Source: Microbacterium sp. JZ31 (GTDB lineage: Bacteria; Actinomycetota; Actinomycetes; Actinomycetales; Microbacteriaceae). Taken from it: 64,000 nucleotides of DNA. Both the position numbers and the translations under genes were made by a program. Below the pieces are notes generated by a model. The model had not been told where the DNA came from, ran no database searches, and saw nothing but the letters and a program-made list of their open reading frames with translations. Each line of letters opens with the position of its first letter. The first letter of the stretch is position 1. Where the stretch lies: NCBI RefSeq assembly GCF_016805985.1, contig NZ_CP017661.1:1178001-1242000 (forward strand). Direction: 5' to 3'. Positions 1 to 64,000 of the stretch are shown piece by piece.

Positions 1-1764
1 GGATCCCCACTGGACGGGCTCGACGAGCATCAGCGACAGGCGGCCGCGACCCTGCGGGGTCCCGTCGTCGTGCTGGCCGGTGCCGGCGCGGGCAAGACGC
101 GCGTGATCACGCACCGGATCGCGCACGGCGTCGACACCGGGGCGTACTCGCCGCAGCGTGTGATGGCAGTGACCTTCACGACGAAGGCGGCGGGCGAGCT
201 GCGGGGGCGACTGCGCGCGCTGGGCATCGAGGGCGTCTCGGCGAAGACGTTCCACGCCGCGGCCCTCGCGCAGCTGAACTACTTCTGGCCGCAGGTCGCG
301 GGCGACGAGGCGCCGCGTATCGTCGACAACAAGGTGAAGCTGCTCGCGCACGCCGCCGATGCGCTGCGTCTGCGACCCGACCGCGCCACGCTGCGGGACG
401 TCGCCGCGCAGATCGAATGGCGCAAGGTCACGATGCGCACGATCGAGCAGTACGAGCGCCTCGGCCGCACGGTCGGCTCGCTCAAGACCGACGCGCTCGT
501 CGAGCTGATGCGCCGGTATGAGGCGCTGAAGGACGAGCGCCGCCAGCTCGACTTCGAGGACGTGCTGCTCGCCTGCGCGGGCATGCTCGAGGCCGAACCG
601 CGCGTCGCGGTCGCGGTGCGCGAGCAGTACCGTCACTTCACCGTCGACGAGTTCCAGGACGTCTCGCCGCTGCAGAACCGCCTGCTCGAGCTGTGGCTGG
701 GCGACCGCCGCGACCTGTGCGTCGTCGGCGATGCGAGCCAGACCATCTACTCGTTCACGGGCGCCGAATCGCGCTTCCTGCTGGAGTTCCCCACGCGCTA
801 CCCGGATGCCACGGTCGTGCGCCTCGAGCGGAACTACCGCTCGGACGGTGCCGTGCTGGAGGTGGCCAATGCGCTCATGCGGGGGCGCCCCGGGGCGCTC
901 ACCCTGGTCGCCGCCGCGGGTGAGGCGTCGTCGCCCCGGCCCGAGGTGGTCGCCTATCCGGACGACCGCGCCGAGGTCGAAGGCGTCGCGGACGCGATCG
1001 CGCGGCGGATGCAGTCCGCGCGCGCCGACGAGATCGCGGTCCTGTACCGATCGCACGCCCAGTCGGCGGCGATCCAGCAGGCGCTCTCGGCGCGGGGCAT
1101 CGCGACGAGCGTGCTCGGCGGCACGCGGTTCTTCGACATGCCCGAGGTGCGACAGGCCGTGCTGGCCATCCGCGCGGCCGCCGTCGCCCCGCACGGCGCC
1201 GGCTTCGTGGACGAGGTGCGCACGGCGCTGCGCGGCCTGGGGCACCAGGACGATCCGCCCGCCGCGGGCGGAGCGCTGCGCGACGCGTGGGAGGCGCGCG
1301 CCGCGATCCTGCGGCTCGCGGAGGAGGCCCCGGCGGGGACGACCCTGCGTTCGTTCGCCGACGACCTGATGGCGCGCGCGAAGGATCAGCACGAGCTCGC
1401 GATGCGCACCGTGACGCTGTCGACGCTGCACGCCGCCAAGGGGCTCGAGTGGCCGCACGTGCACATCCTGGGCTTCTCCGAGGGGCTGTTGCCGATCTCG
1501 TACGCCTCGTCGCTCGAGGGCGTCGACGAGGAGCGGCGGCTCGCTTACGTCGGCATCACGCGCGCCGCGCGAACGCTGTCGATCTCGTGGGCTCGGCAGT
1601 CGGAAGCGGGACGAGGGGAGCGCGCTCCGTCGCGCTTCCTCGCCGAGATCGGTCCTCATCTCGCGCAGGGGCGCCCGTCCGGCACAGGCACTCGGGGTGC
1701 GGACGGTGCGAGTGCCACGCGCGGCGCGCCTCCGCGCTCGAGCGCACGGACGCCGACGCGCTGA
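1..1764 (+). CDS. uvrD2: UvrD/Rep-type ATP-dependent DNA helicase, 5' end outside window
   Basis: Superfamily 1A 3'-5' DNA helicase of replication or repair. The reading frame is open from base 1 and shows the Q-motif (LDEHQRQA), so the start lies just upstream of the window. Motifs in order: Walker A AGAGAGKTR, DEFQD (motif II), GDASQTIYSF (III), ERNYRSDG (IV), STLHAAKGLEW (V) and YVGITRAAR (VI). It ends with SRFLAEIG plus a short basic tail. No C-terminal HRDC domain is visible, although mycobacterial UvrD2 has one. Neighbours match the Mycobacterium Rv3193c-Rv3198c block, which is why UvrD2 is preferred over UvrD1/PcrA. The 3' end overlaps the convergent ThiF-like gene by 209 bp. Confidence 0.88.
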   Translation, partial: GSPLDGLDEHQRQAAATLRGPVVVLAGAGAGKTRVITHRIAHGVDTGAYSPQRVMAVTFTTKAAGELRGRLRALGIEGVSAKTFHAAALAQLNYFWPQVAGDEAPRIVDNKVKLLAHAADALRLRPDRATLRDVAAQIEWRKVTMRTIEQYERLGRTVGSLKTDALVELMRRYEALKDERRQLDFEDVLLACAGMLEAEPRVAVAVREQYRHFTVDEFQDVSPLQNRLLELWLGDRRDLCVVGDASQTIYSFTGAESRFLLEFPTRYPDATVVRLERNYRSDGAVLEVANALMRGRPGALTLVAAAGEASSPRPEVVAYPDDRAEVEGVADAIARRMQSARADEIAVLYRSHAQSAAIQQALSARGIATSVLGGTRFFDMPEVRQAVLAIRAAAVAPHGAGFVDEVRTALRGLGHQDDPPAAGGALRDAWEARAAILRLAEEAPAGTTLRSFADDLMARAKDQHELAMRTVTLSTLHAAKGLEWPHVHILGFSEGLLPISYASSLEGVDEERRLAYVGITRAARTLSISWARQSEAGRGERAPSRFLAEIGPHLAQGRPSGTGTRGADGASATRGAPPRSSARTPTR

Positions 1765-2458
1765 CGTCCCGGCCGCGGCCCGGGTGCACGCCGTCGCGCA
1801 GGAGACGCGCGACGAGCATCCCGGCCTCCATCGCCCGCGCGCGGGGCACGGCGACGGGGCGGCGTCCGACCAGCTGAGCGACGATCGCGGGCCACGCCGA
1901 ATCGCGTTCGCGCTCGTGCGCGGCGAGGCACGCGAGGCAGGCCGTGCGTCCGGGCTCGACGAGCGGGCCGACCGTCACGCCGCCGCCGTCGAACACGACC
2001 GGCACGTGCGGGACGTCGTCGGCCATCAGCTGCGCGGGCACGTGCGGCGGCACGTGGTGATGGGCGAGCAGCACGACGGCATCGCCCGCGAACGGCGCCG
2101 CCGGTGCCGCCCACGTCGCGGCGATGCCGACAGCGCCCAGGGCTTCGGCCACGTCGCTCGAGGTCGTGGCGTCCACGCCGTCGGCCGCGCGCAGCTGCAC
2201 CGTGCGGACCGCACCGGGACGCGCGAGCGCGCCCTCCAGCTCCGCGAGGAAGGCGGCCAGCTCGTGCGCCGGCACCTCCAGCGCCGCGGTCAGCCGCTCG
2301 AGGGTCGCCGAATCGACGCCGCGCTCCATGGCGCCGAGCACCCGCTGCTGCCACGGCGCGGGGTCCCGGAGGGTCACGACGGCATGCGCGCCCAGCTGCA
2401 ACGTCGTCTCATCGCGCCAGAGCGCCGGGTGGGACGGATCGATCCGGAGGAACGTCAT
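1556..2458 (-). CDS. ThiF/TOMM cyclodehydratase-like protein (Rv3196 type)
   Basis: Resembles the ThiF-like 'TOMM leader-peptide-binding' family of actinobacteria. Visible signatures are GRTACLACLAAHERERD with a CxxC pair, and HPECLC near residue 257, which together look like a zinc site; the nucleotide-binding glycine motif of true E1 enzymes is not clear. No YcaO partner or precursor peptide is nearby, so thiazole/oxazole chemistry is not implied. The last 40 residues or so are basic, low-complexity and antisense to the helicase, so the conserved protein effectively ends near 1680. It lies downstream of the zincin-like gene on the same strand, probably co-transcribed. Confidence 0.75.
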   Translation of the reverse strand: MTFLRIDPSHPALWRDETTLQLGAHAVVTLRDPAPWQQRVLGAMERGVDSATLERLTAALEVPAHELAAFLAELEGALARPGAVRTVQLRAADGVDATTSSDVAEALGAVGIAATWAAPAAPFAGDAVVLLAHHHVPPHVPAQLMADDVPHVPVVFDGGGVTVGPLVEPGRTACLACLAAHERERDSAWPAIVAQLVGRRPVAVPRARAMEAGMLVARLLRDGVHPGRGRDVSASASVRSSAEARRAWHSHRPHPECLCRTGAPARDEDRSRRGSATERAPLVPLPTAEPTRSTAFARRA

Positions 2459-2548
2459 GGGCCCATCGTGCGCGCCCGCGTCAGACGCCGGGCGGGCTGT
2501 CCACAGCCCCTGCCGCCCGCTCGTCGCGCGGCGCGCTGTGGACGAGGC

Positions 2549-4012
2549 TCACACCGGCCGGGGACCCTCCGGAGCGTCGTCACCGTCCGTGCGCGGCGCG
2601 TCATCCGATCCGCCCTCGTCCGAGCGGTCGCTGTCCACACCGTCGGAGGAGCCCCCCGGCTCGGGAGCAGGCGAGCCCTCGGCCTCCGCGAGCAGGCGGT
2701 CGATAGCGTCGTCCATCTCGTCGCGCTGCGGCGCCTCGCCGCGGGCGCTCGCCTCGAGGCGGGCGATCAGGCGCGACGGGTCGTCGATGTCGGCGGCCTC
2801 GGGGACGAAATCGGGGGAGTCCCACAGCGCGTCACGCGCCTCGACCCCGACGGCCTCGGTCACGGCACGCCACATCGCGGCCGCCTCGCGCAGGCGTCGC
2901 GGACGCAGCTTGAGGCCGACCAGCGCTCCGAGCGCGTCCTCTGCCGGGCCGCCCACGGCTCGCCGACGACGGATCGCCTCGGCGATGCGATCGAGAGCCG
3001 GGATGCGCGAGGTCGCGTCGGCGGTCACCACGTCGACCCAGCCCTCGATCAGCGCGAGCATGTTCTCGAGCCGGTCGAGCGCCCGCTTCTGCGCCTCGGT
3101 CTGCTGCGGCAGCAGCGCACCGCTCTCGAGCGCCGAGCGCAGCTCGTCGAGGTCGGACGGGTCGAAGCGCGACGCGAGCTCCTCGAGTCGCTCGGTGTCG
3201 ATGTGCACTCCGCGCGCGTACTCGGTGACCTGCGACAGCACGTGCAGCCGCAGCCACTTCGCGTGCCGGAACAGCCGCGCGTGCGCGAGCTCGCGCGCCG
3301 CGACGTACAGCGCGAGCTGGTCGTCGGGGATCTCCAGGCCACGCCCGAGATCCGCGAAGTTCTGCGGCAGGATGGCCGCCGTGCCGGCCGGCAGGACCGG
3401 GATGCCCACGTCGCCGCCGCTGACCACCTCGAGCGAGAGCTTGCCGACGACCTGGCCGAGCTGGGTCGCGAAGAGCGACCCGCCGATACCGCGCATCATC
3501 TGCCCGGCGTTCGCGACGAGTCCCTGCATCTCCTCGGGCACCTGCTGGCTGAGGCTCTCGGTCAGCGCGTCCGCGACGGGCTCGGCGAGCTCCTGCCACA
3601 CCGCGAGCGTCTTCTCCACCCAGTCGCCGCGCGTGATCGCGCGCGGCGCCTCGGCGAGGTCCGCGATCGCGGTCGCCTCCGACAGCCACAGGTCGGCGAG
3701 GTGGAACGCCTGGTCCAGGTCGGCGCGCTGACCCTGCGTCACGCTCAGCCCGTCCTGGTTCGCGATGTGCAGCGCCTGTCGCTTCGTGACGCTCCAGTCG
3801 ATGCCGTTCCCGGACGTCCGGAACGCGCTCTGCAGGTTCTGCATCACCTGGGACAGGGTCGCCGGGTCGATCGGCATGCCCGTCAGCCGGGCGAGCTGCT
3901 CGGGATCCATGCGAGCGAACTGCTCGGGATCGAACTGGCTGCCCGAGGCCCCGAAGAGCTGTCGCATGAGCTCCTGGAACTCGTCCTCGGGGGAGCGGTC
4001 GTCATCTGCCAC
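2549..4012 (-). CDS. Zincin-like DUF2342/zinc-dependent metalloprotease family protein
   Basis: 487 residues, the usual size for this actinobacterial family (M. tuberculosis Rv3195 type). The helical segment where zincins carry HExxH reads R240-E-L-A-H244, so the first histidine is replaced and proteolysis is doubtful. The conserved EGWVD motif follows. The N-terminus is acidic and the C-terminal 60 residues are low-complexity acidic. There is no signal peptide. It lies divergently from the PDZ-Lon gene over a shared promoter region, and this pairing is conserved in actinobacteria, suggesting a common membrane or proteostasis role that is still unknown. Confidence 0.82.
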   Translation of the reverse strand: MADDDRSPEDEFQELMRQLFGASGSQFDPEQFARMDPEQLARLTGMPIDPATLSQVMQNLQSAFRTSGNGIDWSVTKRQALHIANQDGLSVTQGQRADLDQAFHLADLWLSEATAIADLAEAPRAITRGDWVEKTLAVWQELAEPVADALTESLSQQVPEEMQGLVANAGQMMRGIGGSLFATQLGQVVGKLSLEVVSGGDVGIPVLPAGTAAILPQNFADLGRGLEIPDDQLALYVAARELAHARLFRHAKWLRLHVLSQVTEYARGVHIDTERLEELASRFDPSDLDELRSALESGALLPQQTEAQKRALDRLENMLALIEGWVDVVTADATSRIPALDRIAEAIRRRRAVGGPAEDALGALVGLKLRPRRLREAAAMWRAVTEAVGVEARDALWDSPDFVPEAADIDDPSRLIARLEASARGEAPQRDEMDDAIDRLLAEAEGSPAPEPGGSSDGVDSDRSDEGGSDDAPRTDGDDAPEGPRPV

Positions 4013-4050
4013 GTCAGCCGCCTTTCAGCCGGTCGAAGCTCGGTGGTTCT

Positions 4051-4060
4051 ACGCTAGTCT
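4051..4060. promoter_or_regulatory. Back-to-back -10 boxes between divergent genes
   Basis: TAGTCT at 4055-4060 faces the PDZ-Lon gene and TAGCGT (complement 4051-4056) faces the zincin-like gene. The two hexamers share a TA step, so the promoters probably exclude each other. No clear -35 box is seen for either. Confidence 0.5.
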
Positions 4061-4159
4061 CACCCGTCTTCGCCTACTCCGGCCCTCGCCGCAGACGCCT
4101 TACGCCGCCCGCGAACGACGGCGCATCCAGGATCCGGTGGGGACCGCGAGGGAGAAGAC

Positions 4160-5293
4160 GTGACGCTGTTCGAAGCGCAGGAGGACGAGCGCGGGCTGCC
4201 GCCCCGCGCGCGATCCATGTCGCGCCGCACCCTTGCCGGCATGTGGGCGATCGTGATCGCCGTGGTCGTGCTCGTCGTGCTGACCTTCCTGCCGACGGCC
4301 TACGTGATCCAGCGACCCGGACCGGTGTACGACACGATCGGCACGGCCGAGTCCGCGGACGGCACCGAGCTTCCCCTGATCGCGATCTCGGGCACCGAGA
4401 CGTTCGACGACACGGCGGGCACGCTCGACCTCACGACGGTGCAGGTCGTCGGCAACCGCGAGCGCACGCCGTCCTGGTTCGAGCTCGCGATCGCATGGCT
4501 GGATCCGTCTCGGGCCGTGGTGCCGATCGACGCGGTGTTCCCCGAGGGCGTCACGAGCGAGCAGCGCGAGGAGCAGAACGCTGTGCTGATGGTCGACTCG
4601 CAGGCAGAGGCGACGGCCGCCGCGCTCGGCCAGCTCGGCTACGACCTCGACGCGACGGTCGAGGTGGCGGGGGTGCCGTCCGACGACGCGCCGGCCGCGG
4701 GACTGATCGAGGCGGGCGACCGCATCCTGTCCGCGAACGGCACGCCCGTGACGGAGGCGACGCAGCTGCGCGAGCTGATCCAGGAGGGCGAGGGGGAGCC
4801 GGTCGAGATCGCCTACGAGCGCGACGGCGAGGAGGGGACCGTCACGGTCACCCCCGAGGAGGGACAGATCGAGGGCGAGCAGGCCTGGCTGATCGGCATC
4901 ACGCTCACGACCGCCTACGACTTCCCGTTCGACGTCACGATCCAGCTCGACAACGTCGGCGGCCCGAGTGCGGGCATGATGTTCGCGCTCGGCATGATCG
5001 ACGTGCTCACGCCCGGCGCGCTCAACGGCGGCGAGAACGTCGCCGGCACGGGCACGATCACGGCCGACGGCACGGTGGGGCCGATCGGCGGCATCCGGCA
5101 GAAGCTCTACGGCGCGCGCGACGCGGGCGCCGAGTGGTTCCTCGCCCCGGCAGACAACTGCAACGAGGTCGTCGGGCACATCCCGGACGGTCTGCAGGTG
5201 TTCTCGGTCGCCACGCTCGACGACTCCCTCACCGCGCTCGAGGGCATCGCGGCGGGCGACACCGCGGACCTCGCCACCTGCGCGGCGGGCTGA
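4160..5293 (+). CDS. YlbL-family membrane-anchored PDZ-Lon (S16) protease
   Basis: One N-terminal transmembrane helix (about residues 24-44), a PDZ domain (about 130-215) and a C-terminal Lon-type S16 proteolytic domain facing the cell exterior. The catalytic dyad is visible as Ser270 in GGPSAG and Lys315 in IRQK, with normal Lon spacing. No AAA+ domain is present, as in Bacillus YlbL. The GTG start at 4160 is chosen for the GGAG sequence five bases upstream. It is followed by the UPF0182 gene, the same order as Rv3194c-Rv3193c. Confidence 0.92.
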   Translation: MTLFEAQEDERGLPPRARSMSRRTLAGMWAIVIAVVVLVVLTFLPTAYVIQRPGPVYDTIGTAESADGTELPLIAISGTETFDDTAGTLDLTTVQVVGNRERTPSWFELAIAWLDPSRAVVPIDAVFPEGVTSEQREEQNAVLMVDSQAEATAAALGQLGYDLDATVEVAGVPSDDAPAAGLIEAGDRILSANGTPVTEATQLRELIQEGEGEPVEIAYERDGEEGTVTVTPEEGQIEGEQAWLIGITLTTAYDFPFDVTIQLDNVGGPSAGMMFALGMIDVLTPGALNGGENVAGTGTITADGTVGPIGGIRQKLYGARDAGAEWFLAPADNCNEVVGHIPDGLQVFSVATLDDSLTALEGIAAGDTADLATCAAG

Positions 5294-5361
5294 GCGGGAC
5301 GCGCGCGTTCCCCCGTGGGCGAACATGAGCCGCTCAGGGCAGACCCATAAGGAGCTCTTAG

Positions 5362-5367
5362 TAGGCT
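5362..5367 (+). promoter_or_regulatory. -10 box TAGGCT, leaderless promoter of the UPF0182 gene
   Basis: TAGGCT ends 7 nt before the GTG at 5375 and there is no usable ribosome binding site between them, so transcription likely begins at the start codon. Confidence 0.6.
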
Positions 5368-5374
5368 TCCAAGG

Positions 5375-8290
5375 GTGACCACGACCCCTGCGCCGAAGGC
5401 GGCCGCGCCGTCCCCATTCCGACGTATCGTCACGATCTCCCTCTCGGTGATCGCGGCCCTCGTCGTCGCGTTCTTCGCGTTCTCGAACCTCTACGCCGAG
5501 TACCTCTGGTTCGATCAGCTCGGCTTCGAGAGCGTGCTGACCACGCAGTGGCTCGCGCGGATCGTGATGTTCCTCATCGGGTTCATCGCGATGGCGGGCC
5601 CCGTGTGGCTCGCGATCTTCCTCGCGTACCGGCTGCGCCCCGTCTACGCGCGACTGAGCTCGCAGCTCGACCGCTACCAGGAGGTCGTCGAGCCGCTGCG
5701 TCGCCTCGCGATGTGGGGCATCCCGGTGTTCTTCGGCTTCTTCGCCGGATTCGCCGCCTCGGCCCAGTGGGAGACCACGTGGCTGTGGTTCAACGGCGTC
5801 GCCACCGGCCAGTCCGACCCCGAGCACGGGCTCGACGCCGGCTTCTACATGTTCGCGATGCCCTTCTATTCGGCGGTCGCGGGCTTCGCCTCGGCCGTGG
5901 TGCTGATCAGCCTGCTGCTGACGGCGCTGGTGTCGTACCTGTACGGCTCGGTGCGCGTCGGACAGGGCGAGCTGCGCATCTCTAAACCCGCGCGCATCCA
6001 GCTCGCGGTGCTCGCCGGCGTGTACCTGCTGATCCAGGCGGGGAGTCTGTGGCTCGACCGCTACCTGACGCTCGTCGAGGTCGACGGGCGGATCACGGGA
6101 CCCGCGTACACCGGCGTGAACGCGATCATCCCCGGGCAGACGATCCTGTCCGTCGTCGCCGCGCTCGTGGCGATCCTGTTCTTCGTCACGGCCTTCATCG
6201 GCAAGTGGCGGTACCCGCTGATCGCGACCGCGCTGCTGATCGTGACGTCTCTCGTGGTCGGGATCGGCTACCCCTGGGCCGTGCAGACGTTCCAGGTGCG
6301 CCCGAACGAGCGCGAGCTGGAGATGGACTACTTCCAGCGCAACGTCGACAGCACGCGTGCCGCGTACGGACTCGACGGGATCGAGAAGACCGAGTTCAGT
6401 GCGGAGACCGAGGTCGAGGCCGGACAGCTGCGCAACGACGCCGACACCACCGCGTCGCTGCGTCTGATCGACCCGGGCATCGTCAGCCCCACCGTGCGCC
6501 AGCTTCAGCAGTACCGCCCGTACTACGGCTTCAACGAGCGCCTCGACGTCGACCGGTACGAGATCGACGGCGAGACGCAGGACACCGTCGTGGCGGTGCG
6601 CGAGCTGAACCTCGACGAGCTCGACGGCAGCGCGCAGACCTGGCAGAACACCACGATGGTCTACACGCACGGCTACGGCATGGTCGCGGCGAAGGGCAAC
6701 GAGCGCACGAACGAGGGCGAGCCGGTCTTCATCGAGGGCAGCATCCCGTCGTCGGGCTTCCTGTCGGAGCTCGACTACGAGCCGCGCGTGTACTTCGGCG
6801 AGAACTCGCCCGAGTACTCGATCGTCGGCGCGCCCGAGGGTGCCGAGGACATGGAGCTCGACTACCCGCGCGGCGAGGAGGGGGCGAACGAGACCCGCAC
6901 GACCTTCGAGGGCGAGGGCGGGCCGAGCGTGGGCAACTTCTTCCACAAGCTGCTGTACGCCATGAAGTTCCAGTCGGAGCAGATCCTCTTCTCCGACAAC
7001 GTGAACGCGGAGTCGCAGATCCTCTACGACCGCGATCCGTCGCTGCGCGTGCAGAAGGTCGCTCCGTACCTCACGATCGACAGCGACCCCTACCCGAGCG
7101 TGGTGGACGGCCGGATCGTGTGGATCGTCGACGCGTACACGACGAGCTCGTCGTACCCGTATTCGTCGGGCGTCAGCCTGTCGAGCGCGATCAGCGACTC
7201 CACGAACCCCGCTCCGAACCTGCGGATCGACGACATCAACTACATCCGCAACTCGGTCAAGGCCACGGTCGACGCCTACGACGGCAGCGTGAAGCTGTAC
7301 GCGTGGGATGAGAACGACCCGGTGCTGCAGACGTGGCAGAAGGTCTACCCGTCGACCGTCGAGCCGATCAGCGAGATGAGCGGCGAGCTCATGAGCCACG
7401 TGCGCTACCCGACCGACCTGTTCAAGGTGCAGCGGGCGATGCTCGGCACGTACCACGTCGACACCGCGGGGCAGTTCTACCAGCGTGACAACGCGTGGAC
7501 GGCGCCGGCCGACCCGGCCAACGACCAGGTGCTGCAGCCGCCGTACTACCTGTCGATGCGCATGCCGGGGCAGGAGGAGCCGACGTTCTCGATGTTCACG
7601 ACGTTCATCCCCGAGGGCGGCCAGCGCAACGTGCTGACCGGCTACCTGTCGGTGGATTCGGACGCCGGCAACGAGACGGGAGTCAAGCGCGAGGACTACG
7701 GCAAGCTGCGGCTGCTGGAGATCTCCGCGGACACGACCGTGCCCGGCCCCGGTCAGGTGCAGAACGCGTTCGACTCCGACGCGAACATCGCGTCGCAGAT
7801 GAACGTGCTGCAGATCGGAAACTCGAACGTGCGGCTCGGCAACCTGCTGACCCTTCCCGTCGGCGGCGGCCTGCTGTACGTGCAGCCCGTGTTCGTGCAG
7901 TCGACGGGTGGCACGCAGTACCCGCTGCTGCGCAAGGTGCTCGTGGCGTTCGGCGACCAGCTCGCGTTCGAGGACACGCTCGCCGAGGCGCTGGATTCGC
8001 TGTTCGGCGGCGACTCGGGTGCGCAGACGGGTGATGAGGGCGTGACGCCGACCGACCCGGAGACCCCGCCGGCCGAGGGCGAGACGCCTCCGGCCGAGGG
8101 GGAGACGCCTCCGACCGAGGGCGAGACCCCGCCGGCCGAGGGCGACACCTACGAGCAGGCGCTCGCGGACGTGCAGGAGGCCCTCGAGGCCAAGCAGGCC
8201 GCGCTCGAGGCCGACGACCAGGTGGCGTACGCCGAGGCGGACGCGCGACTCACGGAGGCCGTGCAGCGCCTGCTGGAGCTGCAGCCGTAG
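5375..8290 (+). CDS. UPF0182 family integral membrane protein
   Basis: 971 residues. The first 310 or so carry about seven hydrophobic helices; the rest is a large soluble region expected outside the membrane. Near the C-terminus (about 890-925) there are four to five tandem TPPAEGE-type repeats and then a helical EALEAKQAALEADD tail, which in related proteins varies most in length. Function is unknown; homologues are near-universal in actinobacteria beside the PDZ-Lon protease. The GTG start is supported by the -10 box seven bases upstream. Confidence 0.92.
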   Translation: MTTTPAPKAAAPSPFRRIVTISLSVIAALVVAFFAFSNLYAEYLWFDQLGFESVLTTQWLARIVMFLIGFIAMAGPVWLAIFLAYRLRPVYARLSSQLDRYQEVVEPLRRLAMWGIPVFFGFFAGFAASAQWETTWLWFNGVATGQSDPEHGLDAGFYMFAMPFYSAVAGFASAVVLISLLLTALVSYLYGSVRVGQGELRISKPARIQLAVLAGVYLLIQAGSLWLDRYLTLVEVDGRITGPAYTGVNAIIPGQTILSVVAALVAILFFVTAFIGKWRYPLIATALLIVTSLVVGIGYPWAVQTFQVRPNERELEMDYFQRNVDSTRAAYGLDGIEKTEFSAETEVEAGQLRNDADTTASLRLIDPGIVSPTVRQLQQYRPYYGFNERLDVDRYEIDGETQDTVVAVRELNLDELDGSAQTWQNTTMVYTHGYGMVAAKGNERTNEGEPVFIEGSIPSSGFLSELDYEPRVYFGENSPEYSIVGAPEGAEDMELDYPRGEEGANETRTTFEGEGGPSVGNFFHKLLYAMKFQSEQILFSDNVNAESQILYDRDPSLRVQKVAPYLTIDSDPYPSVVDGRIVWIVDAYTTSSSYPYSSGVSLSSAISDSTNPAPNLRIDDINYIRNSVKATVDAYDGSVKLYAWDENDPVLQTWQKVYPSTVEPISEMSGELMSHVRYPTDLFKVQRAMLGTYHVDTAGQFYQRDNAWTAPADPANDQVLQPPYYLSMRMPGQEEPTFSMFTTFIPEGGQRNVLTGYLSVDSDAGNETGVKREDYGKLRLLEISADTTVPGPGQVQNAFDSDANIASQMNVLQIGNSNVRLGNLLTLPVGGGLLYVQPVFVQSTGGTQYPLLRKVLVAFGDQLAFEDTLAEALDSLFGGDSGAQTGDEGVTPTDPETPPAEGETPPAEGETPPTEGETPPAEGDTYEQALADVQEALEAKQAALEADDQVAYAEADARLTEAVQRLLELQP

Positions 8291-8303
8291 TCACACGCTC
8301 TCA

Positions 8304-8335
8304 GGCGAGGGCGATCCATCCGGATCGTCCTCGCC
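8304..8335 (+). terminator. Hairpin downstream of the UPF0182 gene
   Basis: 14-bp arms (8304-8317 and 8322-8335) with one G-T wobble and a 4-nt loop, 13 bases after the stop codon. There is only a weak T-rich tail. Confidence 0.6.
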
Positions 8336-8443
8336 TCGTTCGTGTGCCCGTGATCGTGATCGTGCTCGTGCTCGTTCTCGTCGCCGTGGGACGCGGCGAT
8401 GAACGCGCGGCGACGCGCCCGGGAAGCACGGATGTCCTCCCGA

Positions 8444-8473
8444 TTGGCGTGCTCGTAAACCCCGTGCTAGAGT
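8444..8473 (+). promoter_or_regulatory. Promoter of the initiator tRNA
   Basis: -35 TTGGCG (8444-8449), an 18-bp spacer and -10 TAGAGT (8468-8473), placing the transcript start a few bases before the mature tRNA. The stretch 8336-8443 upstream has a GTGATC/GTGCTC hexamer run and no recognisable gene. Confidence 0.7.
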
Positions 8474-8485
8474 TTTCTCTTGTGC

Positions 8486-8559
8486 CGCGGGGTGGAGCAG
8501 CTCGGTAGCTCGCTGGGCTCATAACCCAGAGGTCGCAGGTTCAAATCCTGTCCCCGCAA
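8486..8559 (+). tRNA. Initiator tRNA-fMet (CAU)
   Basis: 74-nt cloverleaf with acceptor arm CGCGGGG/CCCCGCA. It has the two initiator hallmarks: a C1xA72 mismatch and three consecutive G-C pairs (GGG/CCC) below the CAU anticodon loop. The discriminator is A and the 3' CCA is not encoded. It is a stand-alone transcription unit with its own promoter and terminator. Confidence 0.97.
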
Positions 8560-8565
8560 CAAAAC

Positions 8566-8595
8566 GAAGGCCCGGTCCGCAAGGACCGGGCCTTC
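8566..8595 (+). terminator. Terminator of tRNA-fMet
   Basis: Perfect 13-bp arms (gaaggcccggtcc and its complement) around a GCAA tetraloop, followed by TGCTTTG. It lies 6 nt after the tRNA. Confidence 0.85.
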
Positions 8596-8798
8596 TGCTT
8601 TGTCCCGGGCGAGAGCGACCTCCGTTCTAGGCCTCAGTCGGGTTCTGCGAGAAGCTGCGTAACGTTCATCCGTGTCCTGAGGAGCGGACGCCCGCTGAGG
8701 TCGTCAATGTCGCCTCCCACGGCGCACTGTCCGGAACCCTGTGCCGATCGCGGCGGGATATGAGAAATCCCGCGCTGTCGGCCGAAGCATCGACACCA

Positions 8799-8804
8799 TA
8801 CGAT
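8799..8804 (+). promoter_or_regulatory. -10 box TACGAT, leaderless promoter of a lipoprotein gene
   Basis: TACGAT ends 6 nt before the ATG at 8811. No Shine-Dalgarno sequence is present, and this placement is the main reason for choosing that start. Confidence 0.55.
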
Positions 8805-8810
8805 CGGGCC

Positions 8811-9401
8811 ATGCGGACCGTGCGGCCCCTCCTCGTCTCGTCGCTCATCGTCGTGCTGCTCTCAGGGTGCGCAAGCCCTCTCGTGGCGGGGCCCGGCGAG
8901 GTTCCACCGTCTTCGGCAGCGGCGTCATCTTCGCCCTCACGCGCGGCGACAGAGACCGCTCAGCCCGAGGCGCCCACCAAGGCTGACTTGTGGCTGGAAC
9001 AGCTCGTCCTGCCGCCGGGCGCGGTACCCGTCGAGGCCACACCGGAGGGTGCCTCCTTCGACCCAGGGCGGTATGCGCCGCCCTGTCGGCCGGTGCACCG
9101 GCAGAGCGGCCTCTGGTTCGTCCCCGGAGCCGAGTTCACCGAGACGTGGAACTGGATGATCGAGCACCCATCCGCTGACCTGGTCGTCCCCACCGCTTTC
9201 ACGCCCAACGACGATCCGCAGATCGACAGCCGCATGCTCAGCAACGTGCCAGAGCAGACGTCCCTCGAGGGCGTCGTCTACAAGGTCGCGGGCGCAGACG
9301 GCGGAGTCGCGATCAGTGCGGAGATCTACGCCTTCTCGGACCAAACGGTCTGCGATACGCCACCACCCGGAACCTCGTGGGGCGGCCCCGGCATGGGCTG
9401 A
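8811..9401 (+). CDS. Predicted lipoprotein, function unknown
   Basis: 196 residues starting MRTVRPLLVSSLI with lipobox LLSGC about 20 residues in, then a Ser/Ala/Pro-rich linker and a globular domain of about 130 residues containing one conserved-looking Cys pair region. A longer in-frame start at 8760 would bury the signal peptide and is rejected. The gene converges on a second, unrelated lipoprotein gene 14 bp away. I do not recognise the domain. Confidence 0.75.
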   Translation: MRTVRPLLVSSLIVVLLSGCASPLVAGPGEVPPSSAAASSSPSRAATETAQPEAPTKADLWLEQLVLPPGAVPVEATPEGASFDPGRYAPPCRPVHRQSGLWFVPGAEFTETWNWMIEHPSADLVVPTAFTPNDDPQIDSRMLSNVPEQTSLEGVVYKVAGADGGVAISAEIYAFSDQTVCDTPPPGTSWGGPGMG

Positions 9402-9415
9402 CGCACCGAGCTGCG

Positions 9416-9997
9416 TTACCTGCCCCAGGTCACCGACTCGAGATCTTCGATGAACGGCGCGATCCAGAGAGCCTCGTCGGTGATCTCATACGCGGTAGGG
9501 CTGACGGCATCCCAGAAGTAGTAGGTGACAGCGTCCGTGCGCTCGAACGAGGCGCCGTTAGGCACGGCAGGTTCCAGCTCCGCCTCGATCAGCTCCCGCT
9601 GCCCCGCCTCCAACGGCGCCCATCCGTATGACCACACGGCATCAGTGGCCGCCCCGGGAGGAGCCCACAGGCAGAGGATGCTGCCAGGCAGCTTCGGGGA
9701 TCCCTCGGAGATCCACACCTCGCGCTCGGTCGCCTCAAGCGGCTGCGTGACCAGCCACTCCAGCCGCTCCGCCGTCAGGATGTTCTCGCACGTGGGCGTC
9801 GGCGCCTCTGTCGGGACCGGCGTCGGTTCCGCGGTGGCCGTCGGTGTCGGTGTAGGCGTCGAGACGTCAGGTGACTCGGTCACAGTAGGGCTCGTCGACG
9901 GAGCAGCCGTGCCCGACGCGTCGGTCGCGCACCCTGTCAGAGCCGCCAGGAGTGGAACGGTCATCAGGGCTGTCAAGACCAGGGGGCTGCGTCGCAT
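9416..9997 (-). CDS. Predicted lipoprotein with Pro/Thr-rich linker
   Basis: 193 residues: a signal sequence ending in lipobox LTGC, a Thr-Pro-rich spacer (about 45-70) that would project the domain from the membrane, and a C-terminal domain with two cysteines (TCENI, LCLW) that may form a disulfide. Translation probably starts on a leaderless message. No family is recognised. Confidence 0.78.
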   Translation of the reverse strand: MRRSPLVLTALMTVPLLAALTGCATDASGTAAPSTSPTVTESPDVSTPTPTPTATAEPTPVPTEAPTPTCENILTAERLEWLVTQPLEATEREVWISEGSPKLPGSILCLWAPPGAATDAVWSYGWAPLEAGQRELIEAELEPAVPNGASFERTDAVTYYFWDAVSPTAYEITDEALWIAPFIEDLESVTWGR

Positions 9998-10004
9998 GCG
10001 GCTG

Positions 10005-10010
10005 AGCGTA
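10005..10010 (-). promoter_or_regulatory. -10 box TACGCT, leaderless promoter of the 9997 lipoprotein
   Basis: On the minus strand TACGCT ends 7 nt before the ATG at 9997. No Shine-Dalgarno sequence intervenes. Confidence 0.55.
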
Positions 10011-10416
10011 GCGGCGGGCTGGACGCCGCACGGCGACGGGCCGAAACCTACACGTATACGTGATCATCCAGGCATTCTTCTGCTCCGCGTCACTGCGGGA
10101 GCGTCTACGGCCGGATCAGTGCCTGAGGGGCGAGGGCGGGCGAAACCGAGGTGACTCGGTGTCTACGTACGGTTCGGCGCCCGTTGCCAGGAGGGACTCC
10201 GCTCTAGCTCCGGGATGCGGGACTGCTGCTCCGGGCACTCGCGGTGTCCAGGCGCATCAGCGTATCGCCCCCGCGCCTCCGCACATCGAGCGAGAGGAGA
10301 TCCCCCGAGCGAGAGGAGATCCCCCGGGCGAGAGGTGCCCAGGTCCGCTCTGGTTCGCGTGGAGCTTGCCGAAAGGTGCCGGTCCGTATCGTGAGAGGCC
10401 CCGAGCAAGGAGAGAT
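10011..10416. other. Gene-free stretch with short palindromes and a tandem repeat
   Basis: About 400 bp with no convincing gene. It holds a perfect 12-bp palindrome CACGTATACGTG (10051-10062), a 6-bp stem capped by a GTGA tetraloop (10145-10160) and a 19-bp tandem repeat listed separately. An open frame runs through from 10060, but only its 3' part, from 10417, looks protein-like. Confidence 0.5.
10288..10335. repeat. 19-bp tandem repeat, about 2.5 copies
   Basis: Two identical copies of gagcgagaggagatccccc (10288-10306 and 10307-10325), then a partial copy of 10 bases with one change (10326-10335). It lies about 80 bp upstream of the DUF3817 gene. Too short and too few for CRISPR; there are no spacers. 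Confidence 0.8.
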
Positions 10417-10881
10417 GTGTTCCGCACACCCCTGACCCTGTTCCGCACGCTCGCGATGGCCGAAGCGTTCTCCTGGACCCTGCTGATCGGCGGGCTCATC
10501 CTGCGAGCCACCGCCGACCTGCGCGTGGCGGTGACCATCGGCGGCGGCATCCACGGGTTCGTCTTCCTCGCGTACGGCGCGACCGCGATCCTCGTGGCGA
10601 TGAACCAGCGCTGGCGGCTCTGGCCAACCGTGGTCGCGATCGTCAGCGCCGTCATCCCCTACGCCAGCGTCCCGACGGAACAGTGGCTGCACCGTACGGG
10701 ACGGCTTGCGGGACCCTGGCGCCTCGAAGAGACGGCGGACCCGCGTGACCGTCGGCCGCTGGACCGGCTGCTGCGTGCCGTCCTCCGCCGACCGCGGCTG
10801 CTGGGAATTCTGCTCGTCCTTGCGGTCGCGCTCGCCTTCGTCGTTCTTCTGATCATCGGCCCGCCGGGCGGAAGAAGCTGA
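10417..10881 (+). CDS. DUF3817 family small integral membrane protein
   Basis: 154 residues. FRTPLTLFRTLAMAEAFSW, then a GGGIHGFVFLAYG segment and an N-Q-RW motif identify DUF3817, a three-to-four-helix actinobacterial membrane protein of unknown role. The last helix (about 125-147) is extra to the core. The GTG at 10417 is chosen because family members begin with the FRTPxTLFR segment; GGAG lies only 4 nt upstream, slightly tight. The ATG at 10456 is a shorter alternative. Confidence 0.78.
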   Translation: MFRTPLTLFRTLAMAEAFSWTLLIGGLILRATADLRVAVTIGGGIHGFVFLAYGATAILVAMNQRWRLWPTVVAIVSAVIPYASVPTEQWLHRTGRLAGPWRLEETADPRDRRPLDRLLRAVLRRPRLLGILLVLAVALAFVVLLIIGPPGGRS

Positions 10882-10944
10882 CGCGGGCCGCGGACGTACG
10901 ACGAACAGCAGTCCTTTCCGTCAAGGATCACCTCGGTGACAACA

Positions 10945-10969
10945 CGAGCGCGCTGATCGCGCGCGCTCG
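10945..10969 (+). terminator. Possible terminator after the DUF3817 gene
   Basis: 9-bp arms CGAGCGCGC/GCGCGCTCG with a 7-nt loop and no T-run. Confidence 0.35.
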
Positions 10970-11002
10970 AACGCAATGCGTCGCTGTCGGGTCCCCGATC
11001 GA

Positions 11003-11047
11003 GCGCACTTGCCTCAAAGTGCCGCAATACTCGCGTCTACAGGGTCA
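11003..11047. repeat. 45-bp direct repeat, copy 1, with an inverted repeat
   Basis: Matches the copy at 11474-11518 at 38 of 45 positions. Copy 1 also begins an inverted repeat: acttgcctcaa (11007-11017) is exactly complementary to ttgaggcaagt (11050-11060). The two copies flank a small minus-strand gene. Confidence 0.75.
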
Positions 11048-11154
11048 GATTGAGGCAAGTCGCGATGCGGGGCAGGACGAAGGCGAGGGATGCGGAGACG
11101 CAGCGGCTCTCCTTCGACATGCTCGAGGCGTCAGGCGTGAAGCCTGTCGTCGGC

Positions 11155-11418
11155 TTACACGGGTCGTTGTCGTCCGGCGTCCTTCCCGTGAGCGGCTTCG
11201 AATGCCCGGATCCTGCGTCGGGCGCGGATGTAGCGCGCCGCCGCGATCAGGCAGAGCACGACCCACCCCGCGGTGGTCAGCCAGGAGTACCAGCGCCCGG
11301 GATCGAAGGCGAGAAGGACGCACCCGAGCAGGAGGAGCGGGACGGCGGAAGCGAGCAACACGAGCGCGCTGATCCGCTCGCGCTCGACCGCGATGCGCTG
11401 CTGGATGAGCGATTCCAC
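11155..11418 (-). CDS. Small membrane protein, function unknown
   Basis: 87 residues: a short N-terminal helix (QQRIAVERERI), two adjacent hydrophobic helices (about 17-37 and 44-62) and a basic, Arg-rich tail, a plausible two-span inner-membrane protein with both ends inside. The GTG start at 11418 has no obvious Shine-Dalgarno. It is bracketed by the 45-bp direct repeats. No family is recognised. Confidence 0.55.
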   Translation of the reverse strand: MESLIQQRIAVERERISALVLLASAVPLLLLGCVLLAFDPGRWYSWLTTAGWVVLCLIAAARYIRARRRIRAFEAAHGKDAGRQRPV

Positions 11419-11473
11419 TCGGTCAGTGTCCCGCAGAGCGCACCCACCTGCCTGTCGGCGTCGCGGACCGCAT

Positions 11474-11518
11474 GCGCACTTGCCTCAGAGTGCCGCCATA
11501 CGCGCGCGGATAGGGTCA
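11474..11518. repeat. 45-bp direct repeat, copy 2
   Basis: Begins gcgcacttgcctcagagt and ends tagggtca, in the same orientation as copy 1. It lies 55 bp upstream of the minus-strand small membrane gene, so it could carry promoter or operator sequence. The rest of 11419-11655 shows no gene. Confidence 0.7.
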
Positions 11519-11655
11519 AGTCGGGGCACGACGCGGGCTGGGCGGGAAGAACGCCAGCGTGAGCGCACGGCCCCGCTCGCCCCTTCAGTCCGTCCCGAGC
11601 CGGGACTCGGCCGCAGACGCACGTGCCCGCGGAGAACGCGGACAGCGGGTCGGCC

Positions 11656-12123
11656 TCACGTCACGCGATACGCCACGTACCGGACGCGGTTCGCCTCGCG
11701 AACGTACGACGCCACGTAGAGGGAGCGCTCGAACTCGGGGTGGTCCGCGGATTCGAGGGTGAGAGCGGCGCGGAAGTAGTACGCGGCGGGATCCACCTCT
11801 TCGCCGCGCAGCAGCGCCTCGAGCACGGCGGGATCGCCGCTGCGCACACCTTGCGCCCGGATGTACATGAGTGAGCCGTCGTCGCTTCGCGCGCTGTAGC
11901 GGCCGTCGATCTCGATCGAGCCGTCTGAGCGCACGGTCTGCCAGTCCGCGCCGCCGTCGAGGATGACGCCCGTGAAGTCGCCGGTTATGGTGCCGCCGGT
12001 CACGGGGATGATCCGCCGATGCCCGGCGCGCGTCATCCCGTGGTCCTCGAGGGGCCCCAGCTCGGCGACGACCTCGAACGATCGCTCGAGCATCGGGACC
12101 GGGGGTTCGCTCTGTGCAGCCAT
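11656..12123 (-). CDS. DUF3237 domain-containing protein
   Basis: 155 residues, nearly all one beta-barrel DUF3237 domain: FEVVAELGPL near the start, GHRRIIPVTGGTITGDFTGVILDGGADWQ in the middle and DGRYSARSDDGSLMYIRAQGV after it. These small proteins are often found beside catabolic genes, but their activity is unknown. The start is supported by a leaderless -10 box. It may be read separately from the KDG kinase gene, whose stop lies upstream on the same strand. Confidence 0.85.
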   Translation of the reverse strand: MAAQSEPPVPMLERSFEVVAELGPLEDHGMTRAGHRRIIPVTGGTITGDFTGVILDGGADWQTVRSDGSIEIDGRYSARSDDGSLMYIRAQGVRSGDPAVLEALLRGEEVDPAAYYFRAALTLESADHPEFERSLYVASYVREANRVRYVAYRVT

Positions 12124-12129
12124 CGGAAC

Positions 12130-12135
12130 ACGCTA
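12130..12135 (-). promoter_or_regulatory. -10 box TAGCGT, leaderless promoter of the DUF3237 gene
   Basis: On the minus strand it ends 6 nt before the ATG at 12123. Confidence 0.55.
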
Positions 12136-12160
12136 TCGGGCGCGACGGTGGCCCCGCGCC

Positions 12161-13120
12161 TTATCGCCGGACGGGGTCGCCGTCGCTGTGCAGGAACCGC
12201 TCGAGGTCGCGCAGCGTCGGAGCCGCCTCCCAGTCGCCGGGTACGAGGCACGCCATCGCTCCGCACGCGTTCGCCCGGTGCAGCACGGCCTCGATCTCGA
12301 GGCCCGCGAGCAGCGCGCTGAGGTAACCGGCGACGAAGGCGTCGCCGGCGCCGACGGTGTCGACGGGGTCGATCTGGAATCCCGCGCCCGCCACGGTCGT
12401 GCCGCCGGTGAAGACGGTGGCGCCGGCGGGCCCCTGCTTGAGCACGGTCGTGGCGCACCCGGCATCCCGCAGCATGGTCGCGGCGTCGGCGATGGAGGCG
12501 CCGGGATACAGCAGGGCGAACTCCTCGTCGCCGCCGAAGACGATGTCGGCGCGCTCCGCGAGCTCGCGGAGCACCGGACCCGCGACCTCCGCGGCGGCGA
12601 GGCGGGACCGGTAGTTGATGTCGAAGGTCACGACGATCCCCGCCGCGCGTGCGCGATCCACCGCGGCGTGCACCGCGGCGCGCGCCGTCTCCGACAGCAG
12701 GGGAGTGATGCCGGTGACGTGCAGCAGCGATGCTCCCTCGACCCACGCGTCCGGGAGGTCCTCCGGACGCAGGCGTGACCCGGCGGAGCCCGCCCGGTAG
12801 TAGTGCACAGCGGTGGCGGATGCCGATAGACGCTCCTTGACCATCAGGCCGGTCGGCGCCTCGGTGTCGACGATCGCACGCACGTCGACGCGGTCGCCGC
12901 TGATCTCACGCACGACGCGCTCGCCGAGGGAATCGTCGCCGACCCTCCCGAGCCAGGAGGTGCGCACGCCGAGGCGCGCCAGCCCGATCGCGACGTTGCT
13001 CTCGGCGCCGCCGATGCCGAGAGCGAGCGCGCTCGTGTGCCGCAGCGATCCGATCTCGGTCGTGCGCATGAGCGCCATGGTCTCGCCCAGCGTGACGACG
13101 GGCGGAGCGGATGCGTTCAC
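12161..13120 (-). CDS. kdgK: 2-keto-3-deoxygluconate kinase (PfkB family)
   Basis: Phosphorylates 2-keto-3-deoxy-D-gluconate (KDG) to KDPG in the cytoplasm. PfkB signatures are GGAESNVAIGLARLG near the N-terminus and DTVGAGDAFVAGYL with the catalytic Asp near the C-terminus; length 319 is normal. The GTG at 13120 overlaps the aldolase stop as GTGA, indicating translational coupling. Longer in-frame starts upstream would run far into the aldolase gene. It is the last gene of the putative L-gulonate operon. Confidence 0.9.
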   Translation of the reverse strand: MNASAPPVVTLGETMALMRTTEIGSLRHTSALALGIGGAESNVAIGLARLGVRTSWLGRVGDDSLGERVVREISGDRVDVRAIVDTEAPTGLMVKERLSASATAVHYYRAGSAGSRLRPEDLPDAWVEGASLLHVTGITPLLSETARAAVHAAVDRARAAGIVVTFDINYRSRLAAAEVAGPVLRELAERADIVFGGDEEFALLYPGASIADAATMLRDAGCATTVLKQGPAGATVFTGGTTVAGAGFQIDPVDTVGAGDAFVAGYLSALLAGLEIEAVLHRANACGAMACLVPGDWEAAPTLRDLERFLHSDGDPVRR

Positions 13121-13770
13121 AGGGATCTCCTCGTGCAGACGTCGACGAACGCGGCGGCCCGCTCCCGCAGGGCTCCCAGGTCGCCGCCCGCGAAGGCGTC
13201 GCCGAGCAGCGGACCTCCGACGCTCACCGCGACCGCGCCCGCCCGGAGCCACGCCTCGGCCCCCGCGAGGTCGACACCGCCCGACGGCACGGCGACGAGG
13301 TCGGGGAACGGGCCCCGGAGATCCTTCAGATACGAGGGACCGACCTGGCCGGCGGGGAACACCTTGACGGCCGCCGCGCCCGCAGACCACGAGGCGAACA
13401 GCTCGGTCGTTGTCAGGCCTCCGGGGACGATCGGCACGCCGGCGGATGTCGCCTGCGCGACGAGCGCTGTCGACGTGATCGGAGTGACGAGGTACCCCGC
13501 CCCGGCATCGACCGCACGGGCCAGGTCGTCGGCGTTCGTGACGGTGCCCACCCCGAGGTCGAGCGCGTCGCCGAAGCGGGTGATCAGCCCGGGAAGGTGC
13601 TCGAATGTGCCGGGCGTCGTGAGCGTGAGCTCAACGCTGCGGACGCCGGCGGCGATGAGGACGTCCAGCACGCTGTCGTAGTCCTCGGCACGCCGGGCGC
13701 GCGCCACGACGATCAGGCGCGAGTCGACCGTGCGCTGCGGCAGCGCGACGCGACGCGTCTCACCAGTCAT
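13117..13770 (-). CDS. eda: KDPG aldolase
   Basis: Class I aldolase that splits 2-keto-3-deoxy-6-phosphogluconate into pyruvate and glyceraldehyde-3-phosphate. The catalytic Glu47 (VELTLTTP) and the Schiff-base Lys136 (AVKVFPA) are in place, with VPGG and PSGG phosphate-binding loops. 217 residues is typical. It overlaps manD by 11 bp and kdgK by 4 bp in a tightly coupled operon. Some relatives also use KDPGal, so activity on the galacto epimer is possible. Confidence 0.92.
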
Positions 13771-14986
13771 GCACGGTCCCGTCGAGCAGGCGGTTCACCG
13801 GCAGGTACGCCTTGGTGTACTCATGCGCCGCAGCGGCCTCTTCGTCGAGTTCGACACCGAGACCGGGCTGGTCGCCCGGGTGCACGAAGCCCTTGTCGAA
13901 CGTGAACGACGTCCGGAACACCTCGAGCGTCTGCTCGTTGTGCGGCATGTACTCCTGGATGCCGAAGTTGTGGATCGCGAGGTCCAGGTGCAGGGCGGCG
14001 GCCATGCCGACCGGCGAGATGTCCGTGGGCCCGTGGATGCCGGACTTGATGCCGTAGATCGCGGCGAAGTCGAGCAGCTTCTTCATGGCCGTGATGCCGC
14101 CGGTGTGGGTGACGGCCGAGCGCACGTAGTCGATGAGGCGCTCGGTGATGAGCGTCTGGTAGTCGAACACCGAGTTGAACACCTCGCCGATCGCCAGCGG
14201 CGTCGTCGAGTGCTGGCGCACCAGACGCAGCGCCGTCTGATCCTCACCCGGCGTGCAGTCCTCGAGCCAGAACAGGTCGTAGGGCTCGATGTCCTTCGCG
14301 AAGCGCGCGGCCTCGATCGGGGACATGCGGTGGTGGCCGTCGTGGAGGACGCGCAGGTCGCTGCCGAAGTCCTCGCGGATCTGCGCGAAGACGCCGGGCA
14401 TGTGGGTCAGGTAGTTGCGCGTGTCCCAGTGCTCCTCGCTCGGGCGGTCGCCGGAGCGCTTGGCGGGCTCGTAGTCGTAGCGCACGCCGGGGCCGGATGC
14501 GGAGACGCCGTAGATCTGGCCCAGTCCGGGCACGCCGGTCTGCACGCGCACGGCCGTGAAGCCGAGCTCCTTGTAGCCCGTGATGGCGTTCTTCAGCGCG
14601 GCGTAGTCCGTGCCCGACGCGTGGGCGTAGACGCGCACGCCCTCGCGGCTCGCGCCGCCGAGCAGCTGGTACAGCGGCATGCCGGCCTTCTTGGCCTTGA
14701 TGTCCCACAGCGCCATGTCGACCGCGGCGATCGCGGCCATCGTGACGGGTCCGCGGCGCCAGTACGGTCCGCGGTAGAGGTACTGCCACGTGTCCTCGAT
14801 GCGGTCCTCGTCCCGGCCGATCAGCGTCGAGGCGACGTGGTCGGCGAGATAGGAGGCCACGGCGAGCTCGCGACCGTTGAGGGTGGCGTCGCCCCAGCCC
14901 ACGAGGCCGTCGGAGGTCGTGATCTTGAGCGTGACGAAGTTGCGTCCGGGGCTGGTGACGTTGACGTCGACGAGCTCGATGGTCAT
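13760..14986 (-). CDS. manD: D-mannonate dehydratase (ManD/RspA, enolase superfamily)
   Basis: Dehydrates D-mannonate to 2-keto-3-deoxy-D-gluconate. The three metal ligands Asp216 (HDGHHR), Glu242 (WLEDC) and Glu268 (IGEVF) have the ManD spacing, with His218 as the likely acid/base and Tyr159 (GQIYGV) as its partner. 408 residues is standard. Its RspA-type identity, beside an RspB-like dehydrogenase, fits the known L-gulonate pathway better than ordinary glucuronate breakdown, which uses UxuA and a uronate isomerase. Separated from the transporter gene by a spacer with a strong hairpin. Confidence 0.93.
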
Positions 14987-15005
14987 GGCGTTCTCCTGAG
15001 GATGT

Positions 15006-15036
15006 GGGGTGCGGGCGCGAATCGCGCCCGCACCCC
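15006..15036 (-). promoter_or_regulatory. Intercistronic hairpin between transporter and manD
   Basis: Perfect 14-bp arms (15006-15019 and 15023-15036) with a 3-nt loop in the 70-bp spacer of the operon. No T-run follows on the minus strand, so it looks like a message-stability or processing element, not a full terminator; partial attenuation is possible. Confidence 0.6.
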
Positions 15037-15056
15037 GGGTCGTGATGACGGGTGGG

Positions 15057-16448
15057 TCAGATCGCGTCGCGCGGATCGGTGAGGTCGCGGCCGGCGACCT
15101 CGGGCATCCAGATCGAGGCGACGAGCGCGCACAGCGTGAAGAACACGAGCATCACGACGATCGGGATGAACGACCCGGTGGCGGCGGAGACCCACGCGGC
15201 GGCGATCACCGGGCCCGCTCCGGTCGCGACGATGGCGGCGATCTCGCGGGCCATGGCCGTGTACGTGTAGCGGTTGCGGGCGCCGAAGATCTCGGGCAGC
15301 GTCAGGTTCTCGAGCGAGGCGAAGCTCATGACCGCGAGGTTGTGCAGCACGACGTAGCCGATGAAGACCTGCGCGGTGTCCTTGCTGCTGATCATCAGCA
15401 TCGTCGGCACGATCACGATGAGGGCGACGACCGCCCACACCATGTACATGCGCTTGCGGCCGAAGCGGTCGCCGAGCCAGCCCGACAGCGGCACGGTGAT
15501 GAAGGCGACGAGAGACGACACGATCACGGCGTTGACGCCGATGGAGCGGTCCAGCAGCAGCACGACGGTGATGTAGCTGATCAGGTACGTCTGGATCATG
15601 CCGGAGTTGCCCGCCTGGCCGAAGCGCAGCAGCAGCGCGATGACGAACGCCTTGATGGGCTTGCGCTGCATCGCCTCGAGCGTGCGGATGTCGCCCGTCT
15701 CGGTGGCGAGCTGGATGGTCTCGGCCTTCGAGAGGGCCTTGCCGTCGACGACGTCCTCGCGCTCCTCGAAGACCGGCGTCTCCTTGAGGTTGAAGCGCAC
15801 CCAGATGGCGAAGAGCATGATGATCGCGCTGGCGATGAAGGGGATGCGCCACGCCCAGGCGATGACCTCCTCCTCGCTGAACGCCACGAGCAGGATCGCC
15901 CACACACCGGAGGCGAGGAGCGTGCCGCAGTTCGTGCCCAGAGCGACGAGCGACGCGACGATGCCGCGGCGCTTGGCGGGCGCGTACTCGGCGAGCATGA
16001 CGCCCGCACCCGAGATCTCGGCGCCCGCGCCGAAGCCCTGCGCGATGCGGAGCAGCACGAGGAGGATCGGCGCGAGGATCCCGACCTGCGAGTACGTGGG
16101 CAGCACGCCGATGAGCGTCGTCGCCAGGCCCATGAGCAGGATCGTGTAGAACAGCACCTTCGTGCGACCGGTCCGGTCACCGAGGCGGGCGAAGAAGAAC
16201 GCGCCGACCGGGCGCGCGACGTAGCCGACGCCGTAGGTGGCCATCGCGGCGACCACGGCCACGGCCGGGTTCTCCGAGGAGAAGAACAGGTCGGCGAAGA
16301 CGAGCGCGGCGGCCAGCGAGTACAGCTGGTAGTCCATGAACTCGAGGGCGGTGCCGAGCCAGCCGGACACAGCGGCGCGGACGAGGTCGCGTACGGACCT
16401 CTTCGCGGTGGGGTCGGCCGCCGTGGCGGTCGTCTGCGGGTGTGACAT
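15057..16448 (-). CDS. MFS permease, metabolite:H+ symporter (MHS) family
   Basis: 463 residues with about 12 membrane helices. Typical MHS features are [13 protein letters not shown] before helix 1, the loop [10 protein letters not shown] between helices 2 and 3 and [11 protein letters not shown] between 8 and 9, and a long cytoplasmic loop after helix 6. The family (ShiA, KgtP, ProP) imports carboxylated compounds with protons, which fits uptake of a sugar acid such as L-gulonate. Located between the dehydrogenase and manD in the operon. Confidence 0.9.
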
Positions 16449-16508
16449 GGGGAGGTACTCCTTCGGACCAGCGTGTGTGTCGGGTTTCTGCCGTCGTGAG
16501 GGCAGTCG

Positions 16509-17513
16509 TCAGAGGGCCAGCAGGACCTTCGCCGAAGCGGACGAGTCGCGCGCGAGCTCGAACGCCTGGACGGCATCGGATGCCGGGACCACGTGGGAGA
16601 TGACGGGGTCGAGAGCATTGGACGCGGCCAGCAGGGCGACCGCGTCGTCGATCTCGGTGGAGAAGCGGAAGGCGCCGCGGATCGTCAGCTCCTTCGCGAG
16701 CACGGGCGCGAGGTTCACGCCGATGTCGGCGTTCGGGAGCATGCCGACCTGCACGATCGTTCCGGCCCGGCGGGTCGCGCGGACCGCCTGGGTGAGCGCG
16801 ACGCCGACGCCGGAGCATTCGAACACGACGTCGTACGACTCGTCCTCGATCGCGTCGCGGCCGACGAGCGCGAGCTCGCCGGCCCCGAGGGACCGCGCAC
16901 GCTCCAGGGGCTCCGGTCGCACGTCGCTCGCGCCCACGACGGCGGCGCCCGCGGCGACGGCGGCCGCGACCACGAGAAGGCCGATGGGGCCGGCGCCGAT
17001 CACGAGCACGCGCGCGCCGCGGATGTCGCCCGCGAGGCTCACGGCGTGGATCGCCACGGCGAGCGGCTCGGCGAGCGCGGCGCGCTCGAGCGGCAGCGTC
17101 TCGGGGAGCACGCGCACCATGTGGTCCTCCACGATCAGCAGCTCGGACGCCCCGCCCTGACGGTGCGGGTGCGCCGCGGCGCTGCCGAGGTAGTCGCCGC
17201 CGGCGCGCAGGTGCGGACGGTCCTCAAGGCCCGGCACCTCGCGGCCGTAGCGCGCGGGGTGGACGGTGACGGGCGTGCCGGCAGCCAGTCGACCGGACGG
17301 ATCGAGGTCGACGACGCCCGAGAGCTCGTGACCGGGGGTCAGGGGCTCTCGGATCGTGTACTCGCCGTTCGCGCCATGGAAGTAGTAGTGCAGGTCGGAG
17401 CCGCAGATGCCGACGTAGTTCACGCGCAGGCGGACCTCTCCCTCGCCGGGAGCCGGGATCTCGCGGTCCTCCCAGCGGATGTCCTCCTTGCCGTGGATGG
17501 CGAGAGCCTTCAT
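16509..17513 (-). CDS. Zn-type dehydrogenase, L-gulonate/L-idonate 5-dehydrogenase-like (RspB type)
   Basis: Medium-chain dehydrogenase that would oxidise the C5 hydroxyl of L-gulonate to D-fructuronate (or of L-idonate). The catalytic zinc ligands Cys37 (GICGSD) and His61-Glu62 (GHE) and the Rossmann motif GAGPIG are present. The lobe that normally holds four structural-zinc cysteines has none (REVPGLEDRPHLRAGG region), so the structural zinc is lost, as in some relatives. It starts inside the reductase stop (ATGA overlap). Substrate is inferred from context. Confidence 0.85.
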   Translation of the reverse strand: MKALAIHGKEDIRWEDREIPAPGEGEVRLRVNYVGICGSDLHYYFHGANGEYTIREPLTPGHELSGVVDLDPSGRLAAGTPVTVHPARYGREVPGLEDRPHLRAGGDYLGSAAAHPHRQGGASELLIVEDHMVRVLPETLPLERAALAEPLAVAIHAVSLAGDIRGARVLVIGAGPIGLLVVAAAVAAGAAVVGASDVRPEPLERARSLGAGELALVGRDAIEDESYDVVFECSGVGVALTQAVRATRRAGTIVQVGMLPNADIGVNLAPVLAKELTIRGAFRFSTEIDDAVALLAASNALDPVISHVVPASDAVQAFELARDSSASAKVLLAL

Positions 17514-19024
17514 GACTGGAGCTCCTTCGTGATGGTCGAGGACGCCGAGACGGCGTCGGTGATCGCGGCGTCGACGCCGTGCCGACGGATCGTGTCGATC
17601 AGCTCGCCGACGCGCGCGATGAACGCATCCTGCGCTCCCAGCTCGTCGCCGAACAGGTGCAGCTCGCCGATCACGCGCCGGGCGAGCTCTCGCCCGTCGC
17701 GGGCGGTGGCGGCGAGTCCCGCGAGGCGCTCACGGGCCCCGTCGGTCATCGCCGCGGCGTGCGCGCCGGGGTCGAACCCCGGCAGCGGAGCGAGGCACGA
17801 CAGGTAGCCGGCCACGGTCAGGGCGATGAGGTGCGGCATGGCGCCCTTGCCGAGGGCGAGGAGCGCCGGCTCGGGGATGCGCTGGCGGAGCTTGACCGAG
17901 CCGTCCGTGCCGACCTGGCTCGTGCGGTGCCCGAGAGCGCTGTTCGCCCACCGCTCGAAGAGCTCGCTCTCGTACGCGCGGATGTCGACACCGGACGGGA
18001 CCTCGATCGAGGGCTCGTACTCATCGCGCAGGACTGCGCGCGCGGCGTTCTCGATGGCGTCCAGCCCGATCGCGTCGGGGATCGTGCCGACGCCGCGCAG
18101 CGCGCCGAGGTAGGCGATCAGGGAGTGGGTGCCGTTCAGCAGGCGCACCTTCATCTGCTCGTAGCGGCCGACCTCGTCCGTGAAGACCGCGCCGCCGGCC
18201 TCCCACGCCGGACGCCCTCCGGCGAAGCGGTCCTCGATCGCCCACATCGTGAACGGCTCGGCCGGAACGGGGACGTCGTCGCGCGCCTCGAGCAGCGCGC
18301 TCACTCGGGAGCGCAGCTCGGTCGTCGTCGCGGGCACGATCCGGTCGACCATGCTCGAGGGGAACGAGACGGACCGATCGAGGAAGGCGAGCGCCTCCGC
18401 GCCCTCCGAGCCGGGGAGTTCGTGCAGGAACTCGCGCACGAGCTTCTCGGTGTGCGCGCCGTTGGAGGCGAGGTTGTCGCAGCTGAGCACGGCGATCGGA
18501 GTGCCTCCCGCTGCCGCGCGCGCCTGGAGGCCGCGGGCGAGCTGGCCGACCGTCGAACGTGCGGGGCCGCCGTGAAGGTCCGCGCGCACCGTGGCGTCGT
18601 CCAGGTCGAGGCGCTGCGTCGCGGGGGAGTAGCTGTACCCGTTCTCCGTGACCGTGAGGGTCACGATGCGGATGGCCGGGTCGGCGATCTGCGCGATGAC
18701 GCGCTCCGGCTGGTCGGCGCCCACGAACGCGTCGGTGTGCACGCCGGGGATGGCGAGCGACGTGCTGCCGGGAGCGATGGTCGCCACCGAGTACAGGAAG
18801 TCCTGCGCGTGCAGGGCCTCGACGATGGAGCGGGAGCGCGAGGCGACGCCGACGATGCCCCAATCGCCGCCGTCGGCCGCGAGGGCCGCCGCTGTGTAGA
18901 CCGCCTGGTGCGCGCGGTGGAAGCTCCCGAGCCCGAGGTGCAGGATGCCCGCGCCGGTGGGGGTGACCAGCGGCGCCGCTGTCGCCGGGGTGCTGCGGCG
19001 CAGGACCGGTGCTCCGATGCTCAC
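17510..19024 (-). CDS. uxuB: D-mannonate oxidoreductase (fructuronate reductase, mannitol dehydrogenase family)
   Basis: NAD-dependent polyol/uronate reductase, D-fructuronate to D-mannonate. LHLGLGSFHRAHQAVY is the dinucleotide motif; SCDNLASNG, FPSSMVDRIVP and KVRLLNGTHS are family signatures, including the catalytic lysine region. 504 residues is normal. First gene of the operon, with GTG start and GAAGGAG 7 nt upstream. Transcribed from a promoter that carries a palindromic operator, divergent from the LacI regulator. Confidence 0.9.
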   Translation of the reverse strand: MSIGAPVLRRSTPATAAPLVTPTGAGILHLGLGSFHRAHQAVYTAAALAADGGDWGIVGVASRSRSIVEALHAQDFLYSVATIAPGSTSLAIPGVHTDAFVGADQPERVIAQIADPAIRIVTLTVTENGYSYSPATQRLDLDDATVRADLHGGPARSTVGQLARGLQARAAAGGTPIAVLSCDNLASNGAHTEKLVREFLHELPGSEGAEALAFLDRSVSFPSSMVDRIVPATTTELRSRVSALLEARDDVPVPAEPFTMWAIEDRFAGGRPAWEAGGAVFTDEVGRYEQMKVRLLNGTHSLIAYLGALRGVGTIPDAIGLDAIENAARAVLRDEYEPSIEVPSGVDIRAYESELFERWANSALGHRTSQVGTDGSVKLRQRIPEPALLALGKGAMPHLIALTVAGYLSCLAPLPGFDPGAHAAAMTDGARERLAGLAATARDGRELARRVIGELHLFGDELGAQDAFIARVGELIDTIRRHGVDAAITDAVSASSTITKELQS

Positions 19025-19088
19025 GCGGTGGCTCCTTCGCTCTGGCCTCGCACCACGCGGGTGATCGGCGATGATCGTCGTGAAAGAC

Positions 19089-19117
19089 AGTGTGTATTAG
19101 TTGTACAAACTTGTCAA
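19089..19117 (-). promoter_or_regulatory. Promoter and operator of the uxuB operon
   Basis: On the minus strand: -35 TTGACA (complement 19112-19117), a 17-bp spacer and a weak -10 CACACT. A perfect palindrome TTGTACAA (19101-19108) sits inside the spacer, the classic place for a repressor to block RNA polymerase. The LacI protein encoded next door is the obvious candidate. Confidence 0.65.
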
Positions 19118-19120
19118 TCC

Positions 19121-19149
19121 TTTTGCAGTGAGGCGACGGACCATAGGAT
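19121..19149 (+). promoter_or_regulatory. Promoter of the lacI-type gene
   Basis: -35 TTTTGC (19121-19126), 17-bp spacer, -10 TAGGAT (19144-19149), 22 bp before the ATG. It starts 12 bp from the TTGTACAA palindrome, so the regulator probably also controls itself. Confidence 0.5.
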
Positions 19150-19171
19150 TGTGCGAAACCGGGAGGTGGGG

Positions 19172-20134
19172 ATGGCGGCGACGCTGACGGATGTGGCACG
19201 GCGTGCGGGAGTGTCCATCGCGACCGCATCGCGCGCGTTCGGAGAGCCGGATCGCCTCGCGCCGCACACGCTCGGCCGTGTGCTGGAGGCCGCCGACGAG
19301 CTCGGGTATCAGACGCCGCAGTCGGCCTCCGCAACGCGCACGTTCGGAGTCGTCGTGCCCGACGTCTCCAATCCGGTCTACGCCACGCTGCTCAAGGCGA
19401 TCCAGGGGCAGGCGTGGCACGGGCGGCACCGCATCGTGCTGTTCGACGCGGACGAGGACCTCCGACGCGAGCGCGAGCAGATCGAGCAGGCCCGCAAGCT
19501 GGACGGGATGCTGCTGTGCTCGCCTCGTCTCCCCGACGCGGAGGTCCTCGGGCTCGTCGGCGGCACCCCGTGCGTCATCGTCAACAGGCAGATCGACGGC
19601 GCCCCGTGCGTCCTGATGGACACCGAGCACGGCCCCGCGCAGGCGATCGAGCACCTCGCGGCCCTCGGCCACACCCACATCGCCTACGCGGCGGGGCCCA
19701 GGGGCTCCTGGGCCGACGTGCGCCGGGCGGACACCGTCGCACGCGCCTGCGAGCGCCACGGCATCCGCCTCACTGGACTGAGCCACCATGCCGCCTCGAT
19801 CCAGGGCGGCCGCGCCGCCGCGGCACCGGCCCTGGCGAGCGGGGCGACCGCCGTCGTCGCCTACAACGATCTCGTGGCCCTCGGTCTCGAGGCGGGGCTG
19901 CTCGAGCTCGGAAGACGCTGTCCCACGGACATCAGCATCGTGGGCATCGACGACATCGACCTCGCGGGCGCGGTCACTCCCGCGCTCACGACCGTGCGCA
20001 TGCCGATCGAGCGCAGCGGCGCGCTCGCGGTCGACCTCCTGCTGCAGGCGATGTCCGGCACCGCGATCGACGACGTCGTCTCGCTCGGCTCGCAGCTGAT
20101 CGTGCGCGCCTCGACGGCGGCTCCGGCCGCCTGA
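19172..20134 (+). CDS. LacI-family regulator of the sugar-acid operon
   Basis: 320 residues: a helix-turn-helix and hinge at the N-terminus (TLTDVARRAGVSIATASRAFG) followed by a periplasmic-binding-protein-like effector domain (VVPDVSNPVY; VVAYNDLVALG; GIDDID). The ATG at 19172 is chosen for GGGAGG 5 nt upstream. Divergent from the uxuB operon and overlapping none of it, it is expected to repress that operon through TTGTACAA until an intermediate such as KDG or the sugar acid binds. Confidence 0.9.
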   Translation: MAATLTDVARRAGVSIATASRAFGEPDRLAPHTLGRVLEAADELGYQTPQSASATRTFGVVVPDVSNPVYATLLKAIQGQAWHGRHRIVLFDADEDLRREREQIEQARKLDGMLLCSPRLPDAEVLGLVGGTPCVIVNRQIDGAPCVLMDTEHGPAQAIEHLAALGHTHIAYAAGPRGSWADVRRADTVARACERHGIRLTGLSHHAASIQGGRAAAAPALASGATAVVAYNDLVALGLEAGLLELGRRCPTDISIVGIDDIDLAGAVTPALTTVRMPIERSGALAVDLLLQAMSGTAIDDVVSLGSQLIVRASTAAPAA

Positions 20135-20152
20135 GTGATCCGCGTATGGTGG

Positions 20153-21361
20153 CTAGGCGGCAGAGCTGCCCGCGGCGGTCGCGATCGCTGAGCGGAATGC
20201 AGCGATTGCCGCGCCGCGTGCCCAGTCGATGAACGTGTGGTGCTGCAGGACGAGCCGGCAGTGGGCGGCCGCGCCGAAGGCGTGTGCCGCGAACTCCTCG
20301 CGGATGCGCCGCTCGTAGAGGTCGTACGCCGTGACGCCCTCGCCCGCGAGCACGACGACCTCGGGGCCGACGAGATTCACGGTCGCAGCCAGAGCCGCGC
20401 CGATGGCGGTGCCCGCGCGATCGAACGCCTCCACGGCGCCCGCGTCGCCCTCGTGCGCGAGGCGGATCGCGTCCTCCAGGCTGAGGTCCGCGTCGCCGTG
20501 CGCGGCGCGGACGGCGTCCCGGATGGCGCTCGACGATGCCACGGCCTCCACGCAGCCCCGTCGCCCGCAGACGCACAGGGCGTCCGGTGACGCGAGGGGG
20601 AGATGACCGATCTCTCCGGCGACGCCGTGCGAGCCGACGACCACGTCGCCGTTGACGTAGATGCCGCAGCCGATGCCCGCGCCGATCGTGACGATCGCGA
20701 AGCTGGCGGCCTCGGCGCCGACGCCGAACCACTGCTCGGCCTTGGCGAGCGCGCGCACGTCGTTCTCGATGACCACCGGCAGGTCGATGTGCGTCCCGAC
20801 CTGCGCGCCGAGCGGCACCTGCGACCAGCCCATCAGCGGTGAGTGCCGGACGACGCCGGTGTCGGTGTCGATGTCGCCCGAGACCGACACGCCCAGGCCG
20901 GCGAGCCGATCCGCCGCGTCTCCCAGCTCGTCGATGAGCTCGCGGGCGCACTCCGCGATCGCCGCGGTGACGGTGGATGGATCGTGCTCGGCGAGCGGGC
21001 GCCGCGTGGAGGCGAGCACCTCGTTGCCGAGGCTGACCGTCGTCGCCACGACCTCGTCCGCGTTGACCTTCACGCCGAGCGCGAGCATCGAGTGCGGGAC
21101 GACGCTGAGCGGGTAGACCGGCCGGCCCGGCGCCGAGTGCTCGGCGTGCTCGCCGACATTCACGAAGCCGTCGCGGATCAGCGGGCTCACGGTCTTGGTG
21201 ACCTTCGCGGGAGACAGGCCCGTGATGCGTCCGATCTCAATTCGACTGATCGGACCATGCGTGATGATCCGCGTGAAGATCTCCGCGGACGTCGCTGTCC
21301 GCAGCTCGGGGAGCATGCCCCGCTTGTCGTCGGGCGTCAGAACCGGTGACGCAGCGCTCAT
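20153..21361 (-). CDS. ROK-family transcriptional regulator
   Basis: 402 residues: N-terminal winged helix (TRIITHGPISRIEIGRITGLS) and a ROK sugar-binding/kinase-like domain with ENDVRALA and the zinc motif GEIGHL-x(8)-C-x-C-GRRGC-E. The DNA-binding domain makes it a regulator, not a glucokinase. Start chosen for AAGGAG close upstream; a weak -10 TACCAT lies at complement 21416-21421. It diverges from the sugar ABC importer, so it is the prime candidate to control that transporter and the glycoside hydrolases. Confidence 0.9.
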   Translation of the reverse strand: MSAASPVLTPDDKRGMLPELRTATSAEIFTRIITHGPISRIEIGRITGLSPAKVTKTVSPLIRDGFVNVGEHAEHSAPGRPVYPLSVVPHSMLALGVKVNADEVVATTVSLGNEVLASTRRPLAEHDPSTVTAAIAECARELIDELGDAADRLAGLGVSVSGDIDTDTGVVRHSPLMGWSQVPLGAQVGTHIDLPVVIENDVRALAKAEQWFGVGAEAASFAIVTIGAGIGCGIYVNGDVVVGSHGVAGEIGHLPLASPDALCVCGRRGCVEAVASSSAIRDAVRAAHGDADLSLEDAIRLAHEGDAGAVEAFDRAGTAIGAALAATVNLVGPEVVVLAGEGVTAYDLYERRIREEFAAHAFGAAAHCRLVLQHHTFIDWARGAAIAAFRSAIATAAGSSAA

Positions 21362-21694
21362 GAGACTCCTTGATGGGGGTCGGCAGCGGTCACGCAGGAC
21401 GATCGCGCTGGTCCGATGGTACTGACGGGCGGGAAGAGGCGGGGCATCTCGCGAAGCGGGCCGCCGCGATGGGAGCGAGCGTCGCGGGTGACGAGGTCGG
21501 ACGAGCTCCGCGTGGGCCGGCGAGGGCGGGCGCGCGGAACGGCCCGGTCCGCGGTGCGGGTGCGGAGTGGGGGGTGGTCGCATGTGCTCCTTCGCGGTGG
21601 CGTACGGCTCTCGGTGGGAGGGTCGGAGGACGGTGGCGTACTGCGCGCCGATGGGTTAATGTTACGCCGTCAATTAATTCGCGAGGAGGCGAAG
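21362..21694. promoter_or_regulatory. Intergenic control region between ROK regulator and ABC importer
   Basis: No gene is seen. At 21657-21681 a block with -10-like TAATGT (21657-21662) and GTCAATTAATTCG matches the block at 28921-28945 at 18 of 25 positions, at a similar distance from the start codon (38 versus 41 bp). AATTAATT inside it is palindromic. The remaining 290 bp or so are plain GC-rich sequence. Confidence 0.55.
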
Positions 21695-22684
21695 ATGACA
21701 ACTGTCGAGGAGGCGCCCGCCGTCCGGGTGTCCCGCAGACCTGCGGCGTCGGCCCAGCCGCGCCCGGTCCGCACGAAGCGGGGCAAGGCGTGGCGCAGCA
21801 TGCGCCGGCACTGGCAGCTGTACCTGCTGCTAGCGGTGCCCGTCGTGTGGTTCATCGTCTTCCGCTACGTCCCCATGGCGAACGCCGTCATCGCGTTCAA
21901 GGACTACAGCCCGGTGCTGGGCGTCTGGGGCAGCCCGTGGGTCGGGTTCACGCACTTCGAGAACCTGTTCTCGAACCCGGTCTTCCCGCGGCTCATCGGC
22001 AACACGTTCCTGCTGGCGGGATACACGCTGCTGGCGAGCTTCCCGCTGCCCATCATCCTCGCGCTGCTGCTCAACGAGGTGCGGCTGCGGTTCTTCAAGC
22101 GCACCGTGCAGATGGTCACGTATGCGCCGTACTTCATCTCGACCGTCGTGATCGTCTCGATGACGATCCTGGTCCTCGCGCCCCGCGCGGGCATCCTCGG
22201 CAGGACGTTCAGCGCCTTCGGGATGGGGCAGGTCGACCTGCTCGGCGACGCGGACTTCTTCCGGCACATCTACGTCGCGACCGACCTTTGGACCACGACC
22301 GGCTACTCCGCCGTGATCTATCTCGCCGCGCTCGCATCGGTCGATGTGTCGCTCTATGAGGCGGCGAAGATCGACGGCGCCTCACGGCTGCAGAAGATCC
22401 GCAACGTCGACATCCCGTCGATCATGCCGACCGCGATGATCATCCTCATCCTCGGTGTCGGCAACATCATGGCGATCGGCTTCGAGAAGGCGTTCCTGCT
22501 GCAGAACCAGCTGAACCTCTCCACCGCGGAGATCATCGCCACGTACGTCTACAAGACGGGCATCCTCAACGCGAACTTCAGCTTCGGCGCCGCGGTCGGG
22601 CTGTTCAACGCCGTGGTCAATCTGGTGCTGCTGCTCGTGGTGAACGCGGTGGCCAAGCGAGTGACGGGGAGCGGGCTGTGGTGA
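21695..22684 (+). CDS. Carbohydrate ABC transporter permease (LplB type)
   Basis: 329 residues with six membrane helices. The EAA loop that docks the ATPase reads YEAAKIDGASRLQKIRNVDIP. The FRYVPMANAVIAFKDY segment is typical of LplB-type permeases for oligosaccharides. ATG at 21695 has GGAGG 6 nt upstream. First gene of a three-gene importer operon (permease, permease, binding protein). No ATPase gene is in the window, so a shared MsiK-like ATPase is expected. Confidence 0.92.
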   Translation: MTTVEEAPAVRVSRRPAASAQPRPVRTKRGKAWRSMRRHWQLYLLLAVPVVWFIVFRYVPMANAVIAFKDYSPVLGVWGSPWVGFTHFENLFSNPVFPRLIGNTFLLAGYTLLASFPLPIILALLLNEVRLRFFKRTVQMVTYAPYFISTVVIVSMTILVLAPRAGILGRTFSAFGMGQVDLLGDADFFRHIYVATDLWTTTGYSAVIYLAALASVDVSLYEAAKIDGASRLQKIRNVDIPSIMPTAMIILILGVGNIMAIGFEKAFLLQNQLNLSTAEIIATYVYKTGILNANFSFGAAVGLFNAVVNLVLLLVVNAVAKRVTGSGLW

Positions 22685-23670
22685 GCGCACTCGACGAGCG
22701 GCGGATGAACGCCACCGAGCTGATCGTCACGAGCGAGGCGCGGGGCCGTCGCGGGCGGTGGCCATGGCGGCGCCCGAGCTCGCGCGGGGTCAAGGTCAAG
22801 GAGACGCGGGCGGATCGCATCTTCGTCGTGTGCGCGTACATCCTGCTGACGGTGTTCCTGCTCGTGGTGTTGTTGCCGCTGCTCAACATCGTCGCGAGCT
22901 CGTTCTCCAGCCCCTCGGCCGTCGCCTCCGGGCGCGTGCTGTTCTGGCCCGTCGACTTCACGCTGCGCGGCTATGAACTGGCGCTCGAAAACCCCGGCAT
23001 CGTCCGCGGCTTCGCGAACTCCCTGTTCTACACGATCGTCGGCACCTCGATCAGCGTGGCCGGGACGATCGCCATCGCCTACCCGCTGTCTCGCACCCAC
23101 TTGTTCGGACGCAAGGTGCTCACGGGCGGCGTGGTGTTCACCATGTTGTTCTCGGGCGGCGTGATCCCGATGTACCTCGTCGTCCAGTCCCTCGGCATGC
23201 TCGACACCCGATGGGCGATGCTGGTACCCAACGCGATCGGCGTGTGGCAGGTCATCATCGCGATGGTGTTCTTCCGCTCCTCGGTGCCGGAGGAGCTACA
23301 CGAGGCCGCGCAGCTGGACGGCGCGAGCGAGCTGCGCATCCTGTGGAAGATCGTGCTGCCGCTGGCGAAGCCGCTCATCGCGGTGATCGCGCTGATGTAC
23401 GCCATCGGCCAGTGGAACTCGTACTTCGATGCGCTGCTGTACCTGCGCGACGCCGATCTGCAGCCGCTGCAGCTCGTGCTGCGCGGCCTGCTCATCCTGA
23501 ACGACCAGGGCAGCGCCGCCGATCTCGCCACGCAGCTCGAGCGGCGGGAGATCCGCGATCTGCTGCGCTACTCGACGGTCGTGATCGCGACCGTCCCGAT
23601 GATGATCGTCTACCCGTTCATCGCCAAGCACTTCACCAAGGGGATGATGATCGGCGCCGTCAAGGGCTGA
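22678..23670 (+). CDS. Carbohydrate ABC transporter permease (YtcP type)
   Basis: 330 residues, six helices after a basic N-terminal tail, with the EAA loop HEAAQLDGASELRILWKIVLP. GTG at 22678 overlaps the end of the first permease gene by 7 bp with GGAG at a 6-nt spacing; a second GTG three bases on is possible. It forms the heterodimeric channel with the upstream permease. Confidence 0.92.
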   Translation: MVSALDERRMNATELIVTSEARGRRGRWPWRRPSSRGVKVKETRADRIFVVCAYILLTVFLLVVLLPLLNIVASSFSSPSAVASGRVLFWPVDFTLRGYELALENPGIVRGFANSLFYTIVGTSISVAGTIAIAYPLSRTHLFGRKVLTGGVVFTMLFSGGVIPMYLVVQSLGMLDTRWAMLVPNAIGVWQVIIAMVFFRSSVPEELHEAAQLDGASELRILWKIVLPLAKPLIAVIALMYAIGQWNSYFDALLYLRDADLQPLQLVLRGLLILNDQGSAADLATQLERREIRDLLRYSTVVIATVPMMIVYPFIAKHFTKGMMIGAVKG

Positions 23671-23717
23671 TCCGGATCCGCTCATTCCCACCCCACCACC
23701 GAGAGAGAGACCCAGCA

Positions 23718-25349
23718 ATGAAGCGCAGTGTTCTCCGGATCGCGATCGCGGCCTCCGCGATCGCGGCCACCACCCTGACGATGTCGGCGTGCGCGCCCGG
23801 CGCGCCGGCGGACGACGGCACGTTCACCGTGTTCGCGCCCCAGGGCACCAACGGCACGCTCGAGGACAACGTGTTCTCGAAGGCCATGGAGGAGAAGTTC
23901 GACATCGACTTCTCCTGGCAGACCACCACCTACGACGGAGCCGTCGCGAACGAGGCGCGGCAGATCTCGCTCGCGAGCGGTGACTACCCGGACGCCTACT
24001 TCCTCGTGCCGTGGGTCGACGGCTTCACCCGCAACGAGGTGCTGAAGTACGGCAAGCAGGGCGTGCTGCTGCCGCTCGAGACCCTGATCGAGGAGCACGC
24101 GCCGAACCTCATGGCGCGCTTCGAGGAGAAGCCGGAGTGGCGGCAGTCGATGACCGCCCCCGACGGTCACATCTACGCCATCACGCAGTGGAGCGAGTGC
24201 TTCCACTGCAGCTTCCAGCGCAAGCTGTGGATGAACTCCGACTGGCTCGACAACCTCGGACTCGAGCAGCCGACCACCACGGATGAGCTCGTCGCCGTGC
24301 TGCGCGCGTTCAAGAACGACGATCCGAACGGCAACGGCAAGGCCGACGAGATCCCGCTCAGCGGGCACAACAACGAGTCGGTCATCGACTACTTCATGAA
24401 CGCCTTCACCTACGCGCCGATCTCGGGCGGCAACCGCCCGGCGCCGCTCGTGCTCGAGGACGGCCAGGTCGCACTGGCGGCCCAGTCCGACAAGTGGCGC
24501 GAGGGGCTCGCGTTCATGCGCTCGCTCGCGGAGGAGGGTTTGCTCGACACCGCCGCCTTCACGCAGAACGGCGACGCGCTGCGCGCGCTCGGCGACAACG
24601 CGGGCGACGTGATCCTCGGCTCGGCGGCTGTGCTGCACCCCTACGAGATCACGACCGCGCCGGCGGAGGACGGCCGCGACACCGCGTACGACGCGGTCGC
24701 CCCGATCGCGGGACCCGACGGGACGCGCCTGGCGACGTGGATGTCGCCCGTGAACCCGGTGGGCATGTTCGCGCTGACGAACAAGTCCAGCGAGGAGGAG
24801 CGCATCAAGGCGATCGAGCTGATCGACTACCTCGTCACCGACGAGGGCAACCGCCTCGGCGCCATGGGCCCCGAGGGCGAGGCGTGGGTGCCCGCCGAGT
24901 CCGGCGACGTGGCGCTCGACCCCGAGCTGGAGCCGACGTTCAAGCCGCTCACGTACGACGAGGGGTCGAACGCGTCGTGGCGCTCGATGGGCCAGTACTG
25001 GGACTCGCTGGAGTACCGCAACGCCCAGGTCTTCCCTGAGGACATCTACTCGACGGACGGGTACGAGCGCCGCCTCCTGCAGGCAACGCAGCTGTACGAG
25101 CCCGCCGCGCCGGGCGAGGACGTCCTCTTTCCGGTCGAGAAGCTCTGGCCGGACCCCGAGACGTCCGCCGAGGTCGCGGAGCTGCAGACGAACATCGCCA
25201 CCTACGTCTCGCAGGCGCAGGCCGAGTTCGTCACGGGCCAGCGCGACATCGCGGACGACGGGGCATGGGACGCGTACCGCTCCGATCTGGAGGGCCTCGG
25301 CCTGCCCCGCTACCTGGAGCTCATGCAGGCAGGGTACGACGCCCTGTGA
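23718..25349 (+). CDS. Extracellular sugar-binding lipoprotein of the ABC importer
   Basis: 543 residues. Signal peptide with lipobox TMSAC at about residue 20, then a family-1 solute-binding fold of LplA size (large for oligosaccharides). The DPNGNGKADEIP segment is a calcium-binding-like loop common in this group. It captures oligosaccharides outside the membrane and delivers them to the two permeases. ATG at 23718 follows a GAGAGAGAGA purine run. Substrate is unknown; context suggests galactose-, fucose- and mannose-containing oligosaccharides. Confidence 0.92.
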   Translation: MKRSVLRIAIAASAIAATTLTMSACAPGAPADDGTFTVFAPQGTNGTLEDNVFSKAMEEKFDIDFSWQTTTYDGAVANEARQISLASGDYPDAYFLVPWVDGFTRNEVLKYGKQGVLLPLETLIEEHAPNLMARFEEKPEWRQSMTAPDGHIYAITQWSECFHCSFQRKLWMNSDWLDNLGLEQPTTTDELVAVLRAFKNDDPNGNGKADEIPLSGHNNESVIDYFMNAFTYAPISGGNRPAPLVLEDGQVALAAQSDKWREGLAFMRSLAEEGLLDTAAFTQNGDALRALGDNAGDVILGSAAVLHPYEITTAPAEDGRDTAYDAVAPIAGPDGTRLATWMSPVNPVGMFALTNKSSEEERIKAIELIDYLVTDEGNRLGAMGPEGEAWVPAESGDVALDPELEPTFKPLTYDEGSNASWRSMGQYWDSLEYRNAQVFPEDIYSTDGYERRLLQATQLYEPAAPGEDVLFPVEKLWPDPETSAEVAELQTNIATYVSQAQAEFVTGQRDIADDGAWDAYRSDLEGLGLPRYLELMQAGYDAL

Positions 25350-25386
25350 CCCGCCCGCTGCGCACCGGATGCCAGCGCGCAGCGGA

Positions 25387-25431
25387 CCACGCGAAAGGCC
25401 CGACGTCCCGGACGTCGGGCCTTTCGCGTGG
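25387..25431. terminator. Bidirectional terminator between importer operon and esterase
   Basis: Perfect 21-bp arms (25387-25407 and 25411-25431) with a 3-nt loop, containing GAAAGGCCCGACGTC. It can serve both converging transcripts. Confidence 0.9.
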
Positions 25432-25470
25432 ACCGGATGAACGACCGCGGCGGGCCGATCCCGCGCGCAG

Positions 25471-26424
25471 TCAGCTGACGGCGCCCAGCACACGACGCAG
25501 CACGGCGAGGGCGCCGAGCCGATCGGCGCTGCCGCCGGCGTCGTGCCCGTTCGAGGGCCACACGGCGATCTCCTTCGCGGCGGCGTACTCGTTGTACGCC
25601 GCGAACGTCGTCGCCGGCGGGGCGATGTCGTCGGCGAGGCCGCAGGAGAACCACGCCGGGGTGTGCGCTACGCGCGCGAAGTTCACGACGTCGAAGTAGC
25701 GCAGCGTGGCGAGCGCCGTCGCGCGGCGTCCGCGGTCGCGCGCGAACAGATCCGAGAGCTCCTGGTACGGGTAGCGGGCGCTCATCGTGAGGGCGCCGGG
25801 CACGTCCGACAGGAACGGCGCCTGTGCGAGCACCGCCGCGACGTCGTCGGCGAGCCAGGCCGCGGCCAGCGCGATGCCGCCGCCCTGGCTGTTGCCGATC
25901 AGCCCGACGCGGGCCGGGTCGACGTCGGGGAGCTGCCGCACCGCGTCGACGGCCAGCGCCGCATCGGTGAAGACGCGCCGGTAGTAGTACGCGTCGGGGC
26001 TCTCGAGGCCGCGTGTGAGGTAGCCCGTCCCGTCGCGCCAGGCGCGGTCCGGCGTGCTCCCGTCGCCCTGACCGCGCGTGTCCATCACGATGTGCGCGTA
26101 TCCCGCGGATGACCACGTCAGGTCGTCGATCGCCTGCCCGCGGCCCGCGCCGTATCCCGTGAAGTGCACGACGGCCGGCAGTCGGCCGTGCCGGTGCCGC
26201 GGCAGCCGCAGCCACGCGTGCACGCGGTCGCCGCCGTAGCCGGAGAACGCGAGATCGAACACGTCGACCGTCTCGAGCGGTGTGTCCACCGGCGTCGCCA
26301 CGGGCTCCTGGGTCGCTCGGCGGGCCTCCGCGAGCGTGCCGCGCCAGAAGGCCGCGAAGTCGTCGGGCGGCGTCTGCGTCGACCGGTAGGCGCGCAGCGC
26401 CGGCTCGCGCGGATCCGCGCTCAC
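25471..26424 (-). CDS. CE7-family acetyl esterase (acetylxylan esterase/cephalosporin-C deacetylase)
   Basis: 317 residues, alpha/beta hydrolase that removes O-acetyl groups from oligosaccharides in the cytoplasm (no signal peptide). Ser nucleophile in GNSQGGG, Asp in GLADDIAPP and His in NGHDAGG form the triad; RGQGDGSTPD is the CE7 oxyanion-region motif. The GTG at 26424 overlaps the GH95 stop as GTGA, so the two are translationally coupled: deacetylation and defucosylation together. Confidence 0.9.
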   Translation of the reverse strand: MSADPREPALRAYRSTQTPPDDFAAFWRGTLAEARRATQEPVATPVDTPLETVDVFDLAFSGYGGDRVHAWLRLPRHRHGRLPAVVHFTGYGAGRGQAIDDLTWSSAGYAHIVMDTRGQGDGSTPDRAWRDGTGYLTRGLESPDAYYYRRVFTDAALAVDAVRQLPDVDPARVGLIGNSQGGGIALAAAWLADDVAAVLAQAPFLSDVPGALTMSARYPYQELSDLFARDRGRRATALATLRYFDVVNFARVAHTPAWFSCGLADDIAPPATTFAAYNEYAAAKEIAVWPSNGHDAGGSADRLGALAVLRRVLGAVS

Positions 26425-28859
26425 CGCGTCGCCGCCGACGCGGGGAGGGTCACGGCGCCCGCCCCCACCGTCACCTCGTGGCGCTCGCCGCAGTTGCTCA
26501 CCGTGACGCGCGCCGGGGCTGCGCCGGTCGCGTCGTGCGCGGTCACGGCCGTCGGCCGTCCGTCCCGCCAGGCGAGGTCGATCGCGACGCCGCCCCGCGT
26601 GTGCACGCCCCTGATCTCGCCGCTCGGCCACGCGGTCGGCAGGGCCGGAAGCAGGCGGATCGGATCGTCGGCCGTTCCCCGGCCGGATCCGACGAGCATC
26701 TCGGCGATCGCGGCGGTGAAGCCGAAGTTGCCGTCGAGCTGGAACGGCGGATGCGTGGAGAACAGGTTGGGCAGGAGGCCGCCCCAGGCCGATCCATCGA
26801 CGGGGCCGTCGACATCCGGATCGTCCGTGTACGGACGGATGGCCTCGCGGAAGAGGTCGCGAGCCGCCTCGCCGTCGCCGAGCCGTGCCCGCAGCGCGAT
26901 CTTCCACGCCCACGACCAGCCCATGGCGCCGCCGCCGCGCGCGTCGAGGGTCGCCCGCGCGGCCTCGGCGAGCTCGGGCGTGCGCTCGACGTCGATGGTC
27001 GTGAGCGGATACAGCCCGACGAGGTGGGACACGTGGCGGTGGTGCGCGTCCGTCGCGACGACATCGGCGCCCCATTCCGCGACCTGGCCCGCGGGGGCGG
27101 TCCCGCCCGCCGGGACGACGCGCGGCAGCGGGATGCGGGGCAGCGCCGCACGGATCTCCTCGAGCAGCGGATCGCCCTCCGTGCCCGCCGCCGTGCCCGC
27201 GGCGAGGGTGCGCTCGAGCGTCGCGCGGATGAGGGTGAGGTCCATGCCGGTCGACGTGGAGACGGATCCGACGGATCCGTCCGCGCGACGGAACGAGTTC
27301 TCGGGCGAGGTCGCGGGCGAGGTGCCGAGATCGCCCCTGCCGTCCTCCACGAGCCAGTCGAGCGCGAAGGCGCTCGCCCCGCGCAGGAGGGGCAGGATGC
27401 GCTCCGCCAGCTGCGCCCGGTCGCGTCCGTACTCCCACCGCTGCCAGAGGTGATCCGCGAGCCACAGGCCGCCCATCGGCCAGAACGCCCAGGACGTGGC
27501 GCCCTCGCCGGCGCCGACCGGCAGCGCGTAGCCCCATGGGTCGGTGTTGTGGTGCGCGACCCAGCCGCGAGCGCCGTACAGCGCGCGCGCCACCGCCGCA
27601 CCCGACTCGGCGACGCGGTCGATCAGATCGAGCAGCGGCTCGTGCAGCTCGCCCAGCCCGGTGCGCTCGGCGAGCCAGTAGTTCATCTCGGTGTTGATGT
27701 TGATCGTGTAGTTCGACGACCACGGTGGGCGCATCGAGTCGTTCCAGATGCCCTGCAGGTTCGCCGGCGGTGAGCCGGGACGCGAGGAGGAGACGAGCAC
27801 GTAGCGCCCGAAGGCGAACAGCACTTCGGCCATGCGGCGGTCGTCGCCCGAGGCGAGCAGGTCCGCGACGTCGACCGCGCCGCGGGACGCATCGCCGAGG
27901 TGCAGGCGCGCGCGCCCGAGCAGCCGCGTCGCATCCTGTTCGTGACGCGCGGCCAGCACGTCCGGGCCCTCGTCGGCGGCGCGGGTGGCGCGCTCGCGCG
28001 CGAGGGCCGCGAGCTCTGGACGCGCGAGCGCCGGGAGGCGGTTCCACCACCGGCGCGCGCTCGTCTCCGTCGCGAGGACCACCGTGATCCGCCGCGCGCC
28101 CGCGATGCGCAGGTCGGCGTCGCGAGCGGTCACCTCGCCGTCCGTCCGCACGGCGAGCGCGACCGCCGCCGCGGGATCGAAGCCCTCGGACGCGTCGTTC
28201 GCCCACACGTGCGCCGGGGCATTCGGGTGATGGCTCGGCGCACCGTCGACGGGGGCCTGCACCAGCACGTCGATCGCGCCGCTCCCGGCCGCCGTCGCGC
28301 CTGCCGCCGCATCGAGGAGGCGCAGCGGCGAGCGCAGCCGGATGCGCGCCGCGAGCGGAGCGTCCGCCGCGACGTCCACGACGAGCACGCCATCGGGCGC
28401 GGAGGCCCAGGTGCGCCGGCGGATACGCGCGCCGTCGCGGGTGAACGACTCCTCGGCGACCGCCCGGTCCAGGTCGAGCACGCGCTCGTACTCCTGCGCA
28501 TCCACGGCGCCGAGGTCGACCTCCAGGTCGCCGAGCGGCAGGAACTCCTGACTCCACGGCCCCTCGAACGTGCGCAGCAGGCGCTCGACGGTATCGTCGT
28601 CGCCCGCGGCCACCGCGGCGCGCGCCTCCGCGAGGCGTGCGGGGCCCGCGCCCTTCGCGATGACCGACTCCAGCGCACGCGCGGGGCCGTCCGGGGTGCC
28701 CGACCAGACGCTGGAGTCGTTCAGGGCGACGCGTCCCGTCCTGTCCCCGAACACCATGCCGCCGAGCGCGCCATTGCCGATCGGCGCGGCCTCTGTCCAG
28801 TGCGCGGCGGGAGCGGTCCAGCGCAGCCGGAGGCCGTCGGAGCGGTTCGAGGGAGCCAT
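26421..28859 (-). CDS. GH95 alpha-L-fucosidase (or alpha-L-galactosidase)
   Basis: 812 residues without a signal peptide. The GH95 signatures are SSNYTININTEMNYW (about 380-395), which supplies the activating asparagines, and FQLDGNFG with catalytic Asp709. The enzyme inverts and removes alpha-1,2-linked L-fucose from galactose; some members prefer L-galactose. ATG at 28859 chosen; GTG at 28868 is equally possible. Its promoter overlaps that of the divergent GH36 gene. A downstream fucose-oxidation-like operon in this window favours fucose as product. Confidence 0.9.
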   Translation of the reverse strand: MAPSNRSDGLRLRWTAPAAHWTEAAPIGNGALGGMVFGDRTGRVALNDSSVWSGTPDGPARALESVIAKGAGPARLAEARAAVAAGDDDTVERLLRTFEGPWSQEFLPLGDLEVDLGAVDAQEYERVLDLDRAVAEESFTRDGARIRRRTWASAPDGVLVVDVAADAPLAARIRLRSPLRLLDAAAGATAAGSGAIDVLVQAPVDGAPSHHPNAPAHVWANDASEGFDPAAAVALAVRTDGEVTARDADLRIAGARRITVVLATETSARRWWNRLPALARPELAALARERATRAADEGPDVLAARHEQDATRLLGRARLHLGDASRGAVDVADLLASGDDRRMAEVLFAFGRYVLVSSSRPGSPPANLQGIWNDSMRPPWSSNYTININTEMNYWLAERTGLGELHEPLLDLIDRVAESGAAVARALYGARGWVAHHNTDPWGYALPVGAGEGATSWAFWPMGGLWLADHLWQRWEYGRDRAQLAERILPLLRGASAFALDWLVEDGRGDLGTSPATSPENSFRRADGSVGSVSTSTGMDLTLIRATLERTLAAGTAAGTEGDPLLEEIRAALPRIPLPRVVPAGGTAPAGQVAEWGADVVATDAHHRHVSHLVGLYPLTTIDVERTPELAEAARATLDARGGGAMGWSWAWKIALRARLGDGEAARDLFREAIRPYTDDPDVDGPVDGSAWGGLLPNLFSTHPPFQLDGNFGFTAAIAEMLVGSGRGTADDPIRLLPALPTAWPSGEIRGVHTRGGVAIDLAWRDGRPTAVTAHDATGAAPARVTVSNCGERHEVTVGAGAVTLPASAATR

Positions 28860-28897
28860 CGTCCTCACTTCTCTCAGGGCACGGCGGTGTGCTCGCC

Positions 28898-28937
28898 TTG
28901 CTCCGTCAGCGTAGGATCAGTAAGTTTCTGCTGTCAA
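28898..28937. promoter_or_regulatory. Overlapping divergent promoters of GH95 and GH36 with a central dyad
   Basis: Toward GH95: -35 TTGACA (complement 28932-28937), 18-bp spacer, -10 TACGCT (complement 28908-28913). Toward GH36: -35 TTGCTC (28898-28903), 17-bp spacer, -10 TAAGTT (28921-28926). The near-perfect dyad CAGTAAGTTTCTG (28918-28930) lies in both, so one bound regulator could control both directions. Confidence 0.7.
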
Positions 28938-28961
28938 TAAAATCGAGGCGAGGTGGTCACG

Positions 28962-31144
28962 ATGTCCGCTCAGGCGGGATACGCGGTGCTGCGAGCATCA
29001 GGGGTGTCGCTCCTGCTGGATCTGACGGGCGAGACGCCCGCCGTCCTGCACTGGGGTCAAGACCTGGGCCCGCTCGACGCCGGGGGAGTGGCCGCCCTGC
29101 GAGCCGCGGGAGCGACCGCGCGGGTGGCGAACTCCCCGGAGACGTCGCGCGCCGTGACCGTGCTGCCCTTGGAGCGCGACACCTGGTCGGGCCTGCCTGG
29201 ACTGGAGGGGCACCGCGGCGGTGCGGCGACGACGCCGCGCCCGGTGCTCACGCGCGCCGAGATCGCTCAGGCGGAGGGCGCCGAGGGCGGGACAGTGCGC
29301 TGCACCTTGCACGACCCGATCGGCGACCTCGAGCTGACCCTCGAACTGGAACTGGAGACGACGGGCATCCTGCGCGTGCAGTGGTCCGCGCGCTCGACGG
29401 CCACGGGCGGCGACCCCTACGATCTGTCCCACCTGACGGCGCTCATGCCGATCCCGTCGCGCGCCACCGAGATCCTGGACTTCAGCGGGCGCTGGAGCCG
29501 CGAGCGCGCGCCTCAGCGCCTGCCTCTCGTCGACGGAGCGCACATGCGCGAGGTGCGACGCGGCAAGCCGGGGCTCGATTCTCCCTATCTGCTCGTCGCC
29601 GGCACGCCGGCGTTCGCGCACCGCTCGGGCGAGGTCTGGGCCGCACACGTCGCCTGGAGCGGGGACCAGCGCTGGATCGCTCAGCGCCTGCCCGAGGGCG
29701 CGGGCTCCCTGGCGGCCGTGCTCGGGGCGGTGAGCTGCTGCGCCCGGGCGAGGTGCGCCTCGCGCCGGGCGAGAGCTACGACGCCCCGGCGGTGCTCTTC
29801 GCGTGGTCGGACGCGGGGCTCGACGGCCTCGCGGATCGCTTCCATCGCCGGATGCGCACGCGACGCGGCCGCCGCTCGCCGCAGCCCTTGGTGCTCAACA
29901 CGTGGGAGGCGGTGTACTTCGACCACGACATGGACCGGCTCGGGGAGCTCGTCGACCGCGCCGCCCGGATCGGCGTGGAGCGCATCGTCCTCGACGACGG
30001 CTGGTTCGTCGGCCGTCGCAGCGACCGCGCGGGGCTCGGCGACTGGCAGGTCGATCCCACGGTGTGGCCGGAGGGCCTCGAGCCGTTCGTCACGCGCGTG
30101 CGGGAGGCGGGGATGCAGTTCGGCCTGTGGTTCGAGCCCGAGATGGTCAATCTCGACTCGCACGTCGCGCGCGAGCGGCCGGAGTGGCTGCTCGCCCCGT
30201 CCGACGGGGTCGGCGCCAGCTTCCGCAACCAGTACGTGCTCGACATCGCGAACCCCGACGCGTACGCGTACCTCGTCGATGCCATCTCCCAGCTCGTCGA
30301 GCGTTACGACATCGATTACATCAAGTGGGACCACAACCGGGAGCTGCATGAGGCGGTCGCCCGCGACGCCGGCGGCGACCGCCCGGGGGTGCGGCGTCAG
30401 ACGCTGGCCCTGTACGCGATGCTCGACGAGCTGCACCGCCGCCATCCGGCGCTTGAGATCGAGAGCTGCGCTTCGGGCGGCGGCCGGATCGACCTGGGCG
30501 TCCTCGACCGCACGGAGCGGGTGTGGACGTCCGACTGCAACGACCCCGTGGAGCGGCAGGGTATCCAGCGCTGGAGCGAGCTGCTGGTGCCGCCCGAGCT
30601 GCTCGGATCCCACGTCGGCGCGCCGCGGGCGCACACTACGCACCGGACCACCGACCTCTCCTTCCGGCTCGTGACGACGGCCTTCGCGGCGCCGGGGATC
30701 GAGTGGGACATCACGGAATGCTCGGAGGAGGAGCTGGATCGCCTCGCGGCGTGGGCGGAGTACGTGACGTCGCGACGCGACCTGCTGCACGGCGGTGTGC
30801 GCGTGCACGCCGACCTGCCCGACGCGCAGACGTTGCTGCACGGCACCGTCGCGCAGGACGGGTCGGCTGCGCTGTTCGCATGGGTTCGGCTGGAGACCTC
30901 CGGAGGTCCGCAGGCCGCGCGCGTCCCCTTCCCGGGTCTCGACCGCGATCGGGCGTACGTCGTCCGGGTGCCCGACGCCCTCGGCGCGGCGGCGATCCAC
31001 GGCGACGAGCCGGCGTGGATCGCGCAGGCGCGCGGCCCCGAGGGCTTCCGCGTGCCCGGTGCGGTGCTCGCCGCCGCGGGCCTCACCCTGCCGGTGCTGC
31101 AGCCCGCGTCCGGCATGGTGCTGGAGCTCTCCGCCGTGGACTGA
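28962..31144 (+). pseudogene. GH36 alpha-galactosidase, frameshifted once in a G run
   Basis: Cytoplasmic retaining alpha-galactosidase. The N-terminal beta-sandwich half reads in one frame to about 29722; the catalytic barrel continues in another frame. Adding one G to the run at 29724-29727 restores VLGGGELLRPGEVRL, the family sequence at that point. The nucleophile Asp codon is at 30329-30331 (IKWDHN) and the acid/base Asp at 30533-30535 (TSDCND). Both halves are otherwise clean, about 727 residues when joined. It could be a sequencing undercall, a fresh mutation or a phase-variable tract. ATG 28962 has GAGG 8 nt upstream. Confidence 0.85.
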
Positions 31145-31154
31145 GCCGACCTGG

Positions 31155-31201
31155 CACACGAAAAGCGCCGGCCGCCCTGTGGGCGACCGGCGCTTCGTGT
31201 G
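31155..31201. terminator. Bidirectional terminator between GH36 and GH27
   Basis: 15-bp arms AAGCGCCGG(C)CGCCC with one mismatch around TGT, extended by CACACGAA and CGTGTG. It separates the two convergent genes. Confidence 0.8.
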
Positions 31202-31209
31202 CGCCCGGG

Positions 31210-33732
31210 TCAGCGGGTGAAGGAGAATCCGTCGCTGCGGATCACCCCGTCGCCCGCGTTCTGGACGACGATCCGATGCGTGCCCCGCTTCAGGCCATCG
31301 ACGGAGAACAGCTTCTGCTCCGTGCGGCGCGAGTCGGAGTGCGTGTCGACGGTCTTCGCGAGGCGGCCGTCGACGAACACCTTGACCTTCCCCTGATCGG
31401 GGGCCGTGGGCGCGAGCCATGAGACCGCGGTGCCGGTGAAGGTGAGGTCCGTCCACGCGTCGCCCGTGCCGGTGTGCACGTCGTCGTCGCGGTCGCCGCG
31501 GAACGAGAAGGCGATCGCGGTGTCGCCCTCCGGGAGGGCCGAGAGGAAGGAGCTCTTCAGCACCACCGCGGCGTCGGTGATCGTGTAGTCGGTCCCCTCC
31601 TCGAGCTCGGCCCCGTCCCGCGCGATCGACGCGAGCTCGTCGGCGCCGCGCTCGATGACCACTTCCGTGTCGGGTGCCTTGCCCCGCTCGATCACGACCG
31701 CGTTCGGGACGAGCAGGTTCTGCTGCCTGACCTTCACGGCGTCGAGCAGCATGAAGTCGCCGCTCTTCTTGACCACGCGCAGCGTGTGCGGGCCCTCCTC
31801 CAGATCCGCGATCTCCCACACGACCTGCTGGGACTGGCGCGGCGTGCCGGCGGGCAGCGAGGTGTCCACCGTGGCCTTCAGCTCGTCGTCGAGGTACACC
31901 TCGACCTCGCCCTGAGAGGCGTCCTTCTCGGTGATGTACTGGATCCCCGACCCCGTGAACGGCACCGTGAAGCTCGCGCCGTTCTGCTCGGCGAACGCGA
32001 CGTCGTCGCCGATGTCGCCGAGACCTCGACCCGGTCCGTTCCTGCTCCAGCCGCCCTCGTAGATGATCGATGAATCCGAGTTGTTGAGCGTCGTCAGTCG
32101 CGTGGTGGTGTCGGCGGGAGGCGTGGTGTCACCGCCCGAGGCGACCACCTTCACCGCGAGATCCTGCGTGGTCGCCGTCGCCTGGTCGCCGCCGTTGCGG
32201 CGCCAGTCGCCCTGGTAGCCGATCTGGATCGTGTCGTCGTTGAGCCGCGATGTCGCGCCCTTGGCGGGCGTCACCGTGAGCAGGCGCACCGCGTGAGGCT
32301 GCACCGCCTCCGCCGTGAAGCCGTCGGTGAAGGTCCCGAGGTTCTTGCGGGCCCACACGTCGCGGACCTTCGCCTTGTTCTCGGAGAGGCCGATGGCCTT
32401 CCAGGGGACGGTCATGTCGCGTCCGGTGCGTCCCAGGTTGAACAGCGCCACCGTGTAGCTGCCGTCGTCGTGCAGGGCGTACCAGGTCTGCTGCTGCGTG
32501 CTCATCGACACGGGCCGGGCCGGCGTCGCGGACTGGTTGATCGCGATGACCTCGGGGTTCGTGAGCAGCTCGAGGCCGACCTTGTCGAGCTTCGTCATGT
32601 CGTCGCCCGTGTACATCGGCGCCGCCTGGATCGCCCACAGGGTGGTGGCCGTGCGGCGCTCGTCGATCGTCAGTCCGTTCATGTTGCCGTTGCCGACGTT
32701 CAGAGAGTCGTAGTCGCCGAAGCCGCCGGGGCCGGTCTCGCGCCACCAGGTCGCTGCCTTCGGGAAGAGCCGCGAGATCGTCTCCCAGCTCACCATCGCG
32801 TCTCCCGGCGCATACGCCTCGACGTCCCAGTCGACGCGCCAGCCGTCCGCGTGCTCACGCCAGTAGTCGGAGTATGCCGGGTCGAGCGCCCAGGAGAGCT
32901 CGAACCAGATGCCCCGGCTGTGCAGCGACTTCGACCACGCCGCCACATCGGCGCGGGCGTCGAGCGACAGGTCGCTGATGCCGGACCCGGGCGTGACGCT
33001 GTCGAACTTGACGAAGTCGACGCCCCAGTCCTCCAGCAGCGCGCCGACCGAGTCGACCCACGCGGCCGCGCAGGGGTTCTCGAAGTCCAGTGCGTAGCCG
33101 AGATCCCAGTAGTCCGCCTGCTGCAGCGGCTGCTTCACGATGTCGTGCGTCGTGCAGCCCGGGGCGTCCAGGATCGGCAGTGCCGCCTCGTAGACCTCCG
33201 GCCCGATGCCGGGGATGAAGTAGAGGCCGAACTTCTGCCCGTTGTCGTGGACGTGGTCGATCACGGCTTCGATGCCGTCGGGGAAGTGCTCGGCACTGGG
33301 CTTCGGGCGACCGTGCTCGTCGAAGCCGTCGTTCCAGCCCGCATCGACGTTGATGTGGTCGTAGCCGAACTTCTGCAGCTTGGCGTGCATGGCGTCGGAC
33401 TGCGCCATGAGCTGGGCGGCGTCGATGATGTCGTTCTTCGACGTGTAGACCTGCAGGCTGAAGCTGCTCCAGCCCATGTACGGCGCCGTGGCGAGGTCGC
33501 CCGGCTCCAGGCGGGGCACCGGTGCCGGCGCATCGGACGTGCGCCCGGCCGCGACGGCTGCAGAGGCGATGCTCTCCGTCGGGGCGGACGGGACGCTCTC
33601 GGCCGGTGCGGGCCCGCCGCTCTCGGCGAGGGCGGGCGCCGTCATGCCCAGGGCCACCACGCCGGCGGCGGCGAGCCCGCCGAGCATCTGCCGGAGCAGT
33701 CGCCGGGGCGTGCGGGGGATCGGGGGTGTCAT
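31210..33732 (-). CDS. Secreted GH27 alpha-galactosidase with accessory domains
   Basis: 840 residues. A twin-arginine signal peptide (RTPRRLLRQM then a hydrophobic stretch, cut after about residue 40) exports it folded. The GH27 barrel and C-terminal beta domain span about 85-490, with nucleophile Asp in VKFDSV and the DYDSLNVGNG stretch matching the acid/base region. Then follow a carbohydrate-binding-like domain (about 500-668), an X2/Ig-like module (about 670-745) and another CBM-like domain (750-840). Only this hydrolase of the locus is exported. ATG 33732 has GGAG 6 nt upstream. Beta-L-arabinopyranosidase activity is possible in GH27. Confidence 0.9.
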   Translation of the reverse strand: MTPPIPRTPRRLLRQMLGGLAAAGVVALGMTAPALAESGGPAPAESVPSAPTESIASAAVAAGRTSDAPAPVPRLEPGDLATAPYMGWSSFSLQVYTSKNDIIDAAQLMAQSDAMHAKLQKFGYDHINVDAGWNDGFDEHGRPKPSAEHFPDGIEAVIDHVHDNGQKFGLYFIPGIGPEVYEAALPILDAPGCTTHDIVKQPLQQADYWDLGYALDFENPCAAAWVDSVGALLEDWGVDFVKFDSVTPGSGISDLSLDARADVAAWSKSLHSRGIWFELSWALDPAYSDYWREHADGWRVDWDVEAYAPGDAMVSWETISRLFPKAATWWRETGPGGFGDYDSLNVGNGNMNGLTIDERRTATTLWAIQAAPMYTGDDMTKLDKVGLELLTNPEVIAINQSATPARPVSMSTQQQTWYALHDDGSYTVALFNLGRTGRDMTVPWKAIGLSENKAKVRDVWARKNLGTFTDGFTAEAVQPHAVRLLTVTPAKGATSRLNDDTIQIGYQGDWRRNGGDQATATTQDLAVKVVASGGDTTPPADTTTRLTTLNNSDSSIIYEGGWSRNGPGRGLGDIGDDVAFAEQNGASFTVPFTGSGIQYITEKDASQGEVEVYLDDELKATVDTSLPAGTPRQSQQVVWEIADLEEGPHTLRVVKKSGDFMLLDAVKVRQQNLLVPNAVVIERGKAPDTEVVIERGADELASIARDGAELEEGTDYTITDAAVVLKSSFLSALPEGDTAIAFSFRGDRDDDVHTGTGDAWTDLTFTGTAVSWLAPTAPDQGKVKVFVDGRLAKTVDTHSDSRRTEQKLFSVDGLKRGTHRIVVQNAGDGVIRSDGFSFTR

Positions 33733-33825
33733 CGTGCTCTCCATCCATTTCGGGGGATGCGCGCTGGCCGAGGTGCGGGAACGGCACTGTTCCAGGGCGC
33801 ACGGCGCGTCCCGTCGGGGGAGCAC

Positions 33826-33870
33826 CTTTTTTGACGAGATAAAGTAACCACGCATGCAGGCGTGGTGCAA
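33826..33870 (-). promoter_or_regulatory. Promoter and operator of the GH27 gene
   Basis: Minus strand: -35 TTGCAC (complement 33865-33870), 18-bp spacer, -10 TACTTT (complement 33841-33846). The spacer contains CCACGC-6-GCGTGG (33848-33865), an operator-like palindrome. After the -10 comes CTCGTCAAAAAAGG, which resembles the GTCAA element near the importer and GH36 starts. Confidence 0.65.
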
Positions 33871-33942
33871 GAGGGTGCCGCGGATTGATTGACGCTCGAA
33901 AGAAAGCCTGCGAGGGTGAGGTGACGGACCACGGAGGTACCC

Positions 33943-34548
33943 ATGACAGCGCCCACGCTCGTCTTCGCCGGTGACAGTGTCACGGACGCGGATCGCCGGA
34001 TGGACCCCGCCGGACTCGGTCAGGGCTATGTGCGGCTGCTGGCGGACGACCCGGCACTGGCCGGCGCGCGCGTGGTCAACGCAGGCATCGCGGGGGACCG
34101 CGTGCGGGATCTCCGCGCGCGCTGGTCGGAGGACGTCGCCGTCCACGAGCCCGCGATCGTGAGCGTGCTGATCGGCGTCAACGACATGTGGCGCCGCTTC
34201 GACAGCGACGATCCGACATCCGCCGCCGACTTCGAGCGCGACTATCGCGCGATCCTGGACGGGACGGACGGCGCGCGGCTCGTGCTGATCGAGCCCTTCC
34301 TGCTGGCGGTCCGCGAGGAGCAGGCCGCCTGGCGCGCCGACCTCGAGGAGAAGATCGCGGTCGTGCATGCGCTCGCGGCGGAGCGCGACGCCGTCCTGGT
34401 GCGGGCGGATCGCGAACTCCGCATGCGCGGCGACAACCCCGCACTTGCCGCCGACGGCGTCCATCCCACTGCGCACGGGCATCGCGCGCTCGCCGATCTC
34501 TGGCTGGAGGCCGCGGGCGAGCTCTCGCGGCACATGCCGCGCGCCTGA
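33943..34548 (+). CDS. SGNH/GDSL hydrolase, probable carbohydrate deacetylase
   Basis: 201 residues without a signal peptide. Block I GDSVTD (Ser nucleophile), the Gly of block II, GVND (block III) and DGVHPTAHGH (block V, Asp and His) are all present. Small SGNH proteins in glycan loci usually remove acetyl groups from oligosaccharides. Start supported by GGAGG 5 nt upstream. Divergent from GH27 and convergent with GH38. Confidence 0.9.
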   Translation: MTAPTLVFAGDSVTDADRRMDPAGLGQGYVRLLADDPALAGARVVNAGIAGDRVRDLRARWSEDVAVHEPAIVSVLIGVNDMWRRFDSDDPTSAADFERDYRAILDGTDGARLVLIEPFLLAVREEQAAWRADLEEKIAVVHALAAERDAVLVRADRELRMRGDNPALAADGVHPTAHGHRALADLWLEAAGELSRHMPRA

Positions 34549-34574
34549 TCGCCCGGCGGCCGCGGGCGATCAGG
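34544..34574. terminator. Bidirectional hairpin between SGNH hydrolase and GH38
   Basis: 12-bp perfect arms (34544-34555 and 34563-34574) with a 7-nt loop; the left arm includes the SGNH stop codon. Confidence 0.7.
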
Positions 34575-34606
34575 CCTGTCGGGCTGTCGGTCCTCGGGCT
34601 CGGGCC

Positions 34607-37600
34607 TCAGAGCGTCACGCGCAGCGTGCGCACCTCGAAGGGCGTCAGCGACAGGGCCACCTCGCGTCCGTCGACCAGCGTGACGGGCTCGAGGGTCCCG
34701 TCGTCGTCCTCGATGAGCGACGCGGGGGCGACCGCCGTCACCGCGCGAGCGAATCGCAGCCAGCCGGTCGCGCGACGCCCGTGCGGCTCGTACAGGCGGA
34801 CGACGAGGTCCCCCGAGCGGTCGGCCGCGAGCTTCACCGCCGACACGAGGATGCCGTCGGAGACCTCGACCACGGGTGCGATCGTCGCCGGCTCCCATCG
34901 CGCCGGGCCGGCGCCCGCGTCCGTGCCGCCGCCCGCGCGCAGCGGGAGGTTCATCGCGAGCCCCGCCGCGGTCGCCTCGGCGATGTCGGCGCCGATCACG
35001 AACGCGTAGCGGTGCGTCTGCTCGCCCTGATCCGTCTCCGGGTCCGGGAACCGCGGTGCGCGCAGGAGCGACAGGCGCACGGTCGTCGTCACGCCCTGCC
35101 GGGGCGTGGAGTCCCGCGTGACGTCGTAGCCGTACGTCGAATCGGTCGTGAGCGCGACGCCGAAGCCGGGCTCCCCGACGTGCACGAAGCGGTGCATCGC
35201 GGTCTCGAACTTCGCGGCCTCCCAGCTTGTGTTCGTGTGCGTCACGCGCTTGGCGTAGCCGAACTGCGTCTCTGCCGCGGTGTGCTCCGCATGCAGGGCG
35301 AGCGGGAAGGCGACCTTGAGGAACTTCTCGGTCTCGCGCCAGTCGGTCGTCTGCGCGAACTCGAGCGCCCGCGAACCGCCCCGCAGCGTGATCCTCTGCG
35401 TCACCGCTGACCGCGAGAAGCGGCGCGACACGACCACGGACACGCCGTCCGACGCCTGTTCGATCGTCAGCGACTCCACCGCGCGCAGATCGTCGACACG
35501 GTTGCGGTAGTAGCGGTCGACGTCCCACGCGTCCCACATCGCGGGGAAGTCCGGATGGAGCTGCAGCAGGTTCGCCTCCGCGCCGGCGGGGATCGCGTCG
35601 CGCCCGGTCGCGAGATCCACCGCCGAGGCGATGAGGCCCTCCGCCGTGATCACGACCCGCACCAGCTCGTTCTCCAGCACGTACCCGCCGTCCGCGGGCG
35701 TAGCCCGCGCGCTCGCGCCCGACCGTGCGGGGCGCCCCGCGCCCAGCGCCGGCACGCCGTGCTGCGGGATCGGGGCCGGGTTGAAGACGAGCTCGGTCTC
35801 GCCGCCGCTCAGTGCGGCGATCGACCGGCGGATGAGCGCCTCCGCCGCGGCGATCACGCGGGCGTACTGCTCCACAGCCTCGCGGTGCACCCACGCGATC
35901 GAGGTGCCGGGGAGGATGTCGTGGAACTGCTGCAGCAGCACCTGCCGCCAGAGGGCATCCACCTCGTCGTAGGGATAGTCGGCGCCCGTCCAGAACGTCG
36001 CCGACGCGGCCCACAGCTCCGCCTCGATCAGCAGGTGCTCGCTGCGCCGGTTGCCCTGCTTGGTCTTGTGCTGGCTCGTGAGCGTCGCCCGGTGCAGCTC
36101 GAGGTAGAGCTCGCCGACCCACACGGGCGGCTGCGGCAGCTGCTGCTTCGCGCGGTCGAAGAACGCGTCCGGGTGCTCCCAGCGCACCCTGGCCGATCCC
36201 TCGAGATCCGCCAGGCGCTTCGCGATGCCGGTCATCTCTCGGGTCGTGCCGCCGCCGCCGTCCCCGAACCCGACCGGGGCGATGGAGCCGTTCGCGAGAC
36301 GCGCCTCGCGGAACTGACGCGTCGCGCGAGCGATCTCCGCGCCTGCCAGGCGGGAGTTGTAGGTGTCCATCGGCGGGAAGTGACTGAAGACCCGCGACCC
36401 GTCGATGCCCTCCCACGCGAACGTGTGGTGGGGGAACCGGTTCACCTGATTCCAGGAGATCTTCTGCGTGAAGAACCACTCGAAGCCTGCACGCCGGATC
36501 AGCTGGGGGAGCGCGGGCGAGTAGCCGAACGAGTCGGGCAGCCACACGCCCTTCGAGCGGATGCCGAACTCCTCCTCGAAGAACCGCTGCCCGTAGAGGA
36601 ACTGCCGGGCGATCGCCTCGCCGGTCGGCATGACGGTGTCGGACTCGACCCACATCCCGCCGAGCGGCAGGAACCGCCCCTCCGCGACCGCCGTGCGCAC
36701 CTTCTCGTACACCTCGGGGCGGTGCTGCTTGATCCACGCGTACTGCTGTGCGCTCGACATGCCGTAGACGAACTCGTCGGTCTCGCCGATCAGATCGGTC
36801 ATGGACGACGTCGTGCGGGCGACCTTGCGGATCGTCTCCCGCACTGGCCACAGCCACGCCGAGTCGATGTGCGCGTGCCCCACGGCGGAGATCTCGTGCG
36901 CAGACGCCTCGGCGGGCGACGCCAGCGCCGGAGCGAGCGCCGCGCGCGCCGCGGCCGCCGTGCCGGGGACGTCCTGCAGGTCGAGCAGATCGAGCGCGTC
37001 GTCGAGTGTCTGCAGGATGCGCATGCGACGCGGACCCGAGTCGGCGAGCTCCGCCTGCAGCTCGATCAGCACCTCGAGGTCGAGCGCGAGCTCGAAGGCC
37101 TCGGCCTCGAAAACGGCGAGGTCGAAGCAGCGCGTCGTGTAAAGCCTGCGCGGCGACGACGTCCGGATGTCGCCCTGCTGCGTCGGCAGGAAGGGCTGGC
37201 CCGCCGGGAAGGCGGCGACGTCCAGCACCACCGGGTTGGATGCCGCCTCGATGAAGAACTCGACCGGTTCACCGCCGGAGGCGACATCCGCGATCCGCAC
37301 CCACTGATTGCGCGGATTGAGCGACTTCACCGGCGAGCCGTCCGGCAGGTACACGAGGCCCTCGCACTGGAAACCGGTCAAGTTGACGTCGAAGCCGAGG
37401 TCGACGAGGGCCTCGACCCGGCGACCCGACCACTCCGCCGGGACCGTGCCTCGGACGCGGAACCACGTCGTGCCCCACGCGGCACCCCACGAGGAGCCGA
37501 CCTCGAAGGGGTGGAAGTCGAGTCGGAGGCCGTCGGCCGGTGCGATCGGCTCCCCGGGCAGCTCGTGGAACTCGACCTCGAGCGGCACGCGCTGCGCGTG

Positions 37601-37672
37601 GACGGCGGGAAGGATCCGTTCGCGCAGCACCCGAACGGCACGTCCGACGGTGAGCGGGATGTCGTCATGCAT
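34607..37672 (-). CDS. GH38 alpha-mannosidase
   Basis: 1021 residues, cytoplasmic. The zinc-binding GHAHIDSAWLWP lies near residue 265 and the nucleophile Asp380 is in WLPDSFGYS; a second metal-site region reads SHFPPMDTYNSR. Large beta domains follow. Removes terminal alpha-mannose from oligosaccharides. ATG 37672 is preferred, since it overlaps a small upstream frame; a GTG at 37684 is also in frame. Neither has a good Shine-Dalgarno, which suggests coupling to upstream translation. Last gene of the fucose-type operon. Confidence 0.92.
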   Translation of the reverse strand: MHDDIPLTVGRAVRVLRERILPAVHAQRVPLEVEFHELPGEPIAPADGLRLDFHPFEVGSSWGAAWGTTWFRVRGTVPAEWSGRRVEALVDLGFDVNLTGFQCEGLVYLPDGSPVKSLNPRNQWVRIADVASGGEPVEFFIEAASNPVVLDVAAFPAGQPFLPTQQGDIRTSSPRRLYTTRCFDLAVFEAEAFELALDLEVLIELQAELADSGPRRMRILQTLDDALDLLDLQDVPGTAAAARAALAPALASPAEASAHEISAVGHAHIDSAWLWPVRETIRKVARTTSSMTDLIGETDEFVYGMSSAQQYAWIKQHRPEVYEKVRTAVAEGRFLPLGGMWVESDTVMPTGEAIARQFLYGQRFFEEEFGIRSKGVWLPDSFGYSPALPQLIRRAGFEWFFTQKISWNQVNRFPHHTFAWEGIDGSRVFSHFPPMDTYNSRLAGAEIARATRQFREARLANGSIAPVGFGDGGGGTTREMTGIAKRLADLEGSARVRWEHPDAFFDRAKQQLPQPPVWVGELYLELHRATLTSQHKTKQGNRRSEHLLIEAELWAASATFWTGADYPYDEVDALWRQVLLQQFHDILPGTSIAWVHREAVEQYARVIAAAEALIRRSIAALSGGETELVFNPAPIPQHGVPALGAGRPARSGASARATPADGGYVLENELVRVVITAEGLIASAVDLATGRDAIPAGAEANLLQLHPDFPAMWDAWDVDRYYRNRVDDLRAVESLTIEQASDGVSVVVSRRFSRSAVTQRITLRGGSRALEFAQTTDWRETEKFLKVAFPLALHAEHTAAETQFGYAKRVTHTNTSWEAAKFETAMHRFVHVGEPGFGVALTTDSTYGYDVTRDSTPRQGVTTTVRLSLLRAPRFPDPETDQGEQTHRYAFVIGADIAEATAAGLAMNLPLRAGGGTDAGAGPARWEPATIAPVVEVSDGILVSAVKLAADRSGDLVVRLYEPHGRRATGWLRFARAVTAVAPASLIEDDDGTLEPVTLVDGREVALSLTPFEVRTLRVTL

Positions 37673-37760
37673 CGGTCTTCGCACCCGTCCGCAGCCACAG
37701 GTTCTGCGGGTCGCCGACGCCGGTCTCGCGGCCGACGATCCGGAGGCGTCCGAGCGTCAT
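37665..37760 (-). CDS. Possible 31-residue coupled small ORF
   Basis: Starts ATG within the stop of the aldo/keto reductase gene (ATGA overlap) with GGAAGGA close upstream, and ends 8 bp inside the GH38 start (ATGCATGA). It encodes MTLGRLRIVGRETG, then DPQNLWLRTG. Both junctions look like translational coupling, and GH38 has no ribosome site of its own. It might be a leader that delivers ribosomes to GH38, a real small protein or chance. I know no homologue. Confidence 0.4.
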   Translation of the reverse strand: MTLGRLRIVGRETGVGDPQNLWLRTGAKTDA

Positions 37761-38764
37761 GATGTCCTTCCGACGTGCCGGGGATCTTCTCGTTCAGGTC
37801 GCGGAACCAGCCCCTCGGCGTCGAGTTCGGCCCACAGGGCGTCGGGCACGTGCGCGCGGTAGCGCTCGATCGTGCTCGCCACATGCTCCGCAGTCCGGCT
37901 GCCGAGCACGACCGACGCGACGGCGGGGTGCCGCAGCGGATACTGCACCGCCGCCTCCGGCAGGGTCACGCCGTGCGCCTCGCACACGCGCGCGATGCGG
38001 CGCGCGTGCTCGATCGTCTCGCGCGGGGCGGGGCCGTAGTCGTAGTGCGCGTCGTCCGGCACCGCGGGTGCGCTCAGCAGGCCCGAGTTGTAGGCGGCTG
38101 CGGCCACGACGCCGACGCCGCGCTCGAGCGCGAGCGGGAGCATCTCGTCGAGCGCGCGCTGATCGGCGAGCGTGAAGCGCCCGGCCACCATGACGACGTC
38201 GACGTCGCAGCGCCGGATGAACTCGGCCAGCATCTCCGCCTGGTTCATGCCGACGCCGATCGCGCCGACGACGCCCTGCTCGCGCAGCTCGACGAGCGCG
38301 TCGACACCGGTCGTCGACGCCGCGGCCCAGTGCTCGTCCGGATCATGGAGGTAGACGATGTCGAGGTGGTCCGTGCGCAGTCGCGCCAGGCTCGCGTCGA
38401 GCGAACGCAGCACGCCGTCCCGGCTGAAGTCCCACACGCGCCGGGTGGCGGCGGGGACGACGAAGCCCTCGTCGTCGAGGCGATCCGCGGTGCCCGGGCT
38501 GGGCCGCAGCAGGCGTCCGACCTTGCTCGAGAGCACGTACTCGTCGCGCGGATATCCCGCGAGCGCCGCGCCCAGCCGCTCCTCCGAGAGCCCGAGCCCG
38601 TAGTGCGGGGCGCTGTCGAAGTAGCGGATGCCCGCGTCCCACGCGCGCTCCACCGCATCCGCGGAGGTCTCCGCGGTCGTCTCCCGGAAGAGGTTGCCGA
38701 ACTGTGCGGCGCCCAGGCCGATCTCGGTCAGCTCCAGCCCGGTGCGCAGTGCGCGCGTCTTCAT
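37757..38764 (-). CDS. Aldo/keto reductase, L-fucose (D-threo-aldose) 1-dehydrogenase-like
   Basis: 335 residues, TIM-barrel NAD(P)-dependent enzyme. The catalytic set is Asp in YFDSAPHYG, the Tyr two turns on, Lys in SSKVGR, and His in YLHDPDEHW. Length and the PSPGTADRLDDEGFVVP loop fit the D-threo-aldose/L-fucose dehydrogenase type, which makes aldonolactones. ATG at 38764 overlaps the lactonase stop (ATGA); a longer in-frame start lies inside that gene and is not supported. Context (lactonase, dehydratase) supports an oxidative sugar route. Confidence 0.88.
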   Translation of the reverse strand: MKTRALRTGLELTEIGLGAAQFGNLFRETTAETSADAVERAWDAGIRYFDSAPHYGLGLSEERLGAALAGYPRDEYVLSSKVGRLLRPSPGTADRLDDEGFVVPAATRRVWDFSRDGVLRSLDASLARLRTDHLDIVYLHDPDEHWAAASTTGVDALVELREQGVVGAIGVGMNQAEMLAEFIRRCDVDVVMVAGRFTLADQRALDEMLPLALERGVGVVAAAAYNSGLLSAPAVPDDAHYDYGPAPRETIEHARRIARVCEAHGVTLPEAAVQYPLRHPAVASVVLGSRTAEHVASTIERYRAHVPDALWAELDAEGLVPRPEREDPRHVGRTS

Positions 38765-39639
38765 CGGTCGTTCTCCACGTGTGCCAGACCGTACACGCGG
38801 ACGGCGTTGCCGCCCCATACCCGCGCGCGCAGATCCGGTGCGAGATCCGCGAGCACCCCGTCGACCACGTCGACCCACTCGCGCGGTGCCGCGGCGAGCA
38901 GCACGACGGGCCAGTCGCTGCCGAACAGCAGCCGATCGGGCCCGAACACCGTGAACGCGTGGTCGATCGCACCGCGGAGCTCGTCGCCGTCCCACCGGTC
39001 CCAGTGTGCCTCGGTGACGACCCCGGAGAGCTTCGCGACCGTGTTCGGCGCCGCGGCGACCGCCGCGAGGTCGTCCCGCCACCGCTCCAGGCCGTCCCTC
39101 GCGCCCATCCCGGCAGCCGCGATCGGCGGCTTGCCGAGGTGGTCGAGGACGAACCGCGTCTCGGGATGACGGGCGACGAGCGCCGCCGCGTCGGCGAGCT
39201 GCTCGGGACGCAGCACCAGATCGAACGGAAGGTCGGCGGCCGCGAGGGCGTCGAGCCCCGCTCCCGTGCGCGCACGCGACAGCCAGTGCTCGTCGGGGTC
39301 TTGATGCACGAGGTGGCGGATGCCCACGAGCGCGTCACCGCCTCGTGCGTCGCGCAGCCGCCGCAGCGCGGTTTCGACGTCGCCGTGGAGATCGAGCCAG
39401 CCGACGACTCCCGGAACCGTCCTCGGATGCGCGTCGGCGACGGCGAGGAACGCGAGCGTCTCCGCCGTGCTGTGCGCGGTCTGCACCAGAACGGTGCGCG
39501 CGATGCCGCTCTGCCGCTGCATCGCGAGCAGATCGTCGAGCCAGACGTCCCGGTCGATCGCCGCCATCGTGATCGGGTCGATCCACGGCTGGGGCGTCAG
39601 GTGCCGCTGCCAGAGATGCGCGTGTGCGTCGACGATCAC
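38761..39639 (-). CDS. Amidohydrolase-family lactonase, L-fuconolactonase-like
   Basis: 292 residues, COG3618-type TIM-barrel hydrolase. DAHAHLWQ at the N-terminus, GIRHLVHQDPDEHWL in the middle, DHLGKP, then FGSDWPV near the C-terminus give the metal- and substrate-binding residues. It opens sugar lactones to aldonates. GTG start with GGAAGGGAG about 6 nt upstream. Placed between the dehydratase and the aldo/keto reductase, it would hydrolyse the lactone made by the latter. Confidence 0.88.
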   Translation of the reverse strand: MIVDAHAHLWQRHLTPQPWIDPITMAAIDRDVWLDDLLAMQRQSGIARTVLVQTAHSTAETLAFLAVADAHPRTVPGVVGWLDLHGDVETALRRLRDARGGDALVGIRHLVHQDPDEHWLSRARTGAGLDALAAADLPFDLVLRPEQLADAAALVARHPETRFVLDHLGKPPIAAAGMGARDGLERWRDDLAAVAAAPNTVAKLSGVVTEAHWDRWDGDELRGAIDHAFTVFGPDRLLFGSDWPVVLLAAAPREWVDVVDGVLADLAPDLRARVWGGNAVRVYGLAHVENDR

Positions 39640-39707
39640 GCCGGGCTCCCTTCCGTCTCCCGGTCCCGGGCGACGCCGTCGTCCGACGGACAGCCGCGCG
39701 CGCTCAT
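39636..39707 (-). CDS. Very small open frame (23 residues) between dehydratase and lactonase
   Basis: ATGA overlap with the dehydratase stop and GTGA overlap with the lactonase start; reads MSARGCPSDDGVARDRE. The lactonase has its own Shine-Dalgarno, so coupling is not needed, and chance is likely. Recorded because a similar arrangement recurs 2 kb away in the same operon. Confidence 0.2.
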   Translation of the reverse strand: MSARGCPSDDGVARDRETEGSPA

Positions 39708-40792
39708 GCGACGATCCTGTCGTCGATCGCGTCGCGGTCCCAGTCGATCCCGAGCCCGGACCTCTCGGGGGCCAGCGCGTGACCGTCGGCGATCTGCATC
39801 TCGCTCCGGGTGATGGCGCGCAGCTGCGGGATGTGCTCGACGTAGCGTCCGTTCGGCACGGCGGCGGCGAGGCTGACGTGCAGCTCCATCAGGAAGTGCG
39901 GACACACGGCGACGTTGAACGCCTCGGCGAGGTGCGCGACCTTCAGCCACGGCGTGATGCCGCCGATGCGTGCCACGTCGACTTGCACGATGCTCGCGGC
40001 GCCGCGTTCCAGGTACTCGCGGAACGGGCTGACCGCGTACATCGACTCGCCCACGGCGACCGGGATGGACGTCGAGCGCGCGAGGGTGCGGTGGCCCTCG
40101 ACGTCGTCGGCGAGCATGGGCTCCTCGAACCATGCGAGGTCGAGGGACTCGAAGGCCTTGGCACGGCGGACAGCCTCGCCACGAGTCAGGGACTGGTTCG
40201 CGTCCACCATGATGTCGACGCGCTCGCCGACGGCGTCCCGCACCGCGCGCAGCCTCTCGACGTCGTCGAAGACGTGCGGGCTGCCGACCTTGATCTTGAC
40301 CCCGGCCCAGCCCTCCGCCACCGACCGGCGTGCGCCCTCGACGAGCTCGTCCGGCGACAGGTGCAGCCAGCCGCCCTCGGTGTCGTAGAGCGGCACGTCG
40401 CGACGGAAGCCGCCCGCGACCTGCCAGAGCGGCGCGTCGTGGCGGAGGCATCGGAGGTCCCAGAGTGCGGTGTCGACGGCAGCCAGGGCGAGCGAGGTGA
40501 TGGCTCCCGTGGTCGTCGCCCGGGTCGAGGTGAACAGCGTCATCCACGCGGCCTCGATGCGCCCCGGGTCCATCCCGATCAACCGGTCCAGCAGGTGGTC
40601 GCGCAGCATCGACAGCACGGCGCGGCCACCCGTGCCGATCGTGTAGGAGTAGCCCGTGCCCACGAGGCCATCGTCCGTCGCGATCTCGACGAAGATCGTC
40701 TCCTGTTTCAGGAAGCTCTGCACCGCGTCGGTCCGCTCGGTCTCGACGTCGAGGTCGACGAGGTAGGCACGCGCCCGGGTGATCATCGACAT
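39704..40792 (-). CDS. Enolase-superfamily sugar-acid dehydratase, mandelate racemase subgroup
   Basis: 362 residues. The full mandelate-racemase constellation is present, each offset by +2 from the known enzyme: Lys166 and Lys168 (VKIKVG), metal ligands Asp197, Glu223 and Glu249, the dyad Asp272-His299, and Glu319. It would dehydrate an aldonate to a 2-keto-3-deoxy acid. L-fuconate is the likely substrate from its neighbours, but classical L-fuconate dehydratases are about 440 residues, so another 6-deoxy- or hexonate is possible. ATG has GGAG 6 nt upstream. First gene of the operon. Confidence 0.88.
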   Translation of the reverse strand: MSMITRARAYLVDLDVETERTDAVQSFLKQETIFVEIATDDGLVGTGYSYTIGTGGRAVLSMLRDHLLDRLIGMDPGRIEAAWMTLFTSTRATTTGAITSLALAAVDTALWDLRCLRHDAPLWQVAGGFRRDVPLYDTEGGWLHLSPDELVEGARRSVAEGWAGVKIKVGSPHVFDDVERLRAVRDAVGERVDIMVDANQSLTRGEAVRRAKAFESLDLAWFEEPMLADDVEGHRTLARSTSIPVAVGESMYAVSPFREYLERGAASIVQVDVARIGGITPWLKVAHLAEAFNVAVCPHFLMELHVSLAAAVPNGRYVEHIPQLRAITRSEMQIADGHALAPERSGLGIDWDRDAIDDRIVA

Positions 40793-40920
40793 CGATCTCT
40801 CCTTCGTCGGTCGAGACTGCTCGTGTGGCGCCGGGGGACGCTCCGGCCGGCGGGTGCTCGTGCGTCAGGTGCCACGAGCCCGGCTCGGTCGGCGCCCGAG
40901 GTCGGAGTTGAGCACCTGTC

Positions 40921-41107
40921 CTACCGCGTCGCCGAGGGCGGTGTCGCGAACGGGGATCGCTCGGTGCTCGACGAAACGTCTGTGCGGTCGCCGCGGCGCC
41001 GCGCGTCGAGCACGCCGATCACCGCGCGCGCCGTGACAATATGCCGCGTCCGACTGCGACAAGCCGATGCGCTCGATCGCTGCGTCCGTCTCCGCCACGC
41101 GTCCCAT
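40921..41107 (-). pseudogene. Decayed GntR (FadR-type) regulator remnant
   Basis: From the ATG at 41107 the frame reads MGRVAETDAAIERI, the usual FadR-type N-terminus, then jumps to GLSQS, losing the middle of the winged helix. A different frame continues ARAVIGVLDARRRGDRTDVSSS, matching the wing region (VIGVLDxRRGDGTYVSSL) with changes, and stops at 40921. The effector domain is absent. It probably once controlled the adjoining dehydratase operon. The rest of 40793-41224 holds no gene. Confidence 0.6.
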
Positions 41108-41112
41108 CCTGA

Positions 41113-41125
41113 AACATCGGATGTT
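41113..41125. promoter_or_regulatory. Palindrome AACATCGGATGTT upstream of the GntR remnant
   Basis: Perfect 6-1-6 palindrome, 5 bp before the remnant's ATG, in the position of an autoregulatory GntR operator. A second palindrome with the same ACATCnGATGT core lies 64 bp away. Confidence 0.6.
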
Positions 41126-41176
41126 CCCGCGCAAGAGTGATCTTGGCCGGGGCCGTGCACGCAGGAAGTGGGCGAT

Positions 41177-41189
41177 GACATCCGATGTC
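41177..41189. promoter_or_regulatory. Palindrome GACATCCGATGTC
   Basis: Perfect 6-1-6 palindrome sharing the ACATCnGATGT core with 41113-41125. Spaced about six helical turns from it, so both could bind a dimer on the same DNA face. Confidence 0.6.
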
Positions 41190-41224
41190 TCGGACCGACG
41201 TGGCCCGAGCTGCCCACCGCGGCG

Positions 41225-41599
41225 CTAGGAACCGGGCTGCACGAGCTGCTGCAGCGCCCAGGCGTTGCCGTCGGGGTCGGCGAAGTGCACGAAGCGCCCC
41301 CACGCCTGATCCTCGACACCCTGCGCGTCCACGCCGCGCTCGCGGAGGTAGGCGAGCGCGGCGTCCGCATCGTCGACCACGACCTGCACATTGCGCATGC
41401 TGCCGGGCGCATCGTCCGTGATGCCGTCGCCGAAGCTGATCGAACAGGCGGAGCCAGGCGGCGTCACCTGCACGAACCTGAGCGAGTCGTTCACGCGATG
41501 GTCGTGATCGACATTCCAGCCGAGGGTGTCGCCGTAGAACGCGACGGCGCGGTCGGTGTCGGAGACGGGCACGAAGATGAGTTCGATCCGGAAGTCCAT
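41225..41599 (-). CDS. VOC-family (glyoxalase/bleomycin-resistance fold) protein
   Basis: 124 residues, two beta-alpha-beta-beta-beta modules. RIELIFVPVSDTDRAVAFYGDTLGW opens it and FADPDGNAWALQQ closes it. This family binds metals or small molecules; members beside GyrI-type regulators often act in detoxification. Substrate unknown. It diverges from the AraC-type regulator across 204 bp in which no other gene is seen. Confidence 0.9.
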   Translation of the reverse strand: MDFRIELIFVPVSDTDRAVAFYGDTLGWNVDHDHRVNDSLRFVQVTPPGSACSISFGDGITDDAPGSMRNVQVVVDDADAALAYLRERGVDAQGVEDQAWGRFVHFADPDGNAWALQQLVQPGS

Positions 41600-41803
41600 G
41601 GGTCCTCGCTTCTCTCACGGCCGAGGGTACAAGCGGGCTCCGACATCGGCGAGGGTTCCCACGCCGCGGAGCGGGGACGCCGGGTGCACGGCGCTCTCGC
41701 ACGGCGGGGCATTCCATCCGCCGCGCGATCCGACAGGATCGGACCGGAATGATCGGGCGCCGGCGCGGGTCACAGACAACGCTGGAAGGCGAAAGGGGAT
41801 CGC

Positions 41804-42943
41804 ATGATCGCGACGCTGAACCGGCTCTCGGCCCGGATCGAGGAACGTCTGGACGAAGAGCTCGACGTCGCGGGGTTCGCCCGCGACGAAGGCACCACCG
41901 AGTATCACCTGCGCCGGATGTTCTCGGCGCTCGCGGGCATGCCGCTGTCGGAGTACGTGCGCCGACGCCGCATGACGGTCGCGGCCGGCGACGTCGTCGC
42001 CGGCGAGGACCTGCTCGGTGTCGCGGTCCGGTATGGCTACGGTTCCAGCGACGCGTTCGGGCGGGCCTTCCGTGCCGTGCACGGCGCCGGACCGTCGGAT
42101 GTGCGTCGCGACGGCGGGCCCCTTCGCTCACAACCGCAGCTCAGGTTCCGCCTGACCGTAGAAGGGACGACGTCCATGGACGCCCGCATCACCGAACGAC
42201 CCGCATTCCGCCTCATCGGGCACGCGACGCGCGTGCCGCTGATCCACCGGGGCGCCAACCCGCACATCGAGCAGCACATCGCCTCGATCCCGATGCAGGA
42301 GCACCTGCGCCTCAAGGAGCTCGCCGACACCGAGCCCGCCGGGCTGCTGCAGGTGACGTCGGAACAGGACGACGTGACGGAGGGCAGCATGCTCACCTAC
42401 CTGCACGGCGTCGCGGTCGCCGACGGATCCGCCGTGCCCGACGACCTCGACGTGATCGTCGCGCCCGCCGGCTCCTGGGTCGTCTTCCGCACATTGGGTC
42501 CGCATCCGGAGGCGCTCCAGGAGGCGTGGGCGGCGACGGCGACGGAGTGGTTCCCCTCCAATCCGTGGCGTCTGCGTCCGGGGCCCTCGATCGTGGCGAT
42601 CCTGGAGCGCGCCGACGATTTCCGCACCGCCACGTGCGAGCTGTGGATGCCCGTCGAGCGCGCCTGGTCCAGCCGGCACACAGGGAACTCCCGGGGCATC
42701 CACACCGATATGGGCAGTTCAACCCCTGTCGGGGGACAGGTGGCGGTGGGAGCCTTGAGGAGTACATCGGCGTCCGGGGGATGCCGGAGTGCCGGCCATC
42801 GGCCGCATCGGGATCATGACTCCGGGGGAGCCCGTGGTCCCCACAGCCCGGGCCCGATCGACACGCACCCGTCGGATCGGTCGGACCCGGGCTCTACTTC
42901 TGCCGGCCGCGGTGCGCAAGAGTTTGCCCGACCCTCGCCGTGA
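41804..42943 (+). CDS. AraC-family regulator with GyrI-like effector domain and odd C-terminal extension
   Basis: Two AraC helix-turn-helices come first (about 1-105; GTTEYHLRRMFSALAGMPLSEYVRRRR), then a GyrI-like ligand domain (about 125-287) ending CELWMPVERA, where family members normally stop. Here the next codon is TGG and the frame runs on for 92 low-complexity residues. A hairpin CCTGTC-4-GACAGG (42725-42740) lies in that tail. A single TGA-to-TGG change would explain it. Likely controls the divergent VOC gene. Confidence 0.8.
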   Translation: MIATLNRLSARIEERLDEELDVAGFARDEGTTEYHLRRMFSALAGMPLSEYVRRRRMTVAAGDVVAGEDLLGVAVRYGYGSSDAFGRAFRAVHGAGPSDVRRDGGPLRSQPQLRFRLTVEGTTSMDARITERPAFRLIGHATRVPLIHRGANPHIEQHIASIPMQEHLRLKELADTEPAGLLQVTSEQDDVTEGSMLTYLHGVAVADGSAVPDDLDVIVAPAGSWVVFRTLGPHPEALQEAWAATATEWFPSNPWRLRPGPSIVAILERADDFRTATCELWMPVERAWSSRHTGNSRGIHTDMGSSTPVGGQVAVGALRSTSASGGCRSAGHRPHRDHDSGGARGPHSPGPIDTHPSDRSDPGSTSAGRGAQEFARPSP

Positions 42944-42958
42944 CGGGAGGATGGGCGC

Positions 42959-43450
42959 ATGACCGGCGAGATCGACCGCGGCGCCGAGCGTGACGAGACA
43001 CCCGCCGAGCGCTACGACCGCAACTGGAACGAGCTCCTGCAGGAGCTGCGCGTCCTCCAGACCGGCACGCAGATCCTGACCGGCTTCCTGCTCGCGCTCG
43101 CCTTCCAGCCCGCGTTCCACGATCTGACGGACGGTCAGCGCACGTTCTATCTGGTGCTCGTCGTGCTCTCGGCCGTGAGCGCCGTGATCGCGCTCGCCCC
43201 CGTCGCGCTGCACCGCCTGCTTTTCGGCGCCGGGGCCAAGGGCGCCACCGTCGCGTACGGGCACCTGGCGCTCGTCTGCGCGCTCGTGATCGTCTCGGCG
43301 CTGCTGATCGGCGTGGTGGGCTTCGTCTTCCAGGTGGTCGTGGGCACGACGAGCGCCTGGATCATGGCGGGCGGCCTGCTGCTGGTCGTGAGCGTGCTGT
43401 GGATCGTGATCCCGCTCATCGTGCGTGCTCGTCGAAAGGAGAAGCGATGA
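42959..43450 (+). CDS. DUF6328 family four-helix membrane protein
   Basis: 163 residues. ETPAERYDRNWNELLQELRVLQTGTQILTGFLL is the DUF6328 signature, followed by four membrane helices with LTDGQRTFYL between the first two. Function unknown; often found near stress or sodium-transport genes. GGGAGG lies 8 nt before the ATG. The stop overlaps the nitrilase start (ATGA), implying co-translation. Confidence 0.88.
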   Translation: MTGEIDRGAERDETPAERYDRNWNELLQELRVLQTGTQILTGFLLALAFQPAFHDLTDGQRTFYLVLVVLSAVSAVIALAPVALHRLLFGAGAKGATVAYGHLALVCALVIVSALLIGVVGFVFQVVVGTTSAWIMAGGLLLVVSVLWIVIPLIVRARRKEKR

Positions 43451-44247
43451 CGAAACCCGTCGGGATCGCCGTCGCGCAGTTCGCGCCGACGTCGGACGCC
43501 GCCGCCAACCGGGAGGCGATCGGGGCGTTGGCCCGTCGGGCGACCGAGCGCGGCGCCTCGGTCGTGGTGTTCCCCGAGTACTCGAGCTTCTTCACGGATC
43601 CGTTCGACGCGACCCTCGCCGAGAACGCCGAGGAGCTGGACGGCCCGTTCGTGCGGGCGCTCGCCGCGCTGGCGGCCGAGCTCGGCGTGCACCTCGTGGC
43701 CGGTCTCACGGAGCGCGCGGATGACGGGCGCGTGCGCAACACGGTCGTCGCCGTGGACGGATCCGGCATCGTCGCGCTGTATCGCAAGCAGCACCTGTAC
43801 GACGCGTTCGGTCAGCGCGAGTCCGACTGGATCGAGCCGGGCGCCCTCGACGCGCCGCAGACGTTCGAGGCGGGCGGCCTGAGGTTCGGGCTGATGACCT
43901 GCTACGACCTGCGCTTCCCCGAGGTGGGCCGCGCCCTGGCCGATGCGGGCGCCGACGTCGCGCTCGTACCGGCCGAGTGGGTGCGGGGCCCGCTCAAGGA
44001 ACACCACTGGACGACGCTGCTCGCGGCGCGGGCGATCGAGAACACGATGTACCTCGCGGCGGCGGATCATCCGCCGACCCTCGGCGTGGGGCACTCGGCC
44101 GTGATCGATCCGCTGGGCGTGACGATCGCCTCGATCGGCACCGCGACGGACGTGACGGTCGGCTGGGCGGATCGCGACACGATCCGCAACGTGCGCCGCG
44201 TGAACCCCGCGCTCGAGCTGCGGCGATACCGCGTCGTTCCCCGCTAA
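43447..44247 (+). CDS. Carbon-nitrogen hydrolase (Nit2/omega-amidase-like)
   Basis: 266 residues with the Glu44-Lys114-Cys152 triad (VFPEYS, LYRKQH, MTCYDLRFPE), characteristic of Nit2-type amidases that hydrolyse alpha-ketoglutaramate or alpha-ketosuccinamate. It converges with an aminotransferase gene, overlapping by 4 bp; transaminase plus omega-amidase is a known pairing that drives glutamine-dependent transamination. Coupled upstream to the DUF6328 gene. Alternatives within the family include N-carbamoyl hydrolases. Confidence 0.88.
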   Translation: MTKPVGIAVAQFAPTSDAAANREAIGALARRATERGASVVVFPEYSSFFTDPFDATLAENAEELDGPFVRALAALAAELGVHLVAGLTERADDGRVRNTVVAVDGSGIVALYRKQHLYDAFGQRESDWIEPGALDAPQTFEAGGLRFGLMTCYDLRFPEVGRALADAGADVALVPAEWVRGPLKEHHWTTLLAARAIENTMYLAAADHPPTLGVGHSAVIDPLGVTIASIGTATDVTVGWADRDTIRNVRRVNPALELRRYRVVPR

Positions 44248-45449
44248 CGCGCGAGCGACGCGAGACGCGCCGCGGCCTCGCCCAGCACCTCGACGCGCTT
44301 GCACGCGGCGAAGCGGATGAACGTGGCGTAGTCCGCGCGACGCTCGGGCGTGACGAAGGCGGTGATGGGCACGCCCACCACTCCGGCTTCCGCGAGCGCG
44401 CCGCGGCAGAAGTCGTCCGCGTCGGTTGCGCCGAGTGAGGCGGCGTCCGCGAGCGTGAAGTACGACCCGCGCGGCGGCGACACCGCGAGGCCCGCGGCAC
44501 GCAGACCGTCGCCCAGGATGTCGCTCTTGCGCCGCAGCTCGTCGGCGAGACCCGTGAAGAACGCGTCGGGCAGGCGCAGCCCCACCGCGATCGCCGGCTG
44601 GAACGGCGACCCGCTCGTGAACGTCAGGTACTGCTTGACGGTGTTCACGGCGGCGACGAGCTCGGCAGGGCCCGTGATCCAGCCGGTCTTCCAGCCCGTG
44701 GTGCGAAACGTCTTGCCTCCCGACGACACCGTCAGCGTGCGCTCCCACGCGCCGGGCAGCGTCGCGACCGGCGTGTGCGGCGCACCGAACGACAGGTGCT
44801 CGTAGACCTCGTCGGTCAGGATCACCGCGTCGTGCGCGTGCGCGAGCCGGACGATCTCCTCGAGTACGGCGTGATCGAACACGGCGCCGGTCGGGTTGTG
44901 CGGGTTGTTGACGAGGATCACGCGGGTGCGGTCGTTCACCACGGTCGCGAGCTCGTCGGGATCCGGCTGGAAGTCGGGCCAGCGCAGCGGAACGGTGCGC
45001 AGCCGGGCACCCGACAGCGCGACGCAGGCGGCGTACGAGTCGTAGTACGGCTCGAAGACGACGACCTCGTCATCCGGCGAGTCGATAAGCGCGAGCAGCG
45101 CGGCCGCGAGGGCCTCGGTCGCGCCCGCCGTCACGACGACCTGCGTGGCGGGGTCGATCTCGAGCCCGTAGAAGCGGCGCTGATGCTCGCTGATCGCCTC
45201 GCGCAGATCGAGGATGCCGATGCCCGGCGGGTACTGGTTCTCGCCGCGGGCGATCGCCTCGCGCGCGGCCTCCAGCACCTCGGCGGGGCCGTCCTCGTCG
45301 GGGAACCCCTGGCCGAGATTGATCGCGCCGGTGCTCGCGGCGAGCGCGGACATCTCGGCGAAGATCGTGCTGCCGACGGATCCGTCCGGACGGAGCAGGC
45401 CCGCGCCGGCCGCCGTACGGCGCCATGCGCCGGGGATCTGGTGCTGCAT
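44244..45449 (-). CDS. Class I/II aminotransferase (methionine/glutamine or DapC-like)
   Basis: 401 residues, PLP-dependent. Schiff-base lysine in SSGGKTF; NNPHNPTG and the tail Arg (FIRFAACK) bind PLP and the carboxylate. AINLGQGFPDEDGP near the N-terminus resembles kynurenine/glutamine transaminase K and YbdL enzymes as well as DapC, so the substrate is open. Adjacency to the nitrilase favours a glutamine-type transaminase. The promoter is leaderless. Confidence 0.88.
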   Translation of the reverse strand: MQHQIPGAWRRTAAGAGLLRPDGSVGSTIFAEMSALAASTGAINLGQGFPDEDGPAEVLEAAREAIARGENQYPPGIGILDLREAISEHQRRFYGLEIDPATQVVVTAGATEALAAALLALIDSPDDEVVVFEPYYDSYAACVALSGARLRTVPLRWPDFQPDPDELATVVNDRTRVILVNNPHNPTGAVFDHAVLEEIVRLAHAHDAVILTDEVYEHLSFGAPHTPVATLPGAWERTLTVSSGGKTFRTTGWKTGWITGPAELVAAVNTVKQYLTFTSGSPFQPAIAVGLRLPDAFFTGLADELRRKSDILGDGLRAAGLAVSPPRGSYFTLADAASLGATDADDFCRGALAEAGVVGVPITAFVTPERRADYATFIRFAACKRVEVLGEAAARLASLAR

Positions 45450-45455
45450 CCCGTC

Positions 45456-45461
45456 AGGCTA
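45456..45461 (-). promoter_or_regulatory. -10 box TAGCCT, leaderless promoter of the aminotransferase
   Basis: On the minus strand it ends 6 nt before the ATG at 45449. Confidence 0.55.
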
Positions 45462-45575
45462 CCGGCGGGATCCCGGCGATCCGGCGCCGGAAGTCACACA
45501 GACGGCTTACGGTCGTCATAGCGATCACAAAGCATCCGGCGCGACGCTGTAAGGGCTTTGGAAGAAGGAGCAGCG

Positions 45576-47192
45576 ATGACCAACGAGCGTTCCGACGAGA
45601 CAGACACCTCGAACACCGGTGCCGCGCAGGATCCCGCGACGACGCAGGACCCGACGGTGCAGCAGCCTACGACGCAGGCGGGCGAGTACCGCGCGCGGCA
45701 GGACCCGGCCGCGCAGGCGGGCGAGTACCGCGCGCCACAGGACCTGCACATCCCGCCGCGCCCGCCGGCACCGTCGTACGGTGCGCCGTTCGGCGCGCCG
45801 CCGGAGCCCCACTTCCCGGCCCCGGGCCAGCCGTCAGGCGACCAGCCGTACGGCGCCCACAGCCACGGCGCGCCGCAGGGGCAGGCCTTCGGCCACGCCG
45901 CGCACCAGCCCGGTGTGGCGCAGACCCAGGCCACGCAGCAGCTGCCGCCGGAGTTCCGGATGGCCGCCGCCGGCGCCGAGCACGACAAGCGTGCCGAGAG
46001 CCGTCGCAAGGGCGGCGCGGGCAGGGTCGCGGCGCTCCTCGTCGCCGCCGCGCTGGTCGGCGGTGCGGCGGGCATGGGCGGATCCGCCCTCCAGGATCAG
46101 CTCGCGGGCGGCACCGTGGTGGCAGGCTCCGCCACCGGACCGTCGAACATCACGGTGAACAACCCCGGCTCGGTCAACGAGGCGACCGCGATCGCGACCG
46201 AGGTGCTGCCCAGCGTGGTCACGATCGACGTGAGCGGCGACTCGCAGGCGGGCAGCGGATCCGGCGTCGTGATCAGCGAGGACGGCTACGTCGTCACGAA
46301 CACGCACGTCGTGACCCTCGGCGGTGCCACGGCCGATCCGCAGATCCGCGTGACCGACGCGGACGGCCGGATCTACGGCGCCGAGGTGGTCGGCACCGAC
46401 CCCACCTACGATCTGGCGGTCATCAAGCTGCAGGACGCGCAGGGCCTGACGCCGATCGAGTTCGCCGACTCGGCGAAGCTCAACGTGGGCGACACGACCG
46501 CCGCGGTCGGCGCGCCGCTGGGCCTGTCCAACACCGTCACGACCGGCATCGTCAGCGCGCTGAGCCGCAGCATCGAGATCGCGTCGGCGGCCGCGCCCGA
46601 CTCCGGCGACGAGGCGCAGCCGTCGCCCGAGGACGAGGACAGCCCGTTCCGCTTCGACAATGGACTGCCCGAGCAGAGCACGCCCACCGAGTCCATCTCG
46701 ATCTCGGTGATCCAGACCGACGCCGCGATCAACCACGGCAACTCGGGCGGCGCGCTCGTCGACTCGCAGGGACGGCTGATCGGCATCAATGTCGCGATCG
46801 CCTCGGCCGGCGGCAGCGAGGAGTCCGGATCGATCGGCGTCGGTTTCGCCATCCCGTCCAACATCGTCAAGCGGATCAGCGACGAGCTGATCGAGAACGG
46901 CGTCGCGACGCACGGCCTGCTCGGCGCGAGCGTGCAGCCGTCGAGCGTGGACGAGAACGCCACCACCGCCGGCGCGCTCATCGCCGAGGTCACGCAGGGC
47001 GGAGCGGCCGAGGAGGCGGGCCTGCGCGAGGGCGACATCGTGACGGAGTTCAACGGCGTCCGCATCGGCAACGCGGTCGACCTGACGGCGCAGGTGCGTG
47101 CGGTGGCGGGCGGCAGCGACGCGACGCTGACGTACGTCCGCGACGGCGAGACCCGTTCGGTCGACGTCACCCTGGGCGACCTGGAGCAGTAG
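45576..47192 (+). CDS. HtrA/DegP-like membrane serine protease with PDZ domain
   Basis: 538 residues: a Gln/Pro-rich cytoplasmic N-terminus (1-140) with repeated QAGEYRAxQD units, one membrane helix (about 148-168), a trypsin-like domain with His244, Asp279 and Ser390 (THVV, YDLAV, GNSGGA), and a C-terminal PDZ domain (about 445-535). Quality control of proteins outside the membrane. ATG at 45576 has AAGGAG 5 nt upstream; a longer start at 45558 is less likely. A long acidic insert (SPEDEDSPF) sits in the protease domain. Confidence 0.93.
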   Translation: MTNERSDETDTSNTGAAQDPATTQDPTVQQPTTQAGEYRARQDPAAQAGEYRAPQDLHIPPRPPAPSYGAPFGAPPEPHFPAPGQPSGDQPYGAHSHGAPQGQAFGHAAHQPGVAQTQATQQLPPEFRMAAAGAEHDKRAESRRKGGAGRVAALLVAAALVGGAAGMGGSALQDQLAGGTVVAGSATGPSNITVNNPGSVNEATAIATEVLPSVVTIDVSGDSQAGSGSGVVISEDGYVVTNTHVVTLGGATADPQIRVTDADGRIYGAEVVGTDPTYDLAVIKLQDAQGLTPIEFADSAKLNVGDTTAAVGAPLGLSNTVTTGIVSALSRSIEIASAAAPDSGDEAQPSPEDEDSPFRFDNGLPEQSTPTESISISVIQTDAAINHGNSGGALVDSQGRLIGINVAIASAGGSEESGSIGVGFAIPSNIVKRISDELIENGVATHGLLGASVQPSSVDENATTAGALIAEVTQGGAAEEAGLREGDIVTEFNGVRIGNAVDLTAQVRAVAGGSDATLTYVRDGETRSVDVTLGDLEQ

Positions 47193-47230
47193 TCGTCGGC
47201 TTCGCGCCCTCCGGAAGGCGAAGAGCACCC

Positions 47231-47251
47231 ACCCCGCTACTCTGGCGGGGT
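47231..47251 (+). promoter_or_regulatory. -10 box TACTCT inside a palindrome; leaderless start of a transferase gene
   Basis: TACTCT (47238-47243) ends 6 nt before the GTG at 47250. It is flanked by 7-bp arms ACCCCGC (47231-47237) and GCGGGGT (47245-47251), so a protein bound there would cover both -10 and start codon. Confidence 0.55.
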
Positions 47252-48518
47252 GGGTTTCTCTTTCGGCGCGGGCAACGCCCGGAAGCTCGCGCGGATCCCG
47301 CTGTATGCGCTCGGACGGCTCGTCACGCTCTTCGTGCCCCGCACGGACCGCTGGGTCTTCGGCTGCGGCGCCGGCATCGGCGACGGACCGCTCGAGCTGT
47401 GGCGCGTCGCCGAGGACAACGGCCGCGACGCGGTCTGGCTGACCGACGACCCGCGCGCGGCGCGTGATGCGGCGGCCCTCGGCATCCCGACCCTGCGCGC
47501 CTCGTCGCTCGCGGGCTTCTGGGCCACGGCCCGCGCCGGCGTGATCGTCGTCGCGTACGGACTGGGCGACGTGAACCCGTATGCGATCAGCGGCGGAGTG
47601 ACGGGGCGTCCGGTCGTGGCGCAGCTCTGGCACGGCATCCCGCTCAAGCGCATCGGCCTGGACGCGCCGGAGACCCTGCGCAGCCCCGTGCGGTTCGCGG
47701 CGCCGCTCATCAGCAGCGCCCTCGGCATCCTGTACCGGCTGTCCTCGCGGCGCATCGACATCCTGCCCGCCGCCTCGCATCTCGTGCGCGGGCGCCTCGA
47801 GTCGGCGTTCGGGCTGCCTCACGACCGGATCCTCGTGACCGGGGAGCCGCGCGTCGACGTCCTCTCGCGCGGCACGGCGGAGGAGCGGCGGCAGGGCGCG
47901 CGGGCGCTGCTCCGGCGGCTGATCCCGGACCTGCCCGCGGGCGAGCCCCGCCTCGTGCTGTACGCGCCCACCTGGCGCGACGGCGAGCCGGATCCCGCGG
48001 TGCCGGGCGAGGAGGACTGGCGTGCGATCGACGAGACGCTCGCGCGGCACGACGCCGTGCTGCTCGTGCGGTCGCACCGGCTGGGCGCGGGGGACTACGC
48101 CCCGCCGGCCGGGGTGCAGCGGGTGCGCGCGCTCGACGCCGACCTGCTCCCGGACGTCACCGTGGCGCTGCCGGGCCTGGACGCGCTCGTGACCGACTAC
48201 TCGTCGCTCGTGTACGACGTCGCGCTCGTGCCGCTGCCCGTGCTGTTCCTGGCGCCCGACGTCGCGGCGTACGCGCGACGGCGCGGCTTCTACGGCGCAT
48301 ATCGCGACATCGCGGGCGACGAGGTGGCGACGACGTGGCGCGAGCTCCTGCCGCAGTTGGACGCGCTGCTGGGCGACGAGGCCGTTTCGGCCGAGCGCAT
48401 CCGGCGATCTCGCGAGCTGAGCGCCCGCGTGCACGCCTTCCACGACGACCGCAGCGCCGAACGCGTGTACGCCGCGATCGCGGCCCGCACCACGGATCGA
48501 GGGGGATCATCCGCATGA
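47250..48518 (+). CDS. CDP-glycerol/ribitol phosphotransferase family protein (TagB/TagF-like)
   Basis: 422 residues. The family signature LWHGIPLKRIGL, then LYAPTWRDG and TDYSSLVYD, mark the GT-B-like glycerophosphotransferases that build teichoic acids at the inner membrane face. The amphipathic N-terminus (LARIPLYALGRLVTLFV) would attach it to the membrane. First of three such genes here with a GT2 enzyme. The stop overlaps the next start (ATGA). Confidence 0.88.
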   Translation: MGFSFGAGNARKLARIPLYALGRLVTLFVPRTDRWVFGCGAGIGDGPLELWRVAEDNGRDAVWLTDDPRAARDAAALGIPTLRASSLAGFWATARAGVIVVAYGLGDVNPYAISGGVTGRPVVAQLWHGIPLKRIGLDAPETLRSPVRFAAPLISSALGILYRLSSRRIDILPAASHLVRGRLESAFGLPHDRILVTGEPRVDVLSRGTAEERRQGARALLRRLIPDLPAGEPRLVLYAPTWRDGEPDPAVPGEEDWRAIDETLARHDAVLLVRSHRLGAGDYAPPAGVQRVRALDADLLPDVTVALPGLDALVTDYSSLVYDVALVPLPVLFLAPDVAAYARRRGFYGAYRDIAGDEVATTWRELLPQLDALLGDEAVSAERIRRSRELSARVHAFHDDRSAERVYAAIAARTTDRGGSSA

Positions 48519-49950
48519 CAGCCCAGACCACGGCCGGCTTCGATCAGGCCGGTGCGCAGCTGGTGATCCAGGGCACGGGAGCCCGCCCAGCCTCGGCCGT
48601 CCTGTCCGGCCGGCGCGCGCGCACGACCGCGCGGATCACGGGGGCGGCAAGACGTGGACCGCGCGGTTCCCGCTGCGCGCCGCACGCTGGGGTGGTCCCG
48701 AGCTGCCGCTGCCGTCGGGCGAGTACCGCGTCGAGATCGAGGGCGTCGAGGTCGACGCCCGGCTCCCGCTGCGGCTGCTGCACGGCCTGCGCGCGAGCCT
48801 GCGCGGCGACCGGCTCGAGATCGGCCCGCCGACCGACCCCATCTACGACGGCGCCGAGGCGCAGGGCGCGCTCGAGCGGCGCTACGTCGATCACACCGCG
48901 CCGCTCGAGAACGCCGTGTTCTTCGAGAGCTTCTACGGCCGCGGCGCGGGCTGCAACCCGCTCGCGATCGACCGCGAGCTGGCGCGCGTCGCGCCCGGCG
49001 TCATCCGGTACTGGAGCGTGGTCGACCTGTCCGTGCGCGTGCCCGAGGGCGCGATCGCCGTCGTGGAGGGCAGCCCGGAGTGGTGGCGCGCCCGCAGCGT
49101 CGCGCGACTGCTCGTCGTCAACGACTGGCTGCGCCGCCGCTACGCCGGCCGCAGAGGGCAGAAGGTGCTGCAGACCTGGCACGGCACACCGCTCAAGCGC
49201 CTCGCGCTGCATCGGCCCGGTTTCGACCCGAGGCGAGCGGGTGCCGTGATCAAGGAATCGCTGCGCTGGGACGTGCTGCTCGCGCAGAATCCGTACGCCG
49301 CCCGAATCCTGCGCAAGGCGTACGCTTTCCTCGGCCGGCCGCTGTGGGTCGAGGGGTACCCGCGCAACGACGTGCTGCGCACGGGCGACGCGGCCGCGGC
49401 GCGCGCGGAGCTCGGCATCGCGCCGGGGGAGCGCGTGCTGCTGTACGCCCCCACCTGGCGTGACGACCGCCAGGAGATCGTCGACTTCCTCGACCCGGCC
49501 GCGCTCGCGGCCGCGACCGGCGCGGTGGTGCTCGTCCGCGGCCACTCCCGCACGCTCATCCCGGGGCAGGATGCCGCGGGAGCGCGGGTGATCGACGTCA
49601 CGGGCTACCCCGACACGGCGCCGCTGCTGCTGGCCGCCGACGCCCTCATCACCGACTACTCGTCCGTGATGTTCGACTACGGCGTGACCGGCCGGCCGAT
49701 GTACTTCCTCGTGCCCGACATGGAGCACTACCGCGGCGAGCTGCGGGGGTTCTACTTCGACCTGGCCGCGCACGCGCCGGGCCCGCTCGTGCGCACGCAG
49801 GAGGAGCTGGTCGGCGCGCTCGCCGCGGATCCCGCCGCGCACGCCGAGCGCTACGCCGAATGGACGGCCCGGTTCAACGCGCGGGACGACGGCCGGGCCG
49901 CGGAGCGCGTCGTCGCACGCATCCTGGACAGCGGGTTCGTGACCCGCTGA
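48515..49950 (+). pseudogene. CDP-glycerol phosphotransferase family gene, frameshifted in a G run
   Basis: The first 42 codons (MTAQTTAGFDQAGAQLVIQG and on) read in one frame, but from 48646 the conserved protein (KTWTARFPLRAARWGG) is in another. One extra G in the run 48640-48644 would join them. Downstream all signatures are intact: TWHGTPLKRLAL, LYAPTWRDD, TDYSSVMFDYG. Joined length is about 478. Coupled to the preceding gene by ATGA. Same kind of error as at 29724-29727, so sequencing undercall is likely; if real, translation could restart at 48916. Confidence 0.85.
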
Positions 49951-49956
49951 GGCCCG

Positions 49957-51066
49957 CTACGGCAGCGGGGTGTTCCGGCCGGCGAGGCGCGACGTGTCGA
50001 CCGTGTCGTGCGCGCCGCGCAGCAGGCCGCCCAGGAAGCCGGCACCCCACGAGAGGTGCATGGTGGGCAGCACGGCGAGCGTCCACAGCTTGTCGCGGAT
50101 CCCGGAGCCGCCGCCGGGGCCGATCGCCACGCCGAGGATCAGCAGCACGTACGCCAGCACCGGCAGGTGCAGGATCGACCAGGGCGCGCCCAGCACGCCC
50201 GTCGCCTGCAGGACGCCGAGGACCAGGCTGACCGCCACCGCGAGCACGAGCGCGGGCGGTGCGAAGAACCGCAGCGAGTTGCGCAGTCCGTAACGGCGCA
50301 CGAGCTCGCCCCGCCACGTTCCCGTCGCGAGGAACTGCCGCGCGAGGCGGGGCCAGCTTTCCCGCGGCCAGTAGGTGACCGACAGCGCCGGATCGAACCA
50401 GACGCGGTAGCCGGCCGAGCGGATTCGCAGGTTCAGCTCCCAGTCCTCACCGCGACGGATCGACTCGTCGAAAAGGCCGACCTCCTCGAGCACGGTGCGT
50501 CGCATCACGCCCAGGTACGCCGATTCGGCCTCGCCCTCGTGCTCGCCGCCGTGGTACGCACCGCCGCCCAGGCCGACGCGCGAGTTGTAGGCGCGCGCCA
50601 CCGCGCGCTGGAACGGTGTGCGACCGTCGGCGCGCATCACGCCGCCGACATTGCCGGCGCCCGTGCGGGCGAGCGTGCGCAGCGCGCGGGCCGTGTAGCC
50701 CGGGGCCAGCTCGGAGTGCGCGTCGACGCGCACGATCGTGGGGTGCGAGCTCGCCCGGATGGCGGCGTTCAGTCCGACGGGGATGTCCGCGGCCGGGTTG
50801 TCGACGAGCACGATCCGGTCGTCCTCGGTCGCGAGCTGCTGCGCGAGCTCGGTCGTCCCGTCGCTCGACGGGCCCAGCGCGAGCACGATCTCGACGGGCC
50901 CGTGCACATCCTGCTCGAGCACGGTCTCGACCGCGCGGCGGAGGTAGCGGGCCTCGTTCAGCACGGGCATCACGAAGGACACTCCGGAGCCGTCGGGCAC
51001 CGCGGGCGCGTCGCGTCGGGGCCGTTCCCGCGGCGACGACGGCCGCTCGGCGGGATCGTTACGCAT
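49957..51066 (-). CDS. Family 2 glycosyltransferase with C-terminal membrane helices
   Basis: 369 residues. GT-A fold: SFVMPVLNEARYLRRAVET at the N-terminus, VDAHSE (DxD-like) near 115, RRGEDWELN at the acceptor side, then three or four hydrophobic helices (about 270-345). Transfers a sugar from a nucleotide donor, probably to a lipid-linked or polymer acceptor. Encoded convergent with the frameshifted transferase and divergent from the third transferase gene, within a wall-polymer cluster. Confidence 0.88.
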   Translation of the reverse strand: MRNDPAERPSSPRERPRRDAPAVPDGSGVSFVMPVLNEARYLRRAVETVLEQDVHGPVEIVLALGPSSDGTTELAQQLATEDDRIVLVDNPAADIPVGLNAAIRASSHPTIVRVDAHSELAPGYTARALRTLARTGAGNVGGVMRADGRTPFQRAVARAYNSRVGLGGGAYHGGEHEGEAESAYLGVMRRTVLEEVGLFDESIRRGEDWELNLRIRSAGYRVWFDPALSVTYWPRESWPRLARQFLATGTWRGELVRRYGLRNSLRFFAPPALVLAVAVSLVLGVLQATGVLGAPWSILHLPVLAYVLLILGVAIGPGGGSGIRDKLWTLAVLPTMHLSWGAGFLGGLLRGAHDTVDTSRLAGRNTPLP

Positions 51067-51104
51067 TCGTCGATCATCCCACGGGGAGGCCGGGAGACCC
51101 CGGT

Positions 51105-51110
51105 TAGGCT
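51105..51110 (+). promoter_or_regulatory. -10 box TAGGCT, leaderless promoter of the third transferase
   Basis: Ends 6 nt before the ATG at 51117; no Shine-Dalgarno is present. Confidence 0.6.
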
Positions 51111-51116
51111 TGTCCG

Positions 51117-52346
51117 ATGGGCATCGCGAGGGACGTCAAGAAGGCCGCGGAACTCGTCGGGAAGGCCCTCGCAGCCCGGCAGGCGAAGCAGGAGATCGCG
51201 CGTGCGATCGCCGCCCGGCCGCCGCACCCGCCGCGCGGATTCCGCATCGCCGTGTACTTCGCGGACGGCGCGGTGAACATGTACCAGCTGCGCCAGTGGT
51301 ACCGCCCGCTCGCCGAGCTCGCTCGGACGCACCCGGTCGTCGTCCTGGCGCGCAATGCGACGGGCGCGGCGGCCATCCTGAACGACGACGAGATCCCCGT
51401 CGCCTACGTGCCCGGCGTGCGCGACATCGAGCGCTTCCTCGACGAGCAGGACATCCGGATCGTCCTGTACGTCAACCAGAACACCCGCAACTTCCAGATG
51501 TTCCGGTACGGCGAGCGCTGGCATGTGTTCATCAACCACGGCGAGTCGGACAAGATGTACATGACGACGAACCAGTACAAGGCGTACGACTACGCGCTGA
51601 TCGCCGGTCAGGCCGCGCGCGAGCGCCTGAGCCGCACGCTGTGGGACTTCGATCTGGATCGTCGCACGATCGAGATCGGCCGGCCGCAGGCGGATCACTA
51701 CTCGGGCGAGCTGCCGTACGCGCCCGACGAGCGCACGGTGGTGCTGTACGCGCCGACGTGGGAGGGCGACCGCCCCGCCGCGCACTACGGCTCGGTCGCC
51801 ACCCACGGCGAGGCGCTCGTGACGGCGCTGCTCGCGACGGGCCGGCACCGCGTGATCTACCGCCCCCACCCGCGCAGCGGCGTCGTGGACCCCGAGTTCG
51901 GGGCCGCGAACCAGCGCATCATCGGTGCACTGACGGCGGCGAACGCGGCGGATCCGCAGGCCCATCACGTGTACGACGACAAGCCGGAGCTGGGCTGGCA
52001 GCTGGCAGCGGCGGACGTCGCGATCGTCGACATCTCCGCCATGGTCTACGACCGCCTCGCCGCCGGCAAGCCGCTGCTCATCACCCGCCCGGAGGATCCG
52101 GCCGCCGAGGTCGACGAGGGCGGCTACCTGTCGGCGTGCGAGTGGCTGCACGCCGCGGACGCGCCGCGGATCGTCGCCGAGGTCGAGCGGGTCCAGGCCG
52201 ACCCCGAGGCGGCCGCGCGCCTGCAGCACTGGGTGACGCACTACTTCGGCGACACCACTCCCGGCGCCGCCACCGCGCGCTTCCACGCCGCGATCGACCG
52301 GCTCATGGCCACCTGGGACGACTGGCACGCCCGCTCCGCGAGCTGA
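51117..52346 (+). CDS. Third CDP-glycerol phosphotransferase-like protein
   Basis: 409 residues. INHGESDKMYMTTNQYKAYDY takes the place of the WHGTPLK signature and VVLYAPTWEGD, YRPHPRSG and DISAMVYDRLAAGKPLL follow, a divergent TagB-like branch common in Microbacteriaceae. Likely cytoplasmic face of the membrane, making or starting a polyol-phosphate wall polymer with its neighbours. Acceptor and donor cannot be told from sequence. Confidence 0.85.
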   Translation: MGIARDVKKAAELVGKALAARQAKQEIARAIAARPPHPPRGFRIAVYFADGAVNMYQLRQWYRPLAELARTHPVVVLARNATGAAAILNDDEIPVAYVPGVRDIERFLDEQDIRIVLYVNQNTRNFQMFRYGERWHVFINHGESDKMYMTTNQYKAYDYALIAGQAARERLSRTLWDFDLDRRTIEIGRPQADHYSGELPYAPDERTVVLYAPTWEGDRPAAHYGSVATHGEALVTALLATGRHRVIYRPHPRSGVVDPEFGAANQRIIGALTAANAADPQAHHVYDDKPELGWQLAAADVAIVDISAMVYDRLAAGKPLLITRPEDPAAEVDEGGYLSACEWLHAADAPRIVAEVERVQADPEAAARLQHWVTHYFGDTTPGAATARFHAAIDRLMATWDDWHARSAS

Positions 52347-52419
52347 GGTCACCCGCCGGAGCGCTCAGCGGCGCAGCGTCCGGGGTCACCGGTCCAGTGC
52401 CGCCGCGGTGCTCGGCCTC

Positions 52420-52605
52420 TCAGCGCCGCCGTGCGAGCTGTGCGGCCGCCTCGTCCCGGACGTAGCCGAGGCTCTCGATCGCCGCGACGACGCGGGCGCG
52501 CGTCGCGGGGTGGACCGCCTCGGACGCGTTGAGCACGCGCGACACCGTCTGACGGGAGACGCCGGCCGCGCGCCCGACGTCGCGGATGGTCGGCCGCCCG
52601 CTCAT
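52420..52605 (-). CDS. HTH-only LacI-like protein (truncated regulator)
   Basis: 61 residues: a complete LacI DNA-binding domain (TIRDVGRAAGVSRQTVSRVLN) and hinge, then a stop where the effector domain should begin. No remnant of that domain fits in the 73 bp before the next gene. Starts in the stop of the MFS gene (ATGA). Either a degraded regulator or a stand-alone DNA-binding peptide. Confidence 0.7.
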   Translation of the reverse strand: MSGRPTIRDVGRAAGVSRQTVSRVLNASEAVHPATRARVVAAIESLGYVRDEAAAQLARRR

Positions 52606-53780
52606 ATCCGCACGCTCTCAGCGCGCGCCGGCGTCGCGACGGCGGACGCCAGCGCGGCGGCGCCCGCGCACAGGAGCACGGGCACGGCGATCGCCACGCT
52701 GAGGGTGATGCCCTCGGCGAGCCAGCCGATCAGCGCGGGCCCGGCGAGCAGTCCCACGTAGCCCGCGCCGACGATGCGGGACATCACGATGCCGGCGCGG
52801 GCCGCGCCGAGGCTGCCGGCGGCCGTGAAGATCTGCGGCACGGCGCCGGACAGGCCGATGCCGAACAGGATCCAGCCGGCGAGCGTGAGCGGCACCGATC
52901 CGGACATCGTCACGACGAGCAGTCCCGCGGCGGCGATGAGGGTGCCGAAGCGCACGACCGCGACCGCGCCGATCCGCGCCGAGACGCGGTCTGCCGCGAA
53001 GCGCCCCGCGGTCATGGCCACGGCGAACGCCGCGTAGGCGAGCGCCGCGGTCGATTCGGGAGCGCCGAGGTGCTCGCGGGTGTGGAGCGCGCTCCAGTCG
53101 GCGGCGACGCCCTCGGCGAGCATCAGCATGAATGCGAGCGCGCCCAGCAGGACGGCGCGGCGCGCGATCCCGCCGGAGGGTGCCTCGGTCGCGTCGGATT
53201 CCTCCGTCTCGGGGGCGGCGTCCGATGCGCGCAAGAGCCCGGGGAGTGCGAGTGCCGCCGCGACGACGGCGAGCGCGACCGGGACCGCGAAGAGCAGCGG
53301 CAGGGCCCAGCCCAGCGCGTTCGCGAGTGCGCCGAAGCCCGCGCCCAGCGCGCCGCCGACCGAGAACCACGCGTGGAAGCTCGACATGATGGGGCGGCCG
53401 TAACGTCGCTCGACGACCACGGCGTGCGCGTTCATCGCGACGTCGAGCGTGCCGTTGCCGATGCCGATCGTGAACACCGCGACCCCCAGGGTGAGCGGAT
53501 CCGACGCGAACGGCGGCAGCAGCGTGGCGAGCGCGAGCAGGATGACGCCGGCGACCGTCGCGACCCGGCTGCCGGCCCGATCGACGACCCATCCGGTCGC
53601 CTGCATGGCAAGGAACGAACCCAGGCCCAGCAGCAGGAGCAGCCCGCCCAGCACGCCGTGCGAGACGCCCGCCTGCTGCTGGACGGCAGGGATGTTGACG
53701 ACCCACGTCGCGAGCAGGAAGCCGTTGATGAGGAAGGCGCCGATGACGGCGCGGCGGGCGCGTCGGTTCTGCGCGGTCAT
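52602..53780 (-). CDS. MFS transporter
   Basis: 392 residues, 12 membrane helices. FLINGFLLATWVVNIPAVQQQAGVS and AFMLMLAEGVAADWSALHTREHLG resemble the YbjJ/fucose-permease-like branch of MFS. It is coupled to the DeoR regulator (ATGA) and to the LacI fragment. The start at 53780 is supported by this overlap. Substrate unknown; a DeoR neighbour hints at a sugar or nucleoside. Confidence 0.88.
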   Translation of the reverse strand: MTAQNRRARRAVIGAFLINGFLLATWVVNIPAVQQQAGVSHGVLGGLLLLLGLGSFLAMQATGWVVDRAGSRVATVAGVILLALATLLPPFASDPLTLGVAVFTIGIGNGTLDVAMNAHAVVVERRYGRPIMSSFHAWFSVGGALGAGFGALANALGWALPLLFAVPVALAVVAAALALPGLLRASDAAPETEESDATEAPSGGIARRAVLLGALAFMLMLAEGVAADWSALHTREHLGAPESTAALAYAAFAVAMTAGRFAADRVSARIGAVAVVRFGTLIAAAGLLVVTMSGSVPLTLAGWILFGIGLSGAVPQIFTAAGSLGAARAGIVMSRIVGAGYVGLLAGPALIGWLAEGITLSVAIAVPVLLCAGAAALASAVATPARAESVRI

Positions 53781-54535
53781 GCGACGACCACCTCGACCCG
53801 CTTCTCCTCGAGCATGGCGCTCTCGTCGGGCGTGACGTCGCGATCCGTCACGAGCACGTCGAAGGACGACAGATCTGCGATCGCGGCGAACGCCGACCGG
53901 CCCCACTTCGTCGCGTCGCACACCAGGATCCGTCGCTCGGCCGACCGCATGGCCGCCTGCTTCACGGCTGCGTCCTCGGTGTCGTACGCGGTCGCACCTC
54001 CCGCGATGTCCAGCGCGCACGGCGAGATGATCGCGGTGTCGAAGCGCAGAGCGGCCAGTGAGCGCTCGGCGAGCGGACCCACGAACGAGCGCTCGCCGGG
54101 ACGCAGCTCGCCGCCCGGCACGGTGACGCGGACGCGCTCGCCCTCGGCGAGGACGTCCAGTGCGGCGAGGGAGAGCGGCACGACGCGCAACGGCAGCTCG
54201 CGCACGGCGCGGGCGACCTCGAGCGTCGTGGTCCCGCTGTCGAGCACGACCGCCTCCCCGGGTGCGAGCAGCGCGGCGATCGCGCGGGCGATGCGGCGCT
54301 TGCCTTCGGGATTCGCGCCCGAGCGGGCGGCGAACGGCTCCTCGAGTCCCCGCAGTTCGGCGCGACGGGCTCCGCCGTGCACCCGTCGCAGCAGACCCTG
54401 AGCATCGAGCTCGGCGAGATCGCGACGCAGCGTCGCCTCGGAGGCGCCGAGCTCGGCGACGAGGTCGGCGACCGTGACAGCGCCTTCCTCCTGCACGCGC
54501 GCCAGGATGCGGCTGTGGCGTTCTTTCGTGGTCAT
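53777..54535 (-). CDS. DeoR/GlpR-type transcriptional regulator
   Basis: 252 residues: N-terminal helix-turn-helix (TVADLVAELGASEATLRRDLAELDAQG) and the sugar-phosphate-sensing DeoR domain (LDSGTTTLEVA, CDATKWGRSAF). The ATG at 54535 is chosen because a TATCGT box ends 6 nt before it; a longer frame to 54556 lacks both box and Shine-Dalgarno. Heads a small operon with an MFS transporter and a LacI fragment, presumably its target. Confidence 0.9.
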   Translation of the reverse strand: MTTKERHSRILARVQEEGAVTVADLVAELGASEATLRRDLAELDAQGLLRRVHGGARRAELRGLEEPFAARSGANPEGKRRIARAIAALLAPGEAVVLDSGTTTLEVARAVRELPLRVVPLSLAALDVLAEGERVRVTVPGGELRPGERSFVGPLAERSLAALRFDTAIISPCALDIAGGATAYDTEDAAVKQAAMRSAERRILVCDATKWGRSAFAAIADLSSFDVLVTDRDVTPDESAMLEEKRVEVVVA

Positions 54536-54541
54536 GATCGA

Positions 54542-54547
54542 ACGATA
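54542..54547 (-). promoter_or_regulatory. -10 box TATCGT, leaderless promoter of the deoR-type gene
   Basis: On the minus strand it ends 6 nt before the ATG at 54535. Confidence 0.55.
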
Positions 54548-54611
54548 GCTCCTCATGAGCGAACGCGCGAATCAGGTGATTGGTCGGGCGGGCGACCGGG
54601 CGCTCACGAGG

Positions 54612-56033
54612 TCAGTCGGTGAAGGCCCTCTTCGGCACCAGCAGGAGCGCGGCCGCGGCGACCAGCGCGGTCGCACCGCACACGATCCAGACCGTGAGGT
54701 AGCCGGCGAAGGAGCCCGCGGTCGACTCGGCCGCGGCGTGCGCGCCGTTTAGCAGCGCGATGCCGAAGATGCAGGAGGCGATCGCACCGCCGATCGTCTT
54801 GACGCCGTTCGTGAGGCCCGTCGCCTGTCCCGTCGCCCGCACCGGCGCGGCCGCGGCCGCCGCGGCCGGCAACGCGGCCACGAGCGCGCCCGATCCGACG
54901 CCGGCGAGCGCCATGTTGAGCACCACCTGGACGTACGACCCGTGGAACGGCAGGAACAGCAGGTACCCGACGCCCACAAGCACCGACGCCCCGATGAGCG
55001 CGCCGCGCGGTGTCGCGAGCCGCGCGACGACCGGGTACAGCAGTGCGCCGACGATCATCGCGATCAGATACAGGCCGATGATGAGCGAGGTGGCGAATCC
55101 CGCCGTGCCGAGGCCGTAGCCATGCACCGCCGGATCCGTGCGGGCGAACGTCGACAGGGGAGCCTGTGCCCCGAGCACGCTCACCCCGAACAGGCCCGCC
55201 GTGAGGAACACCGGCCACAGCGCCGGGTCGGCGAACATCCGCACGTCGATGAGCGGATCCGCCGAGCGCAGCTCCCAGAGCGCGAACGGCCAGATCAGCA
55301 GCACGCCGCCGATCACGAGCGCCCACGCGACCAGACCGCCGTCCAGGCGCAGCAGGCTGAGACCGCCCGTGAAGGCGAGCAGTGCGAGCGTCAGCAGGAC
55401 GACGCCGACCGTGTCGAAGCGTCCGCCGTTCACGACCGTCGACTCGGTCACGCCGAACAGGATCACCACGAAGCACGCCGCGACGGCGAGTGCGGGCACG
55501 AGCAGCACGATCCACAGCGGCAGCGCATCCACGAGCGCGCCGCCCACCAGCGCGCCCGTGATCGCGCCGCCCTCGAGGGCCGCCACGAGCAGCCCCGCGG
55601 CACGCGCGGTCCGGATGGAGCCCGATCCCGTCGCGCGCGAGCGGGACCAGATCAGCGCGATCTCGAGCGGCAGCCAGACGACGTAGAAGCCCTGCAGCGT
55701 CCAGGCGATGAGGAACACGGCGAATGAGTCCGTGAACGGCAACGCGAACGAGGCCGCGGCCGTCAGCGCGGTCGACACGAGCAGCATGCGCTTGTGGCCG
55801 ACCATGTCGCCGAGCTTCGCGAAGATCGGCACCACGAGCGCCGACAGCATGAGCTGCGACCCCTCGAGCCAGTTCACGTCGGCGTCGTGAATGCCCAGGT
55901 GCCGCGCGATGTCGGTCAGCATCGGCGTGTAATAGCCCTGCAGCACGCCGCTCGTGAACTCGACGAAGGCAAGGAAGCCGACGATGCTCGCGAGCGTCCC
56001 GAGCCTGGGCTTCGCGGCGACGACGGCGGTCAT
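54612..56033 (-). CDS. MFS exporter, DHA2-type (14 helices)
   Basis: 473 residues with about 14 membrane helices; QGYYTPMLTDIARHLGI and GDMVGHKRMLLVST (loop 2-3) are typical drug:H+ antiporter-2 features. Its ATG overlaps the stop of the M20 peptidase gene, so the two are co-translated. The peptidase may process a compound exported or imported by this carrier. Confidence 0.88.
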   Translation of the reverse strand: MTAVVAAKPRLGTLASIVGFLAFVEFTSGVLQGYYTPMLTDIARHLGIHDADVNWLEGSQLMLSALVVPIFAKLGDMVGHKRMLLVSTALTAAASFALPFTDSFAVFLIAWTLQGFYVVWLPLEIALIWSRSRATGSGSIRTARAAGLLVAALEGGAITGALVGGALVDALPLWIVLLVPALAVAACFVVILFGVTESTVVNGGRFDTVGVVLLTLALLAFTGGLSLLRLDGGLVAWALVIGGVLLIWPFALWELRSADPLIDVRMFADPALWPVFLTAGLFGVSVLGAQAPLSTFARTDPAVHGYGLGTAGFATSLIIGLYLIAMIVGALLYPVVARLATPRGALIGASVLVGVGYLLFLPFHGSYVQVVLNMALAGVGSGALVAALPAAAAAAAPVRATGQATGLTNGVKTIGGAIASCIFGIALLNGAHAAAESTAGSFAGYLTVWIVCGATALVAAAALLLVPKRAFTD

Positions 56034-57409
56034 GCGCCGTCCGGAAGGTTCGTCAGCAGCGCGACGTGGAAGTCACGGCCGCGCGCGAGGGAGTCGACGT
56101 CGACGCGCTCGTCGACGCCGTGGATCGCCGCGCGCTGCGCGGCCGACATCGCCAGCGGTGCGAAGCGGTACACCGCCGGGCTGAAGCGGTGGAAGTGCCG
56201 CGCGTCGCTCGCCTGCATCATGATGTACGGCGCCGGCACCGCGTCCGGGTAGGCGACGCGCGCCGCGGCGGCGACGGCGGCGAACGCGGGGCCGTCGACG
56301 GGCGACTCGGGCGACGGGTCGCTCCCCTCCAGCACCTCGACGCTCACCCTGGGGTCGCGGATCCGGCGCCGGATGCGCCGCAGGGATCCGGACACGGTCT
56401 CGCCCGGCAGGATCCGCACGTTGAGCGTCGCCGACGCGCGCGAGGGCAGGACGTTGGCGGCCGATCCGCCCTCCGCCATGGTCGCGGCGATCGTGGTGCG
56501 CACGAGCGCGGCCGGCTCGCCGCCGAGCAGCGCGAACGCCTGGGCCGTGACGGGACGCAGGGCCGCCAGCGTCCGCAGCAGCAGCCCCGGGGCACCGGTC
56601 GCGCGGTCGGCGAGGCTTCGCAGCATGCGCGCGATCGTCCGCGGCATCCGCGCGCGGAAGGTGCGCGGACCGAGGCGGTCGAGTGCCCTGGCGATGCGAC
56701 CCACCGCGGTCGGGCCGTGCGGCGCGGAGGCGTGGCCGCCGTCGCCGCGGGCCTCGATGCGGAACGTCGCGACGCCCTTCTCGCTCACGCCGATCATCGC
56801 CGCCCGCCCTGTCACGAACGGCAGGGGAGCGTCGACCACCGCGCCGCCCTCGTCGATCACGAGCCAGGGCACGATTCCTCGCTCACGCAGGGTCTGCGCG
56901 ATCGCCTTCGCCGCCTCGCCGAAGGTCTCCTCGTTCCCGCCGAAGGACAGATAGACGTCGCGCGCGGGCGTGAAGCCCGCGGTGAGCAGATCCTCGACGG
57001 CCTCGAGGATCACGAGCAGCGGGCCCTTGTCGTCGAGCGCGCCGCGGCCGTGCACCCAGCCGTCGTCGATCACGCCGTCGAACGGGCGGTGGGTCCATCC
57101 GTCGAGCGCGTCGGCCGGCACCACGTCATAGTGCGCCATCAGCACGACCGGCGCGTCCTCGCTCGTGCCGCGCCAGCGGTACAGAAGTCCGAGATCCGTG
57201 ATCCGCTCGAGTTCGAACGCGGCGTGCACCTGCGGATACAACTCGGCGAGCAGGGCCACGAACTCCTCGAACGGCGCCTGGCCGCGCGTGGCGAACTCGG
57301 CGCTCACCGTGGGAATCCGGATCATGCGCGCGAGGCGCTCGGGTGCGCCGTCGCGCCGCGGGATGCCGGCGGCGTGGGAGAGGGAGGGGACGTGGCCCGG
57401 GTCTGCCAT
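56030..57409 (-). CDS. M20-family metallopeptidase (CPS1/PM20D1-like)
   Basis: 459 residues. Zinc ligands and catalytic residues: MAHYDVVP, GRGALDDKG, GGNEETFG (Glu-Glu) and the dimerisation-domain GDGGHASAP. The long form and AAIHGVDERV near the C-terminus fit the carboxypeptidase S/PM20D1 group, which cuts or joins N-acyl amino acids. Expected in the cytoplasm, no signal peptide. Leaderless promoter; forms an operon with an MFS carrier. Confidence 0.9.
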   Translation of the reverse strand: MADPGHVPSLSHAAGIPRRDGAPERLARMIRIPTVSAEFATRGQAPFEEFVALLAELYPQVHAAFELERITDLGLLYRWRGTSEDAPVVLMAHYDVVPADALDGWTHRPFDGVIDDGWVHGRGALDDKGPLLVILEAVEDLLTAGFTPARDVYLSFGGNEETFGEAAKAIAQTLRERGIVPWLVIDEGGAVVDAPLPFVTGRAAMIGVSEKGVATFRIEARGDGGHASAPHGPTAVGRIARALDRLGPRTFRARMPRTIARMLRSLADRATGAPGLLLRTLAALRPVTAQAFALLGGEPAALVRTTIAATMAEGGSAANVLPSRASATLNVRILPGETVSGSLRRIRRRIRDPRVSVEVLEGSDPSPESPVDGPAFAAVAAAARVAYPDAVPAPYIMMQASDARHFHRFSPAVYRFAPLAMSAAQRAAIHGVDERVDVDSLARGRDFHVALLTNLPDGA

Positions 57410-57415
57410 GCGCTC

Positions 57416-57421
57416 ACATTA
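57416..57421 (-). promoter_or_regulatory. -10 box TAATGT, leaderless promoter of the M20 gene
   Basis: On the minus strand it ends 6 nt before the ATG at 57409. Confidence 0.55.
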
Positions 57422-57523
57422 GTGGGGCGCGCGAGTCCCGCGTGAACGCCCTTCCTGCCCGATGGGCGCGCGCAGACGCGACCCCGTGAAGGCGGGGGGA
57501 GAGTCGCGGCTCCCGGCCGGGAA

Positions 57524-57597
57524 TGGCGCGGCGCGCCGATCCGTTGTAGTCTGTGATGCTCGGTGTCCGTCACCGAGGTGGCCCGCTCCGGCGGGCC
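57524..57597 (+). promoter_or_regulatory. Probable ssrA promoter and 5' leader
   Basis: -10 TAGTCT (57547-57552) with a weak -35 TGGCGC 17 bp upstream. The leader to the mature 5' end is about 85 nt and carries a stem GGCCCGC-TCCG-GCGGGCC (57580-57597), presumably removed by RNase P. Confidence 0.45.
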
Positions 57598-57644
57598 TGG
57601 CAACTCAACAGTGCGACAACGCCTCCTTCACGAGAAGGATTCAC

Positions 57645-58010
57645 GGGGCTGATCGGTTTCGACAGTGCTTGCGAATCTGCGAGAAGCGGGCCGAGGATGC
57701 GGGGTTATCTCGTTAACGCTCCCTGCAAACCAATAAGTGCCGAATCCAAGCGCACTGACTTCGCCCTCGCTGCCTAAGCGAGCCCGATAGTCCGTCAGAC
57801 CGTGGTTGATCCCGACACGGATCCTGGCGTCATCTAGGGATCTTGCTGCGTGACGGTGTCGGGACGTCACGCGGGACTCTTTCTCGACTGGGCCCGTCGA
57901 CTTAGGTGTCTGTGACAAAGGTCGGGGCCGAGCAGAACGCTTCCACAGACTGCGCCCGGAGAAGCCCCAGAGACTCAGCGCTGGACGGGGGTTCGATTCC
58001 CCCAGCTCCA
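57645..58010 (+). ncRNA. ssrA: tmRNA
   Basis: 366-nt transfer-messenger RNA. The alanyl-tRNA-like ends pair (GGGGCTG with CAGCTCC), followed by ATCGGTTTCGAC at the 5' side and GGTTCGATTCC at the T-arm; CCA is not encoded. The tag frame (57739-57777) codes AESKRTDFALAA then TAA, the actinobacterial type. It rescues stalled ribosomes and marks nascent proteins for proteolysis. No smpB gene lies beside it in this window. Confidence 0.97.
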
Positions 58011-58031
58011 CGGACGTTGTCGCACTTGCGA

Positions 58032-58080
58032 AAGCCCCCCGATCCCTTGCGAGACAACGGATCGGGGGGCTTCGTCTTTT
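58032..58080 (+). terminator. Terminator of ssrA
   Basis: 14-bp arms AAGCCCCCCGATCC (58032-58045) and complement (58059-58072), 13-nt loop, then CGTCTTTT. Confidence 0.9.
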
Positions 58081-58245
58081 CTGGGGACGGCTCTCAGGAA
58101 GCGGCCGTGACTCCGGTTTGACTCCGGTCGCGATCAGGCAGTCGCTGCACTGCCGCCGAGTTGCGCGGGCCTGCGGCGCGCCGGTTGATCTCCGCTCGAA
58201 CACGTCGACGAAGTCGCCGTCGAGGACGAAACCGGGCTGCGGTCG

Positions 58246-60723
<2,478 letters not shown>

Positions 60724-60730
60724 GGCCCAC

Positions 60731-60736
60731 ACCGTA
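60731..60736 (-). promoter_or_regulatory. -10 box TACGGT, leaderless promoter of the surface protein
   Basis: On the minus strand it ends 7 nt before the ATG at 60723. Confidence 0.55.
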
Positions 60737-60828
60737 ACGGCTGATCGTTCGGCGGTCTAGTGCCGCATGCGCACTCATGACGGGACCCCCGGATCCGCAT
60801 CGGATCCGGGGTCTCGTGCTTCCGGGGC

Positions 60829-61902
60829 TCAGCGTCCGCGGTCGTCGTCCTCCGACGCCGCGTTCTGCCGGATCTCGCGGGCCTCCGCGATCTCCTTCTC
60901 CTCGCGCTCGGCCTTCTTGTCGATCTGCTTGGTGTCGCGCGGCGGGAGCTGGATGCGCTCCTCGGCGGGCAGACCGCCCTGCAGCTGGCGGCCGCGCTCG
61001 AGCTCGGCGTCGAACTCCGCACCGAACAGCAGCGCGAGGTTCGTGATCCAGGTGAACAGCAGGAAGATGATGACGCCGGCGAGCGAGCCGTACGTGCGGT
61101 TGTAGTTCGAGAAGTTCGCGACGTAGATCCCGAAGCCCGCCCCGGCGATCGCGAGCACGACGATCGCGATGACCGCGCCCGTGCTGACCCAGCGGAACTT
61201 CGGCTGCTTCGCGTTCGGCGTGAAGTAGTACAGCACCGCCACGAAGAACACCACGATGAAGGCCAGCACGGGCCACTTGGCGATCTGCCAGATCAGCAGG
61301 CCGGTCTCGCCGATCCCGATCGCCTGGCCGATGGCCTCGGCGACGGGCCCCGAGACGATCAGCAGAACCAGCGCGATCACGACGAGCACGATGGCGAGTA
61401 GCGTCACGAGGAGCTGGGCCGGCTTGAGCTTCCAGAAGGGCCGTCCCTCGTCGATCTCCCAGATCTTGTTCATCGCGCGGCCGAAGGCGCCCACGTATCC
61501 GGACGCGGTCCAGATCGCGAGGACGATACCGCTGATGAGGGCGAAGCCCGCTCCCGGGGCGCTGGCGAGCTGCTCGATCGGGCCGCTCAGGGTCCGTGCG
61601 GCATCGGGCGCGACCTGCTCGACGATGCCGACCACGGCATCCGCGCCCTGCTGACCCTGCCCGAAGATGCCCAGGAGGGAGAACACGGCGATCAGGCCGG
61701 GGAACAGGGACAGCACGGAGTAGTACGTCAGGCCGGCGGCGAGGTCCTGACAGCCGTCGTCGGTGAACTCGCGGATCGTCTTCTTCAGGACGTAGATCCA
61801 CGACCGCTTCTCGATCTCCCCGAGCGAGTCCGGCTTCGACGGGTGCTCGGGGTCGGGGGCGTTCTTCTCATCGCGGACGGAGTGATCTGTCGCGGGGCTC
61901 AT
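60829..61902 (-). CDS. YihY/virulence factor BrkB family membrane protein
   Basis: 357 residues with six membrane helices after a charged N-terminus. DGCQDLAAGLTYYSVLSLFPGLIAVFSLLG is the YihY/BrkB signature; NFSNYNRTYGSLAGVIIFLLFTWI closes the helix bundle. The C-terminal 60 residues are highly charged. Function unsettled (once misnamed RNase BN). The ATG at 61902 has GGAGGA directly upstream, an unusually short spacing, so a start further upstream remains possible. Confidence 0.9.
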   Translation of the reverse strand: MSPATDHSVRDEKNAPDPEHPSKPDSLGEIEKRSWIYVLKKTIREFTDDGCQDLAAGLTYYSVLSLFPGLIAVFSLLGIFGQGQQGADAVVGIVEQVAPDAARTLSGPIEQLASAPGAGFALISGIVLAIWTASGYVGAFGRAMNKIWEIDEGRPFWKLKPAQLLVTLLAIVLVVIALVLLIVSGPVAEAIGQAIGIGETGLLIWQIAKWPVLAFIVVFFVAVLYYFTPNAKQPKFRWVSTGAVIAIVVLAIAGAGFGIYVANFSNYNRTYGSLAGVIIFLLFTWITNLALLFGAEFDAELERGRQLQGGLPAEERIQLPPRDTKQIDKKAEREEKEIAEAREIRQNAASEDDDRGR

Positions 61903-62103
61903 TCCTCCATGAAAACCGGCCCCGCCCACGCACGCCTCCCACTTGACGCGGCGTGCGCATCCGTGGCAACCCCAGCAGCGGTCGTCCGCGCGCCATGCGT
62001 TATGGCACGTGAAACCCAACGGGTCAACCCCCGAGCATCATCCCCCACCTGCGCAGTTACATGGTGGCTCCAAGACCACGAGCGGCTACCGAGAGGAAGA
62101 CCG

Positions 62104-63048
62104 ATGTCGCAGAACTATGGTGAGGTGCCCCCGTCTGGAACGACGGGATACGGATCGCCGTCGGACACAACGGGATACGGATCGGCGCAGGGCGGTGCCG
62201 CATCGTCCTCGGGCAAGACCGACACAGCCAAGCAGGAGGCCGGCGAGGTCAAGGACACGGCCAAGGCCGAAGCCGGGCACGTCGCGCAGACGGCGAAGCA
62301 GGAGGCGTCCAACGTGGCGCACGAGGCCAAGTCGCAGGCGAAGCAGGTGTACGCCCAGACCAAGCAGCAGCTGAGCGACCAGGCGGCCACCCAGCAGCAG
62401 CGCGTCGCCGACGGGCTCCGCTCGATCGGCGAGGAGCTGCAGTCGATGGCTCGCGGGTCCGAGAACCGCGGCATGGCCACGGAGTTCGTCGAGCAGGCGT
62501 CCACGCGCCTGAGCGACGCGTCCTCGTGGCTGTCGCAGCGCGACCCCGGTTCCCTCCTGAACGAGGTGAAGTCGTTCGCGCGCCGCAAGCCGGGCGTCTT
62601 CATCGCCGGTGCGCTCGTCGCGGGCCTCGCGGCCGGCCGCCTGACGCGCGCGCTCACCGAGAACGCCAAGGACGAGCACGACTCCGGAACCGGCGCCGTG
62701 TCGTCCACCCCCGGCGGCGAGGGCGCGCGCGGCGCGTTCGGATCGGGCACGCCGAGCCCCACGGGCATGGCCACGAGCGTCGACCAGACGGGCGCGGGAG
62801 CCGCGTACGGCGCGGGTGCCGCGGGCGTGACCGCGACCGGCGCGACCGGCCTCGAGACGTCCGAGTACCCCACCGAGGGCTACCAGGACCCGGCCCTCTA
62901 CCCGGCCGACCCCACCGGCACGCCGTCGGCATACCCGACGACCGGAGCGGAGTCCGAGCCCACGCCGATGTACGACGAGTCCCGCGCCGCGAACCCCGCG
63001 GCCGAGCCCGACTTCACGGAACCGGGGGAGGCGCGCGATGGTCGATGA
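62104..63048 (+). CDS. LEA-like stress protein with one membrane helix
   Basis: 314 residues. The N-terminal third has repeated 11-residue units of the type TAKQEAGEVKD, the pattern of late-embryogenesis-abundant proteins, in which A/K/E-rich helices form on drying. A hydrophobic helix GVFIAGALVAGLAAGRL (about 165-182) follows, then a Gly/Thr/Pro-rich disordered tail. GAGAGGAAG lies before the ATG. First of three overlapping genes. Binding partner unknown. Confidence 0.85.
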   Translation: MSQNYGEVPPSGTTGYGSPSDTTGYGSAQGGAASSSGKTDTAKQEAGEVKDTAKAEAGHVAQTAKQEASNVAHEAKSQAKQVYAQTKQQLSDQAATQQQRVADGLRSIGEELQSMARGSENRGMATEFVEQASTRLSDASSWLSQRDPGSLLNEVKSFARRKPGVFIAGALVAGLAAGRLTRALTENAKDEHDSGTGAVSSTPGGEGARGAFGSGTPSPTGMATSVDQTGAGAAYGAGAAGVTATGATGLETSEYPTEGYQDPALYPADPTGTPSAYPTTGAESEPTPMYDESRAANPAAEPDFTEPGEARDGR

Positions 63049-63454
63049 CCCCACGCCGTCCGAGCAGAAGGCGGCCTCGTCCTCGCTCGGCGACCTGCTC
63101 GGCGAGGTCACGCAGGATCTCTCTGTGCTGATGCGCCAGGAGATCGCGCTGGCCAAGGCGGAGCTCAAGGAGTCGGCGCAGAAGGCCGGCACGGGTGCGG
63201 GAATGATGGGCGGCGCCGGATACGCCGCGCTCATGGCCGTGTTCTTCCTGTCCGTCGCCCTGTGGTGGGCGATCGGACAGCTCGTCGGCCTCGGCTGGTC
63301 GGCCGTGATCGTCGCCCTGATCTGGGGCGTGATCGCCGCCATCCTGTTCCTCGTCGGCCGCAACAAGTTCAAGGAAGTGAAGGGAGCTCCGCGCACGGCG
63401 GAGACGCTCGGGCAGATCCCCGACGCCCTCAAGAGAAATGAGGAGAACCGATGA
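63038..63454 (+). CDS. Phage_holin_3_6 (DUF1469) family membrane protein
   Basis: 138 residues: an amphipathic helix (SLGDLLGEVTQDLSVLMRQEIALAKAELKE), two membrane helices, then NKFKEVKGAPRTAETLGQ. Despite the name, these proteins are chromosomal partners of DUF3618 and LEA-like genes, not phage holins. Overlaps the previous gene by 11 bp and the next by 4 bp (ATGA). Confidence 0.9.
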   Translation: MVDDPTPSEQKAASSSLGDLLGEVTQDLSVLMRQEIALAKAELKESAQKAGTGAGMMGGAGYAALMAVFFLSVALWWAIGQLVGLGWSAVIVALIWGVIAAILFLVGRNKFKEVKGAPRTAETLGQIPDALKRNEENR

Positions 63455-64000
63455 CCGATTCGCCCGAGGCGATCCGCGCGGAGATCGAGCGGACTCGCCG
63501 GGAACTCAGCTACGACACGGACGCGCTCGTCGACAAGGTGACCCCGTCGAAGATCGCGCACCGTCAGACCGACAAGATCAAGGGGGCCTTCGGGTCCGTG
63601 AAGGAGCGCATCATGGGCAGTGCCGACGACGCCGGTTCCTCGCTGCACGACGCGGGCTCGTCCGTGAAGGACGCCGGGCACCGCGTGGCGGCCAAGGCGG
63701 AGGGTAACCCGCTGGCGGTGGGCCTGATGGCGTTCGCCGCGGGGCTGCTCGTGTCCTCGCTCATCCCGGCCTCGGAGAAGGAGAAGGACCTCGCCGAGGG
63801 CGTCAAGGAGCAGGCGCAGCCGCTCATGGACGAGGCGAAGAACGTCGCGCAGCAGGTCGGCCAGGACCTCAAGGAGCCGGTGCAGGACGCCGCGAACGCC
63901 GTCAAGGACACCGCGACGGACGCCGCGCAGAACGTTCGCTCGGACGCACAGGATGCCGCGGGCACGGTGAAGGACCGCACGCAGGAGGCGCGCGACAACG
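63451..64000 (+). CDS. DUF3618 family protein, 3' end outside window
   Basis: First 183 residues seen. SPEAIRAEIERTRRELSYDTDALVDKVTPSKI is the DUF3618 signature, followed by a hydrophobic helix (NPLAVGLMAFAAGLLVSSLI) and LEA-like A/K/D-rich repeats (VKDTATDAAQNV). Third gene of the stress-type operon; it continues beyond base 64000. Confidence 0.9.
   Translation, partial: MTDSPEAIRAEIERTRRELSYDTDALVDKVTPSKIAHRQTDKIKGAFGSVKERIMGSADDAGSSLHDAGSSVKDAGHRVAAKAEGNPLAVGLMAFAAGLLVSSLIPASEKEKDLAEGVKEQAQPLMDEAKNVAQQVGQDLKEPVQDAANAVKDTATDAAQNVRSDAQDAAGTVKDRTQEARDN

Follow-up and report, generated by a model that had tools for sequence, protein, structure and literature searches.

Which glycan is the substrate of a Microbacterium locus that combines a fucosidase, galactosidases and esterases with an importer? 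The locus lies at positions 20153 to 40792 of the window (the whole 64,000-nucleotide stretch analyzed here), and a preliminary description had read it as a single system for acetylated fungal fucomannogalactan.

Organization of the locus

The family identities of the genes, checked by Pfam, NCBIfam and PDB searches, were mostly those first proposed, except that GH36 is not a single intact open reading frame (Table 1). Two units make up the region, namely, a core (20153-34548) comprising the ROK regulator, ABC importer, CE7, GH95, GH36, secreted GH27 and SGNH, and a second unit (34607-40792) comprising GH38, an aldo/keto reductase (AKR), a lactonase and an enolase-family dehydratase. The notion of one locus thus held for the core as a coordinated set but not for the second unit, which falls outside the motif-bearing unit. 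Conserved clustering, a common promoter motif and the L-fucose oxidation genes make it well supported that the core is a coordinated locus for an acetylated glycan containing fucose and alpha-galactose. The claimed absence of beta-glucanase and beta-mannanase was borne out, neither being recognized in the locus and the genome having no GH5 match. The strain's genome also has no match to GH29 and 0 matches to GH94, and no ABC ATPase was recognized among the locus genes scanned.

Table 1. Positions in the window of the genes and operator-like motifs of the locus
Feature	Position	Strand	Basis
ROK-family transcriptional regulator, 387 aa	20153..21316	-	PF00480, 183 bits; weak MarR/HTH N-terminus
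Operator-like motif GTCAATTAATTCG, before ABC operon	21669..21681	+	motif search
ABC importer permease 1	21695..22684	+	PF00528
ABC importer permease 2	22678..23670	+	PF00528
Solute-binding lipoprotein, 543 aa, lipobox-like MSAC	23718..25349	+	position and orthologues
CE7 acetylesterase (AXE1), signal peptide not apparent	25471..26424	-	PF05448, 308 bits
GH95 alpha-L-fucosidase/galactosidase, signal peptide not apparent	26421..28859	-	PF22124, 466.6 bits (cut-off 27)
Operator-like motif GTCAATAAAATCG, between GH95 and GH36	28933..28945	+	motif search
GH36 alpha-galactosidase, frame change near 29729	28962..31144	+	PF02065, 373 bits; PDB alignment; tblastn
Secreted GH27-like enzyme, CE2_N-like jelly-roll and CBM_X2 modules	31210..33744	-	PF16499, PF17801, PF17996, PF03442
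Operator-like motif GTCAATCAATCCG, between GH27 and SGNH	33881..33893	-	motif search
SGNH/GDSL esterase, 201 aa, signal peptide not apparent	33943..34548	+	PF13472, 81 bits
GH38 alpha-mannosidase, signal peptide not apparent	34607..37630	-	PF01074, 295 bits
Aldo/keto reductase, candidate L-fucose (L-galactose-type) dehydrogenase	37757..38764	-	PF00248
Candidate L-fucono-1,5-lactonase, amidohydrolase-type	38761..39639	-	NF052480, 212 bits (cut-off 400)
Enolase-superfamily acid-sugar dehydratase, KxK motif, talarate/galactarate-dehydratase-like	39704..40792	-	PF13378; NF047820, 302 bits (cut-off 500)

The core gene set recurs in other genera

The genome search called for in the preliminary description found the set GH95-CE7-GH36-GH27-ROK in other actinobacterial genera, and this recurrence is more than chance. 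At least two of CE7, GH36, GH27 and ROK were present in 12 of 80 GH95 loci (the best 80 of 580 relatives), and the cluster was also found in congeners G014 and G028 and in five of the nine other GH27 carriers of a 299-genome family sample; the fetched stretches of the remaining four carriers held GH27 without GH95. In a quick GH95 tree of 89 rows, to which seven cluster-linked GH95s from congener and family genomes and one unlinked GH95 (G015) had been added, and from which other unlinked genome matches and the second GH95 of the strain's own genome had been left out, the 22 cluster-linked GH95s (L008 and L030 being counted as linked through CE7 alone) formed one clade with an SH-aLRT of 100 and no unlinked row inside. 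The window's own row ended in a long branch and was unusual in composition. Three Paenibacillus loci combined an orthologous importer with GH95 and a related GH27, of which only the C-terminal modules were seen, the gene being cut by the locus edge.

A common motif marks the promoters of the core

The exact pattern GTCAANNAAWYCG, which was picked to fit the three locus sites, occurs at four places genome-wide, three of them inside the locus at its three promoters; the fourth (C1:2824986), sitting among what we read as ribosomal-protein and secY-like genes, was discarded as support. Allowing up to two mismatches yielded 8 sites in the window against a chance expectation of 4.58, and 7 of 100 shuffles reached 8, so that only sites with zero or one mismatch are meaningful. 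When promoters from 19 loci were scored with a weight matrix seeded with a consensus written after the sites had been seen, 41 of 61 target promoters reached a score of at least 12, versus 5 of 428 others, with the window excluded from training, each locus left out in turn, divergent genes sharing one site counted twice and operon-internal genes counted as misses. The 61 targets are without the window's frame-shifted GH36, the 428 controls omit other genes that start within 700 bases of any target, and the 19 loci are those remaining without clusters L001-L003 and L006-L008, which had given no promoter matches in an earlier motif scan.

The scan of cluster promoters did not find the motif at the Streptomyces, Actinacidiphila, Planotetraspora and Amycolatopsis clusters. 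The GH27 genes of G293 and G111 had no site within 300 bases, that of G293 having one farther upstream, and the motif was not found in the second unit (GH38, AKR, lactonase and enolase). We infer that the ROK protein would control the core locus by binding this motif. A longer start of the ROK gene at 21583 was not used; its cluster relatives are mostly 380 to 395 aa long.

The secreted GH27-like enzyme has an unusual active-site residue

The GH27-like protein, whose N-terminus resembles a signal peptide, is the sole recognized secreted enzyme of the locus. Its barrel retains the fold and the catalytic Asp pair (nucleophile Asp248, acid/base Asp307; structure model pLDDT 80.7), and its nearest solved structure is a beta-L-arabinopyranosidase. 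According to the sections consulted of PMC4598101, the residue facing O6 is Asp in alpha-galactosidases and Glu or Ile in beta-L-arabinopyranosidases; here it is Ala135, thus neither. Among the 120 homologues listed of 547 (8000 candidates scored, own enzyme included), this position is Ala in 105 and Ser in 15. Because all 120 carry Ala or Ser, the enzyme, judged from its sequence, is not an ordinary alpha-galactosidase. The preliminary description had named GH27 activity on beta-L-arabinopyranose as an outcome that would speak against its reading; the closest overall resemblance does lie with that class, but Ala/Ser fits neither class. Compared with the arabinopyranosidases Abp and CpArap27, as presented in those sections of PMC4598101, the window enzyme has the same fold and catalytic Asp pair and 29% identity to Abp, but carries Ala/Ser for Ile/Glu and extra C-terminal modules. 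The GH27 isomalto-dextranase (PDB 5awo), a glucan enzyme, is 19% identical to it. Since Ala or Ser replaces the O6-facing Asp, the enzyme might tolerate 6-O-substituted galactose, and it would cut the polymer outside the cell, releasing fucosylated, acetylated galacto-oligosaccharides.

Importer and intracellular enzymes

The released oligosaccharides would be taken up by the ABC importer. Its permease 1 matched the Microbacterium clusters L010-L012 and congeners G014 and G028 at 77 to 83% and its permease 2 at 81 to 83%, while the 543-aa lipoprotein, which had no Pfam or NCBIfam match, matched the third gene of their ABC operons at 71 to 74%. In the order of steps that we infer, the cytoplasmic CE7 and SGNH would then strip acetyl groups, GH95 would remove alpha-1,2-L-fucose and GH36 would remove alpha-galactose inside the cell. 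The SGNH esterase has relatives at 50 to 55% in clusters L004 and L005.

The catalytic residues of GH95 enzymes are Asn421/Asn423 in AfcA and Glu501 and Asn372/374 in BACOVA_03438. In the window GH95, Glu520 falls opposite the Glu501 of chain 4ufc (counted in the printed alignment), and the TININT stretch at 385-390 places Asn387/Asn389 at the known catalytic Asn pair. Thr385 occupies the Thr/His position; this position is reported not to decide between L-fucose and L-galactose, the rule being contradicted in the part consulted of PMC8245568, and we dropped it as a specificity marker.

In tblastn searches, the intact GH36 relatives of G014, L012 and L004 matched from 28959, 28962 and 28989, respectively, to 29729 in one frame, and the remainder from 29729 to 31138-31141 in another, so the 751-aa open reading frame at 28889-31144 is wrong over its first ~270 residues. 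The GH36 gene of the locus thus has no intact full-length frame in this assembly. In the PDB alignment, the DDGWF signature is intact in the catalytic barrel (29729-31144), DDGW(F) being the galactose-binding motif of GH36 alpha-galactosidases. The match to the NCBIfam beta-L-arabinopyranosidase model was weak (101 bits, cut-off 1100), and a second GH36 lies at C1:132784.

A probable link of the second unit to L-fucose oxidation

Sampling of the genus showed GH38 in 187 of 295 genomes (own included), but among the related GH95 loci with flanks of up to 10 kb (best 80 of 580 relatives) 0 of 80 had it. GH38 is therefore not diagnostic; as it also lacks the motif, it was rejected as a member of the conserved core. 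A second genomic copy is 84% identical. On a 4-kb contig of congener G531, the gene order is AKR-FAH-SDR-GH38, so that GH38 does accompany fucose genes in this lineage. In congener G028, a GH38 homologue, distant at 27%, is located some 6 kb away from the GH27 gene.

Non-phosphorylating L-fucose oxidation proceeds through L-fucose dehydrogenase, L-fuconolactonase, FucD, an SDR and an FAA hydrolase. All five enzyme types are present in this genome, but they are spread over three sites, with an additional enolase-family dehydratase in the cluster, whereas in G078 and G323 all lie near the cluster, which the full family set also adjoins in M. trichothecenolyticum (L010). The best PDB match of the AKR is L-galactose dehydrogenase, its next best match in the genome being at 36%. 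The lactonase, whose best PDB match is 4dlf, may by sequence work like L-fucono-1,5-lactonase, although it scores under the NF052480 cut-off. The enolase-family protein, with orthologues at 62 to 70% in L010, G014, G028, G078 and G323, was rejected as the L-fuconate dehydratase FucD, being nearer talarate/galactarate dehydratase; a FucD-like gene lies at C1:1554611 and the SDR and FAA hydrolase at about C1:285000. L-Fucose would thus pass to pyruvate and lactate via the AKR and lactonase of the window and the enzymes of these two sites, and GH38 and the AKR-lactonase-enolase genes would form a neighboring unit for fucose catabolism, one that also includes an alpha-mannosidase in this lineage.

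The likely substrate

We read the core, with a probability of roughly 45%, as a ROK-controlled system that uses an alpha-galactan bearing O-acetyl groups and alpha-L-fucose, the fungal fucogalactan type being the likeliest, with GH27 cutting outside the cell and GH95, GH36 and the esterases acting inside. The acetylated fungal fucomannogalactan first proposed would be the best-fitting candidate: its fucose, alpha-galactose and acetyl part agrees with the genes, while GH38, the gene behind its mannose part, is not diagnostic. In the source, as excerpted, mushroom heterogalactans have an alpha-1,6-galactose backbone with fucose or mannosyl-fucose at O-2; a published study, likewise represented by an excerpt, rejected acetyl groups on the galactose and glucose of the fungal polymer, which argues against an acetylated fucomannogalactan. 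Further points against the fucogalactan reading are the arabinopyranosidase structure nearest to GH27, the frame-shifted GH36 and the GH27 genes without GH95 in the fetched stretches of four of nine other carriers, as well as the GH95 Thr385, which does not separate L-fucose from L-galactose, and the clusters of four genera at which the motif was not found.

Side chains of arabinogalactan proteins or gums, on which GH27 would be a beta-L-arabinopyranosidase or a dual beta-L-Arap/alpha-Gal exo-enzyme and GH95 would take L-fucose or L-galactose off plant glycans, are an unlikely target: GH27 has Ala/Ser where known beta-L-arabinopyranosidases have Glu/Ile, and neither the window locus nor the Pfam-scanned selection of other cluster genes yielded a recognizable GH43, GH51, beta-galactanase or arabinose-catabolic family. 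The same enzymes might serve a bacterial or other microbial exopolysaccharide or O-antigen with acetylated L-fucose or L-galactose and alpha-galactose. The two esterases imply an acetylated glycan, and the GH110-type proteins (an alpha-1,3-galactosidase family) of L010 and the Paenibacillus loci imply alpha-1,3-galactose, but no other backbone depolymerase was recognized among the cluster genes scanned, and we consider such a source improbable.

A wall heteroglycan of Mucoromycota (mucoran/glycuronan, containing fucose, mannose, galactose and glucuronate), for which the part consulted of PMC10481521 reports Fuc:Man:Gal:GlcA of 5:1:1:6, would bring in the neighboring hexuronate operon (11656-20134) for the use of glucuronate, its ManD-like dehydratase, KDPG-type aldolase, kinase and fructuronate-reductase-like genes adjoining the core. 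This is very unlikely, as that operon has its own LacI regulator, its tested enzyme genes had no match beside the G014 or G028 clusters, and neither a glucuronidase nor a uronate lyase was recognized in the locus. Plant xyloglucan or N-glycan side chains are scarcely credible as the substrate. GH38 acts on N-glycans, but here it lies outside the motif-bearing unit; the genome has no GH5 or GH29 match, the window locus has no GH74 or GH35 match, and the single GH31 match, at 23.6 bits barely over the cut-off of 23.5, is the GH36 barrel cross-matching. Xyloglucan loci do employ GH95, and the Xanthomonas locus GH74-GH31-GH35-GH95-CE20, in the sections consulted of PMC8245568, likewise joins GH95, an acetylesterase and an importer; the present locus has instead GH27/GH36, without a recognized endo-glucanase, alpha-xylosidase or beta-galactosidase, and an ABC importer in place of TonB.

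The core locus, here in a soil-type actinobacterium, is a recurrent, uncharacterized cluster, probably for the import and breakdown of an acetylated galactose polymer capped with fucose and perhaps derived from mushroom cell walls, and it offers a short, directly testable list: one secreted enzyme with an unexplored active site, one importer and one operator motif. The literature searched contained no description of this cluster, nor of a bacterial pathway or backbone-cleaving enzyme for mushroom heterogalactans, which are investigated as bioactive polysaccharides in food and have to be recycled in soil. Whether the Ala/Ser GH27s are a new class of secreted, endo-acting or oligosaccharide-releasing alpha-1,6-galactan depolymerases, and the cluster the first bacterial system to be described for fungal heterogalactan, seems to us doubtful; if true, such a system would be common to soil Actinobacteria and, as a variant, Paenibacillus. 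The GH110-type genes, as well as two GH29 genes next to the G078 and G323 clusters, point to further linkages in addition to the ones considered here.

Recurrence of the core gene set

A search for the gene set put forward in the preliminary description showed that the GH95-CE7-GH36-GH27-ROK core recurs in other actinobacterial genera. Among the best 80 of 580 GH95 relatives, 12 loci (L001 to L007 and L009 to L013) held at least two of CE7, GH36, GH27, and ROK at an identity of at least 38%; they belong to Streptomyces, Actinacidiphila, Catellatospora, Leifsonia, Planotetraspora, Amycolatopsis, Microbacterium, and an Actinomycetales MAG. Within the same 80, two short pieces (L008 and L030) held CE7 only, three Paenibacillus loci (L020, L029, and L050) had a GH27 match, and the named loci with importer genes nearest those of the window were from Microbacterium species. 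Two congeners found via GH95 among 58 genomes (G014 and G028) carry GH27-GH36-GH95-CE7-ROK-enolase and the ABC operon. GH27 was present in 10 of 299 genomes of the family sample, own genome included (E up to 1e-60), and its distribution is therefore patchy. It adjoins GH95, GH36, CE7, ROK, and ABC genes in five of the nine other carriers (G078, G170, G211, G234, and G323); GH95 was absent from the stretches fetched from the remaining four (G068, G111, G293, and G344). The G111 contig spans only 12 kb, and in G293 the GH27 gene still has a ROK neighbor.

In an 89-row GH95 tree, the 22 actinobacterial GH95s carrying cluster neighbors, including that of the window, formed one clade (SH-aLRT 100) without any unlinked row, and the three Paenibacillus GH95s formed a second linked clade. 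The linked/unlinked label required 2 changes, versus a shuffled mean of 22.1, with 0 of 500 shuffles as low; the rows taken from further genomes comprised seven linked GH95s and one unlinked (G015), and L008 and L030 were labeled linked by CE7 alone. The Paenibacillus loci encode two permeases and a binding protein orthologous to those of the window (about 60, 56, and 44% identity), GH27 C-terminal modules, two GH95s, and a GH110-type protein; S-layer (SLH) domains were seen in L020. They also hold an AraC-type sensor and a response regulator, and one protein matching Melibiase_C alone. A second GH95 in the own genome (L093) is 46% identical to that of the window and long (1,270 aa as called, in a 1,459-aa open frame).

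In line with the preliminary description, searches of open-licence papers turned up no account of a bacterial system of such composition; nor did they show a bacterial fucogalactan pathway. We rate the locus as a Gram-positive glycan utilization locus whose composition is new and whose GH27 falls in an unexplored subgroup.

A shared promoter motif

Comparison of the intergenic stretches of the locus revealed that three promoters share an AT-rich word. The pattern GTCAANNAAWYCG, selected so that it matches each of these sites, was present four times in the 3.19-Mb genome, three of them in this locus, and its reversed control matched nowhere. A weight matrix was seeded with a consensus written after the sites had been seen; its training left out both the window and whichever locus was under test. 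Of 61 target promoters in 19 loci (those of GH95, GH36, GH27, and the first permease), 41 scored at least 12, versus 5 of 428 other promoters. In these counts, divergent genes that share a site are scored twice, and genes internal to an operon are scored as misses. The motif also precedes GH27 genes without a neighboring GH95 in G068 and G344; it was not found at the Streptomyces, Actinacidiphila, Planotetraspora, or Amycolatopsis clusters. By the same matrix, the window's GH38, AKR, lactonase, and enolase promoters scored -3.0 to -4.3. Most simply, the motif would be the ROK operator.

Gene identities

The chromosome is a single contig, and the window (C1:1178001-1242000) has a GC content of 66 to 75% (2-kb blocks). 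Pfam, NCBIfam, and PDB searches agreed on the enzyme and transport families previously named. For the proposed ABC importer, permeases and a binding protein stood, but no ATPase was recognized in the locus; we assume a shared one encoded elsewhere in the genome. The solute-binding protein, third gene of the operon, had no family match in Pfam or NCBIfam and is 71 to 74% identical to its equivalent in L010 to L012, G014, and G028. GH36 was confirmed by family, but its gene is interrupted in the assembly, by either a sequencing error or a real frameshift: three relatives with an intact gene (G014, L012, and L004) match it in two successive frames. The first ~270 residues of the ORF listed from 28889 are spurious. 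GH27 alone among the locus enzymes has a signal-peptide-like start (by eye), and no other backbone enzyme was recognized in the locus.

Coordinates of features in the window and elsewhere on the chromosome (C1)
Feature	Position	Remark
Motif site	21669	before ABC operon
Motif site	28933	between GH95 and GH36
Motif site	33881	between GH27 and SGNH
GH36	28962-31144	reading frame changes near 29729, where the two matching frames meet
GH38, AKR, lactonase, enolase	34607-40792	in a row, minus strand
Enolase-type dehydratase	39704-40792	
Hexuronate-type operon	11656-20134	
tmRNA gene	57645-58011	tag AESKRTDFALAA
Further GH36	C1:132784	
FAA hydrolase and SDR	C1:284998-286574	
Second GH95 (L093)	C1:547605-549893	
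FucD	C1:1554611	
Second GH38	C1:3093228	
Stretch around second GH38 (L144)	C1:3084000-3103900	

The second unit and a putative L-fucose oxidation route

At E up to 1e-60, GH38 was matched in 187 of 295 genomes from the genus, a count that includes the own genome. The second own copy is 82 to 84% identical to that of the window; it adjoins a ROK-like and a GntR-like gene (the latter named by eye). A 4-kb contig of G531 has the order AKR (92%), FAA hydrolase, SDR, GH38 (91%). The own genome has its FAA hydrolase and SDR genes beside a GntR-type and another lactonase-like gene, and its FucD beside TRAP-transporter-like genes (the latter named by eye); the next best match to the AKR there is at 36%. 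Judged by family, a nonphosphorylating L-fucose route would thus be complete in the genome. The clusters of L010, G014, G028, G078, and G323 contain or adjoin an enolase orthologue (62 to 70%). Because it is accompanied by a separate FucD in L010, G078, and G323, the window's enolase probably handles a second acid sugar. This enolase-family dehydratase is a conserved cluster member besides FucD, with orthologues in L010, L118, L126, and L133 to L136.

The glycan substrate

The substrate had been proposed to be an acetylated fucomannogalactan. The available text of PMC6432100 gives the classical mushroom heterogalactan an alpha-1,6-Gal backbone bearing O-2 L-Fuc or 3-O-alpha-Man-alpha-L-Fuc. 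GH95 (alpha-1,2), GH36, and a presumably O6-open GH27, in which Ala/Ser replaces the O6-facing Asp of alpha-galactosidases, fit this structure, and GH38 fits its mannosylated form. The available text of PMC9410249 rejects acetyl groups on Gal and Glc in Macrolepiota procera polysaccharides, which counts against mushroom heterogalactan. Also against it, the GH110-type proteins of L010 and the Paenibacillus loci point to alpha-1,3-Gal, and the clusters of G078 and G323 each have two GH29 genes next to them. Neither GH5 nor GH29 had a match in the own genome. As other substrates, arabinogalactan seems unlikely and a microbial exopolysaccharide similarly improbable; a Mucoromycota glycuronan, of the kind treated in the available text of PMC10481521, is more doubtful still.

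Neighboring features

Next to the locus lies the hexuronate-type operon, with DUF3237, PfkB kinase, and KDPG/KHG aldolase genes, a ManD-like dehydratase (NF043051, 674 bits, above the cutoff of 550), an MFS transporter, a zinc dehydrogenase, a fructuronate-reductase-like mannitol dehydrogenase, and a LacI regulator. The window also carries a tmRNA gene.
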